A stretch of 64,000 nucleotides of DNA, taken from contig OY986971.1 in assembly GCA_963920575.1 (NCBI GenBank), positions 19,334,492 to 19,398,491 on the forward strand, in the 5' to 3' direction. The notes below the pieces were generated by a model. The model searched no databases. It saw only the letters and a program-made list of their open reading frames with translations, and had not been told where the DNA came from. The stretch is from Narthecium ossifragum (Eukaryota > Streptophyta > Magnoliopsida > Dioscoreales > Nartheciaceae). Both the position numbers and the translations under genes were made by a program. Below, in pieces: positions 1 to 64,000 of the stretch (within the stretch, counting starts at the first letter, position 1; each line of letters starts with the position of its first letter).

Positions 1-1
1 G

Positions 2-58
2 AATTGGGGAGGTCGGTCTACTGGTGGCCGGATCAGCGGCAACCGCGTGATTCGCTAG
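2..58 (+). CDS. 3' end of a hypothetical gene, paralogue of the gene ending at 6765
   Basis: The window opens inside a reading frame that ends at TAG 56-58. Its last residues (GGRSTGGRISGNRV followed by I-R) match the C-terminus of the gene ending at 6765 (GGRSTGGRISGNRV followed by L-R), so the two are tandem paralogues about 6.7 kb apart on the same strand. Some sequence after the stop also matches the 3' region of the downstream copy. No known domain is recognised in the tail, which is rich in Gly and Arg. The function is unknown. Only the paralogy and the stop codon are directly supported; the rest of the gene lies outside the window. Confidence 0.7.
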   Translation, partial: NWGGRSTGGRISGNRVIR

Positions 59-350
59 AGTGGCGTCCAGTTTGCTTTCAAGGATGTACACTTAATTTGT
101 ATGTAATACAGAGTGATGTGTTCACCAGCACCGCCGGCAGTGTGGCCTAAGTTTTATTGTTGGTGTAGCAGTTCCCGACGTCAGTCTGAAATTAAATTAC
201 CACTATTAAAGTGCTTGATGTACATATATTAGATTCGGAGAGTTAGTTTATAAATTCGGTCATATTTGAACGGTACAGAGCATTAGGAGCTTAATATCTT
301 AGCTTGCTTGGCGCCTTGTTCCGGCGCTTTCAGGTTCTCTGTAGCCAATA
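59..350 (+). other. 3' untranslated region of the first gene
   Basis: Non-coding sequence following the stop at 58. Patches such as gtgcttgatgta, atatctta and ttgttccgg occur in the same order after the stop of the paralogue (6766-7060). This suggests the duplication included the 3' UTR and that both copies have since diverged. Confidence 0.5.
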
Positions 351-545
351 ATCGATAGGATCGGTAGATATATTTTGATTAATTAGTGTTGGACTTATCC
401 GATTGAGTCGACCAAAATGGCTTGGCTCGAATCAAGATCTGAATAAGTTATAACCGATTCAGTTACCATCTTAAATATCCTCAACTAATTGGTTGTCATG
501 GATAAGGATTGATTTGAATTCAAAAGGGATTCAATTCTATCTATA

Positions 546-559
546 GGTCTATAAATACC
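546..559 (+). promoter_or_regulatory. Isolated TATA-box-like site
   Basis: ggtctataaatacc is a good plant TATA box on the plus strand, followed within 20 bases by an A-rich tract. No convincing ORF follows before the minus-strand gene at 993, so it may serve a non-coding transcript or be chance. Confidence 0.3.
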
Positions 560-742
560 TATGAGAGTGGAACGTAAAAAAAAAGAAAAAAAAAAAAAAA
601 GAAAGAAGAACTCTAGAGAGGATTGAGTAGAGTTCCAGACAAGAAGAAAGGGTTTTTGTACCCGTGGATAGTAGGGGTTTTCCATCTCCGTGATTGCTTC
701 TCGACGATAAGCGATCATCAAGTAAATATAAGATCCTTTCGC

Positions 743-807
743 ATGTCATCCTTAGATGACATGATCTTGTATACCAGTTTTGTATGTCATTTTTAGATGA
801 CATGATG
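743..807. repeat. Direct repeat of a small inverted repeat
   Basis: Two copies, at 743-765 and 784-807, of a stem whose arms are atgtcat(c) and (g)atgacat around a short ttta-containing loop, each followed by gatg or gatc. Each copy can form a 7-8 bp hairpin. No function is assigned. Confidence 0.5.
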
Positions 808-992
808 ATGTTAAATGAATCTTATAATTAGATTAATTAATCTGTAAATACCAAAAGGACATGTTCAATGCATGTGATCAGGAATCTTTACTGTTTCAGA
901 AATAATCTCAGCATCAAGTACAGCGTGTACATAAAATTAATGCGTGCACGTGTAACATTTCACTAAGTAGACGTGGGACCAGAGCAGTCTCT

Positions 993-1715
993 CTAGTCGT
1001 ACTCCCGGCCACTGCGTTTATCCTTGTTGGTCCAAGCCCAGCTCCCAATCTTGTTACCCTTCACATTGAGATGCAGGTCCTTTACGTAGATGACTTGGGG
1101 GGGCTGGCCATTGCTGCAGCCGTTGGCCGGAACGATGCGACGATCACTGGAGGATAGCCTCAGCTGACCCAGGAGCCCAGATGCGTTGATGTCAATCTCC
1201 TCTCTGTCATCTCTGCAGCTGCTGCTATATGTACTAGACTGCCTTCGACTCTCTACACTTGGAGGCCTTGTAAAGCGCTCCTGATGATGTGATGGAGGTC
1301 TTGCACTGGGCACATGATACGCAGCACCGGATCTTGGATACCTGTTTTGGGGCATGGGATATAATTCCTCTTCCTCGTCGTCCTCGTCCTCGTCCTCGTG
1401 GCATTCACAGTCGCAGTCGCTATGGCAGTCGGAGTCGCAATCGCAGTCGTCACTGTTCTCATCGCTCTCTTCTTCTTCGGAGACTGAAGTGCAGCCTGTG
1501 AAGTCGCCGGAGTCTGGCTGGTATGGCCGGCTCGGCCTGTATGGATTGTGAGGTTGGTAGGGTGAACGATGGCCGCGGTAAGAAGAGCTGTGACCAGGCC
1601 ACACGTTCACATGTCCGCTGGTGCTAAAGTTGTAACCACATCTCTGACTTTCTCCCATATATTGCTCAAAGAAAATTTGCTTTTCCACGCTTAAGTGGGA
1701 ATATTTAGAGCCCAA
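993..1715 (-). CDS. Hypothetical acidic, Ser- and Cys/Asp-rich protein
   Basis: An open frame of about 240 codons. The codon at the open end (1713-1715) is TTG with a TGA just upstream; the first ATG in frame is at 1656-1658, giving about 221 residues. A 5' exon joined by splicing is possible but not visible. The N-terminal half has Tyr/Pro/His repeats (YQPHNPYRPSRPYQP). The centre is strongly acidic with alternating Cys and Asp/Glu (CDCDSDCHSDCDCECH) followed by an Asp/Glu run. The C-terminus is ordered-looking (VIYVKDLHLNVKGNKIGSWAW). I do not recognise the family. The Cys/His-Asp cluster might bind metal; this is inference. The sequence lies outside any transposon and converges on the gene at 2-58. 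Part of the acidic run comes from a TCC/TCG triplet repeat, so length polymorphism is likely. Confidence 0.5.
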   Translation of the reverse strand: MGSKYSHLSVEKQIFFEQYMGESQRCGYNFSTSGHVNVWPGHSSSYRGHRSPYQPHNPYRPSRPYQPDSGDFTGCTSVSEEEESDENSDDCDCDSDCHSDCDCECHEDEDEDDEEEELYPMPQNRYPRSGAAYHVPSARPPSHHQERFTRPPSVESRRQSSTYSSSCRDDREEIDINASGLLGQLRLSSSDRRIVPANGCSNGQPPQVIYVKDLHLNVKGNKIGSWAWTNKDKRSGREYD

Positions 1716-1760
1716 GCTTCAAGCCTGAATCCTGAGTAGGTAAACCGATTGTTTGATGTT

Positions 1761-1764
<4 letters not shown>

Positions 1765-1801
<37 letters not shown>
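1765..1801. repeat. (TA)n microsatellite
   Basis: An uninterrupted TA dinucleotide tract of about 18 units. A plus-strand open frame that starts in it (1749-2105) encodes Tyr-Ile repeats and was not accepted as a gene. Confidence 0.95.
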
Positions 1802-1804
<3 letters not shown>

Positions 1805-2460
1805 GAAGTGTTCATTAAAATCACGAAATAAACCAAGATTTCAGACGAAAAAAGAAAAGGTAGACAACCAAATAAATGCGTTCTATCATGAATTAGTACT
1901 ATACCTGCAGCAAGCTCCCGCTATAGCAATTTTTTCGCTTAGGGGACTATATAGGACAGCGGTCGAAATCGAATATTCCGATGAAAGAGTCCAAATTATT
2001 ATATTCCCCGTTACAAAAATTTGTGATGATGCATGGGAATTAGTGGACGACAGGTTCGAATTCATGTGGCGGATAAATGTATTACCATTCAAATGGTCGA
2101 AATAATATGGTCAAATTATGAGATAGAAATCATATATTCTCATGATAGGGTTCGAAATATAATCGCTAAGACAAGATTGGTATGAATATATTCCAGGATA
2201 AGGTCCGGGAGTATATGATAAGGTTGGAATCCTACTTTTGACATCATAGTTCAGACAGCAAAATGAAATGCGTTTTATGGAGTACTTATTAGCACGATGT
2301 TTTAGTCGTGAAGTACTTTAACGACTCAAATCAAAAGGTAAAGGTAAATTTAAATTAATATATTCTAACATATTTCCATTATAATATCAAGATTCATATA
2401 ATCATATTATGGGTTTTTTCTTTGATTAATTGAGCTCAAAGGCTAGGCACCCATATAAGG
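1802..2460. other. Intergenic, no feature seen
   Basis: AT-rich sequence with no recognisable coding, RNA or repeat feature on either strand. Confidence 0.5.
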
Positions 2461-2469
2461 GTTAAGTAC

Positions 2470-2905
2470 AAAATTGCTCAAGGGGACTGGGGACATGCCC
2501 CTCAGTCTCCTCTATGCCTGCAAAAACAAAGTGTAATCTCATCGCTTCGTGTGCCAGCCAATCCGCGTGCATGTTATTTTCACGGGGTATGTAGGAGACG
2601 TGGAACTCACTGAAGTTGCGAGAAAGCCACTACATGTCATGCACAATGCTCCTGTATTCCTCTAGTAGTGGCATCCTACCCTCTATCATTCTCGTCGTAT
2701 GAAGTGAGTCAGTCTCGATGAGGACCCGCATGTTGCCTCGCTGTTGCGCATTACAAACTGCTAAATGGATGCCAAAGAGCTCTCCCATTAGGATGGAGCT
2801 AACACTCTGCGTGGTGCTCTCAACCAAAAGGAGTAGATCGTCGTCGTCAATGCAATTAAACCACTCCTATTCCAGCTGTTTTGGAAACCTGATCGAAGGA
2901 GGCGT
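2470..2905 (-). pseudogene. RNase H-like domain relic (plant RVT_3 type)
   Basis: Minus-strand frames together read as the RNase H fold common in plant LINE-derived and domesticated genes. The order is an N-terminal AGIGVV strand, then MGELFGIHLAV around the catalytic Glu, then RVLIETDSLHTTRMIEG with the catalytic Asp, and finally FHVSYIPRENNMHADWLAHEAM with the C-terminal Asp. The reading frame is broken: a frameshift separates AGIGVV from the following IDDDD stretch near 2860, and an in-frame TAG lies at 2630-2632 before the last segment. No RT domain is adjacent, so this is a fragment of a LINE or of an RNase H-domain gene. The assignment to the family is firm; which parent it came from is not. 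Confidence 0.75.
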
Positions 2906-3205
2906 AAGTTTGGAGTCTAACCCCTTTAGCTGCAACTGTGGCTACACGCTGCTTATGATGGTTGAAAATATGTATACTTGCATGAATAGTTTTTGGTCGA
3001 TTACAGGGAATATATTTCCAAGATGCGATCCAGATAATATATGACAACGGTTGGAGTAATATTTTTCCTCTATCGTTTTGTTTTCACTTCAAGGGAAAAT
3101 CGTATGATCTTCCTTATAAAGTGTTGGAATCACATATTCGCCTGATCACAATTTTCTTAAAGTGAAATAATATTCTTCGAAGATATGACTAGGGGTGGCA
3201 ATATG

Positions 3206-3420
3206 GGTCGATGGGTCGGGTTCGGGTCGGGTCGAGACCCGATATCTCGACCAAAAAGCTCAACCCGAACCCGACCCGTTTACTAAACAGGTCAATTTTG
3301 CCAACTCGAACCCGACCCACTTTTAAACGGGTCAACCCAACCCGACCCGCCTGACCCGTTTATTAAACGGGTCGGGTTGGGTTCGGGTCAAGTTGACCTG
3401 TTTAACCTGTAAACAACCTG
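3206..3420. repeat. Left subterminal gggtcggg / cccgaccc array
   Basis: Many short gggtcggg, acccgaccc and aaacgggtca motifs lie in both orientations and would form extensive foldback structure. They mirror the array at the right end of the same hAT element and are the likely transposase-binding repeats. Confidence 0.7.
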
Positions 3421-4320
3421 TTTAACAACAAAATAACACATAATCTTCTAATTCCACTAGAAAAACCAACAGAATCTTCTGTTTAACAACATGTTTAACA
3501 ACTACATTAGTAACAAGTACCTATAAAACAAAATAACACCACCATCATACAATAATGGAAAAGCCAACAGTTGTTCCTCATAAACTTGTATCTCTAAAGT
3601 TCTAATATAAAAATTAATAAACACCAAACAACTTGATAAGAAATGATCTCAGGCTGATGAGACATTGAGACTCCTCATAAGCTTGTATCTCTATTTGGCT
3701 TGTATATGCATTGGCGCCAAAGTTGATCAGGATCAGCAGCCTTTGGTGCCAAAACATTCCTAATCTACAACTCCAAAGTCAAACAAGGAAACAGAATGGA
3801 CAGCAGAGCAGCAGTAAAAAGGAGACAAAAACAAAAACCTAACCTTGGATCAAAATTAGTACCTCCAGCAAACAAAAACAACATCCAAAATCCACCTTGT
3901 GGCCTTGCCACTCATCATCACCTCATGGGAGTATGAGAAAACACATTGAATGTTGTTAAGGCATCGCTAAAGATTCATGCTCCACTCAAACGCGCACAAG
4001 GAAAAATTTCCCACACAATAAGATTTGTTGAAAAAACTAGGTTTGGAGCTTTTCAAAGACCATTTTGATGATCCTGTCTCAGTCGAGACACACATTCTTG
4101 CTCGGAAAGGAGAGTAAAAGATACAAGAACTCGATTGACAAGAACAAAATATTGTGAATTTACTCATAACGCAACCTCAACCATCGTGAAAACGGCCGTC
4201 GAACACTAAGGAAGAAACTAATTATACAAGAGGATTATAGCTAGCAAAAAGGAGGGCAAACCTGGTACGATTCGATGGAGGAGGAAGCAGGGCCTTCCCC
4301 GTCAATGCGGCCGGGCGGTG

Positions 4321-4645
4321 GCGTTGTGGAGTAGGGAGATCGGGAGAGTGGGAGACGGGGAGAGGGAGGGGTTTTCGTTGGGGTAGGTGAGGCGGTGGGA
4401 GAGGGAGGACGATTCACTGGGTTAGGTCAGGCGTTGTGGAGTAGGGAAATCGGGAGAGTGGGAGACGGGGAGAAGGAGGGGGTTTCTTTGGGGTAGGTGA
4501 GGCGGAGGGAGAGGGAGGGGGATTCACTGGTTTAGGTCACGGCGACCGGGCGACGGCGTTATGGAGTAGGGAGGGCGGGAGAGTGGGAGACGTGGAGAGA
4601 GGAGAGGGTTTCGCTGGGGTAGGTGAGGCGGCGGCGTCGTGGGTA
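4321..4645. repeat. Three-copy tandem repeat inside the hAT element
   Basis: Imperfect copies start at 4321, 4431 and 4556, each opening with gcgtt(g/a)tggagtaggga, then gggagagtgggagac and ending near gattcactggnttaggtca (third copy shorter). The period is 110-125 bp. The copies are strongly purine-rich on the plus strand. No coding function is evident. Confidence 0.8.
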
Positions 4646-4680
4646 GGGTAAGGTGTTTAGGGTTAGCCGGTTAGAAAGTT

Positions 4681-4905
4681 TATATAGGGTCATGACATAA
4701 CGGGGCATGCGGGTTGTTAACGAGTTACGTGTTGGATTCGGGTCACGGGTCACGGGATTATACGGGTTAGCCTCCTAAACTCGAACCCGACCCGCACAGT
4801 AACGGGTCAACGGCGGGTCGACCCGTTTTCGACCCGCACCCGAATACCTTAAACCCAAACCCGTGAAATTTGGGTTGGGTCGGATCGGATTCGCGGGTTA
4901 TGGGT
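4681..4905. repeat. Right subterminal gggtc / gaccc array
   Basis: Motifs such as acgggtca, gggtcgacccg and cccgacccg lie in both orientations next to the right terminal repeat of the hAT element. They correspond to the left array at 3206-3420. Confidence 0.65.
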
Positions 4906-4929
4906 CAAATTGCCACCCCTAGATATGAC

Positions 4930-5928
4930 ATAGATTCTATAGAAAACACTATCATAATGGGGGTTGAAATCAAACACTCTTAAAGGGCCAGAACAAAATC
5001 TTGTCATGAGAAATCATTCTTGTCATGAGAAATCATATATTCCACGGTCCTTGTCTAGCTGAAGTAGTCAAGACCTTGTGGTGGTATTGAGTTTTAGTTT
5101 TGGTGTCTCAAGCCACCAAATTTGTAGAAAATGTTTCCATTTGCCCCAGGATAAAAGGCTTAGTCAAGGAATAAAAAAATAAAAAAAAAACATATATTCC
5201 ATGGGATCATCGGGATATGGATTTCGTGGCCTGCATTGATCCTGCAGTGAAGTGATGAATGTTAACCGTGGGATCAAAACTCAACGGTTGAGATCAAATC
5301 ATCTTTACGTGGTTAAGCAGAGAAGTAATAAATAAGAAAGAGAAGAAAAGTGAGAAAAATAATAAATAGAAAAGAGAAGAAATAATGTTGATTTTGACAT
5401 CAACTGTCGGACTTGCAATTGAGCTGCTGCAGGCCCCCAAATCCATGGATACATACTATTTGGACCCGACCATCACTTTGAACAATTTGCGCCTAGGTGT
5501 TTTAACCAACCATAGCCCAAAATTGGGTCCAGAAAGGCTATAGCTATAAACGGTCAATCGCTGTGGTTTGTACCGCGAGAGAATGCATTTCGCTGCTTTA
5601 CTCTAAAAAGTCAAAAAGGAAATGTTAAAATCGATTCTTCGCATATAAGTTATATTATCAATCTGATGGCTTCTTTTATCATTCCCTCGCCTGCTTTCCT
5701 TGGGCAGTGGCGATCCTCAATAAGATTGCTTTCAATCTCCACTCCACTCTTCCACTGAGCCACGCCAACAACTCTTCAGTCCGTCAATGGTTGGTATAGT
5801 TAATTAGCAGCCTTCCATGGCAAACATAAGTGTGTGGGGCGCGCGGTGTATCTTGTTTTGTTCTGTTTTTGTGTGGGTGTGCAGAACTCATTGTTCGATC
5901 CATAACCCTTTTCATTGTGTCCATCCAG
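4930..5928. other. Region upstream of the hypothetical gene at 5929
   Basis: No gene was recognised. It includes an A/G-rich stretch (about 5330-5390). An exon could lie near the ATG at 5787-5789, followed by possible intron sequence, because a pyrimidine-rich tract ending in tccatccag (to 5928) looks like a splice acceptor for the exon starting at 5929. This exon structure is inference. Confidence 0.35.
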
Positions 5929-6765
5929 GGTGGTGGCAATAAGCCACCTGCAGATCACCAGCCGCCTTTATCAGCACAGCTGCCTGAAACTTTGCCAGCC
6001 GTCGAGGCGTCGGAAGGGCCACTTGGGAATGCACCTAGTGACAGCAACCGGCCTCTCTTTTTCCTCTGAACTCTTTCACCTCCTCCACTGCATAGTTTAC
6101 TCTTAAGGATTTCTCTCGAGCAGCTGGCCCAGCCACCACCAGCACCAGGTCCACGAGTAGTCGAAATAGGCTCAGGCCCTCCTCCTCCGCAAGGGCCACC
6201 GCCACATGTCGAAGAGTACCCTCCTCCAGGGCACCACCCGGTGGGTGGAGAAGATGGAGATGATCCAACAGGAAGAGGCGGCCTAAGCGAGGAACCCTTT
6301 GTGGATCCAGATGACAGCAACATGGTCTATGTACCAATAAGATCAGAGATGGGCATAGCTATATGCCGCCTATGTTACCCCCATGATGATAACTTGAACA
6401 ATATGCCTCGTTACCTCAGAGTGGATCGTCGCTATGTAACTGGCTTAAGAGATCCAGCTCATTCTCCTGGAAAGAAGAAACTAGCTCACCGGCGCAACCA
6501 TAACGGTAAACAGTGCAACCATAAAAGTCATGGTGTCGATGACCAGATGCCTTCGAAGGAATACAGGACGATACCCATAAGCGGCCCGGAAGCATCCGCA
6601 GGTCATAATGATGACGGAGGATCAACTGAATGCCGGGATGAACCGGGCACCCTCGTCTATGACAACGTCGTCACTGGGGATCCAAGCAGAGTGAGGTTTG
6701 GAGAAGGGAATCGTGGCGGTCGGTCGACCGGAGGCCGCATCAGTGGTAACCGCGTGCTACGCTAG
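5929..6765 (+). CDS. Hypothetical proline-rich gene, tandem paralogue of the gene at 2-58
   Basis: One reading frame is open from 5830 to 6066 and again from 6070 to the TAG at 6763-6765. It is interrupted only by TGA at 6067-6069. The first half reads GGGNKPPADHQPPL and continues Pro/Gln-rich. After the stop come a Pro-rich tract (PPPPQGPPPHVEEYPPPG), an acidic GGEDGDDP segment, MVYVPIRSEMGIAICRLCYP, a basic HRRNHNGKQCNHKSH segment and the C-terminal GGRSTGGRISGNRV shared with the window's first gene. I recognise no family. The TGA may be removed by an intron (a cag acceptor lies at 6121-6123, but no strong donor was seen) or it may mark a pseudogene. The pattern of a Pro-rich N-terminus and Gly/Arg tail suggests a largely disordered protein. 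Confidence 0.5.
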
Positions 6766-7368
6766 CTAGAGCTAAAGACCACCTATTTTGAAGTCAAGAG
6801 TGAAGTTCACGGCCGGCCCTACCCGGCCGAAGTCTATCACCGCAGGCGACTTGGCCTAGTCATTGAGGGTGAAGCGAATTCCTGATGGTTGATAGCAGTT
6901 TCAATTCCTACCCGGCTAGTGTGGTGCTTGATGTATTATTAGTGGGAGCTACATTATTATAAAGTCGAATTTGCAGTATACAGAGGATAGGATTCGCACC
7001 TCGGATATCTTATCTGTGGCTTGGACTCAATTTTGTTCCGGTACTGCTTTCTCAGTTCTTGGGCTTGATTTTCCGAAAAAAAGTAAAGAACTAAACAAAA
7101 AAATCTCTCTGAGGACTGGCATATATCTTATTTTATGAGATTATAACTTGTAAAGCTATAACAATCCCCTTCGAGAAACTAGGTTTGAAACGATATTATA
7201 AGAATAACAAAGTACGTCCGGCTCGATCTCGCAGGTAGACAGCCCCATATGTGAGCGCGCTAATCTTTGTGGAGGAAGGTGATTGTAAGAGATTTTTTGC
7301 AATTGCCCGTCCTAAATTAGGTTTAAAGACTCAAACTGTCATGAAATGAGAAAACATATTATCATTAC
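6766..7368. other. 3' flank of the hypothetical gene
   Basis: Non-coding. Bases to about 7065 resemble the 3' region of the first paralogue (59-350). The rest shows no feature. Confidence 0.4.
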
Positions 7369-7371
7369 TAA

Positions 7372-8632
7372 GGGGGCGTTTGTTTCGTTGAAATGCTTTT
7401 GGAATGTGACTGGAATGGAATGTGATTCCAGTGGAATGGAATGGAATGTCACTTTTGCTATTTGTTTGGTGGTGATGGAATGGAATGGAATGTCATTTTT
7501 GTTGTTTGTTTGGTATTGGAATGAAAACAGAATCCAGTGACTTTTTCAATTTTTGTGTTTGTTTCACGATGGAATGGGAGATATGGTCACTCCTGAATGT
7601 TAGTGGTGAGAATACCACAATGTATTCCGATTTTAATATTTATTAAACTTTTTATGACATTAATAATATGATATGATTGTGATATTTGGATATCTATGTT
7701 GTTGAAAATATAATCACTTCAGAATTTCTTTGTTTTTTTTTTTTTGTAATCATATTTGATGTTGGAGAAGGAAATTTATTGGCCATGCTATTTTTTCATT
7801 CGATGATGATAATCAATTTTATTGACGGAACATTTAAGTTCTGAATATGTAAGATGATGTTAATCAAAATTTTAACACCCATGTACCAAAAAAAAAAGTC
7901 ATGTACAATATTTGAAACCTCATCATGAACAATCCAAATTAACAATTTGACGACCTCGGGATCTGTTGGGCGGCGGCGGGGCGCCGGATGCGCCGCGTGG
8001 GCGACGGGGACGGGGACGTGGCCACGGGGGGGGGGGGGGGGTTGGGGGTGGGAATAGGCAAATATTTAGTTCCGTAATTATTTATTAGTCACCCCTTTTC
8101 TACAAATCACATATGTGTTGAAAATTACAATAGGTTGTGGTGTGCCAATCAATCTCCCACACCACGCATCCATGTTGTTTTCGTGCGATAAGCGGCCCAA
8201 TTTTGTAAAGTTGGCCCAAGTGGTCCAATACTACCTCTTTCCGATTCCTCCTCCCTCTTGTCCAACAAAGAACTCCCTTTCCTATCCTATTCTAATTCTA
8301 CCGCTCGCTGCTGACTGGAGNNNNNNNNNNNNNNNNNNNNNNNNNNNNNNNNNNNNNNNNNNNNNNNNNNNNNNNNNNNNNNNNNNNNNNNNNNNNNNNN
8401 NNNNNNNNNNNNNNNNNNNNNNNNNNNNNNNNNNNNNNNNNNNNNNNNNNNNNNNNNNNNNNNNNNNNNNNNNNNNNNNNNNNNNNNNNNNNNNNNNNNN
8501 NNNNNNNNNNNNNNNNNNNNGGCTAATCCAAAACACAACTAAACAAGTGCATCTACTGCCCGATATATGCACCACATGATGCATGCATCCTACGATCCCA
8601 TGCATCAGGCAATTCCACCAACCAAACACCCC
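7372..8632. mobile_element. PIF/Harbinger (Tourist-like) non-autonomous element containing an assembly gap
   Basis: The left end gggggcgtttgttt and the inverted right end ggggtgtttggtt are flanked by a 3-bp TAA duplication (7369-7371 and 8633-8635). This terminal sequence, the TWA target and the adjacent ggaatggaatgg repeats (7400-7490) are typical of plant Harbinger/Tourist elements. The interior includes a GC-rich block with a 16-G run (8026-8041) and 200 Ns, so it is not certain that both ends belong to one element. No transposase frame is visible in the sequenced part. Confidence 0.55.
8321..8520. other. Assembly gap (200 Ns)
   Basis: Exactly 200 undetermined bases, a conventional placeholder length, so the true gap size is unknown. 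Frames crossing it are meaningless. Confidence 0.99.
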
Positions 8633-8635
8633 TAA

Positions 8636-9268
8636 GTTTGCTCTGTATTGTAGAGTCGCGCAGTGAAATCGTAGAGTCACGTATTTTATCGCCTTAAAGA
8701 AAACGACAGTTAGGTCTGTATTCTATTTATGACAAGATATCAAATGCTCTACTCACATGGATGTAACAGCTTGAGCAATAAGCATTGTTAGCTTCTTCTA
8801 AAGTTGGCCATTGCTAGCATGTGTGTGTATATGCATTATTGCTAAGTTAAGATTATATGTGCATGATCGCTAAGCTAGTTGGTAGGTCTGTATTATGATG
8901 AATGTTTAATGTTTTAGTTAATTGGTGTTTACCAAATGAGTGAAACTTGTTAACCGGTACATCACCTTCATTAAATTTAAGGTTTAAACACCATTTTACG
9001 TAAGTTATGGTTGGTTATGCATTTCTAATGGCCTTTTAACCTCTATGATGACCCAAACCCTAATCCCAACTCTAACTACATCAAGCCGAAGAAGCCCAAG
9101 CCCTCGCCGCGGCCCCCGTGAGAGAAGATGGCGCCTGCACCGCGATTGCCGAGAACCAAGCTTGGAGGAGGTGAGAATGTGGGCAAGGATACAATAGTTG
9201 AGGGGGGTGTGAGGGACGAGATGAAGGGACTCGACCCAGTGGAAGAAGGCGAGAGACGACATAGGGAG
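8636..9268. other. Host flank, including a GC-rich gene-like segment
   Basis: AT-rich to about 9060, then a GC-rich minus-strand open stretch. The last bases gggag (9264-9268) are the target duplication of LTR A. Without LTR A this segment is contiguous with 11550-11620, and the minus-strand frame that reads LEVPPLIAVSP there continues here (YVVSRLLPLGRVPSS) to a stop near 9081. Confidence 0.4.
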
Positions 9269-11549
9269 TGTCGCGCCCCGATCCGCGAAAGCCCAACCGG
9301 GCCGAGCGACGTGAACCAAAACCTAACAAACTGCGGAAAAATATTGGCGAGGGTTCCCTCTATCCTATTGGTCTCCCTAGCAATTCATCAAACACCCCCA
9401 ATTTAAAACAACAATTAAATAATCAAACCTCGAACCATAGATTACAAACCCAAAAGCAAATAAAAAAAATATACAAGTCCTCGGAGAGGGGAAGATTCGA
9501 ATACAACATTACTCCCGTATGAGACTATCTAACATGGGGTAGAAAAACTGTAAAAGATCACCACCTCTCAGACTCCGCCTGGCGCCGCCGCACTGCCAAC
9601 CAACTGCCCGGTAGGGGCCACAGAAGAAGAACTGACGCCTGCACCGGCAAAACGCAGCCCGGGTAGGAGTGAGCATAAAGCTCAGTAGGGTTCTACAGTA
9701 CGACACACAGAAGGAAGAGGGAAATACAACAGTGTCACCCTCAAGTAAGACCTGGGTGTATACAGGGGTCCCATAACCCCACTGCGTGTCCCTAAGGCCC
9801 ACGATCATGGTCTTCCAGCCGACCCGGTCACATGTCAGGTCACACTCAGTAGCAAGAAACAACACTCCTGACCCACAAGCAGGAACACGACACTACAGGT
9901 GGGAAATGGCACCGCTGAGTAGGCAACTCCTCTACTTCAGAGTCAACACAGTGGAACACCGGCTACACCTCAGCATCCGACTCAAGGCCGACGCGACCTC
10001 TATAATCACCAAGCAACAGGTGTACCAGTCATCTAAGCTTATCATCAAGTTTGACTGGACACCACAATTCGAACCGGGTCCAAACTACCCAACCCCGGTC
10101 CTAGGGCTAGATCCGAGCTTCCAGCCTCGGGACGGCGACCCACAGATCACTCACGCCCTAACCATGCAACTAATGCACAATCGAGAATGTATGCTATGAA
10201 CATACACAGATAGGAGATTTAGCATGCAACAGTATGTTAAGGATAGCATCTAAGTCCAACCGGGTCGCTGCAGCGGTACGACCAACCGCTGCCAGCCGAT
10301 CCACAGCGGGTCCCGGCATTACGACGGTACCACGACCGTCAACTGCGGACTCCTGCAATGGGAAGCAACCCCGAAAACCTTGATAAACAGTAAAATATAA
10401 TATTATATGTTTTGAACATATAATATTATTTAAATCACCAAAATCCTCTACTTACGGGCTAATTGACCCCATCGATCTGACGTCTAAATGATGTCGAATT
10501 CGAGATCCAACTTAGCCACCAGTAGATCAACATACCGGGATCAACATATCCAAAATTCAGAAACATCCAATGGCTATATTAACAGGAAAACACTAATCAA
10601 ATCCGCTAATCAAACTAACTTACCATCTCTTGTTGCAACGCAGCCCACCAGTAAGCAATTCATGACAAATCATAGGAAAATCATACAAATATGAAATCAG
10701 TTGGGTTTGATAGTAGATTCAAAGATCTACAACTCTTATGTTTATCACAACCCAAGAACATGCACGTACAGATCGAAAAACCCACCGTAAACCGGCTGTT
10801 CTTCAAGAACAGCAGAAACCGGAACATCCGAGATTAAACATGCTTAAATCCTACTAAAATCTCAACCAAAGCTTATGAAATTTAAATCAAAAATTATACT
10901 AAGCATGAAGAAGCCAACAACACAAAGAACAACAAGATCTACCGGCTAGATCCAAAGAAAACCCCTAAACTGACTCAGTAGGTAGAAACCTATCGGAAAC
11001 GCTAATCCTCGGCTGATTCCTCGGAAACCAGTCACCAACAAAGCTCCAAACCACACCAGGGATCTTCCTCACGTCGCCACAAATCCAACGAGCTTTGAAA
11101 TGCACAAAACGGTGGCCGGAGGAGGGAGAACGGAGAGGAAGAAGAAGACGGGAGCAAACCGGAAAAACAAGGGAAGGTCGCAGGCTATTTATAGGCTCGA
11201 GTCCGATCGATCGCTCCAGGACCGATCGATCGGACTGGGCCAGGTTAACTCAGTTCGCCTCCTTATCTGGACACGTCGGCCACAGTGACCACCGACACAA
11301 GTACGATGGATCGCTCCAAGGAGCGATCGATCGCACACGGGCCACCAGCTGCCCCAAAAAACGGGCTTCTGGCGCCCGAGCTTGGATCTTTCGATCCCAA
11401 GCCCGCCTAGGGTTCTAGCAAACACGTAAATCAAACATTGGGGCTGTGGGTGCACCACGCGAGTGTGAAACAAACCAATAATGCGCAATTTACCAAATTG
11501 CCCTTGTGGTCTACAACGAGCCACAGGGGTAGAGGGGCAGGTCCTCACA
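9269..11549 (-). mobile_element. Solo LTR A (Tekay-type gypsy)
   Basis: A 2,281-bp LTR that reads tgtcgcgccccg...ggtcctcaca on the plus strand. It is flanked by a perfect 5-bp duplication GGGAG (9264-9268, 11550-11554), with no internal region. It was therefore left by recombination between the two LTRs of a full element. Sense is minus by homology to Gypsy-1. It contains the family's conserved block (9636-9716) and a palindrome-rich promoter region. Confidence 0.92.
11183..11336 (-). promoter_or_regulatory. LTR A promoter: TATA box with palindrome cluster
   Basis: On the minus strand, cctataaatagcc (11183-11195) is a strong TATA box. Immediately upstream (11202-11336) lie four GATCGATC-type sites, including an inverted pair gatggatcgctcc / ggagcgatcgatc. 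The position relative to the LTR ends fits the U3/R boundary. Confidence 0.7.
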
Positions 11550-11620
11550 GGGAGAGACTGCGATCAAAGGAGGAACCTCGAGATCTCGTGGTGACCTAGG
11601 TAGGGGAGGAGGTGGGGTTC
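11550..11620. other. Host fragment between two solo LTRs
   Basis: Seventy-one bases bounded by the GGGAG duplication of LTR A and the GGTTC duplication of LTR G'. They are remnants of the pre-insertion site, contiguous with 9060-9268 and with 42678-42941 once the insertions are removed in thought. Confidence 0.8.
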
Positions 11621-12389
11621 TGTGAGGGCCCGTTCCTGCAAACCGGTCCGATCGCGTTAGGTTAAGGGTCTGGCCTGGTTTGGGCTTGTTTCGCGATCGG
11701 GTTGATCGCAAAGACCCCAGGGGTAATTTGGTAAATTGTTCATTATCGATTGGTTTCACACCCGTGTTGTGCACACACAGCCCTCGAATGATTTATGTGC
11801 TTGTTAGAACCTTAGGCGTGCTTGGGATCGGATGATCCGAGCCCGGGCGTGACAGCTGGTCTTTGGGATTGCTGTGAGCCCAGATGATCGATCAGTCCCG
11901 GACGATCGATCGGTTTCTGGGTCGACACTGACGTTGATGTTTCCTAATAAGGACATGAACCGACCTAGTCTGATTGATCGCTCTGGGAGCGACAGATCGG
12001 ACTTGGGCTTATATAAACCCGCAAGTAGCTCTGTTTCTATCTTTTTCTTCTTCCTCCTTTTCTCTGCTGAGGCTAGGGTTTCGCGTGTAAGGCTGTTCCA
12101 GAGACTTGGAGAGGTCGACAGCAAGGGGAGGAGCAGATCAATACCTCTTCTGCATGGATTAATTGAGGATTAATCATGGATTAGTGTAGAACGGTAGGAT
12201 TTTTCACCTAGGGCTTGTTTATGTGTTCTTTGTTAGTTAGATGTTTGTTTTCTTAATCAATATATGCTAGATGCTTATTAGCTTGCTGAATATCTGATTT
12301 ATGTTTGATTGGATTTTGGTTGGATTTAAACCGTATTTAGGTGAGTTTTTCCTTAATTTATTCCCGGATTTCTGTTCTAGCAGAAACAA
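11621..12389 (+). mobile_element. Solo LTR G', left part (split by the Athila-like element)
   Basis: Starts tgtgagggcccgttcc, the sense 5' end of the Tekay LTR family, and continues at 41149-42672, where it ends ccggggtatgaca (LTR end tgaca). The two parts total 2,293 bp, the family length. The flanks carry a perfect GGTTC duplication (11616-11620, 42673-42677), so this is one solo LTR in the opposite orientation to its neighbours, split by a later insertion. Confidence 0.9.
11883..12020 (+). promoter_or_regulatory. LTR G' promoter: palindrome cluster and TATA
   Basis: gatgatcgatcag, gacgatcgatcgg and gattgatcgctc precede ggcttatataaaccc (12006-12020). The cluster-then-TATA order is the same as in the other LTRs but on the plus strand, in keeping with the inverted LTR. 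Confidence 0.7.
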
Positions 12390-14169
12390 TGATAAGACGT
12401 GAAAAGTGCACAAATCATCCTTTTAACTGGGTCTTGTTAGTCTCCAAGCAATGCTATTTTGATTGTCTTCTCCCTATTTCAGGTATTAGGATCCTTAGCG
12501 AAGATTAGATCAGTGCTAAAATGAACAAATAAAGAACCTGCAAAGTCAAAGGAGCAAAGATGGGCCCTCTTTGACATCAAATTTGTATCTGGTCAGAACG
12601 AACAAGATAATGTATCATATATGGCTGGAAATCTCTTGAAGTCTCGTTTCTCGAGAATTTTACGGTTCGTGATTCCGAGTTTTCTAAAGGAAGTTACGAT
12701 ATTTTTAGTACAAATGGCGTAGTCTGAATGACAAAAGAGAAAATACGCATGAGAAATGATGGATCATCTTTCCCTATAATGATCGATCATTGTACTGTAG
12801 CAGAGATAACAGAGAGCCATGTTTTAAATGATCGATCATTTCCTTTCAAATGATCGATCATCCTCGGGCGCAACCAGGTTTTTGGGATCCAATGATCGAT
12901 CATTTAGGGGTGAAGATCGATCATTTGATAGCAGTTAAGAAAAATCAAAGGCCCAGATCTAATCCGAGTTAAGGGGATACCTAGGCTATAAATTGGCTTC
13001 TTTTAGGGTTTTTGGGGGGCTCTCTAGACTCTTTCTTGGCTGCTTGAAGGTCAAGGAGAGGGAGCACTCCTTCTTAGTTTCTTTTTCCTCTTTTTCACTT
13101 TTCTTTTTAGAATCTTTTGGGAGGAAATCCATGGCGGAAGAGCTTCATCAACCTTCATCTATGGATTAAACCCTCAAGATGAGTAGCTAAACTCCTCGTC
13201 ATAGGATTCTTATGATGTAACTAGGGTTTCTATTAGGGATTTCTAAGATTTAGGGCTTGTATACTTCTTTGAATGGTTTGTATGGCTTGATCTTAATTTC
13301 TTTATGAACTTGGTGTGATTTTATTATTAGTGGATGAATGATTTGTTCCTTTATGCCCTAGATCTAGATCTTGAGCATGTTAGGGCTTGAGATTAGAGAT
13401 TCTCATCAAAACATTCATGCAAGAACTATAGATGTGAGGATTTTCTTCTCAAAATTAAGAGTCTTGTGATGGTCGGACCATTATACGTAATGCTAGAACC
13501 ATTAGGACCAACTCTTAATCCGATATTCATTTTAATTCAAGATTAGGGATTTCGTAGTGCTAGAACCACTACGCTAGTGCTAGAACCACTATGGTAACTT
13601 CTAATCCTCGATACATTCTATTTGGCGACTTCAAGGTGCTAAAACCATCTTGATCTTACACCTAAATCCATATTATACTATTTTCTCGTGATGAATTCAT
13701 CCTAATTAGAGGATTCATTAGCAGTGATCATAACTAATCATTAGGTCACTAACTTTTAGATAATTACTCTCACCGACAATGGATCCTAACCAGAATTTGT
13801 TGAGTGATAGGGAGAACTAACCATTCACCTATCAACCATTTGGAAAACCATTCAGTTTGGTTAACTTGTTCTAATCCTAGGAAGACCTGGTAGAATCATA
13901 GTTATTGATTAAGAATTCCCTAATACCTTTTCTCGTATTTATCAATCATTTAGTGTAAAGTTAGTTTAATTTCAATTCTGAATATTTTTCAGCTTATTGG
14001 TAGGAATACTTAGATTAAGTTTAATAGTTTAATTATTTTCCTACGCATTTTCTGTGAATTCGACTCAGATTCACTGCTATCTACCCACAAAGTAGTTAGT
14101 TTGATTTCGAATATAAATTTGTAATTTTGATCGTGCGCGTTAAGCTGCGGCACTTTTCAAGCGCTATCA
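12390..14169 (+). repeat. 5' LTR of the non-autonomous Athila-like element
   Basis: 1,780 bp, tgataagacg...gctatca. The 3' LTR matches it at both ends, but its middle has been replaced (see 39763-40064). It contains the palindrome/TATA promoter at 12777-12996. Confidence 0.88.
12777..12996 (+). promoter_or_regulatory. Athila-like LTR promoter: (a)atgatcgatcatt cluster and TATA
   Basis: At least five tgatcgatca palindromes lie between 12777 and 12930, several extended to aatgatcgatcatt, followed by ggctataaattgg at 12984-12996. The motif variant differs from the Tekay LTRs but the layout is the same. The region is missing from the 3' LTR. Confidence 0.7.
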
Positions 14170-14175
14170 AAATTT

Positions 14176-14193
14176 TGGCGCCGTTGCCGGGGA
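14176..14193 (+). other. Primer-binding site, tRNA-Asp type
   Basis: tggcgccgttgccgggga lies six bases after the 5' LTR end. This is the characteristic Athila-lineage primer site. Confidence 0.85.
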
Positions 14194-14456
14194 GTGCTCT
14201 AAGAGATGATTGAATTGCTTTGCTTAGTCTAATATTCCTTGTAAATATCTTTAGTTCAAATTTTGTTTCGTATCTAAAAAAAGAGAAAAAAAAAGAGATT
14301 CGTACTTACAATGCTATATCTTCTTATTGTTAGGAGATGCTGACGTGAGGAGAATCAATGGTCTACGGTTGACGACGGACGTCTCGTGCTTGGACCAACC
14401 CCTTGTAACATATTTCTAACTTTTTGCTTGGTCATTGTTTAATTAATTATTTATAT

Positions 14457-15539
14457 ATGGCCGATAATTATATACCACCGGGTGCCACCTTGAACGATTA
14501 CTTTTTACCATCTAATTATGCACCCGCTTATGTTAATGATACATATGATTTCTCATACCCGACATATGATTCACATTCATACACCTATGATCCGGATTTG
14601 AGTGATCATCCATACCCTTATTGGCAATTCCAAGGTTACTATCCTCATAATGTTCAACAACAAGATTCAAGCATACCGGACCAATACTTTGCATCTAGTT
14701 TTGAACCATCTTATCTTTCTCAAATACAATACCCACCACCCCAACATTGGTATGAGCCTCTTAGTCCCTTTGAACTACACGCACAAGTAGATCCATCTTT
14801 AGATGAAAGGACTCTTAACGATTTAGAGACTTTTGAGGCACTAACACCAATTGTACATTCTCATTCACAATTAATAGCTAATATAGAAGCCCAAATTGGA
14901 CAACTAGCTTCTTTGATGGATTTATATTATGATGAGGTTGATGGTTGTGTGAATGAGGTAGTGCCTTCTAATGTTGATGATAATGCTTATGATGCTCATT
15001 TTATCAGTGTTTATGATGCATGCAATGATGAGATTCCTTTTGAGGTATTACCAGTTCATGATACTGTGGATGATATTTTACCTTATGATGTGGATGAATC
15101 GGTCCCTTCGGTGTCTCTTGAAGATAATGGTATTGATGAATGCATGCATGATTTGATACCTCCCATGAGTCATGATGATGTTATTATGCCGGTTTATGAA
15201 GCTTTCCATGAGCACATACCTAATATTGAGGATGAATCATTTGATTTCAACTTGCCGATTTATGAAGCTTTTCATAAGGAGATACCTTATTTTGATAATG
15301 ATTCATGTGATATTGTGTTGCCGGTCTATGAAGGTTTTTATGAGAATATATCAAACCTTGAGGAGGATGATTATTATGATATTAATTTGCCGGTTCATGA
15401 AGCTTTTTATGAGGCCTTACCTAATCTTGATGCATATATTGATGAACATTGTGAGGTACCGAACCTTGCTTTTTCGAATTTCATAGGTCATGCTGAATTT
15501 GATTGTAGCTTCATCAAAGATTTATGCAAGACTTTTTGA
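14457..15539 (+). CDS. Acidic repeat protein of the non-autonomous Athila-like element
   Basis: About 360 residues from the ATG at 14457-14459 (MADNYIPPG); the frame is also open upstream to 14424 without an ATG. The N-terminal third is Tyr/Pro-rich (PTYDSHSYTYDPDLSDHPYP). A middle segment, SQLIANIEAQIGQLASL, resembles the C-terminal part of Athila/Tat gag (NLEVQIGQLA). The C-terminal half is very acidic and has four tandem repeats of 22-23 residues of the form LPVYEAFHEHIPNIEDE at about residues 245-330. No capsid core, zinc knuckle or enzyme is present. The intact frame in an otherwise non-coding element suggests selection or a young insertion. It may be a reduced gag that interacts with a partner element's particle. 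That is inference. Confidence 0.65.
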   Translation: MADNYIPPGATLNDYFLPSNYAPAYVNDTYDFSYPTYDSHSYTYDPDLSDHPYPYWQFQGYYPHNVQQQDSSIPDQYFASSFEPSYLSQIQYPPPQHWYEPLSPFELHAQVDPSLDERTLNDLETFEALTPIVHSHSQLIANIEAQIGQLASLMDLYYDEVDGCVNEVVPSNVDDNAYDAHFISVYDACNDEIPFEVLPVHDTVDDILPYDVDESVPSVSLEDNGIDECMHDLIPPMSHDDVIMPVYEAFHEHIPNIEDESFDFNLPIYEAFHKEIPYFDNDSCDIVLPVYEGFYENISNLEEDDYYDINLPVHEAFYEALPNLDAYIDEHCEVPNLAFSNFIGHAEFDCSFIKDLCKTF

Positions 15540-15856
15540 CTTTCAAGTATTTTGTTTGTTACGAACGTTCCTTCTTCTTTGATGAAGCATGTCTGCATAA
15601 CTTTACTTTTATTCGGACCATGTATTTCTTTACTTTAAACCATCGGCCACCAAAAGCTGACTTGAGGATGGCTCCCTTTGATGACATATATGGATTGAAG
15701 GATAGTGAATGGCTAGTACATACACATTCATATGGGTTGTTTGCCAAGGATGTTACTTTCTTCTTTGATAAGGCATGTTTGCACGTCTTCTCCACTCTTC
15801 GGTCCATGTATTTCTTCACCTGGAACCACCGACCACCCAAATTCAATTTTAGTTGA
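15524..15856 (+). CDS. Short overlapping ORF with an internal duplication
   Basis: 110 codons starting inside the last 16 bases of the acidic ORF, in another frame. It contains two copies of a 26-28 residue unit, FFFDEACLHNFTFIRTMYFF / FFFDKACLHVFSTLRSMYFF, each followed by NHRPPK. The repeat is visible in both DNA and protein. It could be a separate ORF, a C-terminal extension reached by frameshifting at the T-rich overlap, or non-coding sequence derived from duplication. No family is recognised. Confidence 0.35.
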   Translation: MQDFLTFKYFVCYERSFFFDEACLHNFTFIRTMYFFTLNHRPPKADLRMAPFDDIYGLKDSEWLVHTHSYGLFAKDVTFFFDKACLHVFSTLRSMYFFTWNHRPPKFNFS

Positions 15857-16448
15857 GCTTACATTGTGTCGAGCTCGAGACGTTAAACCAAGCGCTTGGT
15901 GGGAGGCAACCCATCTTTGCTTTGATTTTAATTTGTTTGTTTGAACTTTTCTTAATTGCATGCTTGCTTGTTTTCTAATTATTTGCATGTTCGATTTTAA
16001 TGTGTGCAAGTTGCTCTTTGCTTGATGGTTTGATAATGCCATAATTGTTGTTGCTGAATTTTTGTGTTGACTTAGATTGGGGTGTTCTTACTTCAGTTTA
16101 GATGCCTTGGGGTGTTTAATATTCATATATAAGAAATTAGAGCCTTAATTCTCAGGACTTTATCACATTTCTGGCATTTTGGTGCAAATGATCGATCTTC
16201 ACGTCATCTAATGATTGATCTTTATTAGCATGTCACGTATACAGAACCTGGGTATTACACTGATCGATCTTCATATACATGGATGATCGATCATTTTTGT
16301 TCACCTATGGAGACAAAACATGGTGTTTAAGATGATTGATCATCAATACCTTGAGGATCGATCATTTTCGGGATCACCATGAGGCAGGGACTGGAGTTAA
16401 GTATGATCGATCCTTTCATCTAAGGAAGATCAATCATTTTTGTGCAAA
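15857..16448 (+). other. Post-ORF region with the conserved gggaggcaaccca box and GATCGATC sites
   Basis: gggaggcaaccca at 15901-15913, preceded by agcgcttggt, is the sequence typically found just after the coding region in Athila/Tat elements. Between 16188 and 16440 there are eight or more tgatcgatc-type sites, continuing beyond the Gypsy-1 insertion at 37520-37640. No TATA box follows this cluster. Confidence 0.6.
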
Positions 16449-17636
16449 ACTTGTGTCCCGCCCCGACCCGCGTAGGCCCAACCGGGCCGGGCGACGCGAA
16501 CCGGAACCTAACCTACTGCGGAAATTTTGACGAGGTTTCCCTCTAATCGTAGTGGTTACCCTGGCAAATCATAACCATCCTGTATTATACAAATATTACA
16601 AACCCAAAGACTGAAACTTGATATTTATATACAATCCTCAAATAGGGAAATTATACACACCGCCAGACGCTGCCACGTCACCAAACACCGACCCGGTAGG
16701 GGCGACCGAAGAAGAGCTAGCGCCATCACCTGCAAAATGTAGCCCGGGCAGGAGTGAGCACTAAGCTCAGCAGGGACACTACACTACGACACTCACAAGG
16801 GAGGGAACACAACAGTGTCGCCTCCAAGTTTACCCTAGGTGTATACAAGGGTCCCATAACCCTACCGGAAGTCCATGAACGCAGGCGCAAAACACTGCCA
16901 CTCTCAACAGGACACAGAACGCCGTTTGGCGGGCCAGAATACCGCTGGGCAGGCACTCCTCCTCCCAAGAGTTTAGGAACACCGGACTCCGGCTACACTT
17001 TGGATACAACTTGAAGTCGACACGACCTCTAAACATCGAACAACATGCCTTCAGGTCAAACTAAACCTATCATCGAAAACGACTAAATACTACAAATCGA
17101 GTCCTGGACCAAGCTACCCGCAACAGTCCTAGAGCTAGATCCGGGCTACCCGAAAGCCCTGGATCGGCAACGCCCTACACAGATGCAACTAATGCGCAAC
17201 ACAATGCATGTTATGGACATGCACAGGATAATACAGATAAACATGCAACAGTATGTGATGATATATCAAGCAAGGTCTGGGCACGGCACCCTGCTGGCCC
17301 GGGGTGGTGAACATGAAAATAAGGTCTAGGGAGTTGTTACAGTGGTACCACCACCAACTGCCAACAGTCCACCACAACACCTGCACCGGGAAGCAGCCCC
17401 GCAAACAACAGCTCACAGATAATACAGATAAAGCCCTCGGCGCACACCGGCATGCAAGGCTAGGAAAAGCTGTAGGGCTACCCGCCCGTTTATTCTAAAC
17501 ATCCCGGGAGTCATCACTCCCCTGGTTCACCACTACCCAATTATAGGGCTAACAAGCTTAAACATATGTACAAGGTATTAAGACAGTAAAGAAAACCGTC
17601 ATACAAAGCCCCGCGGCAAAACAAGATACATTTCCT

Positions 17637-17773
17637 CTCTCTGCCATAGTCGGATCGATCCCTTCCCAAGGGAAGGATCGATCCTTCTAATGGCAGAGAG
17701 CAAACTCTCCCTATCGTACCGAGTCCGATCGATCCGTCCTCCCAGGACGATCGATCCGACTCGCGATAGGGAG
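17637..17773 (-). repeat. Two adjacent long inverted repeats in the transcribed part of LTR B
   Basis: Hairpin 1 spans 17637-17700. The outer arms ctctctgccat / atggcagagag enclose ggatcgatcccttcc / ggaaggatcgatcc. Hairpin 2 spans 17707-17773. The outer arms ctccctatcg / cgatagggag enclose gatcgatccgtcct / aggacgatcgatc. Both lie several hundred bases downstream of the LTR TATA box in the sense direction, so they should be in the transcript. More GATCGATC sites continue to 17895. Confidence 0.85.
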
Positions 17774-18216
17774 CGTCCCAGGCTATCCAAGGCATCGGGA
17801 TCGATCGCCCTCACCGGGGGCCGATCGATCCTGCTCGGATCAGCATGCCCAACAAGGAGGGATCGATCCATCTCATAGACGGATCGATCGGTTGGGTTCT
17901 CCGGTAAGCCGACAGCCGAAAAAGTCCACCAAATCCCACCAAAACCTGGGATCTAGTAGTACGAAGCATCACGAATCCAAAACCGAAGAAAATACTACAA
18001 TCTAACATGTATACAATAAGTTCTAAGCATAAGAACACCGACAGCCGGAAAAACTTCCAAAAACCCAAAGAATGTAGGTAGGAATCCCTACCGGAGCAAG
18101 AGCAGCTTCAATCTCAGCTGCTAGGCCATGGATCATCCACGAACTCTTCGAAATCCAGGAATTCTCAGCCCAAGAATTCGGTTTTCCAAAGAGATTCAAG
18201 GAAGAAGGTTCTGTCT

Positions 18217-18470
18217 GTTTTATAGGCAAACGAACCGACTTAGCAGGATCGATCCGTCCAAGGAGACCGATCGATCCAGCCAGGAGAGCGATTGATCCGG
18301 CCAAGGAGACCGATCGATCCAGCCAAGGGAACGATCGATCCAACCAAGAGACCGATCGATCCTTCTCCGAGTCCGATCGATCCGTCCCAAGAGACCGATC
18401 GATCTTTCTCGACGATCCACGTTCCTATCAAAGACCGATCGATCCCTCCAGCAAGGAAGGATCGATCCCT
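18217..18470 (-). promoter_or_regulatory. Gypsy-1 3' LTR promoter: TATA with GATCGATCC cluster
   Basis: Sense cctataaaac at 18217-18226. About 20 bases upstream in the sense direction begins a run of nine or more GATCGATCC-type sites at roughly 20-base spacing (18246-18470). Confidence 0.75.
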
Positions 18471-18753
18471 CTTTTGTAGGAATCCGGACTTGGGTTAAAA
18501 CTTAAACCCAAGCCCGGATCTTTCGATCCCGGGTCCCACTAACCATTCTAGTCAAACATTACCACAAACATGGTCAGTGTGTGCACACGCGGGTGTGAAA
18601 CAAGCCGACAAGGCGCAATTTACCAAATTCCCCTTGCGGCCCACGACGAGCCACAGGAGTAGAGGGACGGGTCCTCACATCCTAATACCCTTATAGGAAA
18701 TCTCGTCCCGAGATTCGATAAGGGTAGGGCTCGGAAGCAAAGAAACAGCTACA

Positions 18754-20288
18754 CTAGAAGACAGGACAAAAGTTACCTCTAGAAAGGAACAAGTGCGGAT
18801 ACTCCTGCCACATGCGCACCTCGTGCTCCCAGGTCATCTCCTCCACGCCTCTGTGCCTCCACAGTACCTTGACCAAGGGAATCGTCTTGCCCCGCAAGAC
18901 CTGATCCCTCCGGTCAAGTACTCGAACAGGCTGCTCAATGAATGTCGCGTCTGACTCAAGCTCGATGTCATCCACTCTGATGACATGCGACGGGTCGGGA
19001 TGGTACTTCCTCAGCATCGACACGTGAAAGGTCGGGTGCACAGCAGACATGTGCCGAGGAAGGTCCAAGCGGTAGACTACCTCGCCGACCCTCTCTAGGA
19101 TCTCAAACGGCCCGACGAACCTCGGAGCCAACTTGCCCCCGCTGCCAAACCTGACAGAACCTCTGTACGGTGCTGCCAGCAGGAACACACTGTCGCCAAC
19201 TGCGAACTCAAGCGGTCGTCGCCTCTGGTTTGCATAGCTCTTCTGCCGGCTCTTAGCCGTCAGAAGCCTCTGCCTGATCTGCACTAACCTCTCTGATGAC
19301 CTCCTGACGATGTCTGGACCGGTGAGTGAAGCCTCTCCAACCTCTGTCCAGCAAACTGGGGAACGACACGGCCTACCGTACAACGCCTCGAAAGGTGCTA
19401 CTCCAAGACTGGACTGGTAGCTATTGTTGTAGGTGAACTCAACCAAGGAAACGTGCTCCTCCCAGCTGCCTCCTACGTCGAGGACACATGCTCTCAGCAT
19501 GTCCTCCAAGATCTGGATCGTCCGCTCTGACTGCCCGTCTATTTGCGGATGAAACGCCGTACTGAAGGTCAGGAGTGTGCCAACTGCCTCCTGGAAGCCC
19601 CGCCAGACCCTGCTGGTGAACCTGGGGTCACGGTCTGACACGATAGAAGCTGAAACCCCGTGTAGTCTGACTACCTCTCGGACATACAAACGGCCTAACC
19701 TGTCAGACGAGTCTGTCGTCCGCATAGGCAGAAAGTGCGTCGATTTGGTCAATCGATCAACGATGACCCAAATCGCGTTATTCCCCCTAGGAGATCTCGG
19801 TAGCCCGGTCACGAAGTCCATCGTGATGTGCTCCCACTTTCACTCAGCTAGTGGAAGCGGCTGTAGTAACCCCGGAGTCCGCTGGTGCTCTGTCTTGACC
19901 TTCTGACAGGTAAGGCAGCGCGATACGAACTCCGTCACTGCCCTCTTCATCCCGCGCCACCAAAACTGTCACCGAAGATCCTGGTACATCATGGTGCCGT
20001 CGAGATGAACTGCAAAGCGAGAGTGGTGGAACTGTCGTAGGACGTCGTCTCGAAGAACTGGATCTGCTAGAACCGCTACTCTGCCTCGGAACCGTAGCCC
20101 TCCATCTGGCGATACTGTCCAGTCTCCGTCTGCATCCTTTGTGCCCGTTGCTGTGCGTAACTCCTCAAGCTCTGGGTCACTGTGCTGTGCCTCTAACAAT
20201 CTGGCTAGAACTGCTGGCATACTCTGCACTGCGTAGAGAAAGCTGTCGGATCCCCGATCCTCAAACTCGAGCCCCAACTGGCCCGCCG
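18754..20288 (-). pseudogene. Gypsy-1 integrase with chromodomain, carrying stops
   Basis: The 3' part of pol. The N-terminal portion (19969-20288) ends at a zinc-binding region HHSRFAVH...YQDLR, broken by a stop near 19968. A second stop lies just before MDFVTGL. The long open section (18754-19821, 355 residues) has the catalytic core: Asp2 in MDFVTGL, Asp63 in SDRDPRF and Glu99 in GQSERTIQ, with correct D-35-E spacing. A GPFEIL / YRLDLP C-terminal domain follows, then a chromodomain at about residues 296-346 ([10 protein letters not shown]...[12 protein letters not shown]). The chromodomain places it among chromoviruses, which target heterochromatin. Solo LTR C separates this part from RNase H; the sequence joins cleanly across the CGCCG duplication. 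Non-functional because of the stops. Confidence 0.9.
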
Positions 20289-20644
20289 TGTCGCGTCCCG
20301 GCCTAGGAAACCCATTCCGGACCGGTATACGAGGGGAAAACCTACATCTACTGACAACCAACAGCGGAGACAGATACAAGAATAAACAAAAGAAGAAAGT
20401 AATCTAACAATTACTAAACCAAAACTAAACAAGTAACAATATTTACAACTGTCAGAGTTATACAAATTTAAAAATACAATTTAACAAAAAGAAATTACAT
20501 CTTCAGGAGAAGCGCTGATACCCCCACCTGCAAACAACACGGTCCAGGTAGAAATGAGTCAAAGCTCAACAGGGTTCTAATCTACGACACTCACAAGGAA
20601 GGCGACTCCAACCATACTAACTCTATGCCAAGTGCTGAGGCCTG

Positions 20645-21050
20645 CCAGGGACCCCATAAATCCCGTCAATAACCCGGAGGGCACCTGTCCAAAGTATGTC
20701 CTCCGATGGCCACTGCTCAGGGGGTGGTCCTCCTCCGACAGTCCCTGACACAGGGTGGACATGACACTACCCGTAGGACACCCCTCTCCAAGTTTGACTT
20801 CCACACTTGGCGAAACAACCGTGGTTACGACAACCATCTCCCAGCACTCAAAGCACAGAGTCAATACAACCCCTAAACTCCAAATCAAGAGCCTAGTCCT
20901 ACCAGGGTTCCCACACACCCCATCAATACCCCCAGGGTTCCTGTCCATAGTACGTCCTCCAATGCCACTGTTCAAGGGTTGGGCTTTCTCTGATGATCCC
21001 ATACACAGGGTGGACAAAAACGATACCAGTAGGACACCCATGCCGGGGTA
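20645..21050. repeat. Imperfect direct repeat within LTR C
   Basis: A unit of about 140-150 bases occurs twice, about 20645-20790 and 20900-21050. Each copy has a segment like cctgtcca(t/a)agtacgtcctcc, then cacagggtggaca and gtaggacaccc. It is a local duplication within this LTR subfamily. Confidence 0.65.
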
Positions 21051-21528
21051 ATAACGACCACACTTAGCTATTGCTATTGGAGTACTAGGGACAAACGCCC
21101 AACCCACGACAAGCCTATCATGCCTAAAATGCGCAAGAAATCAAAACAAACACAGCAATAGCAACAGACAAAATATAAAGCAGTAAAGCAGGCAAAGATA
21201 ATAATATAACACTATCAACAAACATCACAACAAGGGCACACCTTCGGCCCATTTATACTAAACACTCCCGAGGGTCATGACTCCCTCGGTTCACCACAAA
21301 GCGGTAAAAGAGGTATTACATTTATACTACACAATCCCGGGAGTCACCACTCTCTCGGTTCAACCACAAAGCTGTAAACACACAACAGTTTATAACTATG
21401 CTAGTAAACATGTCAGAAAGCGGTAAATAAAACCATCATAGAGAGCCCCGCGGGCAAAATCGCTAAAACCGCGTACATACGAAGCCCCGCGGGCAAAACG
21501 ACATCAAACTTGCGATTGGGTGAAAGTT

Positions 21529-21890
21529 GGATCGATCCAACACCTTTGGATCGATCCGACTTACCCTCGGATCGATCCAACTTGTCCTTGGATCGATCCG
21601 ACTCACCCTGGGATCGATCCAACTTACCCTTGGATCGATCCGACTAGGAAAAACCAAGAAAAACAAACGAGGTCGATCGATCCAACTCAGCCCTCGGATT
21701 GATCCGACCAAAACCCGGGATCGATCCAACAACCCCTTGGATCGATCCGGCTAAGAAAACCAAGGCAAACCGCGCAGTGCCACCCTCATGCACTGTACCT
21801 GGGACAAGTGGGATCGATCCAACTATCATCTTGGATCGATCCGACTCCCAAGCTCGGATCGATCCAACACTCTTGGATCGATCCCACCCG
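21529..21890. repeat. GGATCGATCC array in LTR C
   Basis: About fourteen copies of ggatcgatcc, usually with alternating aac and gac suffixes and about 20-25 base spacing, including the 16-base perfect palindrome gttggatcgatccaac. It lies downstream of the LTR TATA box in the sense direction, as do the hairpins of LTR B. Confidence 0.85.
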
Positions 21891-22237
21891 GCCCTCCGGC
21901 CAGCTTCCGACGGCAATCACGGCCAGAAAGCTGAGCCAAACATCACCAAACTTGGTGAGTAGGAGGTGCCGAAGCTCACGAAGTTACTCATGGCTTCAAA
22001 ACCGGAAAACACCGATTATGCAAGAAGATCTACACAAAACAACTCAGAAAACCGGCGAGAACGACGATGAACAGGAGACCAATCCAGCGAATGCCGTAGG
22101 TAGGAACCCTATCTCACAAGAGCTGCTTCAATCCGCGAAGCAACGCCTTGGATCTTCCTATCCCCTTCCAAGGAATCGCCGGGAACGGGCTCGGACGCGA
22201 CGAGATCGGGAAAAGAGAAGAGAAGAAGTCCGGCGTC

Positions 22238-22350
22238 CACTCTTATACAGACGCCTCAGTGCGCTTCGGATCGATCCGACTCCACTAGCGGCAACTCTTC
22301 CCTAGTGCGAGTTGGATCGATCCGAAGTGGAGTTCGGATCGATCCAACCA
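22238..22350 (-). promoter_or_regulatory. LTR C promoter: TATA with palindromes
   Basis: Sense ctgtataagagtg at 22238-22250. cggatcgatccg and two further GGATCGATCC sites lie upstream (22267-22350). Confidence 0.65.
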
Positions 22351-22563
22351 GCGCTGGGAAGAGAAATTGGGCCCGCTTCAAGCCCAATTTTGGATCTCTC
22401 GATCCCGGGGTCCATCTAACCATCCTACTCAAACACATATACCAAAACAAGGCTTGTGTGTGTACACGCGGGTGTGAAACAAACCCACAAGGCACAATTT
22501 ACCAAATTGCCCTTGCGGTCAACGACGAGCCACAGGAATAGAGGAACGGGTCCTCACACGCCG

Positions 22564-23617
22564 TCTCTAGAGCCTGCCACTGCCGCGCTGACAACCCTGC
22601 AACTGCTGCTATGGTGTCTATCACCTGTCTGCTCAGCGCGTCTGCTACGACGTTTGCCTTACCAGGATGGTAATGCAACTCAAAGTCGTAGTCCTCCAGT
22701 AGCTCCATCCAGCGTCGCTGCCTCAGGTTGAGGTCACGTTGGGTGAAAATGTGCCTCAAGCTCTTATGCTCCGAGAAGACAGAAAACTTCTCGCCATAGA
22801 GGTAGTGACGGTAGGTCTTCAAGGCGAAGACCACTGCTGCTAACTCCAAGTCATGAGTCGGGTAGTTCCTCTCATGGTTCTTCAGCTGGTGAGAACCATA
22901 GGAAACTGCGTGGCCCTCGTGCATGAGGACACACCCCAAACCCTCACCGCTGGCGTCGCAGTAGACACTGTAACCAACGCCTCGCTCGGGGATGATCAGC
23001 ACCGGTGCACTGGTCAACCTGGTCCTCAGCTCTACGAAGGCTCGCTCATAAGCATCATGCCACACGAACGGGACGGCCTTTTGTGTCAGTCTGGTCAGCG
23101 GCCCGGCGACTCTGGAGAAGTCTCGCATGAACCGCCTGTAGTAACCCGCCGGGCCTAAGAAACTACGGACCACGAACACTGTCCTCGGTCTCTGCCACTG
23201 TACCACCACAACCTCGTCTAGGAAGGGCCGGAAGATCCTCTGCATGAGATCCATGAACGCTGCTGGTGCGTTCGTCAGCCCAAACGGCATCACCACGAAC
23301 TCGTATATACTGAGTCCGGAATGCCGTCTTCGGGATGTCGCAATCCCGAACCTTCAACTGGTGGTAGCCGGTGCGGAGGTCGATCTTCGAGAACACTGAA
23401 GATCTTCGAAGCTGGTCAAACAGGTCGTCGATCTGCGGCATCGGATACTTGTTCTTCACCGTCACCCTGTTGAGCCGCCTGTAGTCTATGCAAAGTCGAA
23501 GGGTACCATCCTTCTTCTTTGCGAACAACACTGGCGCCCCCCAGGGAGACATGCTGGGACGGATGAAGCCTCTGCTGGTCAACTCGTCTAGCTGGGTCCT
23601 CAACTCACTCTGCTCTG
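22564..23617 (-). pseudogene. Gypsy-1 reverse transcriptase / RNase H, RT catalytic box deleted
   Basis: The RT fingers and palm are clear: [40 protein letters not shown], then after a frameshift near 23300 [20 protein letters not shown]. The frame then runs from FLDEVVVV directly into QWQRPRTVF. Comparison with Gypsy-2 shows that about 60 codons, including the FVDD catalytic motif and the thumb start, are missing at about 23203. The connection and RNase H follow ([50 protein letters not shown]). It cannot encode active RT. The upstream end is cut by the copia insertion at CTGGT (23618-23622), and protease continues at 33072. Confidence 0.9.
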
Positions 23618-23622
23618 CTGGT

Positions 23623-24791
23623 TGAAGGTCCAAGAGGGGGGTGAATTGGACTCTTTTCGAAAATCTAGTTTAATGGAAAAATCAGATAGTAGAGAAACAA
23701 CACTTTAAATGCTTGTAGATGAGATGAAAATAAAGCAAGGAGGCATGCAAGAATACAGTAAAGAGGGTTAGAGAGATGACACCGATTTATAGTGGTTCGA
23801 CCCAACTCTTGGTCTACGTCCACTTCTCTCAAGGCTCTCCTTGAGGTTCCACTACTTGCAAATCCCTTACAAGCTTTTCCTCCAAGCTTCCTGGTGCTTG
23901 GTGACCTTACAATCACAGCCACTTGCAGTTTGAACAACTCTCAAAATACTTCTTCACACTTGAAAAAGATTTACAAAGGTTTTAGCTCAAGGAGAATAAG
24001 TAGAAATCTTTCCTAGAACTTGCTCAAATGATCTCAATAATAATGATAAAAGTTCTGGCAAATTTACATCAAGGAACTACTTATAGATGGGCTTCAACCA
24101 GCTCAACAAGGAGGTCCAACGGCTCCATGCAACTCTCCAATGGCTAGTTTTTTACTTGCGCGCTGCTGGCGGTCGATCCATGCATCGTCCGTCACGTATA
24201 AAAAACTCAGCCTTTTTGCTCTGACGGTCGATCCACGCATCGTCCGTTACGCTCACGGTCGACCGTGACATCGACCGTCACATCGTCCGTGAGCCTCTGT
24301 TGAGAAGGTCGCTTCCTAGGGTCGATGCTCGGATCGACCGTCGCTCCTTGACTTTTCTTCATATATGCGCCACGGTCGACCGCCACATCGACCGTCGCAT
24401 CGTCTGTCAGCCTCTGTCAAGAAAAGCGTTTCCCACGATCGATGCACCGATCGACCGTCGCGTCTTTACTTTCTTCATTGATACGCCACGGTCGACCGCC
24501 ACATCAACCGTCGCATCGTCCGTAAGCCTCTGTCAAGAAAAACGCTTCCGACAGTCGATGCACCGATCGACCGTCGCATCAATACGCATATAGCCAAGTA
24601 TGAACCATTCACTACGGTCGATCCATGGATCGACCGTCACATTCCCACGGTCGATCCTTGCATCGACTGTCAGTACAAAAATAACTTAAACATTGAATTT
24701 TAGATTTCCAATTAAAGGGGTAATAAATATTAAACATATATTTTATCATTTAATGTATATTGGCATCATCAAAACAAGGTTAGGATCAACA
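23623..24791 (-). repeat. SIRE 3' LTR
   Basis: 1,169 bp. Nearly identical to the 5' LTR at 31963-33066 but about 65 bases longer. The difference lies mostly in the cggtcga palindrome region near 24230-24270 and near 24550-24590. Confidence 0.95.
24077..24680 (-). promoter_or_regulatory. SIRE 3' LTR promoter: TATA and cggtcgaccg cluster
   Basis: Sense catctataagtag (24078-24090) is preceded upstream by a cluster of about fifteen to twenty cggtcgatcc, ggtcgaccg and gatcgaccgtc sites from 24172 to 24680. The layout repeats that of the gypsy LTRs although the element belongs to a different superfamily. Confidence 0.75.
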
Positions 24792-24805
24792 ATCTCCCCC
24801 TTTTT
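24792..24805 (-). other. SIRE polypurine tract
   Basis: Sense aaaaagggggagat lies directly before the 3' LTR start, the expected primer for plus-strand synthesis. Confidence 0.85.
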
Positions 24806-25308
24806 GATGATGACAATCCTTTTAAATGTGATAATAAAATATCTTGACTCCCCCTTAACCAATGCATCATTTTCTTTAAAAAAAAATGTGTTCTAAAGTT
24901 AATTTTCAAGATGTACACAAGTCATATATCTTTAAAATGATATTAAATGTTCCATTCAAGATATGTTGACATAATAGTTTGGATTTTAGCATGTTCACTT
25001 CTTTTCAATAACAACATTTAAGCTTTCATGAAGTGATTTCATATTGAATTATAACATTGTATTAATACATCATAGCAATAACCAAATACATCTCTATTTC
25101 ATTCAAAAGATTTCAACATTTCATACAACAAAATCATTTGGAAAACTTGAAATTACAAGACTTTCATTTCAAAAACAAGGTTTTCCAAAATACAAAAGTA
25201 AAGATCTGAAATGTAGAAATGTAGGGCTATTGTTCACTTCATCACACTTTTCTCCCCCTTTGACATTATCAAAAAGAGCTAAGGAGGATGGGGAGTTAGG
25301 ATCAATCA

Positions 25309-26538
25309 CTAGAGGCTTGCTGAAGGAGTGCCAGGTGGAAATTCATTCTTGATGTAGGTGAAAATCTCGTCAAGTTGCTGAGACATCTTGGCTTGATCTC
25401 CGGTGATCGTTGCTTGGGAAGTCTTGATGTCTCCCAGACTTAGTTCCATTCTACCCAATCTAGCTTCGAGATCATCAAGCCTTTGTGCCGTGGTGCGACG
25501 AACTTGGCTACTAGATGATTCTCCTTGATGCTCTTCAGGTAAAGGCTCTCCCCCTAAATTTTCTGCTCCATGCTCTTCTTGAGGCTCATCGTCTTCATCG
25601 GCACTAAGATGAGGCCAACTGAGGCCTAAAGCTCGTTTGGCGGCCTTCATCCTCTTGTAAGTTGACTTGTTGAAGGGTTGAGAAATGGGTTTGCATTCAT
25701 CATCGGTTAGGTTAAGGGTGAGGGCTTTGAAAATGTTTGTTAGAAGCCCCCCAAATGAAAGTGATTGCCTAGCATTTAGATTAAGCATCTCCTTGAAAAT
25801 GAGATAACCTAGGTTAAGAGGTTTCTTCCTAACCATGCAAGAAAGAACATAGGCATGGATAGGTTTCAAATTATCATGATGGCCAAGTTTAGGAAATAGG
25901 TTTGTTCCTAGGAAGTGGGCAAGCTCCCTAAATTGTTGGTTTAGGCTATTTAGATCTATAGGGTTTTTCTCAACTAGTAGAGGCTTAAGGATTGCCTTTC
26001 TCCCTAGTTTATCCTTATCCACTCTATTGAGATCCTCATGAGAAGTAAAGTAAATGCACTCTCCTGAATTAGGTGCATTTAGTAACTCATTCAACCATTC
26101 TATGGTAATTTTGAATTCATTACCATAGACATAGCTAGTAATAGCTATATAACCTTCATCATCTATATCCTCAGTCATATTACAGTAAAAATACCTAACC
26201 ATTTCGGGATAGATGTATTGAGGCATCTCTAAGAATTTGTTCCATCCCATATCAGTGAAGAATTGTTCAACTACATGTTTTTTGTTTAAGGGCAATTGTA
26301 AAGCTCTACCAGAGACTACGAATTTGTCCTTAAAATCAGGCCAGGTTTTATACCTCTCCATATCTAGGAAGAAGTACTCGTCGTTGGAAGGGGTAGGTTG
26401 AGGATTGGATGAAGAACCTCCTTGAGCTCCTTTGGCTTTCTTTGATCCAGATGGCTTCCTTGAGGCTGTCTTTTTCCGTTTCCCAGGTGGACTTGGTTCC
26501 TCAGGTGAAGGAGGACCAGCATTCTTGGTGCGAGCCAT
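25309..26538 (-). CDS. Extra ORF (ORF3) downstream of pol in the SIRE element
   Basis: An intact 409-codon frame from ATG 26536-26538. The N-terminal 45 residues are basic and Pro/Ser-rich (PGKRKKTASRKPSGSKKAKG), possibly a nuclear signal. Residues about 60-290 form an ordered domain (LPLNKKHVVEQFFTDMGW, YIYPEMVRYFYCN, FKITIEWLNELLN). It resembles the plant transposon-protein domain seen in accessory ORFs of large plant retrotransposons; this is from memory of such proteins and is not verified. The tail is acidic with a predicted coiled coil (DDLEARLGRMELSLGDIKTS). No signal peptide or membrane segment is visible, so an envelope role is not supported by sequence. It is intact while protease is broken. 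An internal promoter-like region lies just upstream (26671-27013). Confidence 0.8.
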   Translation of the reverse strand: MARTKNAGPPSPEEPSPPGKRKKTASRKPSGSKKAKGAQGGSSSNPQPTPSNDEYFFLDMERYKTWPDFKDKFVVSGRALQLPLNKKHVVEQFFTDMGWNKFLEMPQYIYPEMVRYFYCNMTEDIDDEGYIAITSYVYGNEFKITIEWLNELLNAPNSGECIYFTSHEDLNRVDKDKLGRKAILKPLLVEKNPIDLNSLNQQFRELAHFLGTNLFPKLGHHDNLKPIHAYVLSCMVRKKPLNLGYLIFKEMLNLNARQSLSFGGLLTNIFKALTLNLTDDECKPISQPFNKSTYKRMKAAKRALGLSWPHLSADEDDEPQEEHGAENLGGEPLPEEHQGESSSSQVRRTTAQRLDDLEARLGRMELSLGDIKTSQATITGDQAKMSQQLDEIFTYIKNEFPPGTPSASL

Positions 26539-26670
26539 TGTGCACCAGCTTGTTAGGGTTTTGAGTGGGAAGGAGGAGATCGGTTTGAGAGAGAGGGGGA
26601 GGAGTAGTGGCTGCGAGCGTTTTGAGGAGCTAGGGTACGGTCGAACCAGTGAGGAATGAAGGGTTTGATC

Positions 26671-27013
26671 GGGAGTTATAAGGGGAGATTGGACTGGTAA
26701 AGACGAAAAAGCCTCTACTTAAGTTGTCACACGGTCCGTGGCGGTCGACTGTAGGAACTTGGCGGTCAACCGTCGCAAGCGTTTTGTGTAGAAAGGAATA
26801 GCCGACGGTCGATCCGAATACTTTGCGGTCGACCGTCGCACACATTTTGTGTAAAAACCATCGCACAGTCGATCCAACGAAGTTGGCGATCGACCGTAGC
26901 ACACAAGGGGTTTAAAAATGACATCCCACGGTCGATCCGAGGAGGTTGGCGGTCGACCGTCCAGTGCGAAGGTACGCACGGTCGACCGTCAAGAAGGCTG
27001 GATCGACCGTCAG
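26671..27013 (-). promoter_or_regulatory. Putative internal promoter for SIRE ORF3
   Basis: In the sense direction, cggtcgaccgt-type palindromes (27013 to 26741, about ten sites) are followed by ccccttataactccc (26671-26685) about 135 bases before the ORF3 ATG. This repeats the LTR promoter layout inside the element, between pol and ORF3. Confidence 0.55.
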
Positions 27014-27152
27014 TCCCAGAAAGTGAGTTTTGAAATTCAATTTAAAATCATTTTTAAATCAAAACATCACAAATCTTTGCAAGCACGTGTAACTAAATAT
27101 TAGGAGACAAAAATCACTCATTAATCATGATATTAATTTAATTTATCAAAAT

Positions 27153-29909
27153 TTAGCATTCAAGTTGAAGGAAATGGTGTCTAATTTCTATGTGCTTTGT
27201 TCTAAAATGCAAGATGGGATTTTTAGATAAGTTTATGTCACTAGTGTTGTCACATCTAATGGGCATTTTGCCTACATGTATATTGTAATTTTGCAATTGC
27301 ATTTTCATCCAAAGTAATTGTGCACAATAACTACCCGGCGCAATGTATTCCGCTTCGGCGGTGAATAAGGCAACTGAATTTTGCTTCTTGGAAAACCAAA
27401 AAACAAGTGCATTACCAAGAAAGTGACATGTACCACTTGTGCTTTTTCTATCAAGTCTACATCCGGCGAAGTCCGCATCGGAGTAGCCAATTAGATCAAA
27501 AGATGATCTTCTAGGATACCACAAACCATAATTTTGGGTTCCTATTAGATATCTAAAAATCCTCTTGACCGCAACCAAATGTGATTCCTTAGGACAAGAT
27601 TGATATCTAGCACAAAGGCAAACACTAAACATGATGTCCGGTCTACTAGCGGTCAAATAGAGTAAAGAACGAATCATCCCTCTATAAAGTGTTTGTTCAA
27701 CGGGTTTCCCATCTTCATCCTTGTCTAGTTTTAGTGTTGTACACATGGGGGTTCTATAAATTTTGGATTCTACAAAATCATATTTCTTGAGTAGGTCTCT
27801 AGTGTATTTAGCTTGATTAATAAAGATCCCTCCTCGAGTTTGCATGATTTGTAAACCAAGAAAATAATTGAGTTCACCTATTAAACTCATCTCAAACTCA
27901 CTTTGCATGCATGTGACAAATTCTTCACAAAGTTTATCATTTGTAGAACCAAAAATGATATCATCAACATAAATTTGAACCAAGAGCAAATCTTTGCCTT
28001 TTGATTTGGTAAATAATGTAGTATCAATTTTTCCTCTACAAAAATCATTATCCATCAAGAATTTGCTAAGCCTTTCATACCAAGCTCTAGGAGCTTGTTT
28101 TAATCCATACAAGGCTTTAGTGAGTTTGAATACATGATCCCTCAATTTATAGTCTTCAAAACCGGGGGGTTGTTCAACATAGACTTCTTCTTTTAGTAAA
28201 CCATTCAAGAAGGCACTCTTAACATCCATTTGATATAATTTGAAATCTTTGTAAGATGCAAAAGCTAGAAGTAGTCTTATTGCCTCAAGTCTAGCTACCG
28301 GTGCAAAAGTCTCATCAAAATCAATTCCTTCTTGTTGATTGAAACCTTTTGCAACTAGTCTAGCTTTATTCCTTGTAATTGTTTCCGATTCATTCATTTT
28401 GTTTCTAAACACCCATTTAGTACCTATAACGGGATGATCATGAGGTCTAGGTACCAAATTCCAAACTTCATTTCTTTCAAATTGATTCAACTCTTCTTGC
28501 ATTGCTAGGATCCAATGATCATCCTCTAGTGCTTCCTCTATCGTTTTAGGCTCAATTTGAGATAGGAAGGCTAGATTTGCACAAGTATTTAATGAAGATC
28601 TAGTTAGGATTCCTCTTGATGGTTCACCAATTATTAATTCCTTTGGGTGCGAAGATGCATACCTCCAATCCTTTGGCAACTCATGATGTTGATCACTAGG
28701 TATAATCTCAAGGGATTCCTCAAATCTAACATTCAATTCTTCAACATCATTTTGGGTTTCATCCAATAAGTCTTTTGATTTGTCATTTGGGTTTTCCTCA
28801 TCTTTACCATTATCAATTCTACTAGGAATTAAAATCATTTCATCAAATGTCACATGCATTGATTCTTCAACCACCAAAGTCCTTTTATTGAAGATTCTAT
28901 AACTTTTACTTCTTCCCGAATATCCAAGAAAGACTCCTTCATCGGATCTAGCATCAAATTTTCCAAGACTGTCCTTGCCATTGTTCAAGATAAAACATTT
29001 GCAACCAAAAGCTCTAAAGTACCCAATATTTGGAATTCTTCCTTTCCAAAGCTCATAAGGGGTTTTCTTCAAAATGGGTATCAAGGTTACTCTATTTATC
29101 ACATGGCAATAAGTATTGATTGCTTCGGCCCAAAAATTCTTTGGAAGATTATTTTCACATAATAAAGTTCTAGCCATGTCTTGTAGGGTTCTATTTTTCC
29201 TTTCAACAACATCATTTTGTTGAGGGGTTCTAGGTGAAGAGAAGTTATGGGAAATCCCGTTGTCATTACAAAACTTTTCTAGATGGGAGTTCTTGAATTC
29301 TCCTCCATTATCACTTCTAATGCATGTAATGAGAATACCTTTCTCATTTTGGACTCTTCTACAAAAGTTGGTGAATTCTTCAAAGACTTCATCTTTGTGT
29401 GCAAGGAAAATCACCCAAGTGTATCTAGTGTAGTCATCTACTAAAACAAATCCATATGAGCTACCACCTAAGCTAGTTGGTTTAGTAGGCCCAAAAAGGT
29501 CCATATGAATGAGTTCTAGTGTTCTTGTGGTAGAAACTACATCTTTAGACTTGAAAGAGGATTTTACTTGTTTTCCTCTTTGACATGCATCACAAATCTT
29601 GTTTTTCTCGAATTTGATCTTGGGAAGTCCAAGAACAAGGTCTTTTCGAGAGAGTTTGAAAATTAAATCCATCTGAGCATGTCCAAGTCTTCTATGCCAT
29701 AACGACGAATTATCATTTAAAGCACTAAGACATAGATCATCATGGCAAACAAGATCATTAAGATAAAAAGTGTATACATTACCATCATGATGACCTACTA
29801 GCAAGATTTTATCACTAAGAGCATTCTTAACATAGCATTTTGAATCTTCAAAAATAACTTTGTTACCTCTATCACATAATTGACTAATGCTAAGCAAGTT
29901 ATGTTTCAA
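27153..29909 (-). CDS. SIRE pol: integrase, reverse transcriptase, RNase H
   Basis: 918 codons are open. Integrase zinc domain: His72, His77, Cys106, Cys109 (WHRRLGH...CDAC). Catalytic core: Asp137 (LIHMDLFGP), Asp200 (IRSDNGGEF), Glu236 (VVERKNRTL), with D-35-E spacing. The [15 protein letters not shown] block follows. RT has [27 protein letters not shown] and the catalytic YVDD at 647-650. RNase H runs from YSDADFAGC through AEAEYIA to [13 protein letters not shown]. The order integrase before RT is diagnostic of copia. The frame stops after HHFLQLEC, short of the usual ADIFTKPL end, so the C-terminus is truncated by roughly 35 residues. All visible catalytic residues of integrase and RT are retained. 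Whether the polyprotein can be made depends on the frameshifts in protease just upstream. Confidence 0.95.
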
Positions 29910-30149
29910 ACCTTCAACTAAAAGAATATTTTCAATAATAATGGAAGAGGTTTTACCAATATTGCCAATGCCAATAATTTTCCTTTTCCATTATCTCCAA
30001 AAGTCACCATTCCTCCTCTTTAGATTGAAGGGTTGAGAACATGCTCCTTTCACCCGTCATATGTCCTGAGCATCCACTATCAAGGTACCATCTTTTAGCC
30101 TTTGTGTCAGTCTTGATCTTGGATCTCATGCAATCCTACAAATAGGAGA
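29910..30149 (-). pseudogene. SIRE protease and gag-pol junction, frameshifted
   Basis: WYLDSGCSGHMTGERSMFS is the aspartic protease active-site region with an intact Asp-Ser-Gly. The frame is then lost: one base appears missing at the EEEW(V)TFGDNG position and another within GKGK(I)[11 protein letters not shown], judged by the family pattern. The gag frame also ends (WVPKIKV stop) before protease. Gag, protease and the rest of pol are therefore in different frames here. Confidence 0.75.
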
Positions 30150-31820
30150 TCAAACCTTGATTTTTGGTACCCAAATCTTTTTGGGTCCATTTGCATTAGT
30201 ACTATACATAAGAGAAGAAGATGAATATCTAGGTGGCCAGATTTTCTTAGCATTAGCATTCTTCATGAGATAGCAACTAGGTGCAATGTGACCTACTTTG
30301 CAACAATAATGACATGTAGGTGCTTGTGTCACATTAGGAGGATGAGAAGAAGCTTTAACAAAGTTAGTCTTCTTTTGGTTGTTCACCTTCCTAGGGTTGT
30401 AGCCAATTCCTTCCTTGTTCAAGGAGTTCCTTTGGCTATCAAGGATCTCATCTAGCTTATCTCTACTCTTCACAAATTTGGCTATAGTGATTTTTAGGTC
30501 ATTAACCTCTAGAGTGAGATCTCTCTTGGATTTCCTCAAGAAGATAAGTTCTCTTTGCATATCATAGTTTGTATTCTTCAATATGGTGAGCTCATATTGA
30601 GTGTCCTTGAGTTCATCCTTAAGTGTGTCATTTGTGTCACAAGACTTGTTCTCTAGCATGCATTTGTTTTCTTTTTCTAAAGTCCCAATCCTATGCATGG
30701 CATCTACTTTTTCTTCTTCTACTTTCTTCAAGTCCTTACAAGTAGCATAGTATTTCTTTTTCAGATATTTGAAATCATTAGCTAAAGCATGATAAGCATC
30801 AAAGAGTTCTTCAAAAGCAAGCTCATCCTCTACCTCATTTTCTTCTTCTTCCTCATCTCCATGTGCCATTAAGCATATGTTGGCTACCTCTTGTTCTTCT
30901 TCATCGGATGAAGTCTCCACATCACTTTCTCCCCAAGTAGCCACCATTGCCTTCCTATTATTGAACTCCTTCCTTGAAGGCTTCTTGAGTTGAGGGCACT
31001 CGGACTTGTAGTGTCCGGGTTTTCTACACTCATAACATATGATTTCATTTGTGTTAGAAGAAGTAGGATTGTATTTTTCACCTTTGGGGAATTTCTTCTT
31101 GAAGAATTTCTTTCCTCCTTGGCGTTTGAAGATCTTTTGTATTCTTCTTGATATCATCACCAACTCCTCATCGTCATCTCCATCACTTGAATCGGATGAG
31201 TCTTTACTAGATGACTTGAAGGCAACCATCTTCTTCTTTTTATTTCTCTCTTCGTTGCTCCTCTTCAAGTTCATCTCATAGGTCATGAGGGAACCCATGA
31301 GCTCATCTAGTGACAGTTTGGATAGATCCTTGGCTTTTTCGATCGCTGTCACTTTAGGATCCCATGACTTAGGTAAACACCTAAGAATCTTCCTCACAAC
31401 CTCATCGTTAGCATAAATTCTTCCAAGAGATTCAAGCATATTTAATATGTTAGTAAAACGTGTAAACATCTCACTAATAGTTTCATCATTCTTCATGCAA
31501 AAGAGTTCATAGTCATGTACAAGCATACTGATTTTTGACTTTTTAACACGACTAGTTCCCTCATATGTAACCTCAAGTTTGTCCCATATCTCTTTTGCTG
31601 ATTTGCATGTAGAGACCCTATTGAATTCACTAGGGCTAAGGGCACAAAATAGAAAGCTTTTGGCCTTGGCATTAGTTTGAAGGTTCTTGAGGTCAATTGG
31701 GGTGTAGTCACTCTTTATCTTTGGGACATCTTTCCCATCAACAATTTTAGTAGGGACATAAGGTCCATCCTCTATTACTAACCATGTTTCATAGTCCATG
31801 GATTGAACAAAGATTTCCAT
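30150..31820 (-). CDS. SIRE gag
   Basis: An intact frame of 556 codons. The N-terminal part is the UBN2/retrotransposon gag fold of copia elements (AKSFLFCALSPSEFNRV, AKEIWDKLEVTYEGT, MFTRFTNILNMLESLGR). A zinc knuckle, CYECRKPGHYKSEC, is at residues 262-275, after a Lys-rich segment. The second half is an acidic stretch followed by a long heptad-rich coiled coil (roughly residues 330-460). It ends with a second knuckle-like CHYCCKVGHIAPSC near residue 508. Length and layout match SIRE/Maximus gag. It would form the virus-like particle and package RNA. Confidence 0.93.
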   Translation of the reverse strand: MEIFVQSMDYETWLVIEDGPYVPTKIVDGKDVPKIKSDYTPIDLKNLQTNAKAKSFLFCALSPSEFNRVSTCKSAKEIWDKLEVTYEGTSRVKKSKISMLVHDYELFCMKNDETISEMFTRFTNILNMLESLGRIYANDEVVRKILRCLPKSWDPKVTAIEKAKDLSKLSLDELMGSLMTYEMNLKRSNEERNKKKKMVAFKSSSKDSSDSSDGDDDEELVMISRRIQKIFKRQGGKKFFKKKFPKGEKYNPTSSNTNEIICYECRKPGHYKSECPQLKKPSRKEFNNRKAMVATWGESDVETSSDEEEQEVANICLMAHGDEEEEENEVEDELAFEELFDAYHALANDFKYLKKKYYATCKDLKKVEEEKVDAMHRIGTLEKENKCMLENKSCDTNDTLKDELKDTQYELTILKNTNYDMQRELIFLRKSKRDLTLEVNDLKITIAKFVKSRDKLDEILDSQRNSLNKEGIGYNPRKVNNQKKTNFVKASSHPPNVTQAPTCHYCCKVGHIAPSCYLMKNANAKKIWPPRYSSSSLMYSTNANGPKKIWVPKIKV

Positions 31821-31948
31821 CTTTGTTTTCCAATAATTGTAGTTTGAGCCATTGAACTAGGGTGGCCTATTGGTAGCTTGTCCCTCTATGTTTTCCATCT
31901 CTAGATAGGATCCTCTAAGGGTTGTTAAACCACTAAATTAGAGACCTA

Positions 31949-31960
31949 CCTCTGATACCA
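31949..31960 (-). other. SIRE primer-binding site (tRNA-iMet)
   Basis: Sense tggtatcagagg, two bases after the 5' LTR. It matches the initiator methionine tRNA 3' end except at the last base. Confidence 0.88.
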
Positions 31961-31962
31961 AT

Positions 31963-33066
31963 TGAAGGTCCAAGAGGGGGATGAATTGGACTCTTTTCGA
32001 AAATCTAGTTTAATGGAAAAAATCAGATAGTAGAGAAACAACACTTTAAATGCTTGTAGATGAGATGAAAATAAAGCAAGGAGGCATGCAAGAATACAGT
32101 AAAGAGGGTTAGAGAGATGACACCGAATTATAGTGGTTCGACCCAACTTTTGGTCTACGTCCACTTCTCTCAAGGCTCTCCTTGAGGTTCCACTACTTGC
32201 AAATCCCTTACAAGCTTTTCCTCCAAGCTTCCTGGTGCTTGGTGACCTTACAATCACAGCCACTTGCTGTTTGAACAACTCTCAAAATACTTCTTCACAC
32301 TTGAAGAAGATTTACAAAGGTTTTATCTCAAGGAGAATAAGTAGAAATCTTTCCTAGAACTTACTCAAATGATCTCAATAATAATGATAAAAGTTCTGGC
32401 AAGTTTACATCAAGGAACTACTTATAGATGGGCTTCAACCAGCTCAACAAGGAGGTCCAGCGGCTCCCTGCAACTCTCCAATGACTAGTTTTTTACTCTG
32501 CGCGCTGCTGGCGGTCGATCCATGCATCGTCCGTCACGTATAAAAAACTCAGCCTTTTTGCTCGACGGTCGATCGTGACATCGACCGTCACATCGTCCGT
32601 GAGCCTCTGTTGAGAAGGTCGCTTCCCAGGGTCGATGCTCGGATCGACCGTCACTCCTTGACTTTTCTTCATATATGCGCCACGGTCGACTGCCACATCG
32701 TCCGTCGCATCGTCCGTCAGCCTCTGTCAAGAAAAATGCTTTCCACGGTCGATGCACCGATCGACCGTCGCGTCTTTACTTTCTTCATTGATGCGCCACG
32801 GTCGACCGCCACATTTACCGTCGCATCGTCCGTAAGCCTCTGTCAAGAAAAACGCTTCTGATATATAGCCAAGTATGAACCATTCACTACGGTCGATCCA
32901 TGGTTCGACCGCCACATTCCCACGGTCGATCCTTGCATCGGCCATCAGTACAAAAATAACTTAAACATTGAATTTTAGATTTCCAATTAAAGGGGTAATA
33001 AATATTAAACATATATTTTATCATTTAATGTATATTGGCATCATCAAAACAAGGTTAGGATCAACA
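31963..33066 (-). repeat. SIRE 5' LTR
   Basis: 1,104 bp, tgaaggtcc...ggatcaaca on the plus strand. TATA is at 32418-32430. Its upstream palindrome cluster (32511-32945) is shorter than in the 3' LTR. Confidence 0.95.
32418..32945 (-). promoter_or_regulatory. SIRE 5' LTR promoter: TATA and cggtcga cluster
   Basis: Sense catctataagtag, with about a dozen cggtcgatcc / gatcgaccgtc sites upstream. It also contains the gaggctcacggacgatgtg core shared with Athila elements. This copy would drive the genomic transcript. Confidence 0.75.
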
Positions 33067-33071
33067 CTGGT

Positions 33072-33646
33072 GCCATCCTGAAAGCTGGAAGAGAGATCGG
33101 TGCGGTACCTGGTACTAGGTCGATCTCGAAATCGACCTCTCTGGGTGGTGGAAGCCCTGGCAACACCTCGGGAAACACGTCGGTGTAGTCGCACACGACC
33201 CTGGGAAAACTGCGCTGCTGCACTCCCTCAGAACCGGACAGGGACAGGCTGGCCAACAAGGCTGAGAGCTCGCTGTCACGCCTCCCAACACCACAAGCAA
33301 AGGAATCGGCGGAGAACCGATCCCCCAAAAACACAAAACGTGTCCCGTCGGGTGTCCAAGCAACCACCCTCCGGCGACCACAGTCGATGACGGCTCGGTA
33401 TGCTGCCAACCAGTCCATACCGAGTATCACGTCGAAGCCCGTCATGTCTAGTACTCGCAGGTCTAGACAGACACGGAGGCCTCCAACCACCAAGGAACAA
33501 GATCGGCAGACCCGGTCCACCCTGACCGCTCCGTCAATCGGTGAGTCTACAGACTGTGCCACCTCTAGCCGACTCGTCTCTAACCCTAGCGATGCCAAGC
33601 ACATGCTAGCAATGTAGGAGTGAGACGCCCCTGAATCTATCAGCAC
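33072..33646 (-). pseudogene. Gypsy-1 protease
   Basis: The aspartic protease begins MLIDSGASHSYIA with the intact Asp-Ser-Gly and continues with [20 protein letters not shown], typical of plant gypsy protease. It runs into the RT leader ([33 protein letters not shown]), where the SIRE insertion cuts the frame. The partner half resumes at 23617. The section itself is open for about 195 codons, but the gene as a whole is disrupted. Confidence 0.9.
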
Positions 33647-33899
33647 ATCTACTAAGGAACTAGAAAGCTGAAAGATACCTCTAAGGACGGAAGGCTCTGC
33701 CGCTGCCTGCTGATACTGCCGTGGCTGCTAGTACTGCTATGGCTGCTGGTACTGCTGCGGCTGCTGGCACTGTAATGGCTACTGGTACTGTGGTGGCGGC
33801 TGATACAGCTGGACGGTGTCCTGCCGCTCATGGACTGGGAGGGCACACACCTGCCCCCGTTGGCCGCCTCTGCCTCTGGGACGCACCGGCCTGCGTCCA

Positions 33900-34993
33900 C
33901 CCCCACTCCCCTGCCAGGCACCGGACCCTCCGCCTCTACTGCCTTGTGGCATAGCGCTCTGCGCTCCTCGCGAAGTGCAGTCTCTACGGTATTGCCCCGG
34001 CTACCCGCACAGGAAGCAAGTGGATGTCGCGCCGCCAGGCTGCCGTCCCTGGTCTCCCCCTGACGAAGCCTGCCCAGATGGCCCGGCCATCAGTAGAAAC
34101 GGGGCTGGTGGGCTCGGTAATGGCTGCTGGTACTGCGTTGCACGCTGCGGCCACTGCTGCAAGGGCCGCTGACGCCACGGCTGCCCCCTACCGAACCCCC
34201 CTCTGCCCTGGGGTCGCTGCTGCGTACTGGTGAGGGGTGCCGGTGGAACTGCCCGGCACCTGTCGTCCCGCAACTGAGCCTCTACTGACAAGGCGCAATT
34301 CAAGATCGCTAAGTACGACTGGAAGCAGTGTGAGCTCGTCTGCCGCCGGATCTCTGGCCAAAGTCCCCACTCGAACTAACGCACCCTGGTTGCCTGCTCT
34401 GCTACGACTGACCTCGCAAACCGAACAAGGTGCGTGAACCGGGAGGCGTACTGATGAACTGAGCTAGTACCCTGCAAGAGGGACTGGTACTCGCGGGTCA
34501 GGGCGTCACGTGCACTAGCTAGAAAGTGCACGTCCAAGAACATCGCCCTGAACTCCTCCCACAGTGGCACCTCTCCGTCACTGGTGTGCTGGGCGGTACG
34601 CCACCAGTCACGAGCGTCTCCATCGAGATGGAACGCTGCGAGGGTGACCCAAACCTGGTCGTCCTCGACGAAGAGAGCCTCTAGGAAGCGCGAGACTCCG
34701 TTGAGCCAGTCGTCCGCTGCGGTCGGATCTCCAGACGTACCGCTGAACCTGGGCGGGTTCAGCCGCTGGAAAGCCATCGTGATAGCCACCGAGGACCGCC
34801 CGTCGGTAGGAACAGGGGCCTCCTCCTGGGCGATGAAGACCTTTGCCTGCTCGACCGAAACCGCTACTGGTGATGGTACAGTCCGTCTAGCCCGGACCAC
34901 CCTGACAAGAGCAGTCCTGTCGGGTCGGGCGGGTCGACCAGGTCGTGCCCCACCCCGACCGACAACCGGAGGTCGGACGCGAGCTCCCGACAT
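33900..34993 (-). pseudogene. Gypsy-1 gag, frameshifted
   Basis: The likely start is the ATG at 34991-34993 (MSGARVRPP). The capsid-type region is clear: RLNPPRFSGTSGDPTAADDW, DGDARDWWR, WEEFRAMFLDVHFLASARD, REYQSLLQGTSSVHQYASRF. Frame changes near 34376 and 34300 carry it into ALSVEAQLRDDR and a Gln/Arg-rich segment. The zinc knuckle is degenerate: CFLCG, then a stop in place of Gln, then PGQYRRDC with Gln where His is expected. It would not make a working nucleocapsid. Bases 33647-33900 are a CTG/Gln-repeat linker to protease. Confidence 0.88.
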
Positions 34994-35182
34994 CTGCACG
35001 ATCACCAATAGCAAAAGAGCTTTCACTGGTCAAAACGACAAAACGAACAACACATCAATAAAGTGGAAAAACATAACACATCACAAGGAGAGCATGCAAG
35101 GATGTTCTAGACATAGAACTAACCCAGTCCACGCTCAATCTCAACCGAACCTGATCCTAACACCCTGGGATCTACAGCCTAT

Positions 35183-35194
35183 GCTCTGATACCA
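35183..35194 (-). other. Gypsy-1 primer-binding site (tRNA-iMet)
   Basis: Sense tggtatcagagc, three bases inside the 5' LTR boundary. A perfect 12-base match to the usual iMet primer site. Confidence 0.9.
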
Positions 35195-36446
35195 AGTTGT
35201 CACGCCCCGACCCGCGTAGGCCCAACCGGGCTGGGCGACGCGATCCGGAACCTAACCTACTGCGAAAATTTTGGCGAGGTTTCCCTCTAATCGTAGTGGT
35301 TACCCTAGCAAATCATAATCATCCTGTATTATACAAATATTACAAACCCAAAGACTGAAACTGGATATTTATATACAATCCTCAAACAGGGAAATTATAC
35401 ATTTATCACTCCCGTAGGAGACTATCTATAACAAAAGGTGTAAAACTGGAAGATCTCCACCTCTCAAGCACCGCCAGACGCCGCAACATCACCAAACACC
35501 GGCCCGTTAGGGGCGACCGAAGAAGAGCTAGCGCCAGCACCTGCAAAACGCAGCCCGGGTAGGTGTGAGCACTAAGCTCAGCAGGGACACTACACTACGA
35601 CATTCACAAGGAAGAGAACACAACAGTGTCGCCTCCAAGTTTACCCTAGGTGTATACAAGGGTCCCATAACCCTACTGGAAGTCCGTGAACGCATGCCCA
35701 AAACACTGCAACTCTCAACAAGACACAGAACACCGTTTCGCGGGCCAGGACACCGCTGGGCAGGCACTCCTCCTCCCAAGAGTTTAGGAACACCGGACTC
35801 CGGCTAAACTTCGGATACAACTTGAAGTCGACACGACCTCTAAACATCAAACAACATGTATTCAGATCAAACCAACCCTATCATCGAAAACGACTGAATA
35901 CTACAAATCGAGTCCTGGACCAAGCTACCCGCAACGGTCCTAGAGCTAGATCCGGGCTACCCGAAAGCCCCGGATCGGCAACGCCCTACACAGATGCAAC
36001 TAATGCGCAACACAATGCATGTTATGGACATGCGTAGGATAATACAGATAAACATGCAACAGTATGTGATGATATATCAAGCAAGGTCTTGGCACGGCAC
36101 CCTGCCGGCCCGGGGTGGTGAACATGAAAATAAGGTCTAGGGAGTTGTTGCAGTGGTACCACCACCAACTGCCAACAGTCCACCACAACACCTGCACCGA
36201 GAAGCAGCCCCGCAAACAACAGCTCACAGATAATACAGATAAAGCCCTCGGCGCACGCCGGCATGCAAGGCTAGGAAAAGCTGTAGGGCTACCAGCCCGT
36301 TTATTCTAAACATCCCGGGAGTCATCACTCCCCCGGTTCACCACTGCCCTATTATAGGGCTAACATGCTTAAACATATGTAGAAGGTATTAAGACAGTAA
36401 AGAAAACCGTCATACAAAGCCCCGCGGCAAAACAAGATACATTTCC

Positions 36447-36584
36447 TCTCTTTGCCATAGTCGGATCGATCCATTCCCAAGGGAAGGATCGATCCTTCTA
36501 ATGGCAGAGAGCAAACTCTCCCTATCGCGCCGAGTCCGATCGATCCGTCCTCCCAGGACGATCGATCCGACTCGCGATAGGGAG
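36447..36584 (-). repeat. Hairpin pair in LTR D
   Basis: Equivalent to 17637-17773. Hairpin 2 (36518-36584) has arms ctccctatcgcg / cgcgatagggag, two pairs longer than in LTR B. The change in LTR B (tacc for cgcc next to the arm) weakens pairing there, so the arms are better preserved here. Confidence 0.8.
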
Positions 36585-37039
36585 CGTCCTAGGCTATCCA
36601 AGGCATCGGGATCGATCGCCTGCACCCGGGGCCGATCGATCCTGCTCGGATCAGCATGCCCAACAAGGAGGGATCGATCCATCTCATAGACGGATCGATC
36701 GGTTGGGTTCTCCGATAAGCCCACGGCGAGAAATACCGTCGGAAAAGTCCACCAAATCCCACCAAAACCTGGGATCTAGTAATACGAAGCATCACGAATC
36801 CAAAACCGGCGGAAATACTACAATCTAACATGTATACAATAAGTTCTAAGCATAAGAACACCGACAGCCGTAAAAACTTCCAAAAACCCCAAGAATGTAG
36901 GTAGGAATCCCTACCGGAGCAAGAGCAGCTTCAATCCCAGCTGCTAGGCCTTGGATCGTCCACGAACTCTTCGAAATCCAGGAATTCTCAGCCCAAGAAT
37001 CCGGTTCTCTAAAGAGATTCAAGGAAGAAGGTTATGTCT

Positions 37040-37293
37040 GCTTTATAGGCAAACGAACCGACTTAGCAGGATCGATCCGTCCAAGGAGACCGATCGATCC
37101 AGCCAGGAGAGCGATCGATCCAGCCAAGGAGACCGATCGATCCAGCCAAGGGAACGATCGATCCAACCAAGAGACCGATCGATCCTTCTCAGAGTCCGAT
37201 CGATCCGTCCCAAGAGACCGATCGATCCTTCTCAACGATCCACGTTCCTATCAAAGACCGATCGATCCCTCTAGCACGGAAGGATCGATCCCT
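37040..37293 (-). promoter_or_regulatory. Gypsy-1 5' LTR promoter: TATA and GATCGATCC cluster
   Basis: Sense cctataaagc (37040-37049) with nine or more GATCGATCC sites at 37069-37293 upstream. Same spacing as LTR B. Confidence 0.75.
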
Positions 37294-37507
37294 CTTTCGC
37301 AGGAAGCTGGACTTGGGTTAAAACTTAAACCCAAGCCCGGATCTTTCGATCCCGGGTCCCACTAACCATTCTAGCCAAACATTACCACAAACATGGTCAG
37401 TGTGTGCACATGTGGGTGTGAAACAAGCCCACAATGCGCAATTGACCAAATTGCCCTTGTGGCCCACGACGAGCCACAGGAGTAGAGGGACTGGTCCTCA
37501 CAACTTG

Positions 37508-39443
37508 TGACAGAGAGGGTGTGTTTGGATGATCGATCATCGCTTCCATGATGATGGAACATTTCCATCTTCCCTTCCAAGCAATCAGGCCAAGTGAAAA
37601 TGATCGATTTTTTTGACCCAAAATGATCGATCATTTGCGAACAAAAAGGCATGACCGACTTAAGGCCTTAAGCTCTAAGGATTGATCTTTTTTTTGAAAA
37701 AGACCGAGCGCCTTAGTCGATCGTAGCATTGTAGCCTTTCGACCTCCTGCTCCTTCTGTGCCTCGTCCATGAGCGATCATGTTTGCATGTTTCCTATGTC
37801 TTGCTTGTTTTGTGTGCGCATCTTTTAGGCGTCTTGTACCTAAGATTATGTCATATGTGAATAGGCATTTTGTGAGGTTGGTTTGGTGATATTTTGTGTC
37901 CTTTTGAGGACAGTTAAATTTATATCTTGTATGCCCATCTTTCTGATATAGTTATACATGATGAATTTTGACTCTGGGGGGTATGCCCTTTGCGATGAGG
38001 ATGCAGCTATGTGTTTAATGATATATGTGGATGCGTTTGTGCGGCTTGTTATAGATGTAAATTTTGTACTACCAGAGTTCTTCATGAATACATAGAGGAT
38101 ATGCTGCCAAATGTTTTCTTGACGTTTAGCGTTTATTTCTTTCCACATTTGCAATCATGTGGTATCTTCTTTCTACCATTTTACAGAGCCATATGCTATC
38201 CATTGAATAACGTCAAGCAACGATACACGTCCCACATGCCACTTGCATACCATAAACCACCATTATGGGCATTCATTATGGTTATCTCTACCCTATTTTA
38301 TTGTTTTATTTTTATAACTTAGTGTAATTGAGGACAATTACATTTAAGTTGGGGGGTAGAATTCTAGAAAATCATGTTTATTTATTTATTTCATGATAAC
38401 CAACTATTATACATCCCTTAGATTATGTCAGAAGAATAAAATTATAATACTTATTGATAAAGATTCTCGATTTAGAAATTTGTCTTATGAATTATTCAGA
38501 ACTTTATTTGTCATATAAGATTTAGTAAATTTAGCTATGCATGTCATTATCTCTATAATTTAGCACTTTTACCATGTTTTAGGAATGACATGACATATCT
38601 TAATGCATTTGAGCACTTTCACATGTTTAGGAGTTGAAGTTAGATTATGAGCATGAGACTAGGATAGATTTACAGTTCTCTGTTATGTTACAGAATATAC
38701 ATAAACACATGTAATTTTTTGTTCGTAAAAAGTATTTGTATGAAAAGTGTAGGGTTCAACTTAGTAACCGGGCAGGACGCCTGGTCAGCGTGTTGTTCAC
38801 GTAAAACAGTTGAACTCCCTGAAAGAAAGAAAATGAGGATTTCATACTAAATAACCGGACAATGTTCCTTACCAGCATGTTGTTCACATAAAACGGTTGA
38901 ATTTCCAGGAGAAAAAAATGAAAAATGAAAAAAAAAGAGATTGCTATGTGATAGTGGAAAATATGTGCTGACTTAGGATTGTAATCTTGAATAGTTAAAG
39001 TGTTTAGATATAATTGACGCTCTGAAGCATGTGGAACATTATTCACACACTAGAGTGTTAAAGTTATCTTTGAATCATGAGTAAATATGTTGAAGTATTG
39101 GAAATGTCTTATGACATGTTTTAATTTACTTTATTCATATGTGATTATGATTTAAAGAATATATTTATAGATAATATTTTTATTTGATGGATTGGAATTA
39201 ATGAATATTGTAATTGATTTATGATGATATGTCATGGGGATGTATAGATGTTTGTGGGTATCATCACTTGAAACCCTCAGGAGACTATAACTCCTCCACT
39301 GGGGCCACCCAGGGGTTTAAAGGCTTGTTACACATGCTAAATGTAATCATGGGACCTACGAAAGTCGCTAGTTAGGTTTACTGCTTTATTTTTACATTTG
39401 TTTTGCTTTGCTCGAGAAATAGCAAAGATCAAGTTGGGGGTTG
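37508..39443 (+). other. 3' non-coding part of the non-autonomous Athila-like element
   Basis: Resumes after the ACTTG duplication with further tgatcgatca sites (37520-37640). No convincing ORF follows. An Athila-type purine tract taagttggggggt occurs at about 38345. An imperfect 85-90 base tandem duplication lies at about 38759-38930 (taaccgg...gtgttgttcac(g/a)taaaac(a/g)gttgaa). The final polypurine tract is at 39431-39443. Confidence 0.65.
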
Positions 39444-39762
39444 TGATAAGACGTGAAAAGTGCACAAATCACCCTTTTAACTGGGTTTCGTTAGTCTCCG
39501 AGCAATCCTATTTTGATTGTCTTCTCCCATTTCAGGTATTAGGACCCTCAGCGAAGATTAGATAAAGTTTAGTGCTAAAACGAACAAATAAAGAACCTGC
39601 GATGTCAAATGAGCAAAGAAGCAAAGAAGGGCCATCTTTGACATCAAAACTATATCTGCTCAGAACGAACCAGATAATGTTCCATACATGGTTGGAAAGC
39701 TCTTGAAGTCTAATTTCTGGAGAATTTTACAGTTCGTGATTCCGAGTTTTTTGGGATCAAAT

Positions 39763-40064
39763 TGAAGGTCTAAGAGGGGGGGGGGGGGGGTTGATCTTAG
39801 GCCTTGTACATTAAAATCAATTAAGGAAATCTAAATAGAAGGAGTCTAATTAAATCATATGCTTGCAAATGATAAGAGCAGAAAATATATATTAAAGCAA
39901 GGGTATGAGATGAGAGTTAGAGAGATTGCACCAGAAATTTTATAGTGGTTCAACCAACCTTGCCTACATCCACTTCACTCAAGGGCCTCCTTGAGGTTCC
40001 ACTACTTGCAAGAACTCTTACAAGTTGTCCACCAAGCTTCCGGGTGTTTGGCAACCTATCCACC
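39763..40064 (-). mobile_element. Truncated SIRE-family LTR
   Basis: tgaaggtctaagag, a 16-G run, then tagtggttcaaccaacc and ccaccaagcttccgggtg follow the SIRE LTR (compare 23623-23910), diverged and cut off before the promoter part. No target duplication was seen. It sits at the LTR deletion, so it came with a rearrangement or was later truncated. Confidence 0.8.
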
Positions 40065-40673
40065 AAACTTGGTGTGATTTTATTATTAGTGGATGAATGA
40101 TTTGTTCTTTTATGCCCTAGATCTAGGTCTTGAGCATGTTAGGACTGGAGATTAGAGATTCTCATCAAAACATTCATACTAGAACCATGGATGTGAGGAT
40201 TTTCTTCTCGAGATTAAGAGTCTTGTGATGCTAGAACCATTATGACCAACTCTTAATCCGTTATTCATCTTAATTCAAGATTAGAGATTTCGTAGTGCTA
40301 GAACCACTACGCTAGTGCTAGAACCACTAGGGTAACTTCTAATCCTTGATACATTTTATTTGACGACCTCAAGGTGCTAAAACCATCTTGATATTACACC
40401 TAAATTCATATTATACTATTTTCTCACGATGAATTCATCCTAATCAGAGGATTCATTAGTAGTGATCATAGCTAATCATTAGGTCACTGACTTTTAGATA
40501 ATTACTCTCACCGACAAGGGATCCTAACTGGAACTTGTTGTGTGATAGGGAGAACTAGCCATTCACCTATCAACCATTTGAAAAACCATTCAGTTTGGTT
40601 AACTTGTTCTAATCCTAGGAAGACCTGATAGAATCCTAATTATTGATTAAGAATTCCCCGGTACCTTTTCGCG

Positions 40674-41148
40674 TATTTATCAATCATTTAGTGTAAAATT
40701 AGTTTAATTTTAATTCTGAATCTTTTCTCAGCTTATTAGTAGGAATACTTATATTGAGTTTAGTAGTTTAATTATTTTCCTACGCATTCCCTGTGAATTC
40801 GACTCGGATTCACTGCTATCTACCACCAAAGTAGTTAGTTTGATGTTCGAATATAAATTTGTAATTTTGATCGTGCGCGTTAAGCTGCGACAGTTTTCAA
40901 GCGCTATTCATGTATTTATCAATCCTTGAGTATAAAGTTAGTTTAATTTCAATTCTGATTCGTTTATCAACTTATTGGTAGGAATACTTAGATTGAGTTT
41001 AGTAGTTTAATTATTTTCCTACGCATTCTATGTAAATTCGACTCGGATTCACTGTTATTTCCCCCGAAAATAGTTAGTTTGAAGTTCGAATATAAATTTG
41101 TAATTTTGATCATGCGCGTTAAGCTGTGGCACTTTTCAACCTCTATCA
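40674..41148 (+). repeat. Tandem duplication of the Athila-like LTR end
   Basis: Two copies of about 238 bases, each from tatttatcaatc to the LTR end near gctatt / ctctatca, containing the gaattcgactcggattcact and gcgcgttaagctg segments. They differ at several positions. Confidence 0.88.
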
Positions 41149-42672
41149 AACAGCTATATTATAACTTTTTTTTACGGCTTGTATGTGCATGATCTTAGTT
41201 GATCTTCAACATAAAAGTTGTAAATCTCTGAGTTATCGTTTGATTTCAACTGGTTTTACATTTTTCAGATTTTTGTATGATTGTTGGTGAATTAAATGGA
41301 CAGGCTGTGGAGAACATAGCAACCAATTTAATTAGTGAATTTAAGTAGTTTTTCTTTATCTAATTGATCAGATATTTGGATATGTGATTCGGAATATGTC
41401 ACTAAGTATGCATATCCCGTTTGATATTAATTGGATGGTTAGATCGAAAGTTATGATTTTCCGAAGTTGGAAGTTCGTTTGCTTTAATTCGATTAATCGA
41501 GATTTTCATTATTATTTGTTATTATATATGCGTAGGCCCCGTGTGTGGCATGCGGGTGAACCAAGGGCGTTACGCCCCTTGGGATGTGTAGAATAAGTAT
41601 TCGTTTTCCTTAGACCATTGCTATGTATACCCTTTTGGTGAGTTGTAGGCTACGCCCAGACTTGTATCTTATTTGGCATACTGTTGCATGCCCATACTTC
41701 TATATTTGTGACTGAGCATTGCATGCATATGACTGCATTAGTAGCATAAGGTTTGGATGTGGGTGATGGGTTTATCGCCGATCCGAGGCTCTCGAGCAGC
41801 TCGTATCTAGCCGTAGGACCGAGGCTGGGTAGCAAGGTCTAGGATTCGATTTATTATGATAATATGATGTTATCGAGGTTATTGTCTAGTTGGCTGTGAT
41901 TTCTCTGTTTGAGGTTTAGAGGTCGTGTGGTTTCACCAAAGCCAGGTGCTAAGGATGGTTGTCGATACGTTCCCGACGTGGTCCCCAAGTGTGGTGATCC
42001 TGCTTGGGTAAGGGTGATCCCGCATGGTACCTTTTCTCCTGCTGGTGCATAGGGTGATCTTGGTAACATGTTCAAGAGAGTGGTTCATGACCGGAGCCCT
42101 TGGATCATCGATGGGTTATGGGACCCTTGGCATACCTTAGACTTGGCGGGGCAACGACACTATTGTTGTTTTTCTCCTGCTATTGTGACGTAGAATAGAA
42201 TCATGCTGAGCTTATCGCTCACTCATACCCGGTCTGCATTTGTAGGTGCAGCCGTCAGTTCTTTTTCCGTTATACTAGCTGGATATGCTTTTTTTGGCGC
42301 AGTGACTTCAGGAGGCTCTCGAGGATCCTGAGGTGTTGGCAGCTTCAGCAGTTACGTTTGTTATAAATTACTTTTGATAGATGTATTAAATGTATAATTT
42401 TCCTCTTCGAGGATTAGATGTTTATGAATCTGTATTTGAGGAATAAATTGCATAACTCTGAGGGTTGTATAATTAAGTAATCTTGTTTACTTTGATATTA
42501 ATCTGGAATTGTTATAGATAGTAGTTTATTAGAATTTATTATGCTGCCACTCTGATAGAATTGTTTCAAATTAGTTGTGATAATTGTTAGCTAAATGCGC
42601 CATAGATGGATTAAATAGATTAGAAACCCTCACGCCCCGGATTGGATGGGTTTTCTGGGTCGGGGTATGACA
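41149..42672 (+). mobile_element. Solo LTR G', right part
   Basis: Continuation of 11621-12389. It includes the family block in this orientation (gctgagcttatcgctcactc... at 42207-42253) and ends tgaca before the GGTTC duplication at 42673-42677. Confidence 0.88.
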
Positions 42673-42677
42673 GGTTC

Positions 42678-42941
42678 CTTCCCAGCATCAAGAAAGGCAT
42701 ATCCATGGTCGTCATCATCGCCGCCATCGTGGTGGTGATAGTGCTTGAGTCGGGAGTAGATGAGGTCGACGGTGGTGTTGTGAGGGTTGAGAGAGAGGGG
42801 AAGGAGAGATGGGAGGGAGCCGGAGATGGCTGTTGTTGGTAGTGGTAGTGAAGGTGGTGAAGGCGACGGTGGATGAAAACGAGGAGGAGATACGGAGGGG
42901 AAGGAATGGAGAGAGGAGGCGGTGGCGGCGTAGAGCAGGAG
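42678..42941 (-). other. Host fragment with minus-strand coding-like sequence
   Basis: GC-rich, with minus-strand frames rich in Ser/Pro/His and ending HGYAFLDAGKEP at the insertion site. Across the GGTTC duplication the frame continues for about 16 codons in 11550-11620 before a stop, while another frame stays open into 9060-9268. It may be part of a host exon destroyed by insertions, but low complexity keeps this uncertain. Confidence 0.35.
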
Positions 42942-43512
42942 TGTCACACCCTGACCCAAAAAACTCATCCGGTCTGGGGCGTGATGATTCTAATCCTAAA
43001 AACAAATGGCGAAAGCCTCCCCTATAAATTTCACTTTGCATCCTGCTGCACAGTTATAATATTCACAACTAATTTAAATTATTCTATCATCAAGTCATAA
43101 TACAAAGCTAACTACTACAAAACTCAATTAACATTTAGATTATACAATAATGATACCAGTCCTCCAAGTACAACAATCTCTATAAATTTACATCTAATTG
43201 GAGTACAAGTACATTTCTCCTCGAGGTTACACTTAAGAGATTGATTTGAAATACATATACAATTTAAAGATTTACATAAATCAAATTGAGACAAGTTGAT
43301 GATGATTCCTCGATCTCGCGCACCACCAGGGGAAGAACCACTTCCGACACCGTAACCACATGACAAGGGAACCACGCTTGTACCTGCAAACTCAACCTGA
43401 TGAGTGCATGAAAGTGCAATCTGAACAGTCTTATAACCATCTCAATTGCTAGATTATCACCCTTAAGAAACCTCTTTAATATTATTTTTATATTTATATG
43501 TTGCTTCACATA
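42942..43512 (-). mobile_element. LTR G fragment (Tekay-type)
   Basis: tgtcacaccctgaccc and a weak version of the family block (gtacctgcaaactcaacctgatgag) identify a diverged member of the LTR family. It is cut at about 43512, where the Athila-A LTR fragment begins. No pair and no duplication were found. Confidence 0.65.
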
Positions 43513-43743
43513 GTTGTTTGGAAAATGCAGGAAATTAGAGCTAAAAGAAGCTGAAAAGATTACATGGGTCGATTTGGAAGATTAAACTATACCTTGTCAT
43601 GAAGAACAAGATAATTTTTCATATATTATTGGAAAGCTCTTGAAGTCTAGTTTCTGGAAAATTTTACTGTTCGTGATTCCAAGTTTTTTATAGAAAGTTA
43701 CAGTATTTTTAGTACCAATGGTGCAATGCTGAATGAATAGTGA

Positions 43744-43917
43744 TGGTCGACCGTCGCATCATCCGCGAGATCGACCGTCGTGCTCAATATACTCACGGTC
43801 ACATCATCCGCTAGATCGACCGTCGCATCATCTGCGAGATCGACCGTCGCATCATCCGTGAGATCGACCGTCGCAACATCCGTGAGATCGACCGTCGCAA
43901 CATCCGTGAGATTCACC
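43744..43917. repeat. 24-bp minisatellite of gatcgaccgtcgcatcatcc units
   Basis: Six to seven imperfect tandem units of cgcatcatccgygagatcgaccgt. The period is a multiple of three, so long frames exist on both strands (for example SVRSTVAT repeats), but they are by-products. It is the palindrome cluster of the Athila-A promoter expanded in tandem. Confidence 0.85.
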
Positions 43918-44082
43918 ATGAGCCTCTGTCAAGAAAAAGACTTCTTAGGGTCGATGCGAGGATCGAACGCCTCTTTTCCAAATAATGTTAAACAGTTGGC
44001 GGTCGACCGTCGGATCGACCGCGAGCATATAACGGGTCCAAGCCTAACTCGAGTTTCTCAACTTTTGGAGCCTATAAATAGG
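43918..44082 (+). promoter_or_regulatory. Athila-A LTR promoter: shared module and TATA
   Basis: gagcctctgtcaagaaaaag and ttagggtcgatgcgaggatcga match the SIRE LTR module. They are followed by ggtcgaccgtcggatcgacc and by cctataaatagg at 44071-44082. Confidence 0.7.
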
Positions 44083-44943
44083 AAACTTAGGGTTAGTCTA
44101 GGGATGTTTTTTGGATGTTTTTTGGAGACTTTTTCTGGACTTTTCTGGAGGAAGAAGGAGACCAATCCACCATCCATGGTCGAGTAATCCTCGAGGCATG
44201 GCGGACGGATGACTAAGCAAGGGCGAGGGTTTCTTCTTCATCGATGGTTCATGTTTTAATCTTCAATGTTTAAACTTTATATATGTATTGGATCTTTATA
44301 GATGGTTATGTGGTTGAACATTATTATAAATCCAGTCATGCTTCTTTTAAGATATTGTGATCCCATAGTTATCTCTCTTCATTCTCCTACCTAGTCTCGT
44401 GAAATCTTTGCTATGCAATGCCCGTAGTGACAGATGGTATTGTGTATTCTTAAGGATATAATAATACGAGGTTAGGGCTTTGTCTCATGAAACTTTTGCT
44501 ACGCGTTGCCTGTAGTGACAGCTGGTATCATGTATTCTTAGGTTCTGATAGGACAGAGTCCGGGTTATAATGAGAAGAACCAAACATAAAAAGAGACATT
44601 TATATTTTATCAGATTCATAATTCCATGTCTTCCAGTCAAAGTGATTAGGATGTGAATCCCTCGACTGAGTTTTGCAAGAACCATTGATAAGAGAAGAAC
44701 CCAAGTACGAATGAAGGATTCTTGAAGCCTAGCCTCATCCGAATTCTGATTTCTTTCATTAACTTTATTCTACCATTAAATCTTCGATCTAACTTTCTTA
44801 ACTTTTACACTCTTGATTGTTTTCGATACATTGTTACATGTGTTTCTGGATCCTTTTTGCTTATTTCCTCGTGGGATCGACCTCTCTTTTGATGTACTGC
44901 ACCGCGACCGCTATGCGAGATACATTTGAAAGATATAAAAAAT

Positions 44944-44961
44944 TGGCGTCATTGTCGGGGA
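44944..44961 (+). other. Athila-A primer-binding site (tRNA-Asp type)
   Basis: tggcgtcattgtcgggga, three differences from the standard Athila site at 14176. Confidence 0.8.
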
Positions 44962-45110
44962 AACGGTTCAGAGAAGCGCCTGAATCATTAGTGACACGAT
45001 TGACAACGTCAATGCGGTAACTTCGTTCCTTTTTTTGTTCTTTGTTTCGTTTTTTTACTTAGCTTATTTTCTTTAGTTTGTTCTTTTTGGGATCGCGTGA
45101 TTACCGGTGT

Positions 45111-46744
45111 ATGTCTCAGTATAGAGACAAATTAGGCAGATTTGCTAGACGTCCCGGGAGTGATTCTGATACTTCTGATAATAATACATACATTCCTGAT
45201 CTTTTTTACGCATAGTCTCAAACTTCACAACATTCTTTAACTATGGTTGACCATGAGGAACAACAGGCTCTTGGAGTTTGCAAGATTATCTGCATCCCAC
45301 ACGCACTGCTATGCCTTCATGCATCATGTTTCCACCTAATACAACACATGTAGACTTTAAACCTGGCATGATTCAGTTGCTTCCTACCTTTCATGGATTG
45401 GAAAATGAAAATCCATATGTGCATATTAGGGAGTTTGAAGAAGTAGTAGCGACCTTTCATGGCCAACCAGGTGCACTAGACATGATCCAACTTAAGTTCT
45501 TCCCATTCTCACTGAAGGATAAGGCGAAGAGTTGGTTATATTCCTTGAGGCCAAGATCGATAGGATCTTGGGCTGAAATGACACAAATGTTTTTCAATAA
45601 GTACTTTCCACAACATAAGACCAATGCACTTAAGAGACAGATGTCGACCTTCGCACAGAAGGATAGTGAGACTCTTTATCAGGCGTGAGAGCGATTTAAA
45701 GACATGTTGAACTTGTGTCCTCACCACGGGTATGAGAGTTGGCGTCTTGTTAATTATTTTTACGACGGATTAACTGTTAGAGAACGCCAATTTGTTGAAA
45801 TGATGTGTAATGGTGAATTTTTACAAAAAGATCATGATGCAACAATTGAGTATTTGATAGAGCTTGCTGAGAAATCACATACATGAACTGGGGCGAGCGC
45901 AATAGATAGTACTAGCAGAGCCAGACCATTATCGCAACATCAGGGTGGAGGAATGTATCAATTGCGCGAGGAAGATGTACTCAAGGGTAAAGTGGAGAGC
46001 ATGACAAGGGAGCTGGAGCTACTAAAGACCAAAGATATGATGGCTGCACGGACGTCTCCATACAGCGAACATCCAAAGCCAGCTGGGCCTTGTATCATCT
46101 GTCAGGGCGTGGATCACCAGATTGACGATTGCCCTACCTATGCTGAAATGAGAGGTGTGTACGATGAACATTGCAACGCCATGGGCGTATTCAGGAGGTC
46201 GTACACTCCTTATTCAGAGACGTATAATCCATGATGGCGAGAGCATCCGAACTTCAGCTGGAAGTCGAACAACAAAGCAACGAGCATCATCAACCACAAC
46301 CCAATAAGCCTTTTTCTAACCCTACTTAAAGTCGAACGCTCCACAAAGCAATGAGCATCATCAACCACAACCCAATCACGCTCAATGAGTTTCCATGAAC
46401 TGAAATCTATAATTTTGCAGGAATCCAAAGAAAGAAAGCAGGATATTCAACAGATTAAGAGCCAGATCATGAAGCTGATCAACTCATTGAGCGTACACGA
46501 ACGTGGGAAGTTCCCAACTCAACCCCAACAGATGCAGGCATCTAGTGTTGAGCAAACCAATGAGAAGGAGATGAACGCCGTGACTACAAGAAGCGAAAAA
46601 ATAACAATAAGTCCTTCAAGGGAATCAACCAAACCTCCGACTGTTGCGGAGGAAGATGACCGAATTGAGGAGAACCCTATAGAGGCCGATCATCCAGCCG
46701 GCCCCATGCCAGGTGAGTTCGTATCCCTTTCCCTCAGGCATTAA
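45111..46744 (+). pseudogene. Athila-A gag, with stops and frameshifts
   Basis: ATG at 45111 (MSQYRDKLGRFARRPGS). A stop and frame change near 45212-45275 lead to the main gag domain (FKPGMIQLLPTFHGLENENP, FPFSLKDKAKSWLYSL, MTQMFFNKYFPQHKT). TGA at 45686-45688 interrupts YQA-ERFKDMLNLCPHHG. The zinc knuckle CIICQGVDHQIDDC is intact, then a stop replaces the residue before WRERPNFSWKSNN. The last section (46385-46744) carries AVTTRSEK, the Athila TLRSGK-like motif. At least three disabling changes are present. Confidence 0.9.
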
Positions 46745-46761
46745 AATCTACTAAAATAACT

Positions 46762-46953
46762 ATGGAGCCCAACAATGAGATCTTGGAACAACTTCGACAA
46801 GTTAAGGTAAACCTCCCTCTTATGCATGTTATTAAGCAAGTGCCTAACTATGCCAAAGTGATTAAAGATTTATGTATTATGAAGAGACGACATCATGTAA
46901 AGAAAATAAAATTCTTAACAGAGCAGGTTAGTGCACTTCTTCAGCATAGGATT
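46762..46953 (+). pseudogene. Athila-A protease leader, cut by LTR E
   Basis: LPLMHVIKQVPNYAKVIKDL and KKIKFLTEQVSALLQ are the conserved sequence before Athila protease (compare LDAIRQIPSYAKFLNDL in Athila-3). The frame then runs into the LTR E insertion. The rest of Athila-A pol is absent from the window. Confidence 0.85.
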
Positions 46954-48261
46954 TGTCACGCCCCGACCCGCGTAGGCCCAACCGGGCCGGACCACGCGAA
47001 CCGGAACCTAACTAACTGCGGAAAAGTTTTGGCGAGGGTTCCCTTTAATCTACTGGTCTCCCCAAATAATCTTCAAAACACCCTTATTAAAGCAATAATT
47101 AAAGAAACCTCAACATATATAGTAAAATATTTCATTTCGTCAAACTCCTCAAAAAGGGTAAATTGTACATCACATTCCCGTAGGAGGATAACTACTACAA
47201 AACGGGTAAACTGAAGATCATCGCTCCTCAAATTCCGCCAGGCGCCGCCGTGTCGCTAAACTCCTGCCCGGTAGGGGCCACTAAAGTGATACTAACGCCT
47301 GCACCTGCAAAACACAACCCGGGTAGGAATGAGTAACTAAACACAGCAAAGAAACTACACTACGACTCACACAAAGAAGGAGGGAACGCGACAGTGTCCC
47401 CCTCAAGCAAAGCCTGGGTGTACACAGGGGCCCCATAACCCCATCGCCTGTCTCTGAGATGCATAGTCATGGTCTTCCAAAAGAACTGGTCACATGACGG
47501 GTCACGCTCAGTAAGCAGGAAGCCAACACTGCTGGCAGCAAATGGCACCGCTGAGTAGGCACACCCTCTACTCAAGAGTCGTAGAAACCGGACACCGGCT
47601 ACACCTCAGAACCCGGCTCCAGGCCGACACGACCTCTAAACCTTGATCAACACGAGTATTCTAGTCATGTAAGCCTATCATCAATATCAACAGAAATACT
47701 ACCATTCAAACTTAGACCATGCTACCTAGCCACGGTTCTAGAGCTAAATCTGAGCTACCCGAAGGCCTTGGATCGGTGATCAACCCATTGACCACGTCCT
47801 AATTTTATGCAACTAATGCACAATCAGATGCACGCTATGAACACACGCAGATAAGCAAGTAAGCATGCAACACATGTGATGCTATAATAAACAAAGTCTG
47901 GGCCCAGCACCTTGCCGGCCCGGGGTGGTGAACAGATAAGTAAGTCAAGGAACTATTACAGAGGTAACACCTCCAACTGCATCCAGTTCACAAAAGAACA
48001 GCATGTTACAGGAAGCAACCCTGGCAAACACCGCTAACAATACAACATGCTATCTACACATTCCGGGAGTCATCACTCTCTATGTTCACCACTACCCCTC
48101 ATTATGGGGCAAAAATGCTTAACAATATGTATAAGGTAAAAAGGGATAAAGAAAATCCGTACATGCGAAGACCCGCGGGTAAAAACCATTGAAAAGATCT
48201 CTCAGCCACCAAAGAGATCGATCTTATCCACCAAAGAAGATCGATCTTCTTAGTGTTCGGA
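46954..48261 (-). mobile_element. LTR E (Tekay-type), truncated
   Basis: tgtcacgccccgacccg start and the family block at 47296-47376. It lacks the last kilobase, including the promoter and the cctcaca end. Its left flank is ggatt; no right duplication is available. Two agatcgatctt sites (48212-48243) are the remains of its palindrome region. Confidence 0.82.
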
Positions 48262-48882
48262 AGTCCCCGTCCCAATGTGTCTCTGCGAAGAATTGACCGA
48301 AAACTTGTCACAGGGCACGGTTGAGTTGGACTTCTATTACAACTCGGATTTCCTGAATTAATTCTGGCAGTCTTATTCCGAGCGCAACTGGGCCCAATCA
48401 GTTCGGAATTTGAAACCTTGTTCAACTCAAACATTGTAGATTAGGAAGTCCTCTGTTATATCCTGAATATTTCATTATATTTAGACTTATCGAGAATATT
48501 TGACGAATATTCTTCTAAACATCGACGGACCAGTTTTTCAGGACATGTATATCTTTATCTTCTTCAAACCTGGTATCACTCCATCTGGAGTCTCATAAAG
48601 TGTCCAACATTAAAGTTGTAGTTCTTGAAGGCTTCTATCCCTTGCTAAAGTTTCAGAATATTCGGACTTATACAGAGTTTCTGGAGAATATTCTCCTGAC
48701 AGGCGACGAAACAGTCTTTATGCATAAATTCATCTTTTTAGGCGAATTTCTTGTATTTCTTCTCAAATCATGATCAAACCTGAAATCAACTAACAAACTT
48801 TTAAATACAACTACTCTAGGCCTAACAAAGATAAATTAAGGGGTTTGATTACGAATATTTAATGACTCATCAAGACACCTTC
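48262..48882 (-). mobile_element. Internally deleted Athila relic
   Basis: Bases 48265-48320 match 56040-56100 of Athila-3 (ORF region, tgcgaagaattgac...cagggcacggt). Bases 48325 onward match 63645-64000 of the Athila-3 5' LTR (cgagcgcaactgggcccaat, cgacggaccagttt). The right end, sense tgtcttgatgagtc, is a plausible LTR start abutting Gypsy-2 integrase. Order and orientation fit an Athila copy that lost everything from its 3' ORF to the middle of its 5' LTR. Confidence 0.6.
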
Positions 48883-49990
48883 AGTAGCACTCGGTCGCCA
48901 ACGGCGAACTCCAGGGGTCGTCGCCTGCGATCTGCGTAGCTCTTCTGCCTACTGTGCGCTGTTAGGAGTCTCGGTCTGATATGAGCCAACCTCTCTGACG
49001 ACTATCTGATGATGTCTGGACCGGTAAGGGATGCCTCCCCAACCTCTGTCCAACACACTGATGAGCAACATGGCATGCCATAGAACGCCTCAAAGGGTGT
49101 AAAACCCAAACTGCCCTGAATGCTGTTATTGTAGGCAAACTCCACCAGAGTCACGTGCTGCTCCCAAGTACCTCCAGCGTCTAGCACACATGCTCTGAGC
49201 ATGTCCTCCAAGATCTGGATCGTCCGCTTCGACTGTCTGTCTGTCTGAGGATGGAAAGCTGTGCTGAATGTCAGCGATGTACCCAAGGAGTCCTGGAAGC
49301 TGCTCCGGAATCTACCGGTGAATCGGGGATCTCTATCTGACACTATCGACACTGGGATGCCGTGCAGTCGTACTACCTCGTCGATGTACCTCTGGCTCAG
49401 TTTGGCAACTGGATCTGTCGTCCTCATGGGAAGGAAATGGGCCGATTTGGTCAGTCGATCGATGATGACCCAAATCGCATCATTCCCCCTAGGTGTCCAG
49501 GGTAGCCCAGTGACGAAGTCTATCACTATATGTTCCCACTTCCACTCTAGCTATGGAAGTGGCTGCAGCAAACCTGGTGTCCGTCTTCACTTTCTGACAG
49601 GTGAGGCATCTGGAAACAAATTCTAGTACTGACCTATTCATCCCACACTACCAAAACTATCGACGTAGATCGTGGTACATCTTGGTGCTCCCGGGATGAA
49701 TGGTGAAACAGGTGTAATGGAACTCGCGAAGGATCTCCTCTCGCAATGCGGGGTCCGCTGGAACTGCAACTCTGCCTTTGAAGAGTAGATCGCTGTCTGT
49801 CGACACTGTCCAGCACTCAACTGCGTGCTCGGTGCCGACCGCATCACGGGTTTCCACGAGCTCTGGATCTCCACCCTGTGCCTCGATCACTCTGACCAAA
49901 AGAACTGGGATGCTGTGAATAGCATATAGGAAACCGCCTGCCGCCTGGTTCTCACAGTCAAGCCCGAACTGACTAACTGTCTCTAGCATC
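48883..49990 (-). pseudogene. Gypsy-2 integrase, truncated and mutated
   Basis: The core is open from 49002 to 49526 ([28 protein letters not shown]). The third catalytic residue is changed: DRQSKRTIQ has Lys100 where GQSERTIQ has Glu, a change explained by one G-to-A transition. The N-terminal zinc region (49657-49989) is in another frame. Sequence after [14 protein letters not shown] is missing, so there is no chromodomain or 3' LTR. Upstream it continues from RNase H. Confidence 0.88.
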
Positions 49991-50630
49991 TGCCACTATC
50001 GAGCTGACATCGTTGCCAAGGTCACTCTACTGTCTCTAGTCTGCCTGCTAAGAGTGTCTGCTACGACGTTCTCCTTACCAAGGTGGTAATGCAACTCGAA
50101 GTCGTCGTCCTCTAATAGCTCCATCTACCGCTGCCTGAGGTTGAGGTCACGCTAGGTGAACAGGTGCCTCAAACTCTTGTGATCCGAGTACACCAGGAAC
50201 CGCTCGTCGTAGAGATAGTGCCGCCACGTCTCAGAGCGAAGACAACTGCTGCAATCTCGAGATCGTGGACTGGATAGTTCCTCTCATGGGTCTTTAGCTG
50301 CCTGGAACCGTAGGCCACCACATGGCCCTCCTGCATCAGCACACAACCTAGACCCTCCCCACTGGCGTCGCAAAAGACACTGTAGCTGACGCCCCACTCC
50401 GGAACTATCAGGATCAGTGCACTCGTCAGTGTGGTCCTCAACTGTATGAACGCCTGCTCGTAAGCATCATCCCAAACAAACGGGACTGCCTTCTGTGTCA
50501 ATCTGGTCACTGGCCCTGCAACTCTGGAGAAGTCCCGCACGAACCTCCTGTAGTATCTCGCCAAGCCGAGGAAGCTGCGGACCTCGAACACTGTCGTCGG
50601 TCTCTGCCACTATAGCACTGCCTCGACCTT
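49991..50630 (-). pseudogene. Gypsy-2 RT connection and RNase H, frameshifted
   Basis: [57 protein letters not shown] and [15 protein letters not shown] are clear. A frameshift near 50225 breaks RNase H before the HKSLKYLF-like region, and further stops occur near 50130. Confidence 0.85.
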
Positions 50631-51812
50631 GGCCGGATCAACTGAAATGCCCACCGCTGACACCACATGCCCCAGAAACTGTACCTCAAGAAGCCAGAAC
50701 TCACACTTGCAGGCCTTGGCATTCAATCTATGCTCTCTCACTAACTGCAACACTGTCCTCAAAAGCTACCCATGCTCCTCCTCCGTGCGTCAATAGACTA
50801 GGATGTTGTCGACGAACACCACCACGAACTGATCCAAGTACGGTCAGAATACCCTCTGCATCAGATGCTTGAACGCTGCTGGTGCGTTCGTAAGGCCGAA
50901 CAGCATCACCGTGAACTCGTACAATCTGTACCTTGTACGGAAAGATGTCTTCGGGATGTCGCAATCCCGAATCCGCAGCTGATGGTAGCCGGTACGGAGA
51001 TCGATCGTCGAAAAGACCGAAGAACCTCGGAGCTGGTCGAACAACTCATCGATCCTCGGCATCGGATACTTGTTCTTCACCGTCATCTTGTTCAGCTTCT
51101 TGTAATCAATGCAAAGATGAAGCGTACCGTCCTTCTTCTTTGCGAACAGCACAGGAGCTGCCCAAGATGACGTGCTGGCACGGATGAAACCTCTGCCAAT
51201 CAACCTGTCCAGCTGGACCCTCAGCTCCGCTCGTGACATCCTGAAAGCTGGCAAAGAGATCGGCTCGGTGCCTGGTACAAGATCTATCTTGAAGTCTACA
51301 AATCTGGAAGGAGGAAGGCCTGGTAGCTCGTCTGGAAAGACATCAACAACCTCACAAACTACTGCAGGTAAACTGCTCTCTCGACTGCCCTCTGTAGCGA
51401 ACAAGGAAAGGCATGCCAGTAAAGCTAACAGCTGGTCCTCGCGCCTAGGAAGACAACCACACACGAGGGAATCGGCCGACTGGCGATTCCCCAACAAAAT
51501 GAAACGAGCGCCGTCAGGTGTCGAAGCAGTCACCCTGCGACACCCACAGTCGATGACGGCTCGGTATGAAGTCAGCCAATCCATACCGAGAATCACATCA
51601 AACCCGACCATGTCTAGCACCCGAAGGTCTAGAAAGACACGGAGGCCCCCAACCTCCAACTCGCAAGAACGGCAGATCTGCTCAACACGGGCCCCTCTGC
51701 CGACCGGTGTGTCTAAGTGTAGTGTGATTCCAAGCGGCTCAGTCTCTAGCCCTAGCGATGCCACACACTCGCTAGCTACAAAATAATGTGATGCCACAAA
51801 ATCTATCAGCAC
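50631..51812 (-). pseudogene. Gypsy-2 protease and reverse transcriptase, catalytic residues changed
   Basis: The protease active site reads [10 protein letters not shown] instead of LIDSGASHSF, so the Asp-Ser-Gly triad is lost. [11 protein letters not shown] follows. [52 protein letters not shown] and [10 protein letters not shown], then near 50850 a stop, and FVDN (50805-50816) in place of FVDD. Stops follow within 15 codons. A usable comparison for the segment deleted in Gypsy-1. Confidence 0.9.
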
Positions 51813-51989
51813 AACTACGAATGAACTAAAAAGCTGAAAGGTACCTCTGAGAACTGGAGGGTCAACTGGGACTGGTGGAAGAGCTAGTGCCTGCTGGGGT
51901 GGCGGGTACTGATAGGACTGGAAAGGTGGCTGAACTCTGTCTGGGTACTCGCGGTCTCGAAGTAAGTAGACTCCCCCTCAAGAACCGCC

Positions 51990-53111
51990 ACGACCTCCGC
52001 CGCGATCTCTGCTTCTCCCAGCTCCTAGTGTCCTCCAACCCCCGCCTGCTCCGCCACGAATGGACTGTGCTCTCAACGTCGGACAGTCTCAGCGAAAATG
52101 CCATGTCTGCTAGCACTCGTAGCACACGGGAGGTCCAAGCGCTAGCTGTTGGCTCTGGCCTCCTCCCCCGGACGTCTGTCCCTGAGGCCCAGCCGTAAGA
52201 AGTGGCTGGCCTCCCTGCCTGGGTTGCTGCTAGTACTGGAGTGGGTGACGTTGGTATGGTTGCCGGTGTCGTGAGTATTTATGATGTCTCAACGAACCTC
52301 CTCTGCCCTAAGCTTCTCTCTCAGGCTGTCCTTTGCTATTGGCACTAGCAGAAGACACTGGCTGGACTGTCATGGGCCCCGACTCCTGCAACTGAGCCTC
52401 CACTGCTAGGGCACAGTCCAGCGTCTCCGCGTACGTGCTAGCGCGTTGTGCCGCAATCAGCCGCCTGAGCTCGGGCCTAAGCCCCCACTGGAACTCCTCA
52501 GCTCTGGCAACAGGGTCCACCGACACCGCCTCGACAAACCTGGCGAGTCTAGTGAACCTAGCTGCATACTGCACTATAGACTGAATACCCTGAGAAAGGG
52601 TCTGGTACTCACGGACTAGGGTAGAGCGCGCACTGCGGGGATAGAACGCGCCAAGAAAAGACGAACGAAACACGGCCTATAATGGGTCACTCCCGTCCCT
52701 GAAGGCCTGAACAGAACGCCACCAGTCCAAAGCTTCCCCGTTGAGCTGGAACGTGGCAAGTCTGACCCGAACCGGGTCATCCGGGATGAATAGAATGTCA
52801 AGGACGTGACTGACTCCCTCTAGCCAGTCGTCTGCCATCGCCGGATCGCCCCCAACACCGCTGAACCTAGGCATGTTCAGGCTCTGGAAGTCGACCAGCG
52901 CTGTAACAATAGCACGCTGGTCGAGTGGAGGAGAGACCCCCTCGACGACAAAAGAAGCATCCTCCTCCATCATGACCTCCATCCTCGGCCCTGGCTCTGG
53001 TGCAGGTACCCGGGGCAGGGCTGCGTTGGCCCCTAAGGCCTGCTAGGCAGCGAGCTCGTCGCGCGCACTTCCATGACCCACGACTAGACAGCTAGCCCAG
53101 CTCCCTGTCAT
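51990..53111 (-). pseudogene. Gypsy-2 gag
   Basis: Likely start ATG 53109-53111 (MTGSWASCLVVGHGSARDEL), with a stop soon after (AA, stop, QAL). The domain is clear: LNMPRFSGVGGDPAMADDWL, LNGEALDWWRSV, then after a frameshift near 52675 REYQTLSQGIQSIVQYAARF and EEFQWGLRPELRRL. The zinc knuckle near 52085-52125 reads CYEC, stop, QTWHFR, stop, DC. Dead. Confidence 0.88.
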
Positions 53112-53300
53112 CTGCATGTTTACAAAAGACGAGAAGTGTTCACTCATAAAAAACCAAAACACAACAACAATCAAGAAAGTAAAAGCATATCACACACGAG
53201 CACGAAAAAGCACACAGGGATGCTCTACTCCTAAAACTATCCCAATCCACGCTCAAAACCTTAACCGCAAGCCTAATCCTATCCCTGGGACCTACAACCT

Positions 53301-53312
53301 ACTCTGATACCA
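53301..53312 (-). other. Gypsy-2 primer-binding site
   Basis: Sense tggtatcagagt, three bases from the LTR, tRNA-iMet type with one mismatch. Confidence 0.85.
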
Positions 53313-54522
53313 AGTTGTCACACCCCGACCCAGAAAACCCATCCAGGCCAAGACGTGAGGGTTCCAATTACTATTCACATCCAAACTCGAACGATACAAA
53401 GCGAAAAACAGAGATAATTTAAACGGTTTAACTTCCAAGAGTAAAGCTATAATTCAATTAAAAAAACATCAGGTTGTACAATTTAAACATCAGATACAAA
53501 TTCTTAACAAACTCCTCCAAGGGAAATATTATACATTAACCCAAAATTCCTTAAAGCATGTCTATAATATACATAATCTATCAAAAGTACAACTATTCTC
53601 CCACAGCAACCTCAAGCACCTATGGAAGTCATTGCGCCACCAAAAGTGGATCCCGCCGGCTCTGCTGAAGAAGAATTGGCGCCTGCACCTGCAAACACAG
53701 CTCGGGTAGGAGAGAGCGACAAGCTCAGTAGGGTTCTACTCTATGGCACACTGAAGGGAGGAAAACAACAACTGTGATGTCTCCCCGCTCAAGTCTAAGG
53801 AATGTCACGGGGTCCCACAACCCCTATCGATGTCCCAAGGGCTCCTGCCATGAAACCTCTCTCTTAAACAAGTTACCAGGAGGCCACGAAACAATAACAT
53901 GCAGGATCACCCTTACCCAAGCAGGATTCCCATGCATTGGGGACCCACGTCAGGAACACATCGACATCCATCCTTAGCACTTGGGATTGGGGAGACAACA
54001 CGACCTCTAAACCTCAAAGTAATATGACCAAAGCCAACTACATCATATCCTCGATGACATGAAGATTCCAATGATACAATCACGTCCTAAACCTTACTAC
54101 CCAGCCACGGTCCTAAGGCTAGATCCGAGCTACAATGCATGAACCTATGCAAACATGTAACCTCGTTGTCTCTATATGCGACAAGATCAATTATAAGTTC
54201 AACAGTTATACAATAGCCCTCGGCACTTGTCGGCAACGGGCTAAGGTTCTACAATACCACGTAAGCTAGCACTCATAGCTAGCTAACGGCTTGGCAAGCA
54301 ATAAGCATTTAAGTCTACCATCGAACTAGGTATTTAAATGCAAGTCAACCCACAAATTCGTCAAAGAGGGTAAGCGCACACTTCAATTCTCAATCTCAAT
54401 CACAATCCATTGAAAACTCCGTGACAACAACGTGCATGCTTCGTTACATGATTGAGTATCTATCATGAATGAATAACCAATCAAAGGAAGCCAGAAAACA
54501 CCATTCAGGGGCTCACGATCGA

Positions 54523-54815
54523 TGCGACGGTCGATCCGACGGTCGACCTTGAGACCTGAAAAGGGGAAAAGCACATGGGCCTCGGTCGATCGGGACATCG
54601 ACCCTGGGAAGCCTAGGAGACAGAGCCTCACGGTCGATCCGACGGTAGACCGTGAGGTAAAGTAGAAAGAATGGTAAGAATCCACGGTCAATCAGAGCAT
54701 CGACCCTGGGTGACCCAAAATGAGACAGAGCCTCACGGTTGATGTGACGGTCGACCGTGAGACCAAAAAGAAGCTTGCCAACACCTGACGGTCGATCCAA
54801 CGGTCGACCGTCATG
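54523..54815. repeat. cggtcga palindrome cluster in LTR F
   Basis: Sites such as gatgcgacggtcgatccgac, acagagcctcacggtcgatc and acggtcgaccgtca, ten or more in all. They resemble the SIRE and Athila sites more than the GATCGATCC of other Tekay LTRs. Located downstream of the LTR TATA in the sense direction. Confidence 0.8.
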
Positions 54816-55330
54816 ACTGGTGCACAGTTCCTACGAACTGTGCCAGAAATCTCATTTCTTGGATTTGATCTATCAAAGCTTATTGGAAATCGATGAAACT
54901 TTGCAGGCACACGTAACTAATGATGGGGAAACTATTGATATGAAGAAAACATGATTTTGATGGTTATATCTCAAATCTACTTCGAAACGACCAAAAACTG
55001 ACAAACCGGCTATAATACGAGAATCGTATGATAAAATACGAAAACCAAATGGTAGAAATCTATAGCACCCATGTATAAAGCTACACAACATTCTACTATA
55101 TAAACCTACATCAAAAACACAATAAACCTATCCTAGGTGAACCCAATCATACGATCGGGGTAGAAACACCTACTTGATCAAGTAGGGCAGCTTCTCAACG
55201 CATTCCCCAAGCTCTATCACCAAGATCCGCTCCTCGAAGATCGCGCCTCCAAGCCCTAGCTCAGCCGGTAGGAGAGAGAGAGAGAACGAGAGGAGAGGGA
55301 AGAAAGAGAAAGGAAAGAGAGAGAAGGTCA

Positions 55331-55434
55331 GGGTATTTATAGAGATCAGGATCTGATCTCGGTCGTCCGATTCGATCTTTCCCGATCGAGCTCCAATCTT
55401 TCCCGATCGAGCTCCGATCTTTCGATCGAAGGCA
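55331..55434 (-). promoter_or_regulatory. LTR F promoter
   Basis: Sense ctctataaataccc (55331-55344). The upstream sites are weaker: two cccgatcgagctcc repeats and gatctttcgatcgaag (55377-55434). Confidence 0.6.
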
Positions 55435-55764
55435 CCCTTAAGGTTTTAATCAATCACATATATCAATCCTAGGCCGTGTGTGCGTTACGCGGGTGTGAAA
55501 TCGACCACCAGGCATAATTTACCAAATTGCCCTTGGGGTCACAAGAGAAATACGATCAACCTAATCGCACCCGACGCGAAACCAAATCAACAAGAAACAT
55601 CCCTCGACCCACGTGGTCGAGCTTGGTTAGAGGAACGGGTCCTCACAGTAATTGGCGCGCATGCATTACGATCACTACAACACCCATACAACAGAAAGAT
55701 CGTCACTTTGTAGAAATCCATGTCTCTAAAGGATACTAAAATAATAAAGCCATAAAAATTGCCA

Positions 55765-56334
55765 TCAAACATATGAGACATAAAAAAACAAAAATAATAT
55801 CCCCTGATCGGTGTAAATAAAAATTACTCTAATTTGAAAGCATAAGACCGTTGGTGGCGATGGTGGTGTCGGCGAATCGGCATTGCTCATCGAGTCATTG
55901 TCTGAGGAGAACCACGACGCCTGTGACAGTGGAGATCCAGGTGTGAATTCAGACATCGAGGAGCGGGGCGGACTATCATCAGAAGAGTAGGAGGATTGGC
56001 TCGATAGAGACATATTAGAATTTAGTGATCTGGCTAGGCCTGACAAGGGTCGCAATGTGTGTCTGCGAAGAATTGACGAAAAACTTGTCGCAGGGCACGG
56101 TAGAGGAGCAGAGTGAGGCTTGGGTGGAAATGGCGAAGCACACCAGTGGCTGAAGAGAACATGCCGAGGAGAGTAAAGGATGAGACCTGAAAGTTGGAAG
56201 AGGAACGGAGTGAGGAAGGCGGTGGCCTGGGTGGTGGAAGAGGTGATCGACGATGGTCGGAAGGGAGGAAAATGAAGGAACAGAGCAGGAAGGAAGGAAG
56301 ATGACGGTCGATCGATAGAGAGATCGAAGCGCAA
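55765..56334 (-). CDS. ORF downstream of pol in Athila-3
   Basis: 189 open codons in the position where Athila elements can carry an additional ORF. The first 107 residues are Pro/Phe/Ser-rich. From the internal Met at 56011-56013 the protein is Ser/Asp-rich (MSLSSQSSYSSDDSPPRSS) with SP repeats. No signal peptide, membrane anchor or known domain is convincing. A related segment occurs in the relic at 48265-48320. It is preceded by palindromes and a TATA-like site (56363-56765). Coding status is uncertain. Confidence 0.4.
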   Translation of the reverse strand: MRFDLSIDRPSSSFLPALFLHFPPFRPSSITSSTTQATAFLTPFLFQLSGLILYSPRHVLFSHWCASPFPPKPHSAPLPCPATSFSSILRRHTLRPLSGLARSLNSNMSLSSQSSYSSDDSPPRSSMSEFTPGSPLSQASWFSSDNDSMSNADSPTPPSPPTVLCFQIRVIFIYTDQGILFLFFYVSYV

Positions 56335-56362
56335 GAGATGAGATAGGAAGTCAGAAACGTGC

Positions 56363-56765
56363 GGATTTAAATAGAGGATGAACTAAAATTTGAGTTAGAG
56401 TATGAAAACGAGTAGGATTAGATTTACATCCGATGATAGATCCGATCGAGCAGAAAACAAATCACTGGCGGTCGATCCGACGGTCAACCGTGGGAGTGGG
56501 TGATCTTGGGAAAATAAGGCGACGGTCGATGCGACGATTGATCGACCGATGGACCATGGATTACATGATTTGTTTTTGGAGGTGACGGTTGATCATCGCA
56601 TCAACCCTGAGAAGCATTTTCTGTGACAGACCCTCATAGACGATGTGGCAGTCGATGGTGACGGTCGACCGTGAGCTGTGAGGGTCCATCGCCGCATTGA
56701 TCCTGAGAAGCTGGTTCCGTGACAGAGCCTCACAGACGATGTGGCGGTCGATGCGACGGTCGATT
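56363..56765 (-). promoter_or_regulatory. Putative internal promoter in Athila-3
   Basis: Sense cggtcga / gatcgaccg sites at 56465-56765 and the shared module (ctgtgacagagcctcacaga on the plus strand near 56720) precede cctctatttaaatcc (56363-56377), just before the ORF start at 56334. Confidence 0.5.
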
Positions 56766-56910
56766 GTGGTTCAAACAAATTCAAATTTTCTAGATATTAT
56801 GATTATTCGTATTGGAAAATAAAGGAAAAATGTAGGAAAATCGGAAAAATCATGAAAAATCCTAAAACTTAAAAGCAAATTCTAGAAAGCTAAGTAAAAA
56901 ACATAAAACT

Positions 56911-56931
56911 GGTTTGCCTCCCAATAAGCGT
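56911..56931 (-). other. Conserved post-pol box of Athila-3
   Basis: Sense cgcttattgggaggcaaac is the Athila/Tat box found after pol. The same box lies at 15901 in the non-autonomous element. Confidence 0.65.
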
Positions 56932-56968
56932 GTAATTTTACGTCTTTCGCTAGACGAGCCTAAAAGGA

Positions 56969-57757
56969 TCAGTTATAGCACGGGTTCGTTAACTCGACGG
57001 ACTCAATAACATCACTGTGAGGTATATCCTCCACACAATGCTTTGATCTATGGCCATTAACATTAAATATTTCATTTGTATGTGGATGTCGAATTTCTAT
57101 TGCACCATGTGGACAAACCCTTTTTATAATAAAAGGCCCGGACCATCGAGAACATAATTTACCTAGAAAAAAGCTCAATTTAGCATTGAAAAGCCAGACT
57201 TTTTGCCCGATGTCAAAAGTCCACCTTGAAATATGTTTATCATGGAAGGCCTTTGTTTTATCTTTATAAATTTTGGAATTCAAATATGCCTCATTGCGAA
57301 TATCCTCAAGTTCACATAAACTCAGTTTCATATGTGTTGTGACGGCATTGGTATTAGTATTGAGCTTTTTAATTGCACACATACCTCGATGTTCTAATTC
57401 TACGGGCAAATGGCACGGTTTACCAAACACTAACCGATATGGGGGCATACCAATAGGTGTTTCATACGTTGTCCTATAAGCCCAAAGTGCATCATCTAGC
57501 TTAGTGGCCCAGTCTGTGCGATTAATACCAACAATTTTCTCTAATATGCGCTTTATTTCCCTATTAGAAAGTTCTACCTGACCACTAGTCCGAGGATGAT
57601 AGGGAGTGGCTACCTTATGTGTGATAGAGTATTTTATAAGAAGAGATGCAAAGTGCTGATTATTAAAATGAGAACCACCATCGCTAATAATTGCACGGGG
57701 ATAACCAAATCGAGAAAAGTTATTACTTTGAAGAAATTTAATCACGACTTTATGATC
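56969..57757 (-). pseudogene. Athila-3 integrase, core deleted in part
   Basis: Open from [10 protein letters not shown] through [18 protein letters not shown] (second catalytic Asp), [12 protein letters not shown] (Glu) and [20 protein letters not shown] to a C-terminal [16 protein letters not shown] domain. No chromodomain, as expected for Athila. Immediately upstream, [10 protein letters not shown] is joined out of frame to DHKVV. Family comparison shows that about 100 or more codons, with the zinc-finger Cys pair and the first catalytic Asp, are missing at about 57757. Confidence 0.9.
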
Positions 57758-59300
57758 CACTTTGTAGAACTTTTGAAGCGGTTTTCTTCCCTAAGAAATG
57801 ACCACCACATGCATGTTTATGACAAAAAGTGAGAATGTCTTGAACTTCTGACTCATGCACACATCGTCTAATTACTTGATCAGAGCAATGCTTAAACAAT
57901 TCAGGGTCTTCCCATATATAATATCTAATCTGATAAAAGAATCTATCTTTAGCATTTTTAGACCATGAGTCGGGAAGCTTGCCAGAAACAAGATAATTCA
58001 CTATATGTGCATACCAAGACTGTGAAAGATGAGTCACATAAAAGAGATGCTCGTCTGGAAAGGAAGTATTAACAAGAGTGTTATCAAGAATATGTTCCAA
58101 AGGAAGGCGAGACAAGTGATCATCAACTACATTTTCTAAGCCTTTCTTATCCCTAATCTCTAGATCAAGTTCTTGCAAAAGAAAGATCCATCGAATCAGT
58201 CTAGGTTTGGCATCTTTTTTAGCTAAAAGATATCGCAGAGTGGCATGATCAATATAGATAAGGATTTTGAGACCTAGGAGGTAGGGACGAAACTTTTCCA
58301 ATGCAAATATTACGGCTAATAATTCCTTCTCAGTAGTGGTATAATTGATTTGAGATTCAGAGAGGGTCTTACTAGCATAATAAATCACATGTGGGATTTT
58401 GTTTACTCGTTGTCCTAAAATAGCTCCTATGGCAAAATCAGAAGCATCACACATAAGTTCAAAAGGTAAAGAATAGTCAAGAGCATGAACTATAGGTGCG
58501 GTAGACAATAAATCATGGATAGTTTTAAAAGCTGTCAAACATGCATTATTGAAGACAAAAGGAACATCTTTGGCCAGTATTTCACAAAAGGGTCGAGAAA
58601 TTTTGGAAAAATCTTTGATGAATCGACGGTAGAATCCAGCATGATCTAGAAATGAACGAATTTGGCGCACAGATGAAGGTGGAGGTAATTTAGAAATTAA
58701 CTCAACTTTAGCCATATCAACCTCTATACCACGTTTTGAAACAATGTGACCTAAAACAATTCCTTCATGAACCATAAAATGACTCTTTTCCGAACTGAGA
58801 ACTAAATTAGTTTCAATGCAATGATCTAAAACATTAGACAGGTTGTTTAAACATGATTCAAAAGAACTTCCAAATACAGAAAAATCATCTATGAAGACTT
58901 CTAGGAATTTATCAATCATGTCAGAGAAGATGGCCATTATACACCTTTGAAAAGTCGCTGGTGCATTATAAAGACCAAAAGGCATCCTACGGTAAGCAAA
59001 AGTACCAAGAGGGCATGTGAACATAGTTTTCTCTTGATCTTGAGGATCAACTGCAACTTGGTTATCCCCTGAATAACCATCTAGAAAACAATAATAACTC
59101 TGACCATAAAGTTTTTCTAAGATTTTATCAATGAAAGGAAGAGGGAAGTGATCTTTCCTAGTCAAAGCATTTAATTTCCTATAATGTATGCAAACACGCT
59201 ATCCCGTAGTCTGACGCATCAGAATCTAATCACCGTTCTTATTTTCTACACCTATTAGGCCGGATTTCTTAGGAACTACTTGTGTAGAGCTGACCCACTA
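57758..59300 (-). pseudogene. Athila-3 reverse transcriptase and RNase H
   Basis: 471 codons open from 59165. [43 protein letters not shown] and the catalytic [10 protein letters not shown]. Then [19 protein letters not shown] and [17 protein letters not shown]. RNase [56 protein letters not shown] and VDDHLSRL. The integrase zinc region starts HKHACGGHF. The first RT block (VVPKKSGLIGV...[10 protein letters not shown], 59166-59300) has two stops. RT motifs are intact after that point. Confidence 0.92.
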
Positions 59301-59553
59301 GCTATCAAAAATTGGGTAAATAATACAGACATCTAAAAGTTTCACTACCTCTTTCTTCATCTCCTCTTTCATATTAGGATTAAGGCGGCGTTGCATTTCC
59401 CTAACAGTTTTAGATTCATCCTCGAGATGAATATTACGCATGCAAATTGAAGGGTCAATAACTTTCAAATCAACCACTGACTCTCCTGATCGTTTGAAAG
59501 TGAAGAAGAGATGATAACGGGAAGAGAGGAATCTGATCCTAGAAAAACATACT

Positions 59554-59832
59554 TTAGCGTTTAGGCAGTGATTTTAATTCTAAATCAGGTGGTGCTTCAA
59601 GTAAAGAAGGTGCAGGAGTAGAAGAAAGCGGTGGAAGGGGTTCAACCATCCAAGAAATAGATTCAATCTCCGTTGTGTCTAGACCGATTGATCGGCCGTC
59701 TCGCTGATTGGTCGGTAAATCTGATTTGTGTGTGCCAATGTCATCTTTCAATTGTGCAATTTCTAAATTAACATCATCATCATTATCAAAGTCATAATCT
59801 TGCAAAATATCAGAAAATTCATCATAAATCAT
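59554..59832 (-). pseudogene. Athila-3 protease-RT linker
   Basis: An acidic segment (MIYDEFSDILQDYDFDNDDD) then WMVEPLPPLSSTPAPSLLEAPPDLELKSLP. The LPPDLELKPLP-type sequence is the usual leader of Athila RT. Frames between 59300 and 59554 are broken. Confidence 0.65.
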
Positions 59833-59892
59833 GACATATGATCTGTCATCAATACATTAAGTCAAAATATCAGTATTATAACATTCATCATC

Positions 59893-60746
59893 CTACTTAG
59901 GCAAACATGCAATTTTAAAAATATTCAATTTAACATGCATATGTCCAAAAGAAACATCTATAATACCAGTTTGACAGTTTATACATGTATTCGCTGTGGC
60001 CAAAAAGGGATGTTCTAAGATAATAGGTACCGTCTTTTTGCAGGGGACAACAGGTTCCATATCCAAGATAACAAAGTCAATGGGAAAGAAGAAATTATCC
60101 ACTTTAACTAAAACATCCTCTAAGATACCTCTCGGTGTTTTAATGGATCTATCAGCTAATTGTAAAACTACCGATGTCTCCTTAAGTTCTCCCATTCCAA
60201 ATTTCTTGTAAAGGTAGTAGGCATAAGGTTCACACTGGAGCCTAAGTCATGTAGGGCACCATTTATATGACAGTCTCCTATACAACAAGGTATGGTAGGG
60301 GTATCTGGATCTTTTAGTTTGGGAGGTGTATCATGTTTCAAAGTTGAACTAACCTGCTCAGTGACAAAAATCTTTTTAGACACTTTGAATTTAGCATGGC
60401 GTTTATGGGTACAAAGATCATTAAGAAACTTGGCATATGAAGGAATCTGTCTAATGGCATCAAGCAAAGGTATGTTAATATTGAGTTACTTAAAGGTCTC
60501 AAGGATTTCTTCGATGGTTTTTCAGGATTTTATGATTGAAGAAGGATCCTTAAGTGCTGCAGGAAAAGGCAGTTTAGGAATATATTTAGCTGGATCAGAA
60601 TCTCTAGAATCAGCTAGGCCAATATCAGGTGGAAAATAAGGATCATCTTGGAATGGACAATTGATCGTCGGATCGGGCATTTGATTGTCCAGACTGACTG
60701 GTTCACCTATTTGATTGCCTACTGTTTTGCCACTTCTAAGGGTCAC
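59893..60746 (-). pseudogene. Athila-3 protease
   Basis: VTLRSGK, LDAIRQIPSYAKFLNDL, FVTEQVSSTLKH and IPCCIGDCHINGALHDLGSS. The active site reads Asp-Leu-Gly, as in Athila proteases. A frameshift near 60180 leads to MGELKETSVVLQLADRSIK, EDVLVKVDNFFFPIDFVILD and PFLATANTCINCQTGII. An extra stop occurs near 60480. Recognisable throughout but not a single frame. Confidence 0.85.
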
Positions 60747-60911
60747 AATGGCTTTGGCACTCTCAAAGTTTTAGCTTTCTACATAGTGATGGCCTCTCGG
60801 GTTGGTCACAGGTTGACTTAGCAAGTGTCATTCCTCTCTTTTAGACAAGGTGTTAGAAAGTTGGCTCAATGAATTCTCAAGTTTAGCAATGGATTGGGTA
60901 TTAGAATTACA

Positions 60912-62000
60912 CTAGTTCTCTATTCTAGACACATTATTCTGCATTTTGGACACTTCACTTGTCATCATGGCTGACAAGATAAAACTCAATGCTGATTCAA
61001 AATTGGATTGGACTGGAGAGGCTGAATTTGCTTGTGGAGGGTACCCAGGGTTTGGATTTGCAGAAGGTTTTGGTGGGTACTTCAAAGCAAAATAATTAAC
61101 TGTATTGTTTTGTCCTTGAATATTACTTGAATGTTGTGGCTTCCAACTAAAATTAAGATGCTCAGAACTAAGGCAAATGGCACAGGTGTCAAGAGAAGTA
61201 TTAGACAATTGTTGAGCAAGAGTTTGACCTATTTTCAACTGGTTTAAATCTTTTGTTAGGAGGGCTACTTGTGCGGAGATACTTTGGAATTCAGAAATTT
61301 CATGAATTCCCTGAGAATTATGAACAGTAGTAGACCGACTCCTAGAAACTGAGGCATTGTGTTGTGAATTTTCAGCAAGGTTGTCATACATTTCCTAAAG
61401 AGCAGTCCATTGCCTACTAAAAACAACACCCCCACAGCATGCTTTGACCATCGTCCTATAACGATCATTAAGACCATTATAAAACGAAGATACTTAAATG
61501 TTTCCCATGCTTCATGGAACATTTCACCTTCGTTTTGCTTAAAAGAAATAATCCTGGTCCGATAATTTTATATTTTAATGGTAGGGAAATATTTTTTAAG
61601 GAAAGCATCCATAAGTTGATCCCATGTTGAAATCGAATTTGGAGCTAAGGTTTGAAGCCAATGTTTAGCCTTATCTTTCAAAGAAAAAGGGAAAATCTTG
61701 AGTCTAAAGGCATCATCATTAAAATGCTGAAGTTTCAACATGGAAAGGATTTCAAGGAAGCTAGCAATGTGTTCATATGGATCCTCGTTCTCACGCCCAT
61801 AGAAAGAAGATAGAGTTGTAATCCAGTTAGGCTTAATCTCGTAATGTGTAGCATTAATTGTAGGTGGGTTGATATAAGAAGCTTAGGTATAAGGTCCAGG
61901 CAGGAAGTGATTCCTAGTTGGGATTTCTCTATTATTGTTATCATCTCCCCCCACCCATATTAGCACTAGGGTCAACGACATGTCCCTCGGTTTCAGCCAT
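60912..62000 (-). pseudogene. Athila-3 gag
   Basis: Start ATG at 61998-62000 (MAETEGHVVDPSANMG), then frameshifts. Recognisable parts are REIPTRNHFLPGPYT, INATHYEIKPNWITTL, EDPYEHIASFLEILSMLKLQ and FPFSLKDKAKHWLQTLAPNS, then WDQLMDAFLKKYFP. The C-terminal section (60912-61391) has a knuckle CAICLSSEHLNFSW with Trp in place of the last Cys. At least three frame breaks. Confidence 0.85.
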
Positions 62001-62623
62001 TAAAGATTGCAGGTTATTTAAGGCTTCCTGGTAATTACTTAAAAGATTTCTGTCCTAAGGTTCTAGCTATTCGAAGTGTGGCCTCTATTTCTAGATCCAA
62101 AAGTTCCAGCGGGATATTTAGGGATCGTCTGCCTTGCATGCAAGATAAAACCAAAAAGAGAAAAAGAAAATAGAATATTCAGAGGAGAGGATAAAATCCG
62201 GAAAACAATGATTGAAACGAAAGGTTTTGAAGCATGAAACTACCCTATCTGCGCCCGTGGTCGATCTGGCGGTCAATCGTGGGACTGTGCAACTTTACTT
62301 GGAGAAGCGACGGTCGATCATCGTATCGACTCTAAGAAGGTTTTTTCATGATAGAGGCTCTCGGTCGATCCGGCGGTCGATGGAATGGTCGACCATGGAT
62401 ATCGTAGAGCACGACGGTCAATCCGGCGGATGATGTGGTGGTCGACCGTCAATCTGCTTCAAAGTAAAATCGTTCCACTGCTGCAGAAATTCCAGAAAAT
62501 TGTCAGAAAAATCCTAAAAAATGTAAAATAAAAATAAAAAATAGAGAAAGATAAAAATCTAACCAGGACCAGAAAATGAGTTAAGAGAAAATTAAATTGA
62601 TACTCCTTAAAAATCAGAAAATT
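62001..62623 (-). other. Athila-3 leader between primer site and gag, with palindromes
   Basis: Contains ggtcgatc, ggtcgaccat and gatagaggctctcggtcgat sites at 62258-62448, related to the shared module. No clear TATA follows in the sense direction. Otherwise AT-rich and non-coding. Confidence 0.6.
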
Positions 62624-62641
62624 TCCCCGACAACGACGCCA
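62624..62641 (-). other. Athila-3 primer-binding site
   Basis: Sense tggcgtcgttgtcgggga, tRNA-Asp type, five bases from the LTR end. Confidence 0.85.
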
Positions 62642-62646
62642 AAAAT

Positions 62647-64000
62647 TGATCGCTTGGAAACAATGTCGTTAAATCATACGCAAAACGTAATTTAGAAATT
62701 TATAAACTTTTCTTTCAACACTAAATTAATAAGATAGGATAATGGTGAAATAATCTCGTTCACACGACGTCGTTAAATCGCACAACTCGACACAATTTAT
62801 AAATATATAGTCCTTCAATCAATCACTACTCTACGAGCGTAGAACAGTGGTGTGATCTGGAGTCGAACCACAGACAAATATTGTCAACAGAGAAGAACTT
62901 AAATCAATCTCAAACATTCTATCCTAAGGTGAAAGAGAAGGATTTTGATTAACTATGGAATTAAATCTAACTAAGAAAGCAATAAAAGGATAGGGATGAA
63001 TCAATATGAGAAAGACCTAGAGATTACTCAATCCACTCTAATTTCACCTCCTGTATTCTAGTATCATCTTGTTTTCTAGTCTAGACATATGAAATCACGG
63101 CTTCTTAAGCTCGCATGAATCCCTAAAAGAACGCTCATGTTATCCTATGGCATAGTCTATCTTCGCTTAGCATAGACTGTGTTCGGACTTAACCAGAGTA
63201 CAATCTATCTTTGATTATCATAAACTATCTCAAAGGCACACACAAAAGCGACATTAAAATCATCCTAAGAATCTTTACACTCATGCACCGCAATCGTGTA
63301 AGACTGAAAATACGTCAAGGGACAACCAGGTTCCTTCAACTCTATTGTCATTAAAACTGAATTCAAAGGATCATGCCATAGAAAATATTACAAGATTTAA
63401 CTAGAAAAAATACAAGAAGGCTACATTATAGTTTCATGAGATCCCTAAGTGAGAGATTAGCCACTCATCTTGTGGATGGTGCCATGAATTTGGTGAATAA
63501 CGCTTCAGATCCACGGCGCATCTCCATCTTCTTCGGCAACCTTAATCCTTTCTTTTCTCTCTATGAGGCTTCTCCAATTTTGGATTAAATAACCATATAT
63601 AGGGGACCTCCCGAAATCAGGGTTTTGATTAAGTTAGACTTCTAGTGCAACTCAGATTTCCTGAATTAATCCTGACAGCCTATTCCGAGCGCAACTGGGC
63701 CCAATTAAGCCGGATGTTGAAAGCAAGTCCAACACAAAAGATGTAGATTAAGAAGTCTTCTATCAGATACCGAATGTTTCATAACATTCTAACGTATATG
63801 GAATATTTGAAGAATATTCTTCTGAACGTCGACGGACCAGTTTTCCAGCATCTGTTTATCTTCATAGTCTTCAACACTGGTATTACTTTGTCAGGAATCT
63901 CGCAAAGTGTCAAACATGACAGTCGTAGATCTCTGAGGCTTCTATAATATCACAAAGTTTCAGAATATTTGAACATTAGTAAAATATCTGGAGAATATAT
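62647..64000 (-). repeat. Athila-3 5' LTR, continuing past the window
   Basis: Plus-strand start tgatcgcttgg marks the sense 3' end of the LTR. The sequence to 64000 is non-coding. Its right part matches 48325 onward in the relic, whose end suggests that about 300-350 more LTR bases lie beyond the window. Confidence 0.8.

Follow-up and report, generated by a model that had tools for sequence, protein, structure and literature searches.

Retroelements of the window and their palindrome clusters

The window, which is the whole stretch of 64,000 nucleotides of Narthecium ossifragum DNA that was analysed, contains Tekay-like and Athila-like elements with the gypsy domains PF08284, PF17917 and PF17919, the Tekay-like ones also with a Tf2-1-like SH3 domain. 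The Tekay-type lineage is that of Del. A Copia element, SIRE, is present as well. All of them carry clusters of a palindromic core word, GRTCGAYC, i.e., GATCGATC, GGTCGACC and the mixed forms GGTCGATC and GATCGACC.

The Tekay-like solo LTR A (9269-11549, TSD GGGAG) has three GATCGATC copies in its U3, 12 bp before the TATA box (11205-11332, minus strand). In its inverted relative, LTR G', a GATCGATC pair is located 99 bp before TATATAAA (11886-11911, plus strand). LTR B (16454-18679) is a Tekay-like 3' LTR. Its U3 holds nine GATCGATCC copies, 23 bp before TATA and spaced by 21-23 bp for most steps (18247-18467, minus strand), and eight GATCGATC copies form a second array about 335 bp downstream of TATA (17653-17889, minus strand). 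B and LTR D (35198-37502) are the LTR pair of a single element with the TSD ACTTG. The U3 array of D (37070-37290, minus strand) is the non-independent partner of that of B, and the downstream array of D (36464-36700, minus strand) is a copy of 17653-17889. Solo LTR C (20289-22558, TSD CGCCG) has three GGATCGATCC copies in its U3 before a relaxed TATAAG (22269-22344, minus strand). Its downstream array comprises 14 copies, two of them overlapping, with flanks that are mostly (T/C)GGATCGATCC(A/G) (21530-21883, minus strand). LTR E (46953 to about 48701, upper end set by eye) carries a GATCGATC pair 23 bp apart (48216-48246, minus strand), and LTR F (53318-55541) a GGTCGACC-type module with seven copies (54529-54809, minus strand). 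A, B, C, D, F and G' have LTR sequence in common.

AthL, AthA and gyp3 are putative members of the Athila lineage. The 5' LTR of AthL (12389 to about 14170) has five TGATCGATCA copies in its U3, 65 bp before TATA (12781-12922, plus strand), and a PBS-like stretch is found at about 14180, with a similar one at about 62630. An internal TGATCGATCA-type cluster of five copies (16190-16412, plus strand) continues with two copies beyond the Tekay insertion (37531-37632, plus strand); it was split by this nested insertion, and the empty site is preserved in the sampled stretch L021. In the U3 of AthA, a GGTCGACC-type module with eight copies lies 53 bp before TATA (43745-44020, plus strand). The start of this U3 matches AthL (82% over 147 bp); the cluster instead aligns with SIRE. 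The Athila-like gyp3 (RT 57750-59198, IN 56969-57790) has a GGTCGACC-type module after pol (56470-56770, minus strand; the exact words lie within 56470-56670, and the aligned unit extends to about 56770). A second one with five copies is in the presumed leader (62259-62447, minus strand), downstream of the PBS-like stretch at about 62620-62650. The homologous leader in stretch L015 has a GATCGATC pair in place of this module. Gyp3-like pol adjoins AthL-type internal DNA in stretches L017 and L021.

SIRE (23623-33066) has Ty1/copia gag and pol, including PF14223, PF00665, PF07727 and related domains, and its assignment to the Sirevirus lineage is based on the env-position ORF and the label given in the original prediction. 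The 3' LTR (23623-24791) contains in its U3 a GGTCGACC-type module array of 11 GRTCGAYC copies (three GGTCGACC and eight mixed forms) before TATAAG (24171-24656, minus strand). The seven copies in the 5' LTR (31963-33066) form the non-independent partner array (32513-32931, minus strand), as SIRE1 and SIRE2 are the LTR pair of one element with the TSD CTGGT. Between pol and the env-position ORF, there is a cluster of seven CGGTCGACCG-type copies (26807-27008, minus strand), whose spacers are unrelated to the SIRE LTR module (z 0.7). Directly downstream is the ORF itself, a putative env of 469 aa from stop to stop with PF20167 (25309-26718, minus strand). A homologue search with this ORF gave 5755 candidates, none of which scored.

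The original prediction had spoken of unrelated LTR families. This description is not confirmed for all of them: B and D belong to the same element, as do SIRE1 and SIRE2, and A, B, C, D, F and G' are related. On the same grounds, full independence of the ten LTRs named there was rejected.

Abundance of the word, TATA boxes and published precedents

GRTCGAYC occurs 127 times in the window, and 50 shuffles gave a mean of 2.8 and a maximum of 7. Among the 256 palindromic 8-mers of the window, GATCGATC ranks first (71 seen, 1.1 expected) and GGTCGACC second (18 seen, 0.5 expected). The imperfect palindromes GGTCGATC and GATCGACC account for 38 of the 127 matches. When a cluster was defined as at least two matches with gaps of at most 130 bp, GATCGATC formed 11 and GGTCGACC four, and every other palindromic 8-mer formed one at most. 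In the whole genome, CGGTCGACCG was found 17,948 times versus 478 for the reversed control pattern, a figure which also reflects element copy number. A chance origin of the clusters is ruled out by the shuffles and the reversed word. Scanning IMG/VR gave no match for the module word and one contig, L001, for triple GATCGATCC.

A sample of 200 kb of preset genome stretches, eight without window homology and 12 others, was divided by distance from window-homologous DNA. The 78.2 kb lying no more than 700 bp from such DNA contained 132 palindrome words (control word, 5), and the remaining 121.8 kb contained 14 (control word, 13). By stretch, the eight without homology held five words and eight reversed controls, the other 12 held 141 and 10; as this grouping was defined by homology to the motif-rich window, the size of the difference is inflated. 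The palindrome clusters named in the original prediction are present, as supported by shuffles and 8-mer enrichment, and an equal density in ordinary DNA was not observed in these 200 kb (5 vs 141 words). Clusters beyond those named are 16190-16412 with 37531-37632, 17653-17889 with 36464-36700, 21530-21883, 26807-27008, 48216-48246, 54529-54809, 56470-56670 and 62259-62447.

The TATA test covered 18 of the 19 clusters, all except the pair at 37531-37632. Six of the 18 are followed by a strict TATA[AT]A within 101 bp, at distances of 12-101 bp (A, G', AthL, B, D and AthA). When TATAAG is allowed, the number rises to nine, as judged by eye, through C, at a distance of about 22 bp, and the two SIRE LTRs, at about 86 bp. 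Neither spelling occurs within 101 bp downstream of the other nine. Looser spellings would bring in a few more: the gyp3 post-pol cluster is followed by TATTTAAA at about 97 bp, and the downstream arrays of B and D by TATAAT at about 108 bp. LTR F had also been listed with a cluster before its TATA box; exact GRTCGAYC is absent there, and the cluster at 54529-54809 is more than 500 bp downstream of that TATA. In 11 Athila-type U3 clusters, the distance from cluster end to TATA is 64-65 bp five times, 53 bp in AthA and 87 bp in L019; in the remaining four, one of them truncated where its stretch ends, no TATA[AT]A is found over 150 bp. A constant distance between cluster and TATA is not general. 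The proposed layout of a cluster before a TATA box is seen in the nine LTRs with a strict or relaxed box and is narrower than the range of positions of the arrays, and its Sirevirus form had already been published (PMC2829016).

This published form is the repeated motif (RM) box of Sireviruses, multi-copy CpG-rich palindromes in U3 upstream of TATA with extra copies upstream of the env gene and the Vitis consensus CGGTCGACCG (Bousios et al. 2010; PMC2829016). In the available text of that paper, RM boxes are described as Sirevirus-specific and absent from classic elements. SIRE agrees with them in its Copia gag and pol, at least eight copies with the CGG-CCG core, the cluster upstream of TATA (as TATAAG) and the pre-env copies, and its word is identical to the Vitis consensus. 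Unlike the RM boxes as described there, arrays are also found here in Tekay-like and Athila-like Ty3/gypsy elements, which by their gypsy domains are not Copia Sirevirus hosts, and in R/U5, leader and post-pol positions. Many are GATCGATC arrays without the CGG-CCG core (A, B, C, D, E, G' and AthL); the CGG-CCG type is found in AthA, F and gyp3. Maize Sireviruses, according to the portions available, have foldable palindrome clusters in the LTR regulatory region with a different core, CACCGGAC...GTCCGGTG (PMC10760457, PMC5311732). In 2023, the Copia palindrome was also reported to be the commonest motif of structured regions in Helitrons, so that there is a precedent for two superfamilies with one palindrome (PMC10760457). 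Del LTRs have a variable CpG-rich stretch in their 5' part and sometimes a second one, and eudicot Del groups are without CpG islands; unlike for the arrays here, the accessible text names no palindrome or repeated word (PMC4029996).

Conservation, spacing and sharing of the arrays

In ten pairwise comparisons of orthologous arrays, 559 of 597 core positions are identical versus 1672 of 2472 spacer positions. The core is ahead in all ten despite the CpG within each core, with core identities of 88-100% and spacer identities down to 59-77%. Alignment of the module across elements gave agreement in 604/702 comparisons for motif columns and 2996/4846 for other columns. The arrays of AthL, L005 and L017 have six sites in matching columns (core 142/144), and the bases beside the core are, almost throughout, T..A, A..T and G..C, respectively, so that they change together at nearly every site. 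Flank switching is mixed in L007, L021a, L019 and L021b. For 140 GATCGATC sites in 21 clusters (at least three sites each, second LTR copies dropped), flank agreement within clusters is 0.582, versus a mean of 0.340 and a maximum of 0.384 in 300 permutations. Unalignable clusters within one element also tend to share flanks, with 0, 1, 4, 6 and 15 of the 56 other comparisons attaining the same-element value.

Spacing was analysed in 15 of the 19 clusters, entered by hand, with D, the SIRE 5' copies and the pair at 37531 omitted and the overlapping match at 21671 merged. Steps of 19-24 bp make up 34 of 76 (null mean 9.0, maximum 20, 5000 runs) and occur in 12 of the 15 clusters (null mean 6.2, maximum 12). 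The genome sample has 108 steps, of which 44 measure 20-23 bp and none 24-28 or 33-38 bp. A Rayleigh test for helical phasing at 10.5 bp was strong, yet a period scan showed no specific peak. Therefore, we restrict the claim to a preferred step near 20-23 bp. In the B/D pair, CpG change affected 1/18 sites in motifs versus 28/98 outside clusters (p = 0.04) and 8/36 non-motif sites in clusters (p = 0.24). The SIRE pair gave 0/9 versus 5/44 and 0/6, respectively, and per base, 3/72 motif positions and 25/941 non-CpG spacer positions changed. The evidence for a slower CpG decay inside motifs of LTR pairs is weak, and we do not count it as support.

Most GTCGACC-type clusters of SIRE, AthA, gyp3 and F can be aligned with one another as a single module of roughly 100 bp. 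Judged by this alignment, the module is passed by descent or exchange between the Copia element SIRE and several Ty3/gypsy LTR, leader and post-pol sites. The GATCGATC arrays of Tekay and Athila type gave no pair with z > 4 among 56; two pairs beat all 60 shuffles, where about one is expected. With L011:9709-9943 counted as U3, the Tekay-Athila U3 comparison gave 0/64 such pairs, and a comparison of Athila GATCGATC U3 with the module class gave 1/64 (L011:9709 with AthA, z 4.7). The internal cluster L017:6611-7004 matches the U3 cluster of L019 (z 8.9). The earlier statement that clusters do not align between superfamilies thus applies to the GATCGATC arrays of Tekay and Athila and fails for the GTCGACC class. 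As the GTCGACC module is common to Copia and Gypsy by descent or exchange, the repeated acquisition of an enhancer proposed earlier is supported for that class; the GATCGATC arrays are unalignable outside the word.

Some arrays are tandem, with periods near 21, 24 and 116, and array counts are not independent because arrays are copied along with their elements. Both would suit simple tandem repeats without function that grew by chance in LTRs and were spread by transposition. This explanation, already disfavoured, is very improbable: one core recurs in unalignable arrays (Tekay-Athila 0/56), the unrelated spacers of the SIRE LTR and pre-env clusters surround a common core, and cores are far more identical than spacers (88-100% versus 59-77%).

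A candidate factor and its alternatives

Since the GATCGATC arrays are unalignable and the core is kept over the spacers in 10/10 comparisons, the shared trans-acting factor of the original prediction is favoured for them, as a putative factor. We consider it fairly probable, from the sequence patterns, that the clusters are arrays of candidate binding sites for a dimeric factor acting on retroelement promoters. A symmetric (dimeric) sequence-specific protein, or a few related proteins, would bind GRTCGAYC arrays, and element families would vary in the bases adjoining the core. Binding would activate transcription or keep the promoter from being silenced, and internal promoters may be served by the clusters in post-pol and leader positions. 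We lean towards a host-encoded rather than an element-encoded factor because the core is common to the Tekay, Athila and SIRE types and is also found in the consensus of Vitis Sireviruses.

The arrays fold well as RNA (z -5.0 for B, -9.6 for the SIRE LTR, -5.2 for AthL and -6.9 for SIRE pre-env); hence, many of these observations would also suit a role in structure. Palindromes would then be kept for transcript pairing or cruciforms, with a role in RNA packaging or stability or as small-RNA templates. The transcript includes the U3 of the 3' LTR, mutual pairing also predicts co-changing symmetric flanks, and palindrome-rich LTR regions of maize Sireviruses are reported as small-RNA hot spots (PMC5311732, PMC10760457, as far as available). 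We nevertheless regard this role as unlikely. The fold scores are not independent evidence, because any array of a self-complementary word folds well, and AthA reaches only z -1.9, with 8 of 200 shuffles as good. The preferred step of 20-23 bp is not predicted, the 38 of 127 matches of the GGTCGATC/GATCGACC form are imperfect palindromes, and a structure peak is reported to be absent from maize Ty3 elements in the available part of PMC10760457.

The switching flanks, and their sharing among unalignable clusters of one element, would also be expected if a retroelement-encoded protein bound the arrays, lifted silencing and co-evolved with them, by analogy to VANDAL elements. VANC targets are short motifs in tandem arrays in non-coding VANDAL DNA, which diverge jointly inside a copy and change together between related copies (PMC5735166, available text); those elements are DNA transposons with a known binding protein, whereas the arrays here are in retroelements. 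The extra ORF of SIRE directly behind a cluster would fit such a protein. Among 17 window ORFs of at least 200 aa, no DUF1985 or DUF287 match was found at E 0.001, a weak negative because ORFs below 200 aa and split genes were outside the scan. The core common across superfamilies points instead to a host factor, and we judge an element-encoded anti-silencing protein improbable.

Within the preferred reading of a dimeric factor, a more far-reaching version is possible but doubtful. Copia and Gypsy elements may have converged on one dimeric system and trade the module, and the whole set of U3 and internal sites may shift its flanks together with the core fixed. The pattern would then be the footprint of co-evolution between sites and factor, with a specificity that drifts or depends on the paralogue.

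Apparently new are the Ty3/gypsy carriers, the cross-superfamily module and the three orthologous Athila arrays with nearly fixed cores and co-switching flanks. Such arrays make the old question of who reads the Sirevirus palindromes testable. Elements could acquire new expression patterns if Copia and Gypsy swap U3 modules. A single factor serving retroelement superfamilies that are unrelated would, if true, be one control point for much of the mobile DNA of a plant and a candidate target of host defence.

Nested elements and independent cases

The window is densely filled with nested plant-type LTR retroelements (host assembly 379.4 Mb, contig 9). Copia (SIRE, PF07727) and Gypsy elements (RVP_2, RT_RNaseH) were told apart by Pfam. 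The names Tekay, Athila, and SIRE are labels of the original prediction; the Gypsy lineage names Tekay and Athila come from features such as the PBS, and we take them as an assumption. The Athila-like element (5' LTR, AthL, from 12389; likely 3' LTR at 39443-41150; flanks AACAA and AACAG) is the host of a nested Tekay-like insertion. The latter (16454-37502, minus strand, LTRs B and D, TSD ACTTG) contains solo LTR C (TSD CGCCG) and the SIRE element (TSD CTGGT). LTR A is also a solo LTR (TSD GGGAG). Because B and D are the LTRs of one element, as are the two SIRE LTRs, they are non-independent cases, and A, B, C, D, F, and G' have common LTR sequence. Full independence of the ten listed LTRs is thus rejected.

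The second Athila-like LTR lacks the U3 cluster and TATA; at 39751-40066, their place is taken by about 300 bp, of which about 145 bp match a SIRE LTR (82%). About 239 bp are tandemly duplicated near the end of an Athila-like LTR (40665-41146), and LTR G' and the U3 of LTR A form an inverted pair at 11190-12013 (71.5% identity over 323 bp). LTRs E (46953-48701) and F (53318-55541) bracket one Tekay-like internal region, match each other poorly, and have no common TSD; together they are possibly an inter-element recombinant. The ORF at the SIRE env position (25309-26718) carries PF20167 (putative plant transposon protein), and a protein search with it scored no homologue. Near the left end of the window, a 110-bp tandem duplication (4320-4544) lies outside the palindrome clusters. 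A run of 200 N (8321-8520) is probably an assembly gap.

Abundance of the word and its position relative to TATA

All palindromes of the original prediction are covered by GRTCGAYC. The clusters are real, as this word occurs 127 times in the window against a mean of 2.8 (maximum 7) in 50 dinucleotide shuffles of it. Among the 256 palindromic 8-mers, GATCGATC ranks first (71) and GGTCGACC second (18), forming 11 and 4 clusters, respectively, and every other one forms at most one. Genome-wide, CGGTCGACCG was counted 17,948 times versus 478 for its reversed control, with a contribution from element copy number. We also sampled ten contigs, taking 20 preset stretches of 10 kb each, which gave 146 GRTCGAYC versus 18 reversed words. 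Eight stretches without window homology held 5 and 8, and the remaining 12 held 141 and 10. The 78.2 kb lying no more than 700 bp from window-homologous DNA contained 132 GRTCGAYC, versus 14 in the other 121.8 kb (control word, 5 and 13); both splits use homology to the motif-rich window, which inflates the contrast, and retroelements that differ from those of the window are counted in the second class. The refuting condition of the original prediction, equal motif density in random intergenic DNA, was thereby checked on this 200-kb sample and did not refute it. Among the matches listed for three closely spaced GATCGATCC, the only IMG/VR contig was L001 (4662-4718).

A TATA box had been proposed to follow the clusters. 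This was examined in the direction of transcription for 18 of the 19 window clusters and applied to half of them. Strict TATA[AT]A was found within 101 bp downstream in six (A, G', AthL, B, D, and AthA, a second Athila-like U3), and the relaxed TATAAG in three more (LTR C and both SIRE LTRs). Neither form occurred within this distance in nine: the downstream arrays of B, D, and C, the E pair, F, SIRE pre-env, Athila-like internal, and the post-pol and leader clusters of gyp3, an Athila-like element. Looser TATA spellings lie near three of these nine. Window and sample together gave 11 Athila-type U3 clusters. The distance from cluster end to TATA is 64-65 bp in five (AthL, L007, L017, L021b, L011:5547), 53 bp in AthA, and 87 bp in L019. 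The other four, namely two L005 clusters, L021a, and L011:9709 (truncated where its stretch ends), lack TATA[AT]A over the next 150 bp.

Two classes of clusters

Palindromes with up to 1 mismatch were masked together with 3 flanking bases, and spacer similarity was judged against a null in which the spacers were shuffled by two-base blocks. Among the SIRE LTR, AthA, F, gyp3 post-pol, and gyp3 leader, which carry the GTCGACC module, 7 of 10 pairs reached z 5.4-19.0, with 0/200 shuffles as high. Weaker pairs were AthA-F (z 2.8, 5/200), gyp3 post-pol versus leader (2.0), and F versus gyp3 leader (0.6). With sample copies, z exceeded 4 in 23 of 28 module pairs; 5 of the 28 are pairs inside one family or element. 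Part of the shared unit is a non-palindromic stretch resembling GAGCCTCTGTC, for which 12 of 13 window matches (at most 1 mismatch; shuffle mean 1.4) lie in module clusters. The GATCGATC clusters of Tekay and Athila types did not align (0/56 pairs with z > 4), nor did GATCGATC clusters with the module class (0/64 and 0/56, the last becoming 1/64 after relabelling one cluster). The proposal that clusters are unalignable between superfamilies is right here for GATCGATC between Tekay and Athila types and wrong for the module. Judged from these alignments, the two classes have different histories. The SIRE pre-env cluster has the same word as the SIRE LTR and unrelated spacers (z 0.7).

The U3 regions of AthL and AthA begin alike (82% over 147 bp); despite this, AthL carries TGATCGATCA and AthA the module. 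L011 again has the AthA type, there with a module-word variant. In its gyp3 leader, the window has the module, whereas the homologous position of L015 holds a pair of GATCGATC. These swaps make the two word classes look interchangeable by position. The module runs against transcription in SIRE and with it in AthA, F, and gyp3, as derived from the strands.

Tekay-like LTR insertions adjoin Athila-type clusters at 16412-16454 (41 bp away) and in L017 at 7004-7053 (about 48 bp), by targeting near arrays or by chance. L021 shows the former site empty.

Conserved cores and a candidate dimeric protein

In orthologous arrays, core identity exceeded spacer identity in 10/10 pairs compared; the sums (559/597 versus 1672/2472) are descriptive, as pairs have rows in common and a site needed the word in only one row to be picked. 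When the module was aligned across elements, agreement was 604/702 in motif columns and 2996/4846 in others. The clearest example is the trio AthL, L005, and L017, whose six sites occupy identical columns; identity is 142/144 in the core, 59-67% in spacers, and 46-54% in the two-base flanks. The bases next to the core are almost throughout T..A in AthL, A..T in L005, and G..C in L017; exceptions are a core mismatch at the first and A at -1 at the last AthL site, one G at +1 in L005, and two T at +1 in L017. For 140 GATCGATC sites in 21 clusters, flank agreement inside clusters was 0.582 (permuted mean 0.340, maximum 0.384), to which tandem duplication contributes. Same-element clusters with unalignable spacers tend toward common flanks: of 56 other comparisons, those reaching the same-element value numbered 0 for C, 1 for Athila, 4 for SIRE, 6 for B, and 15 for gyp3. 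Flanks are mixed in L007, L021a, L019, and L021b. The preferred step is 20-23 bp (44/108 sample steps), and a 19-24 bp step occurs in 12 of 15 window clusters (null mean 6.2, maximum 12 in 5000 runs).

A symmetric core, joint symmetric flank change, the 20-23 bp step, and the U3 or pre-ORF position are as expected of dimeric-protein site arrays, and the arrays may well be sites for a dimeric DNA-binding protein. A real rival is that the palindromes are kept for nucleic-acid structure, and 4 of 5 arrays fold much better than shuffles.

Bousios 2010 places Sirevirus palindromic repeats 5' of TATA and of ENV (CGGTCGACCG in Vitis) and calls them Sirevirus-specific versus classic retrotransposons (PMC2829016); in contrast, we find word clusters also in Ty3/gypsy elements. 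Maize Ty3 elements are reported to lack a structure peak, but the Copia palindrome is also reported in Helitrons (PMC10760457), and Del LTRs have CpG islands (PMC4029996). Among the matches listed (open-licence titles and abstract starts), there was no prior report of a GRTCGAYC-type word in Ty3/gypsy or of a cross-superfamily module, which is a weak absence. If a dimeric protein binds arrays of the symmetric core, this may serve activation, anti-silencing, and internal promoters of these elements.
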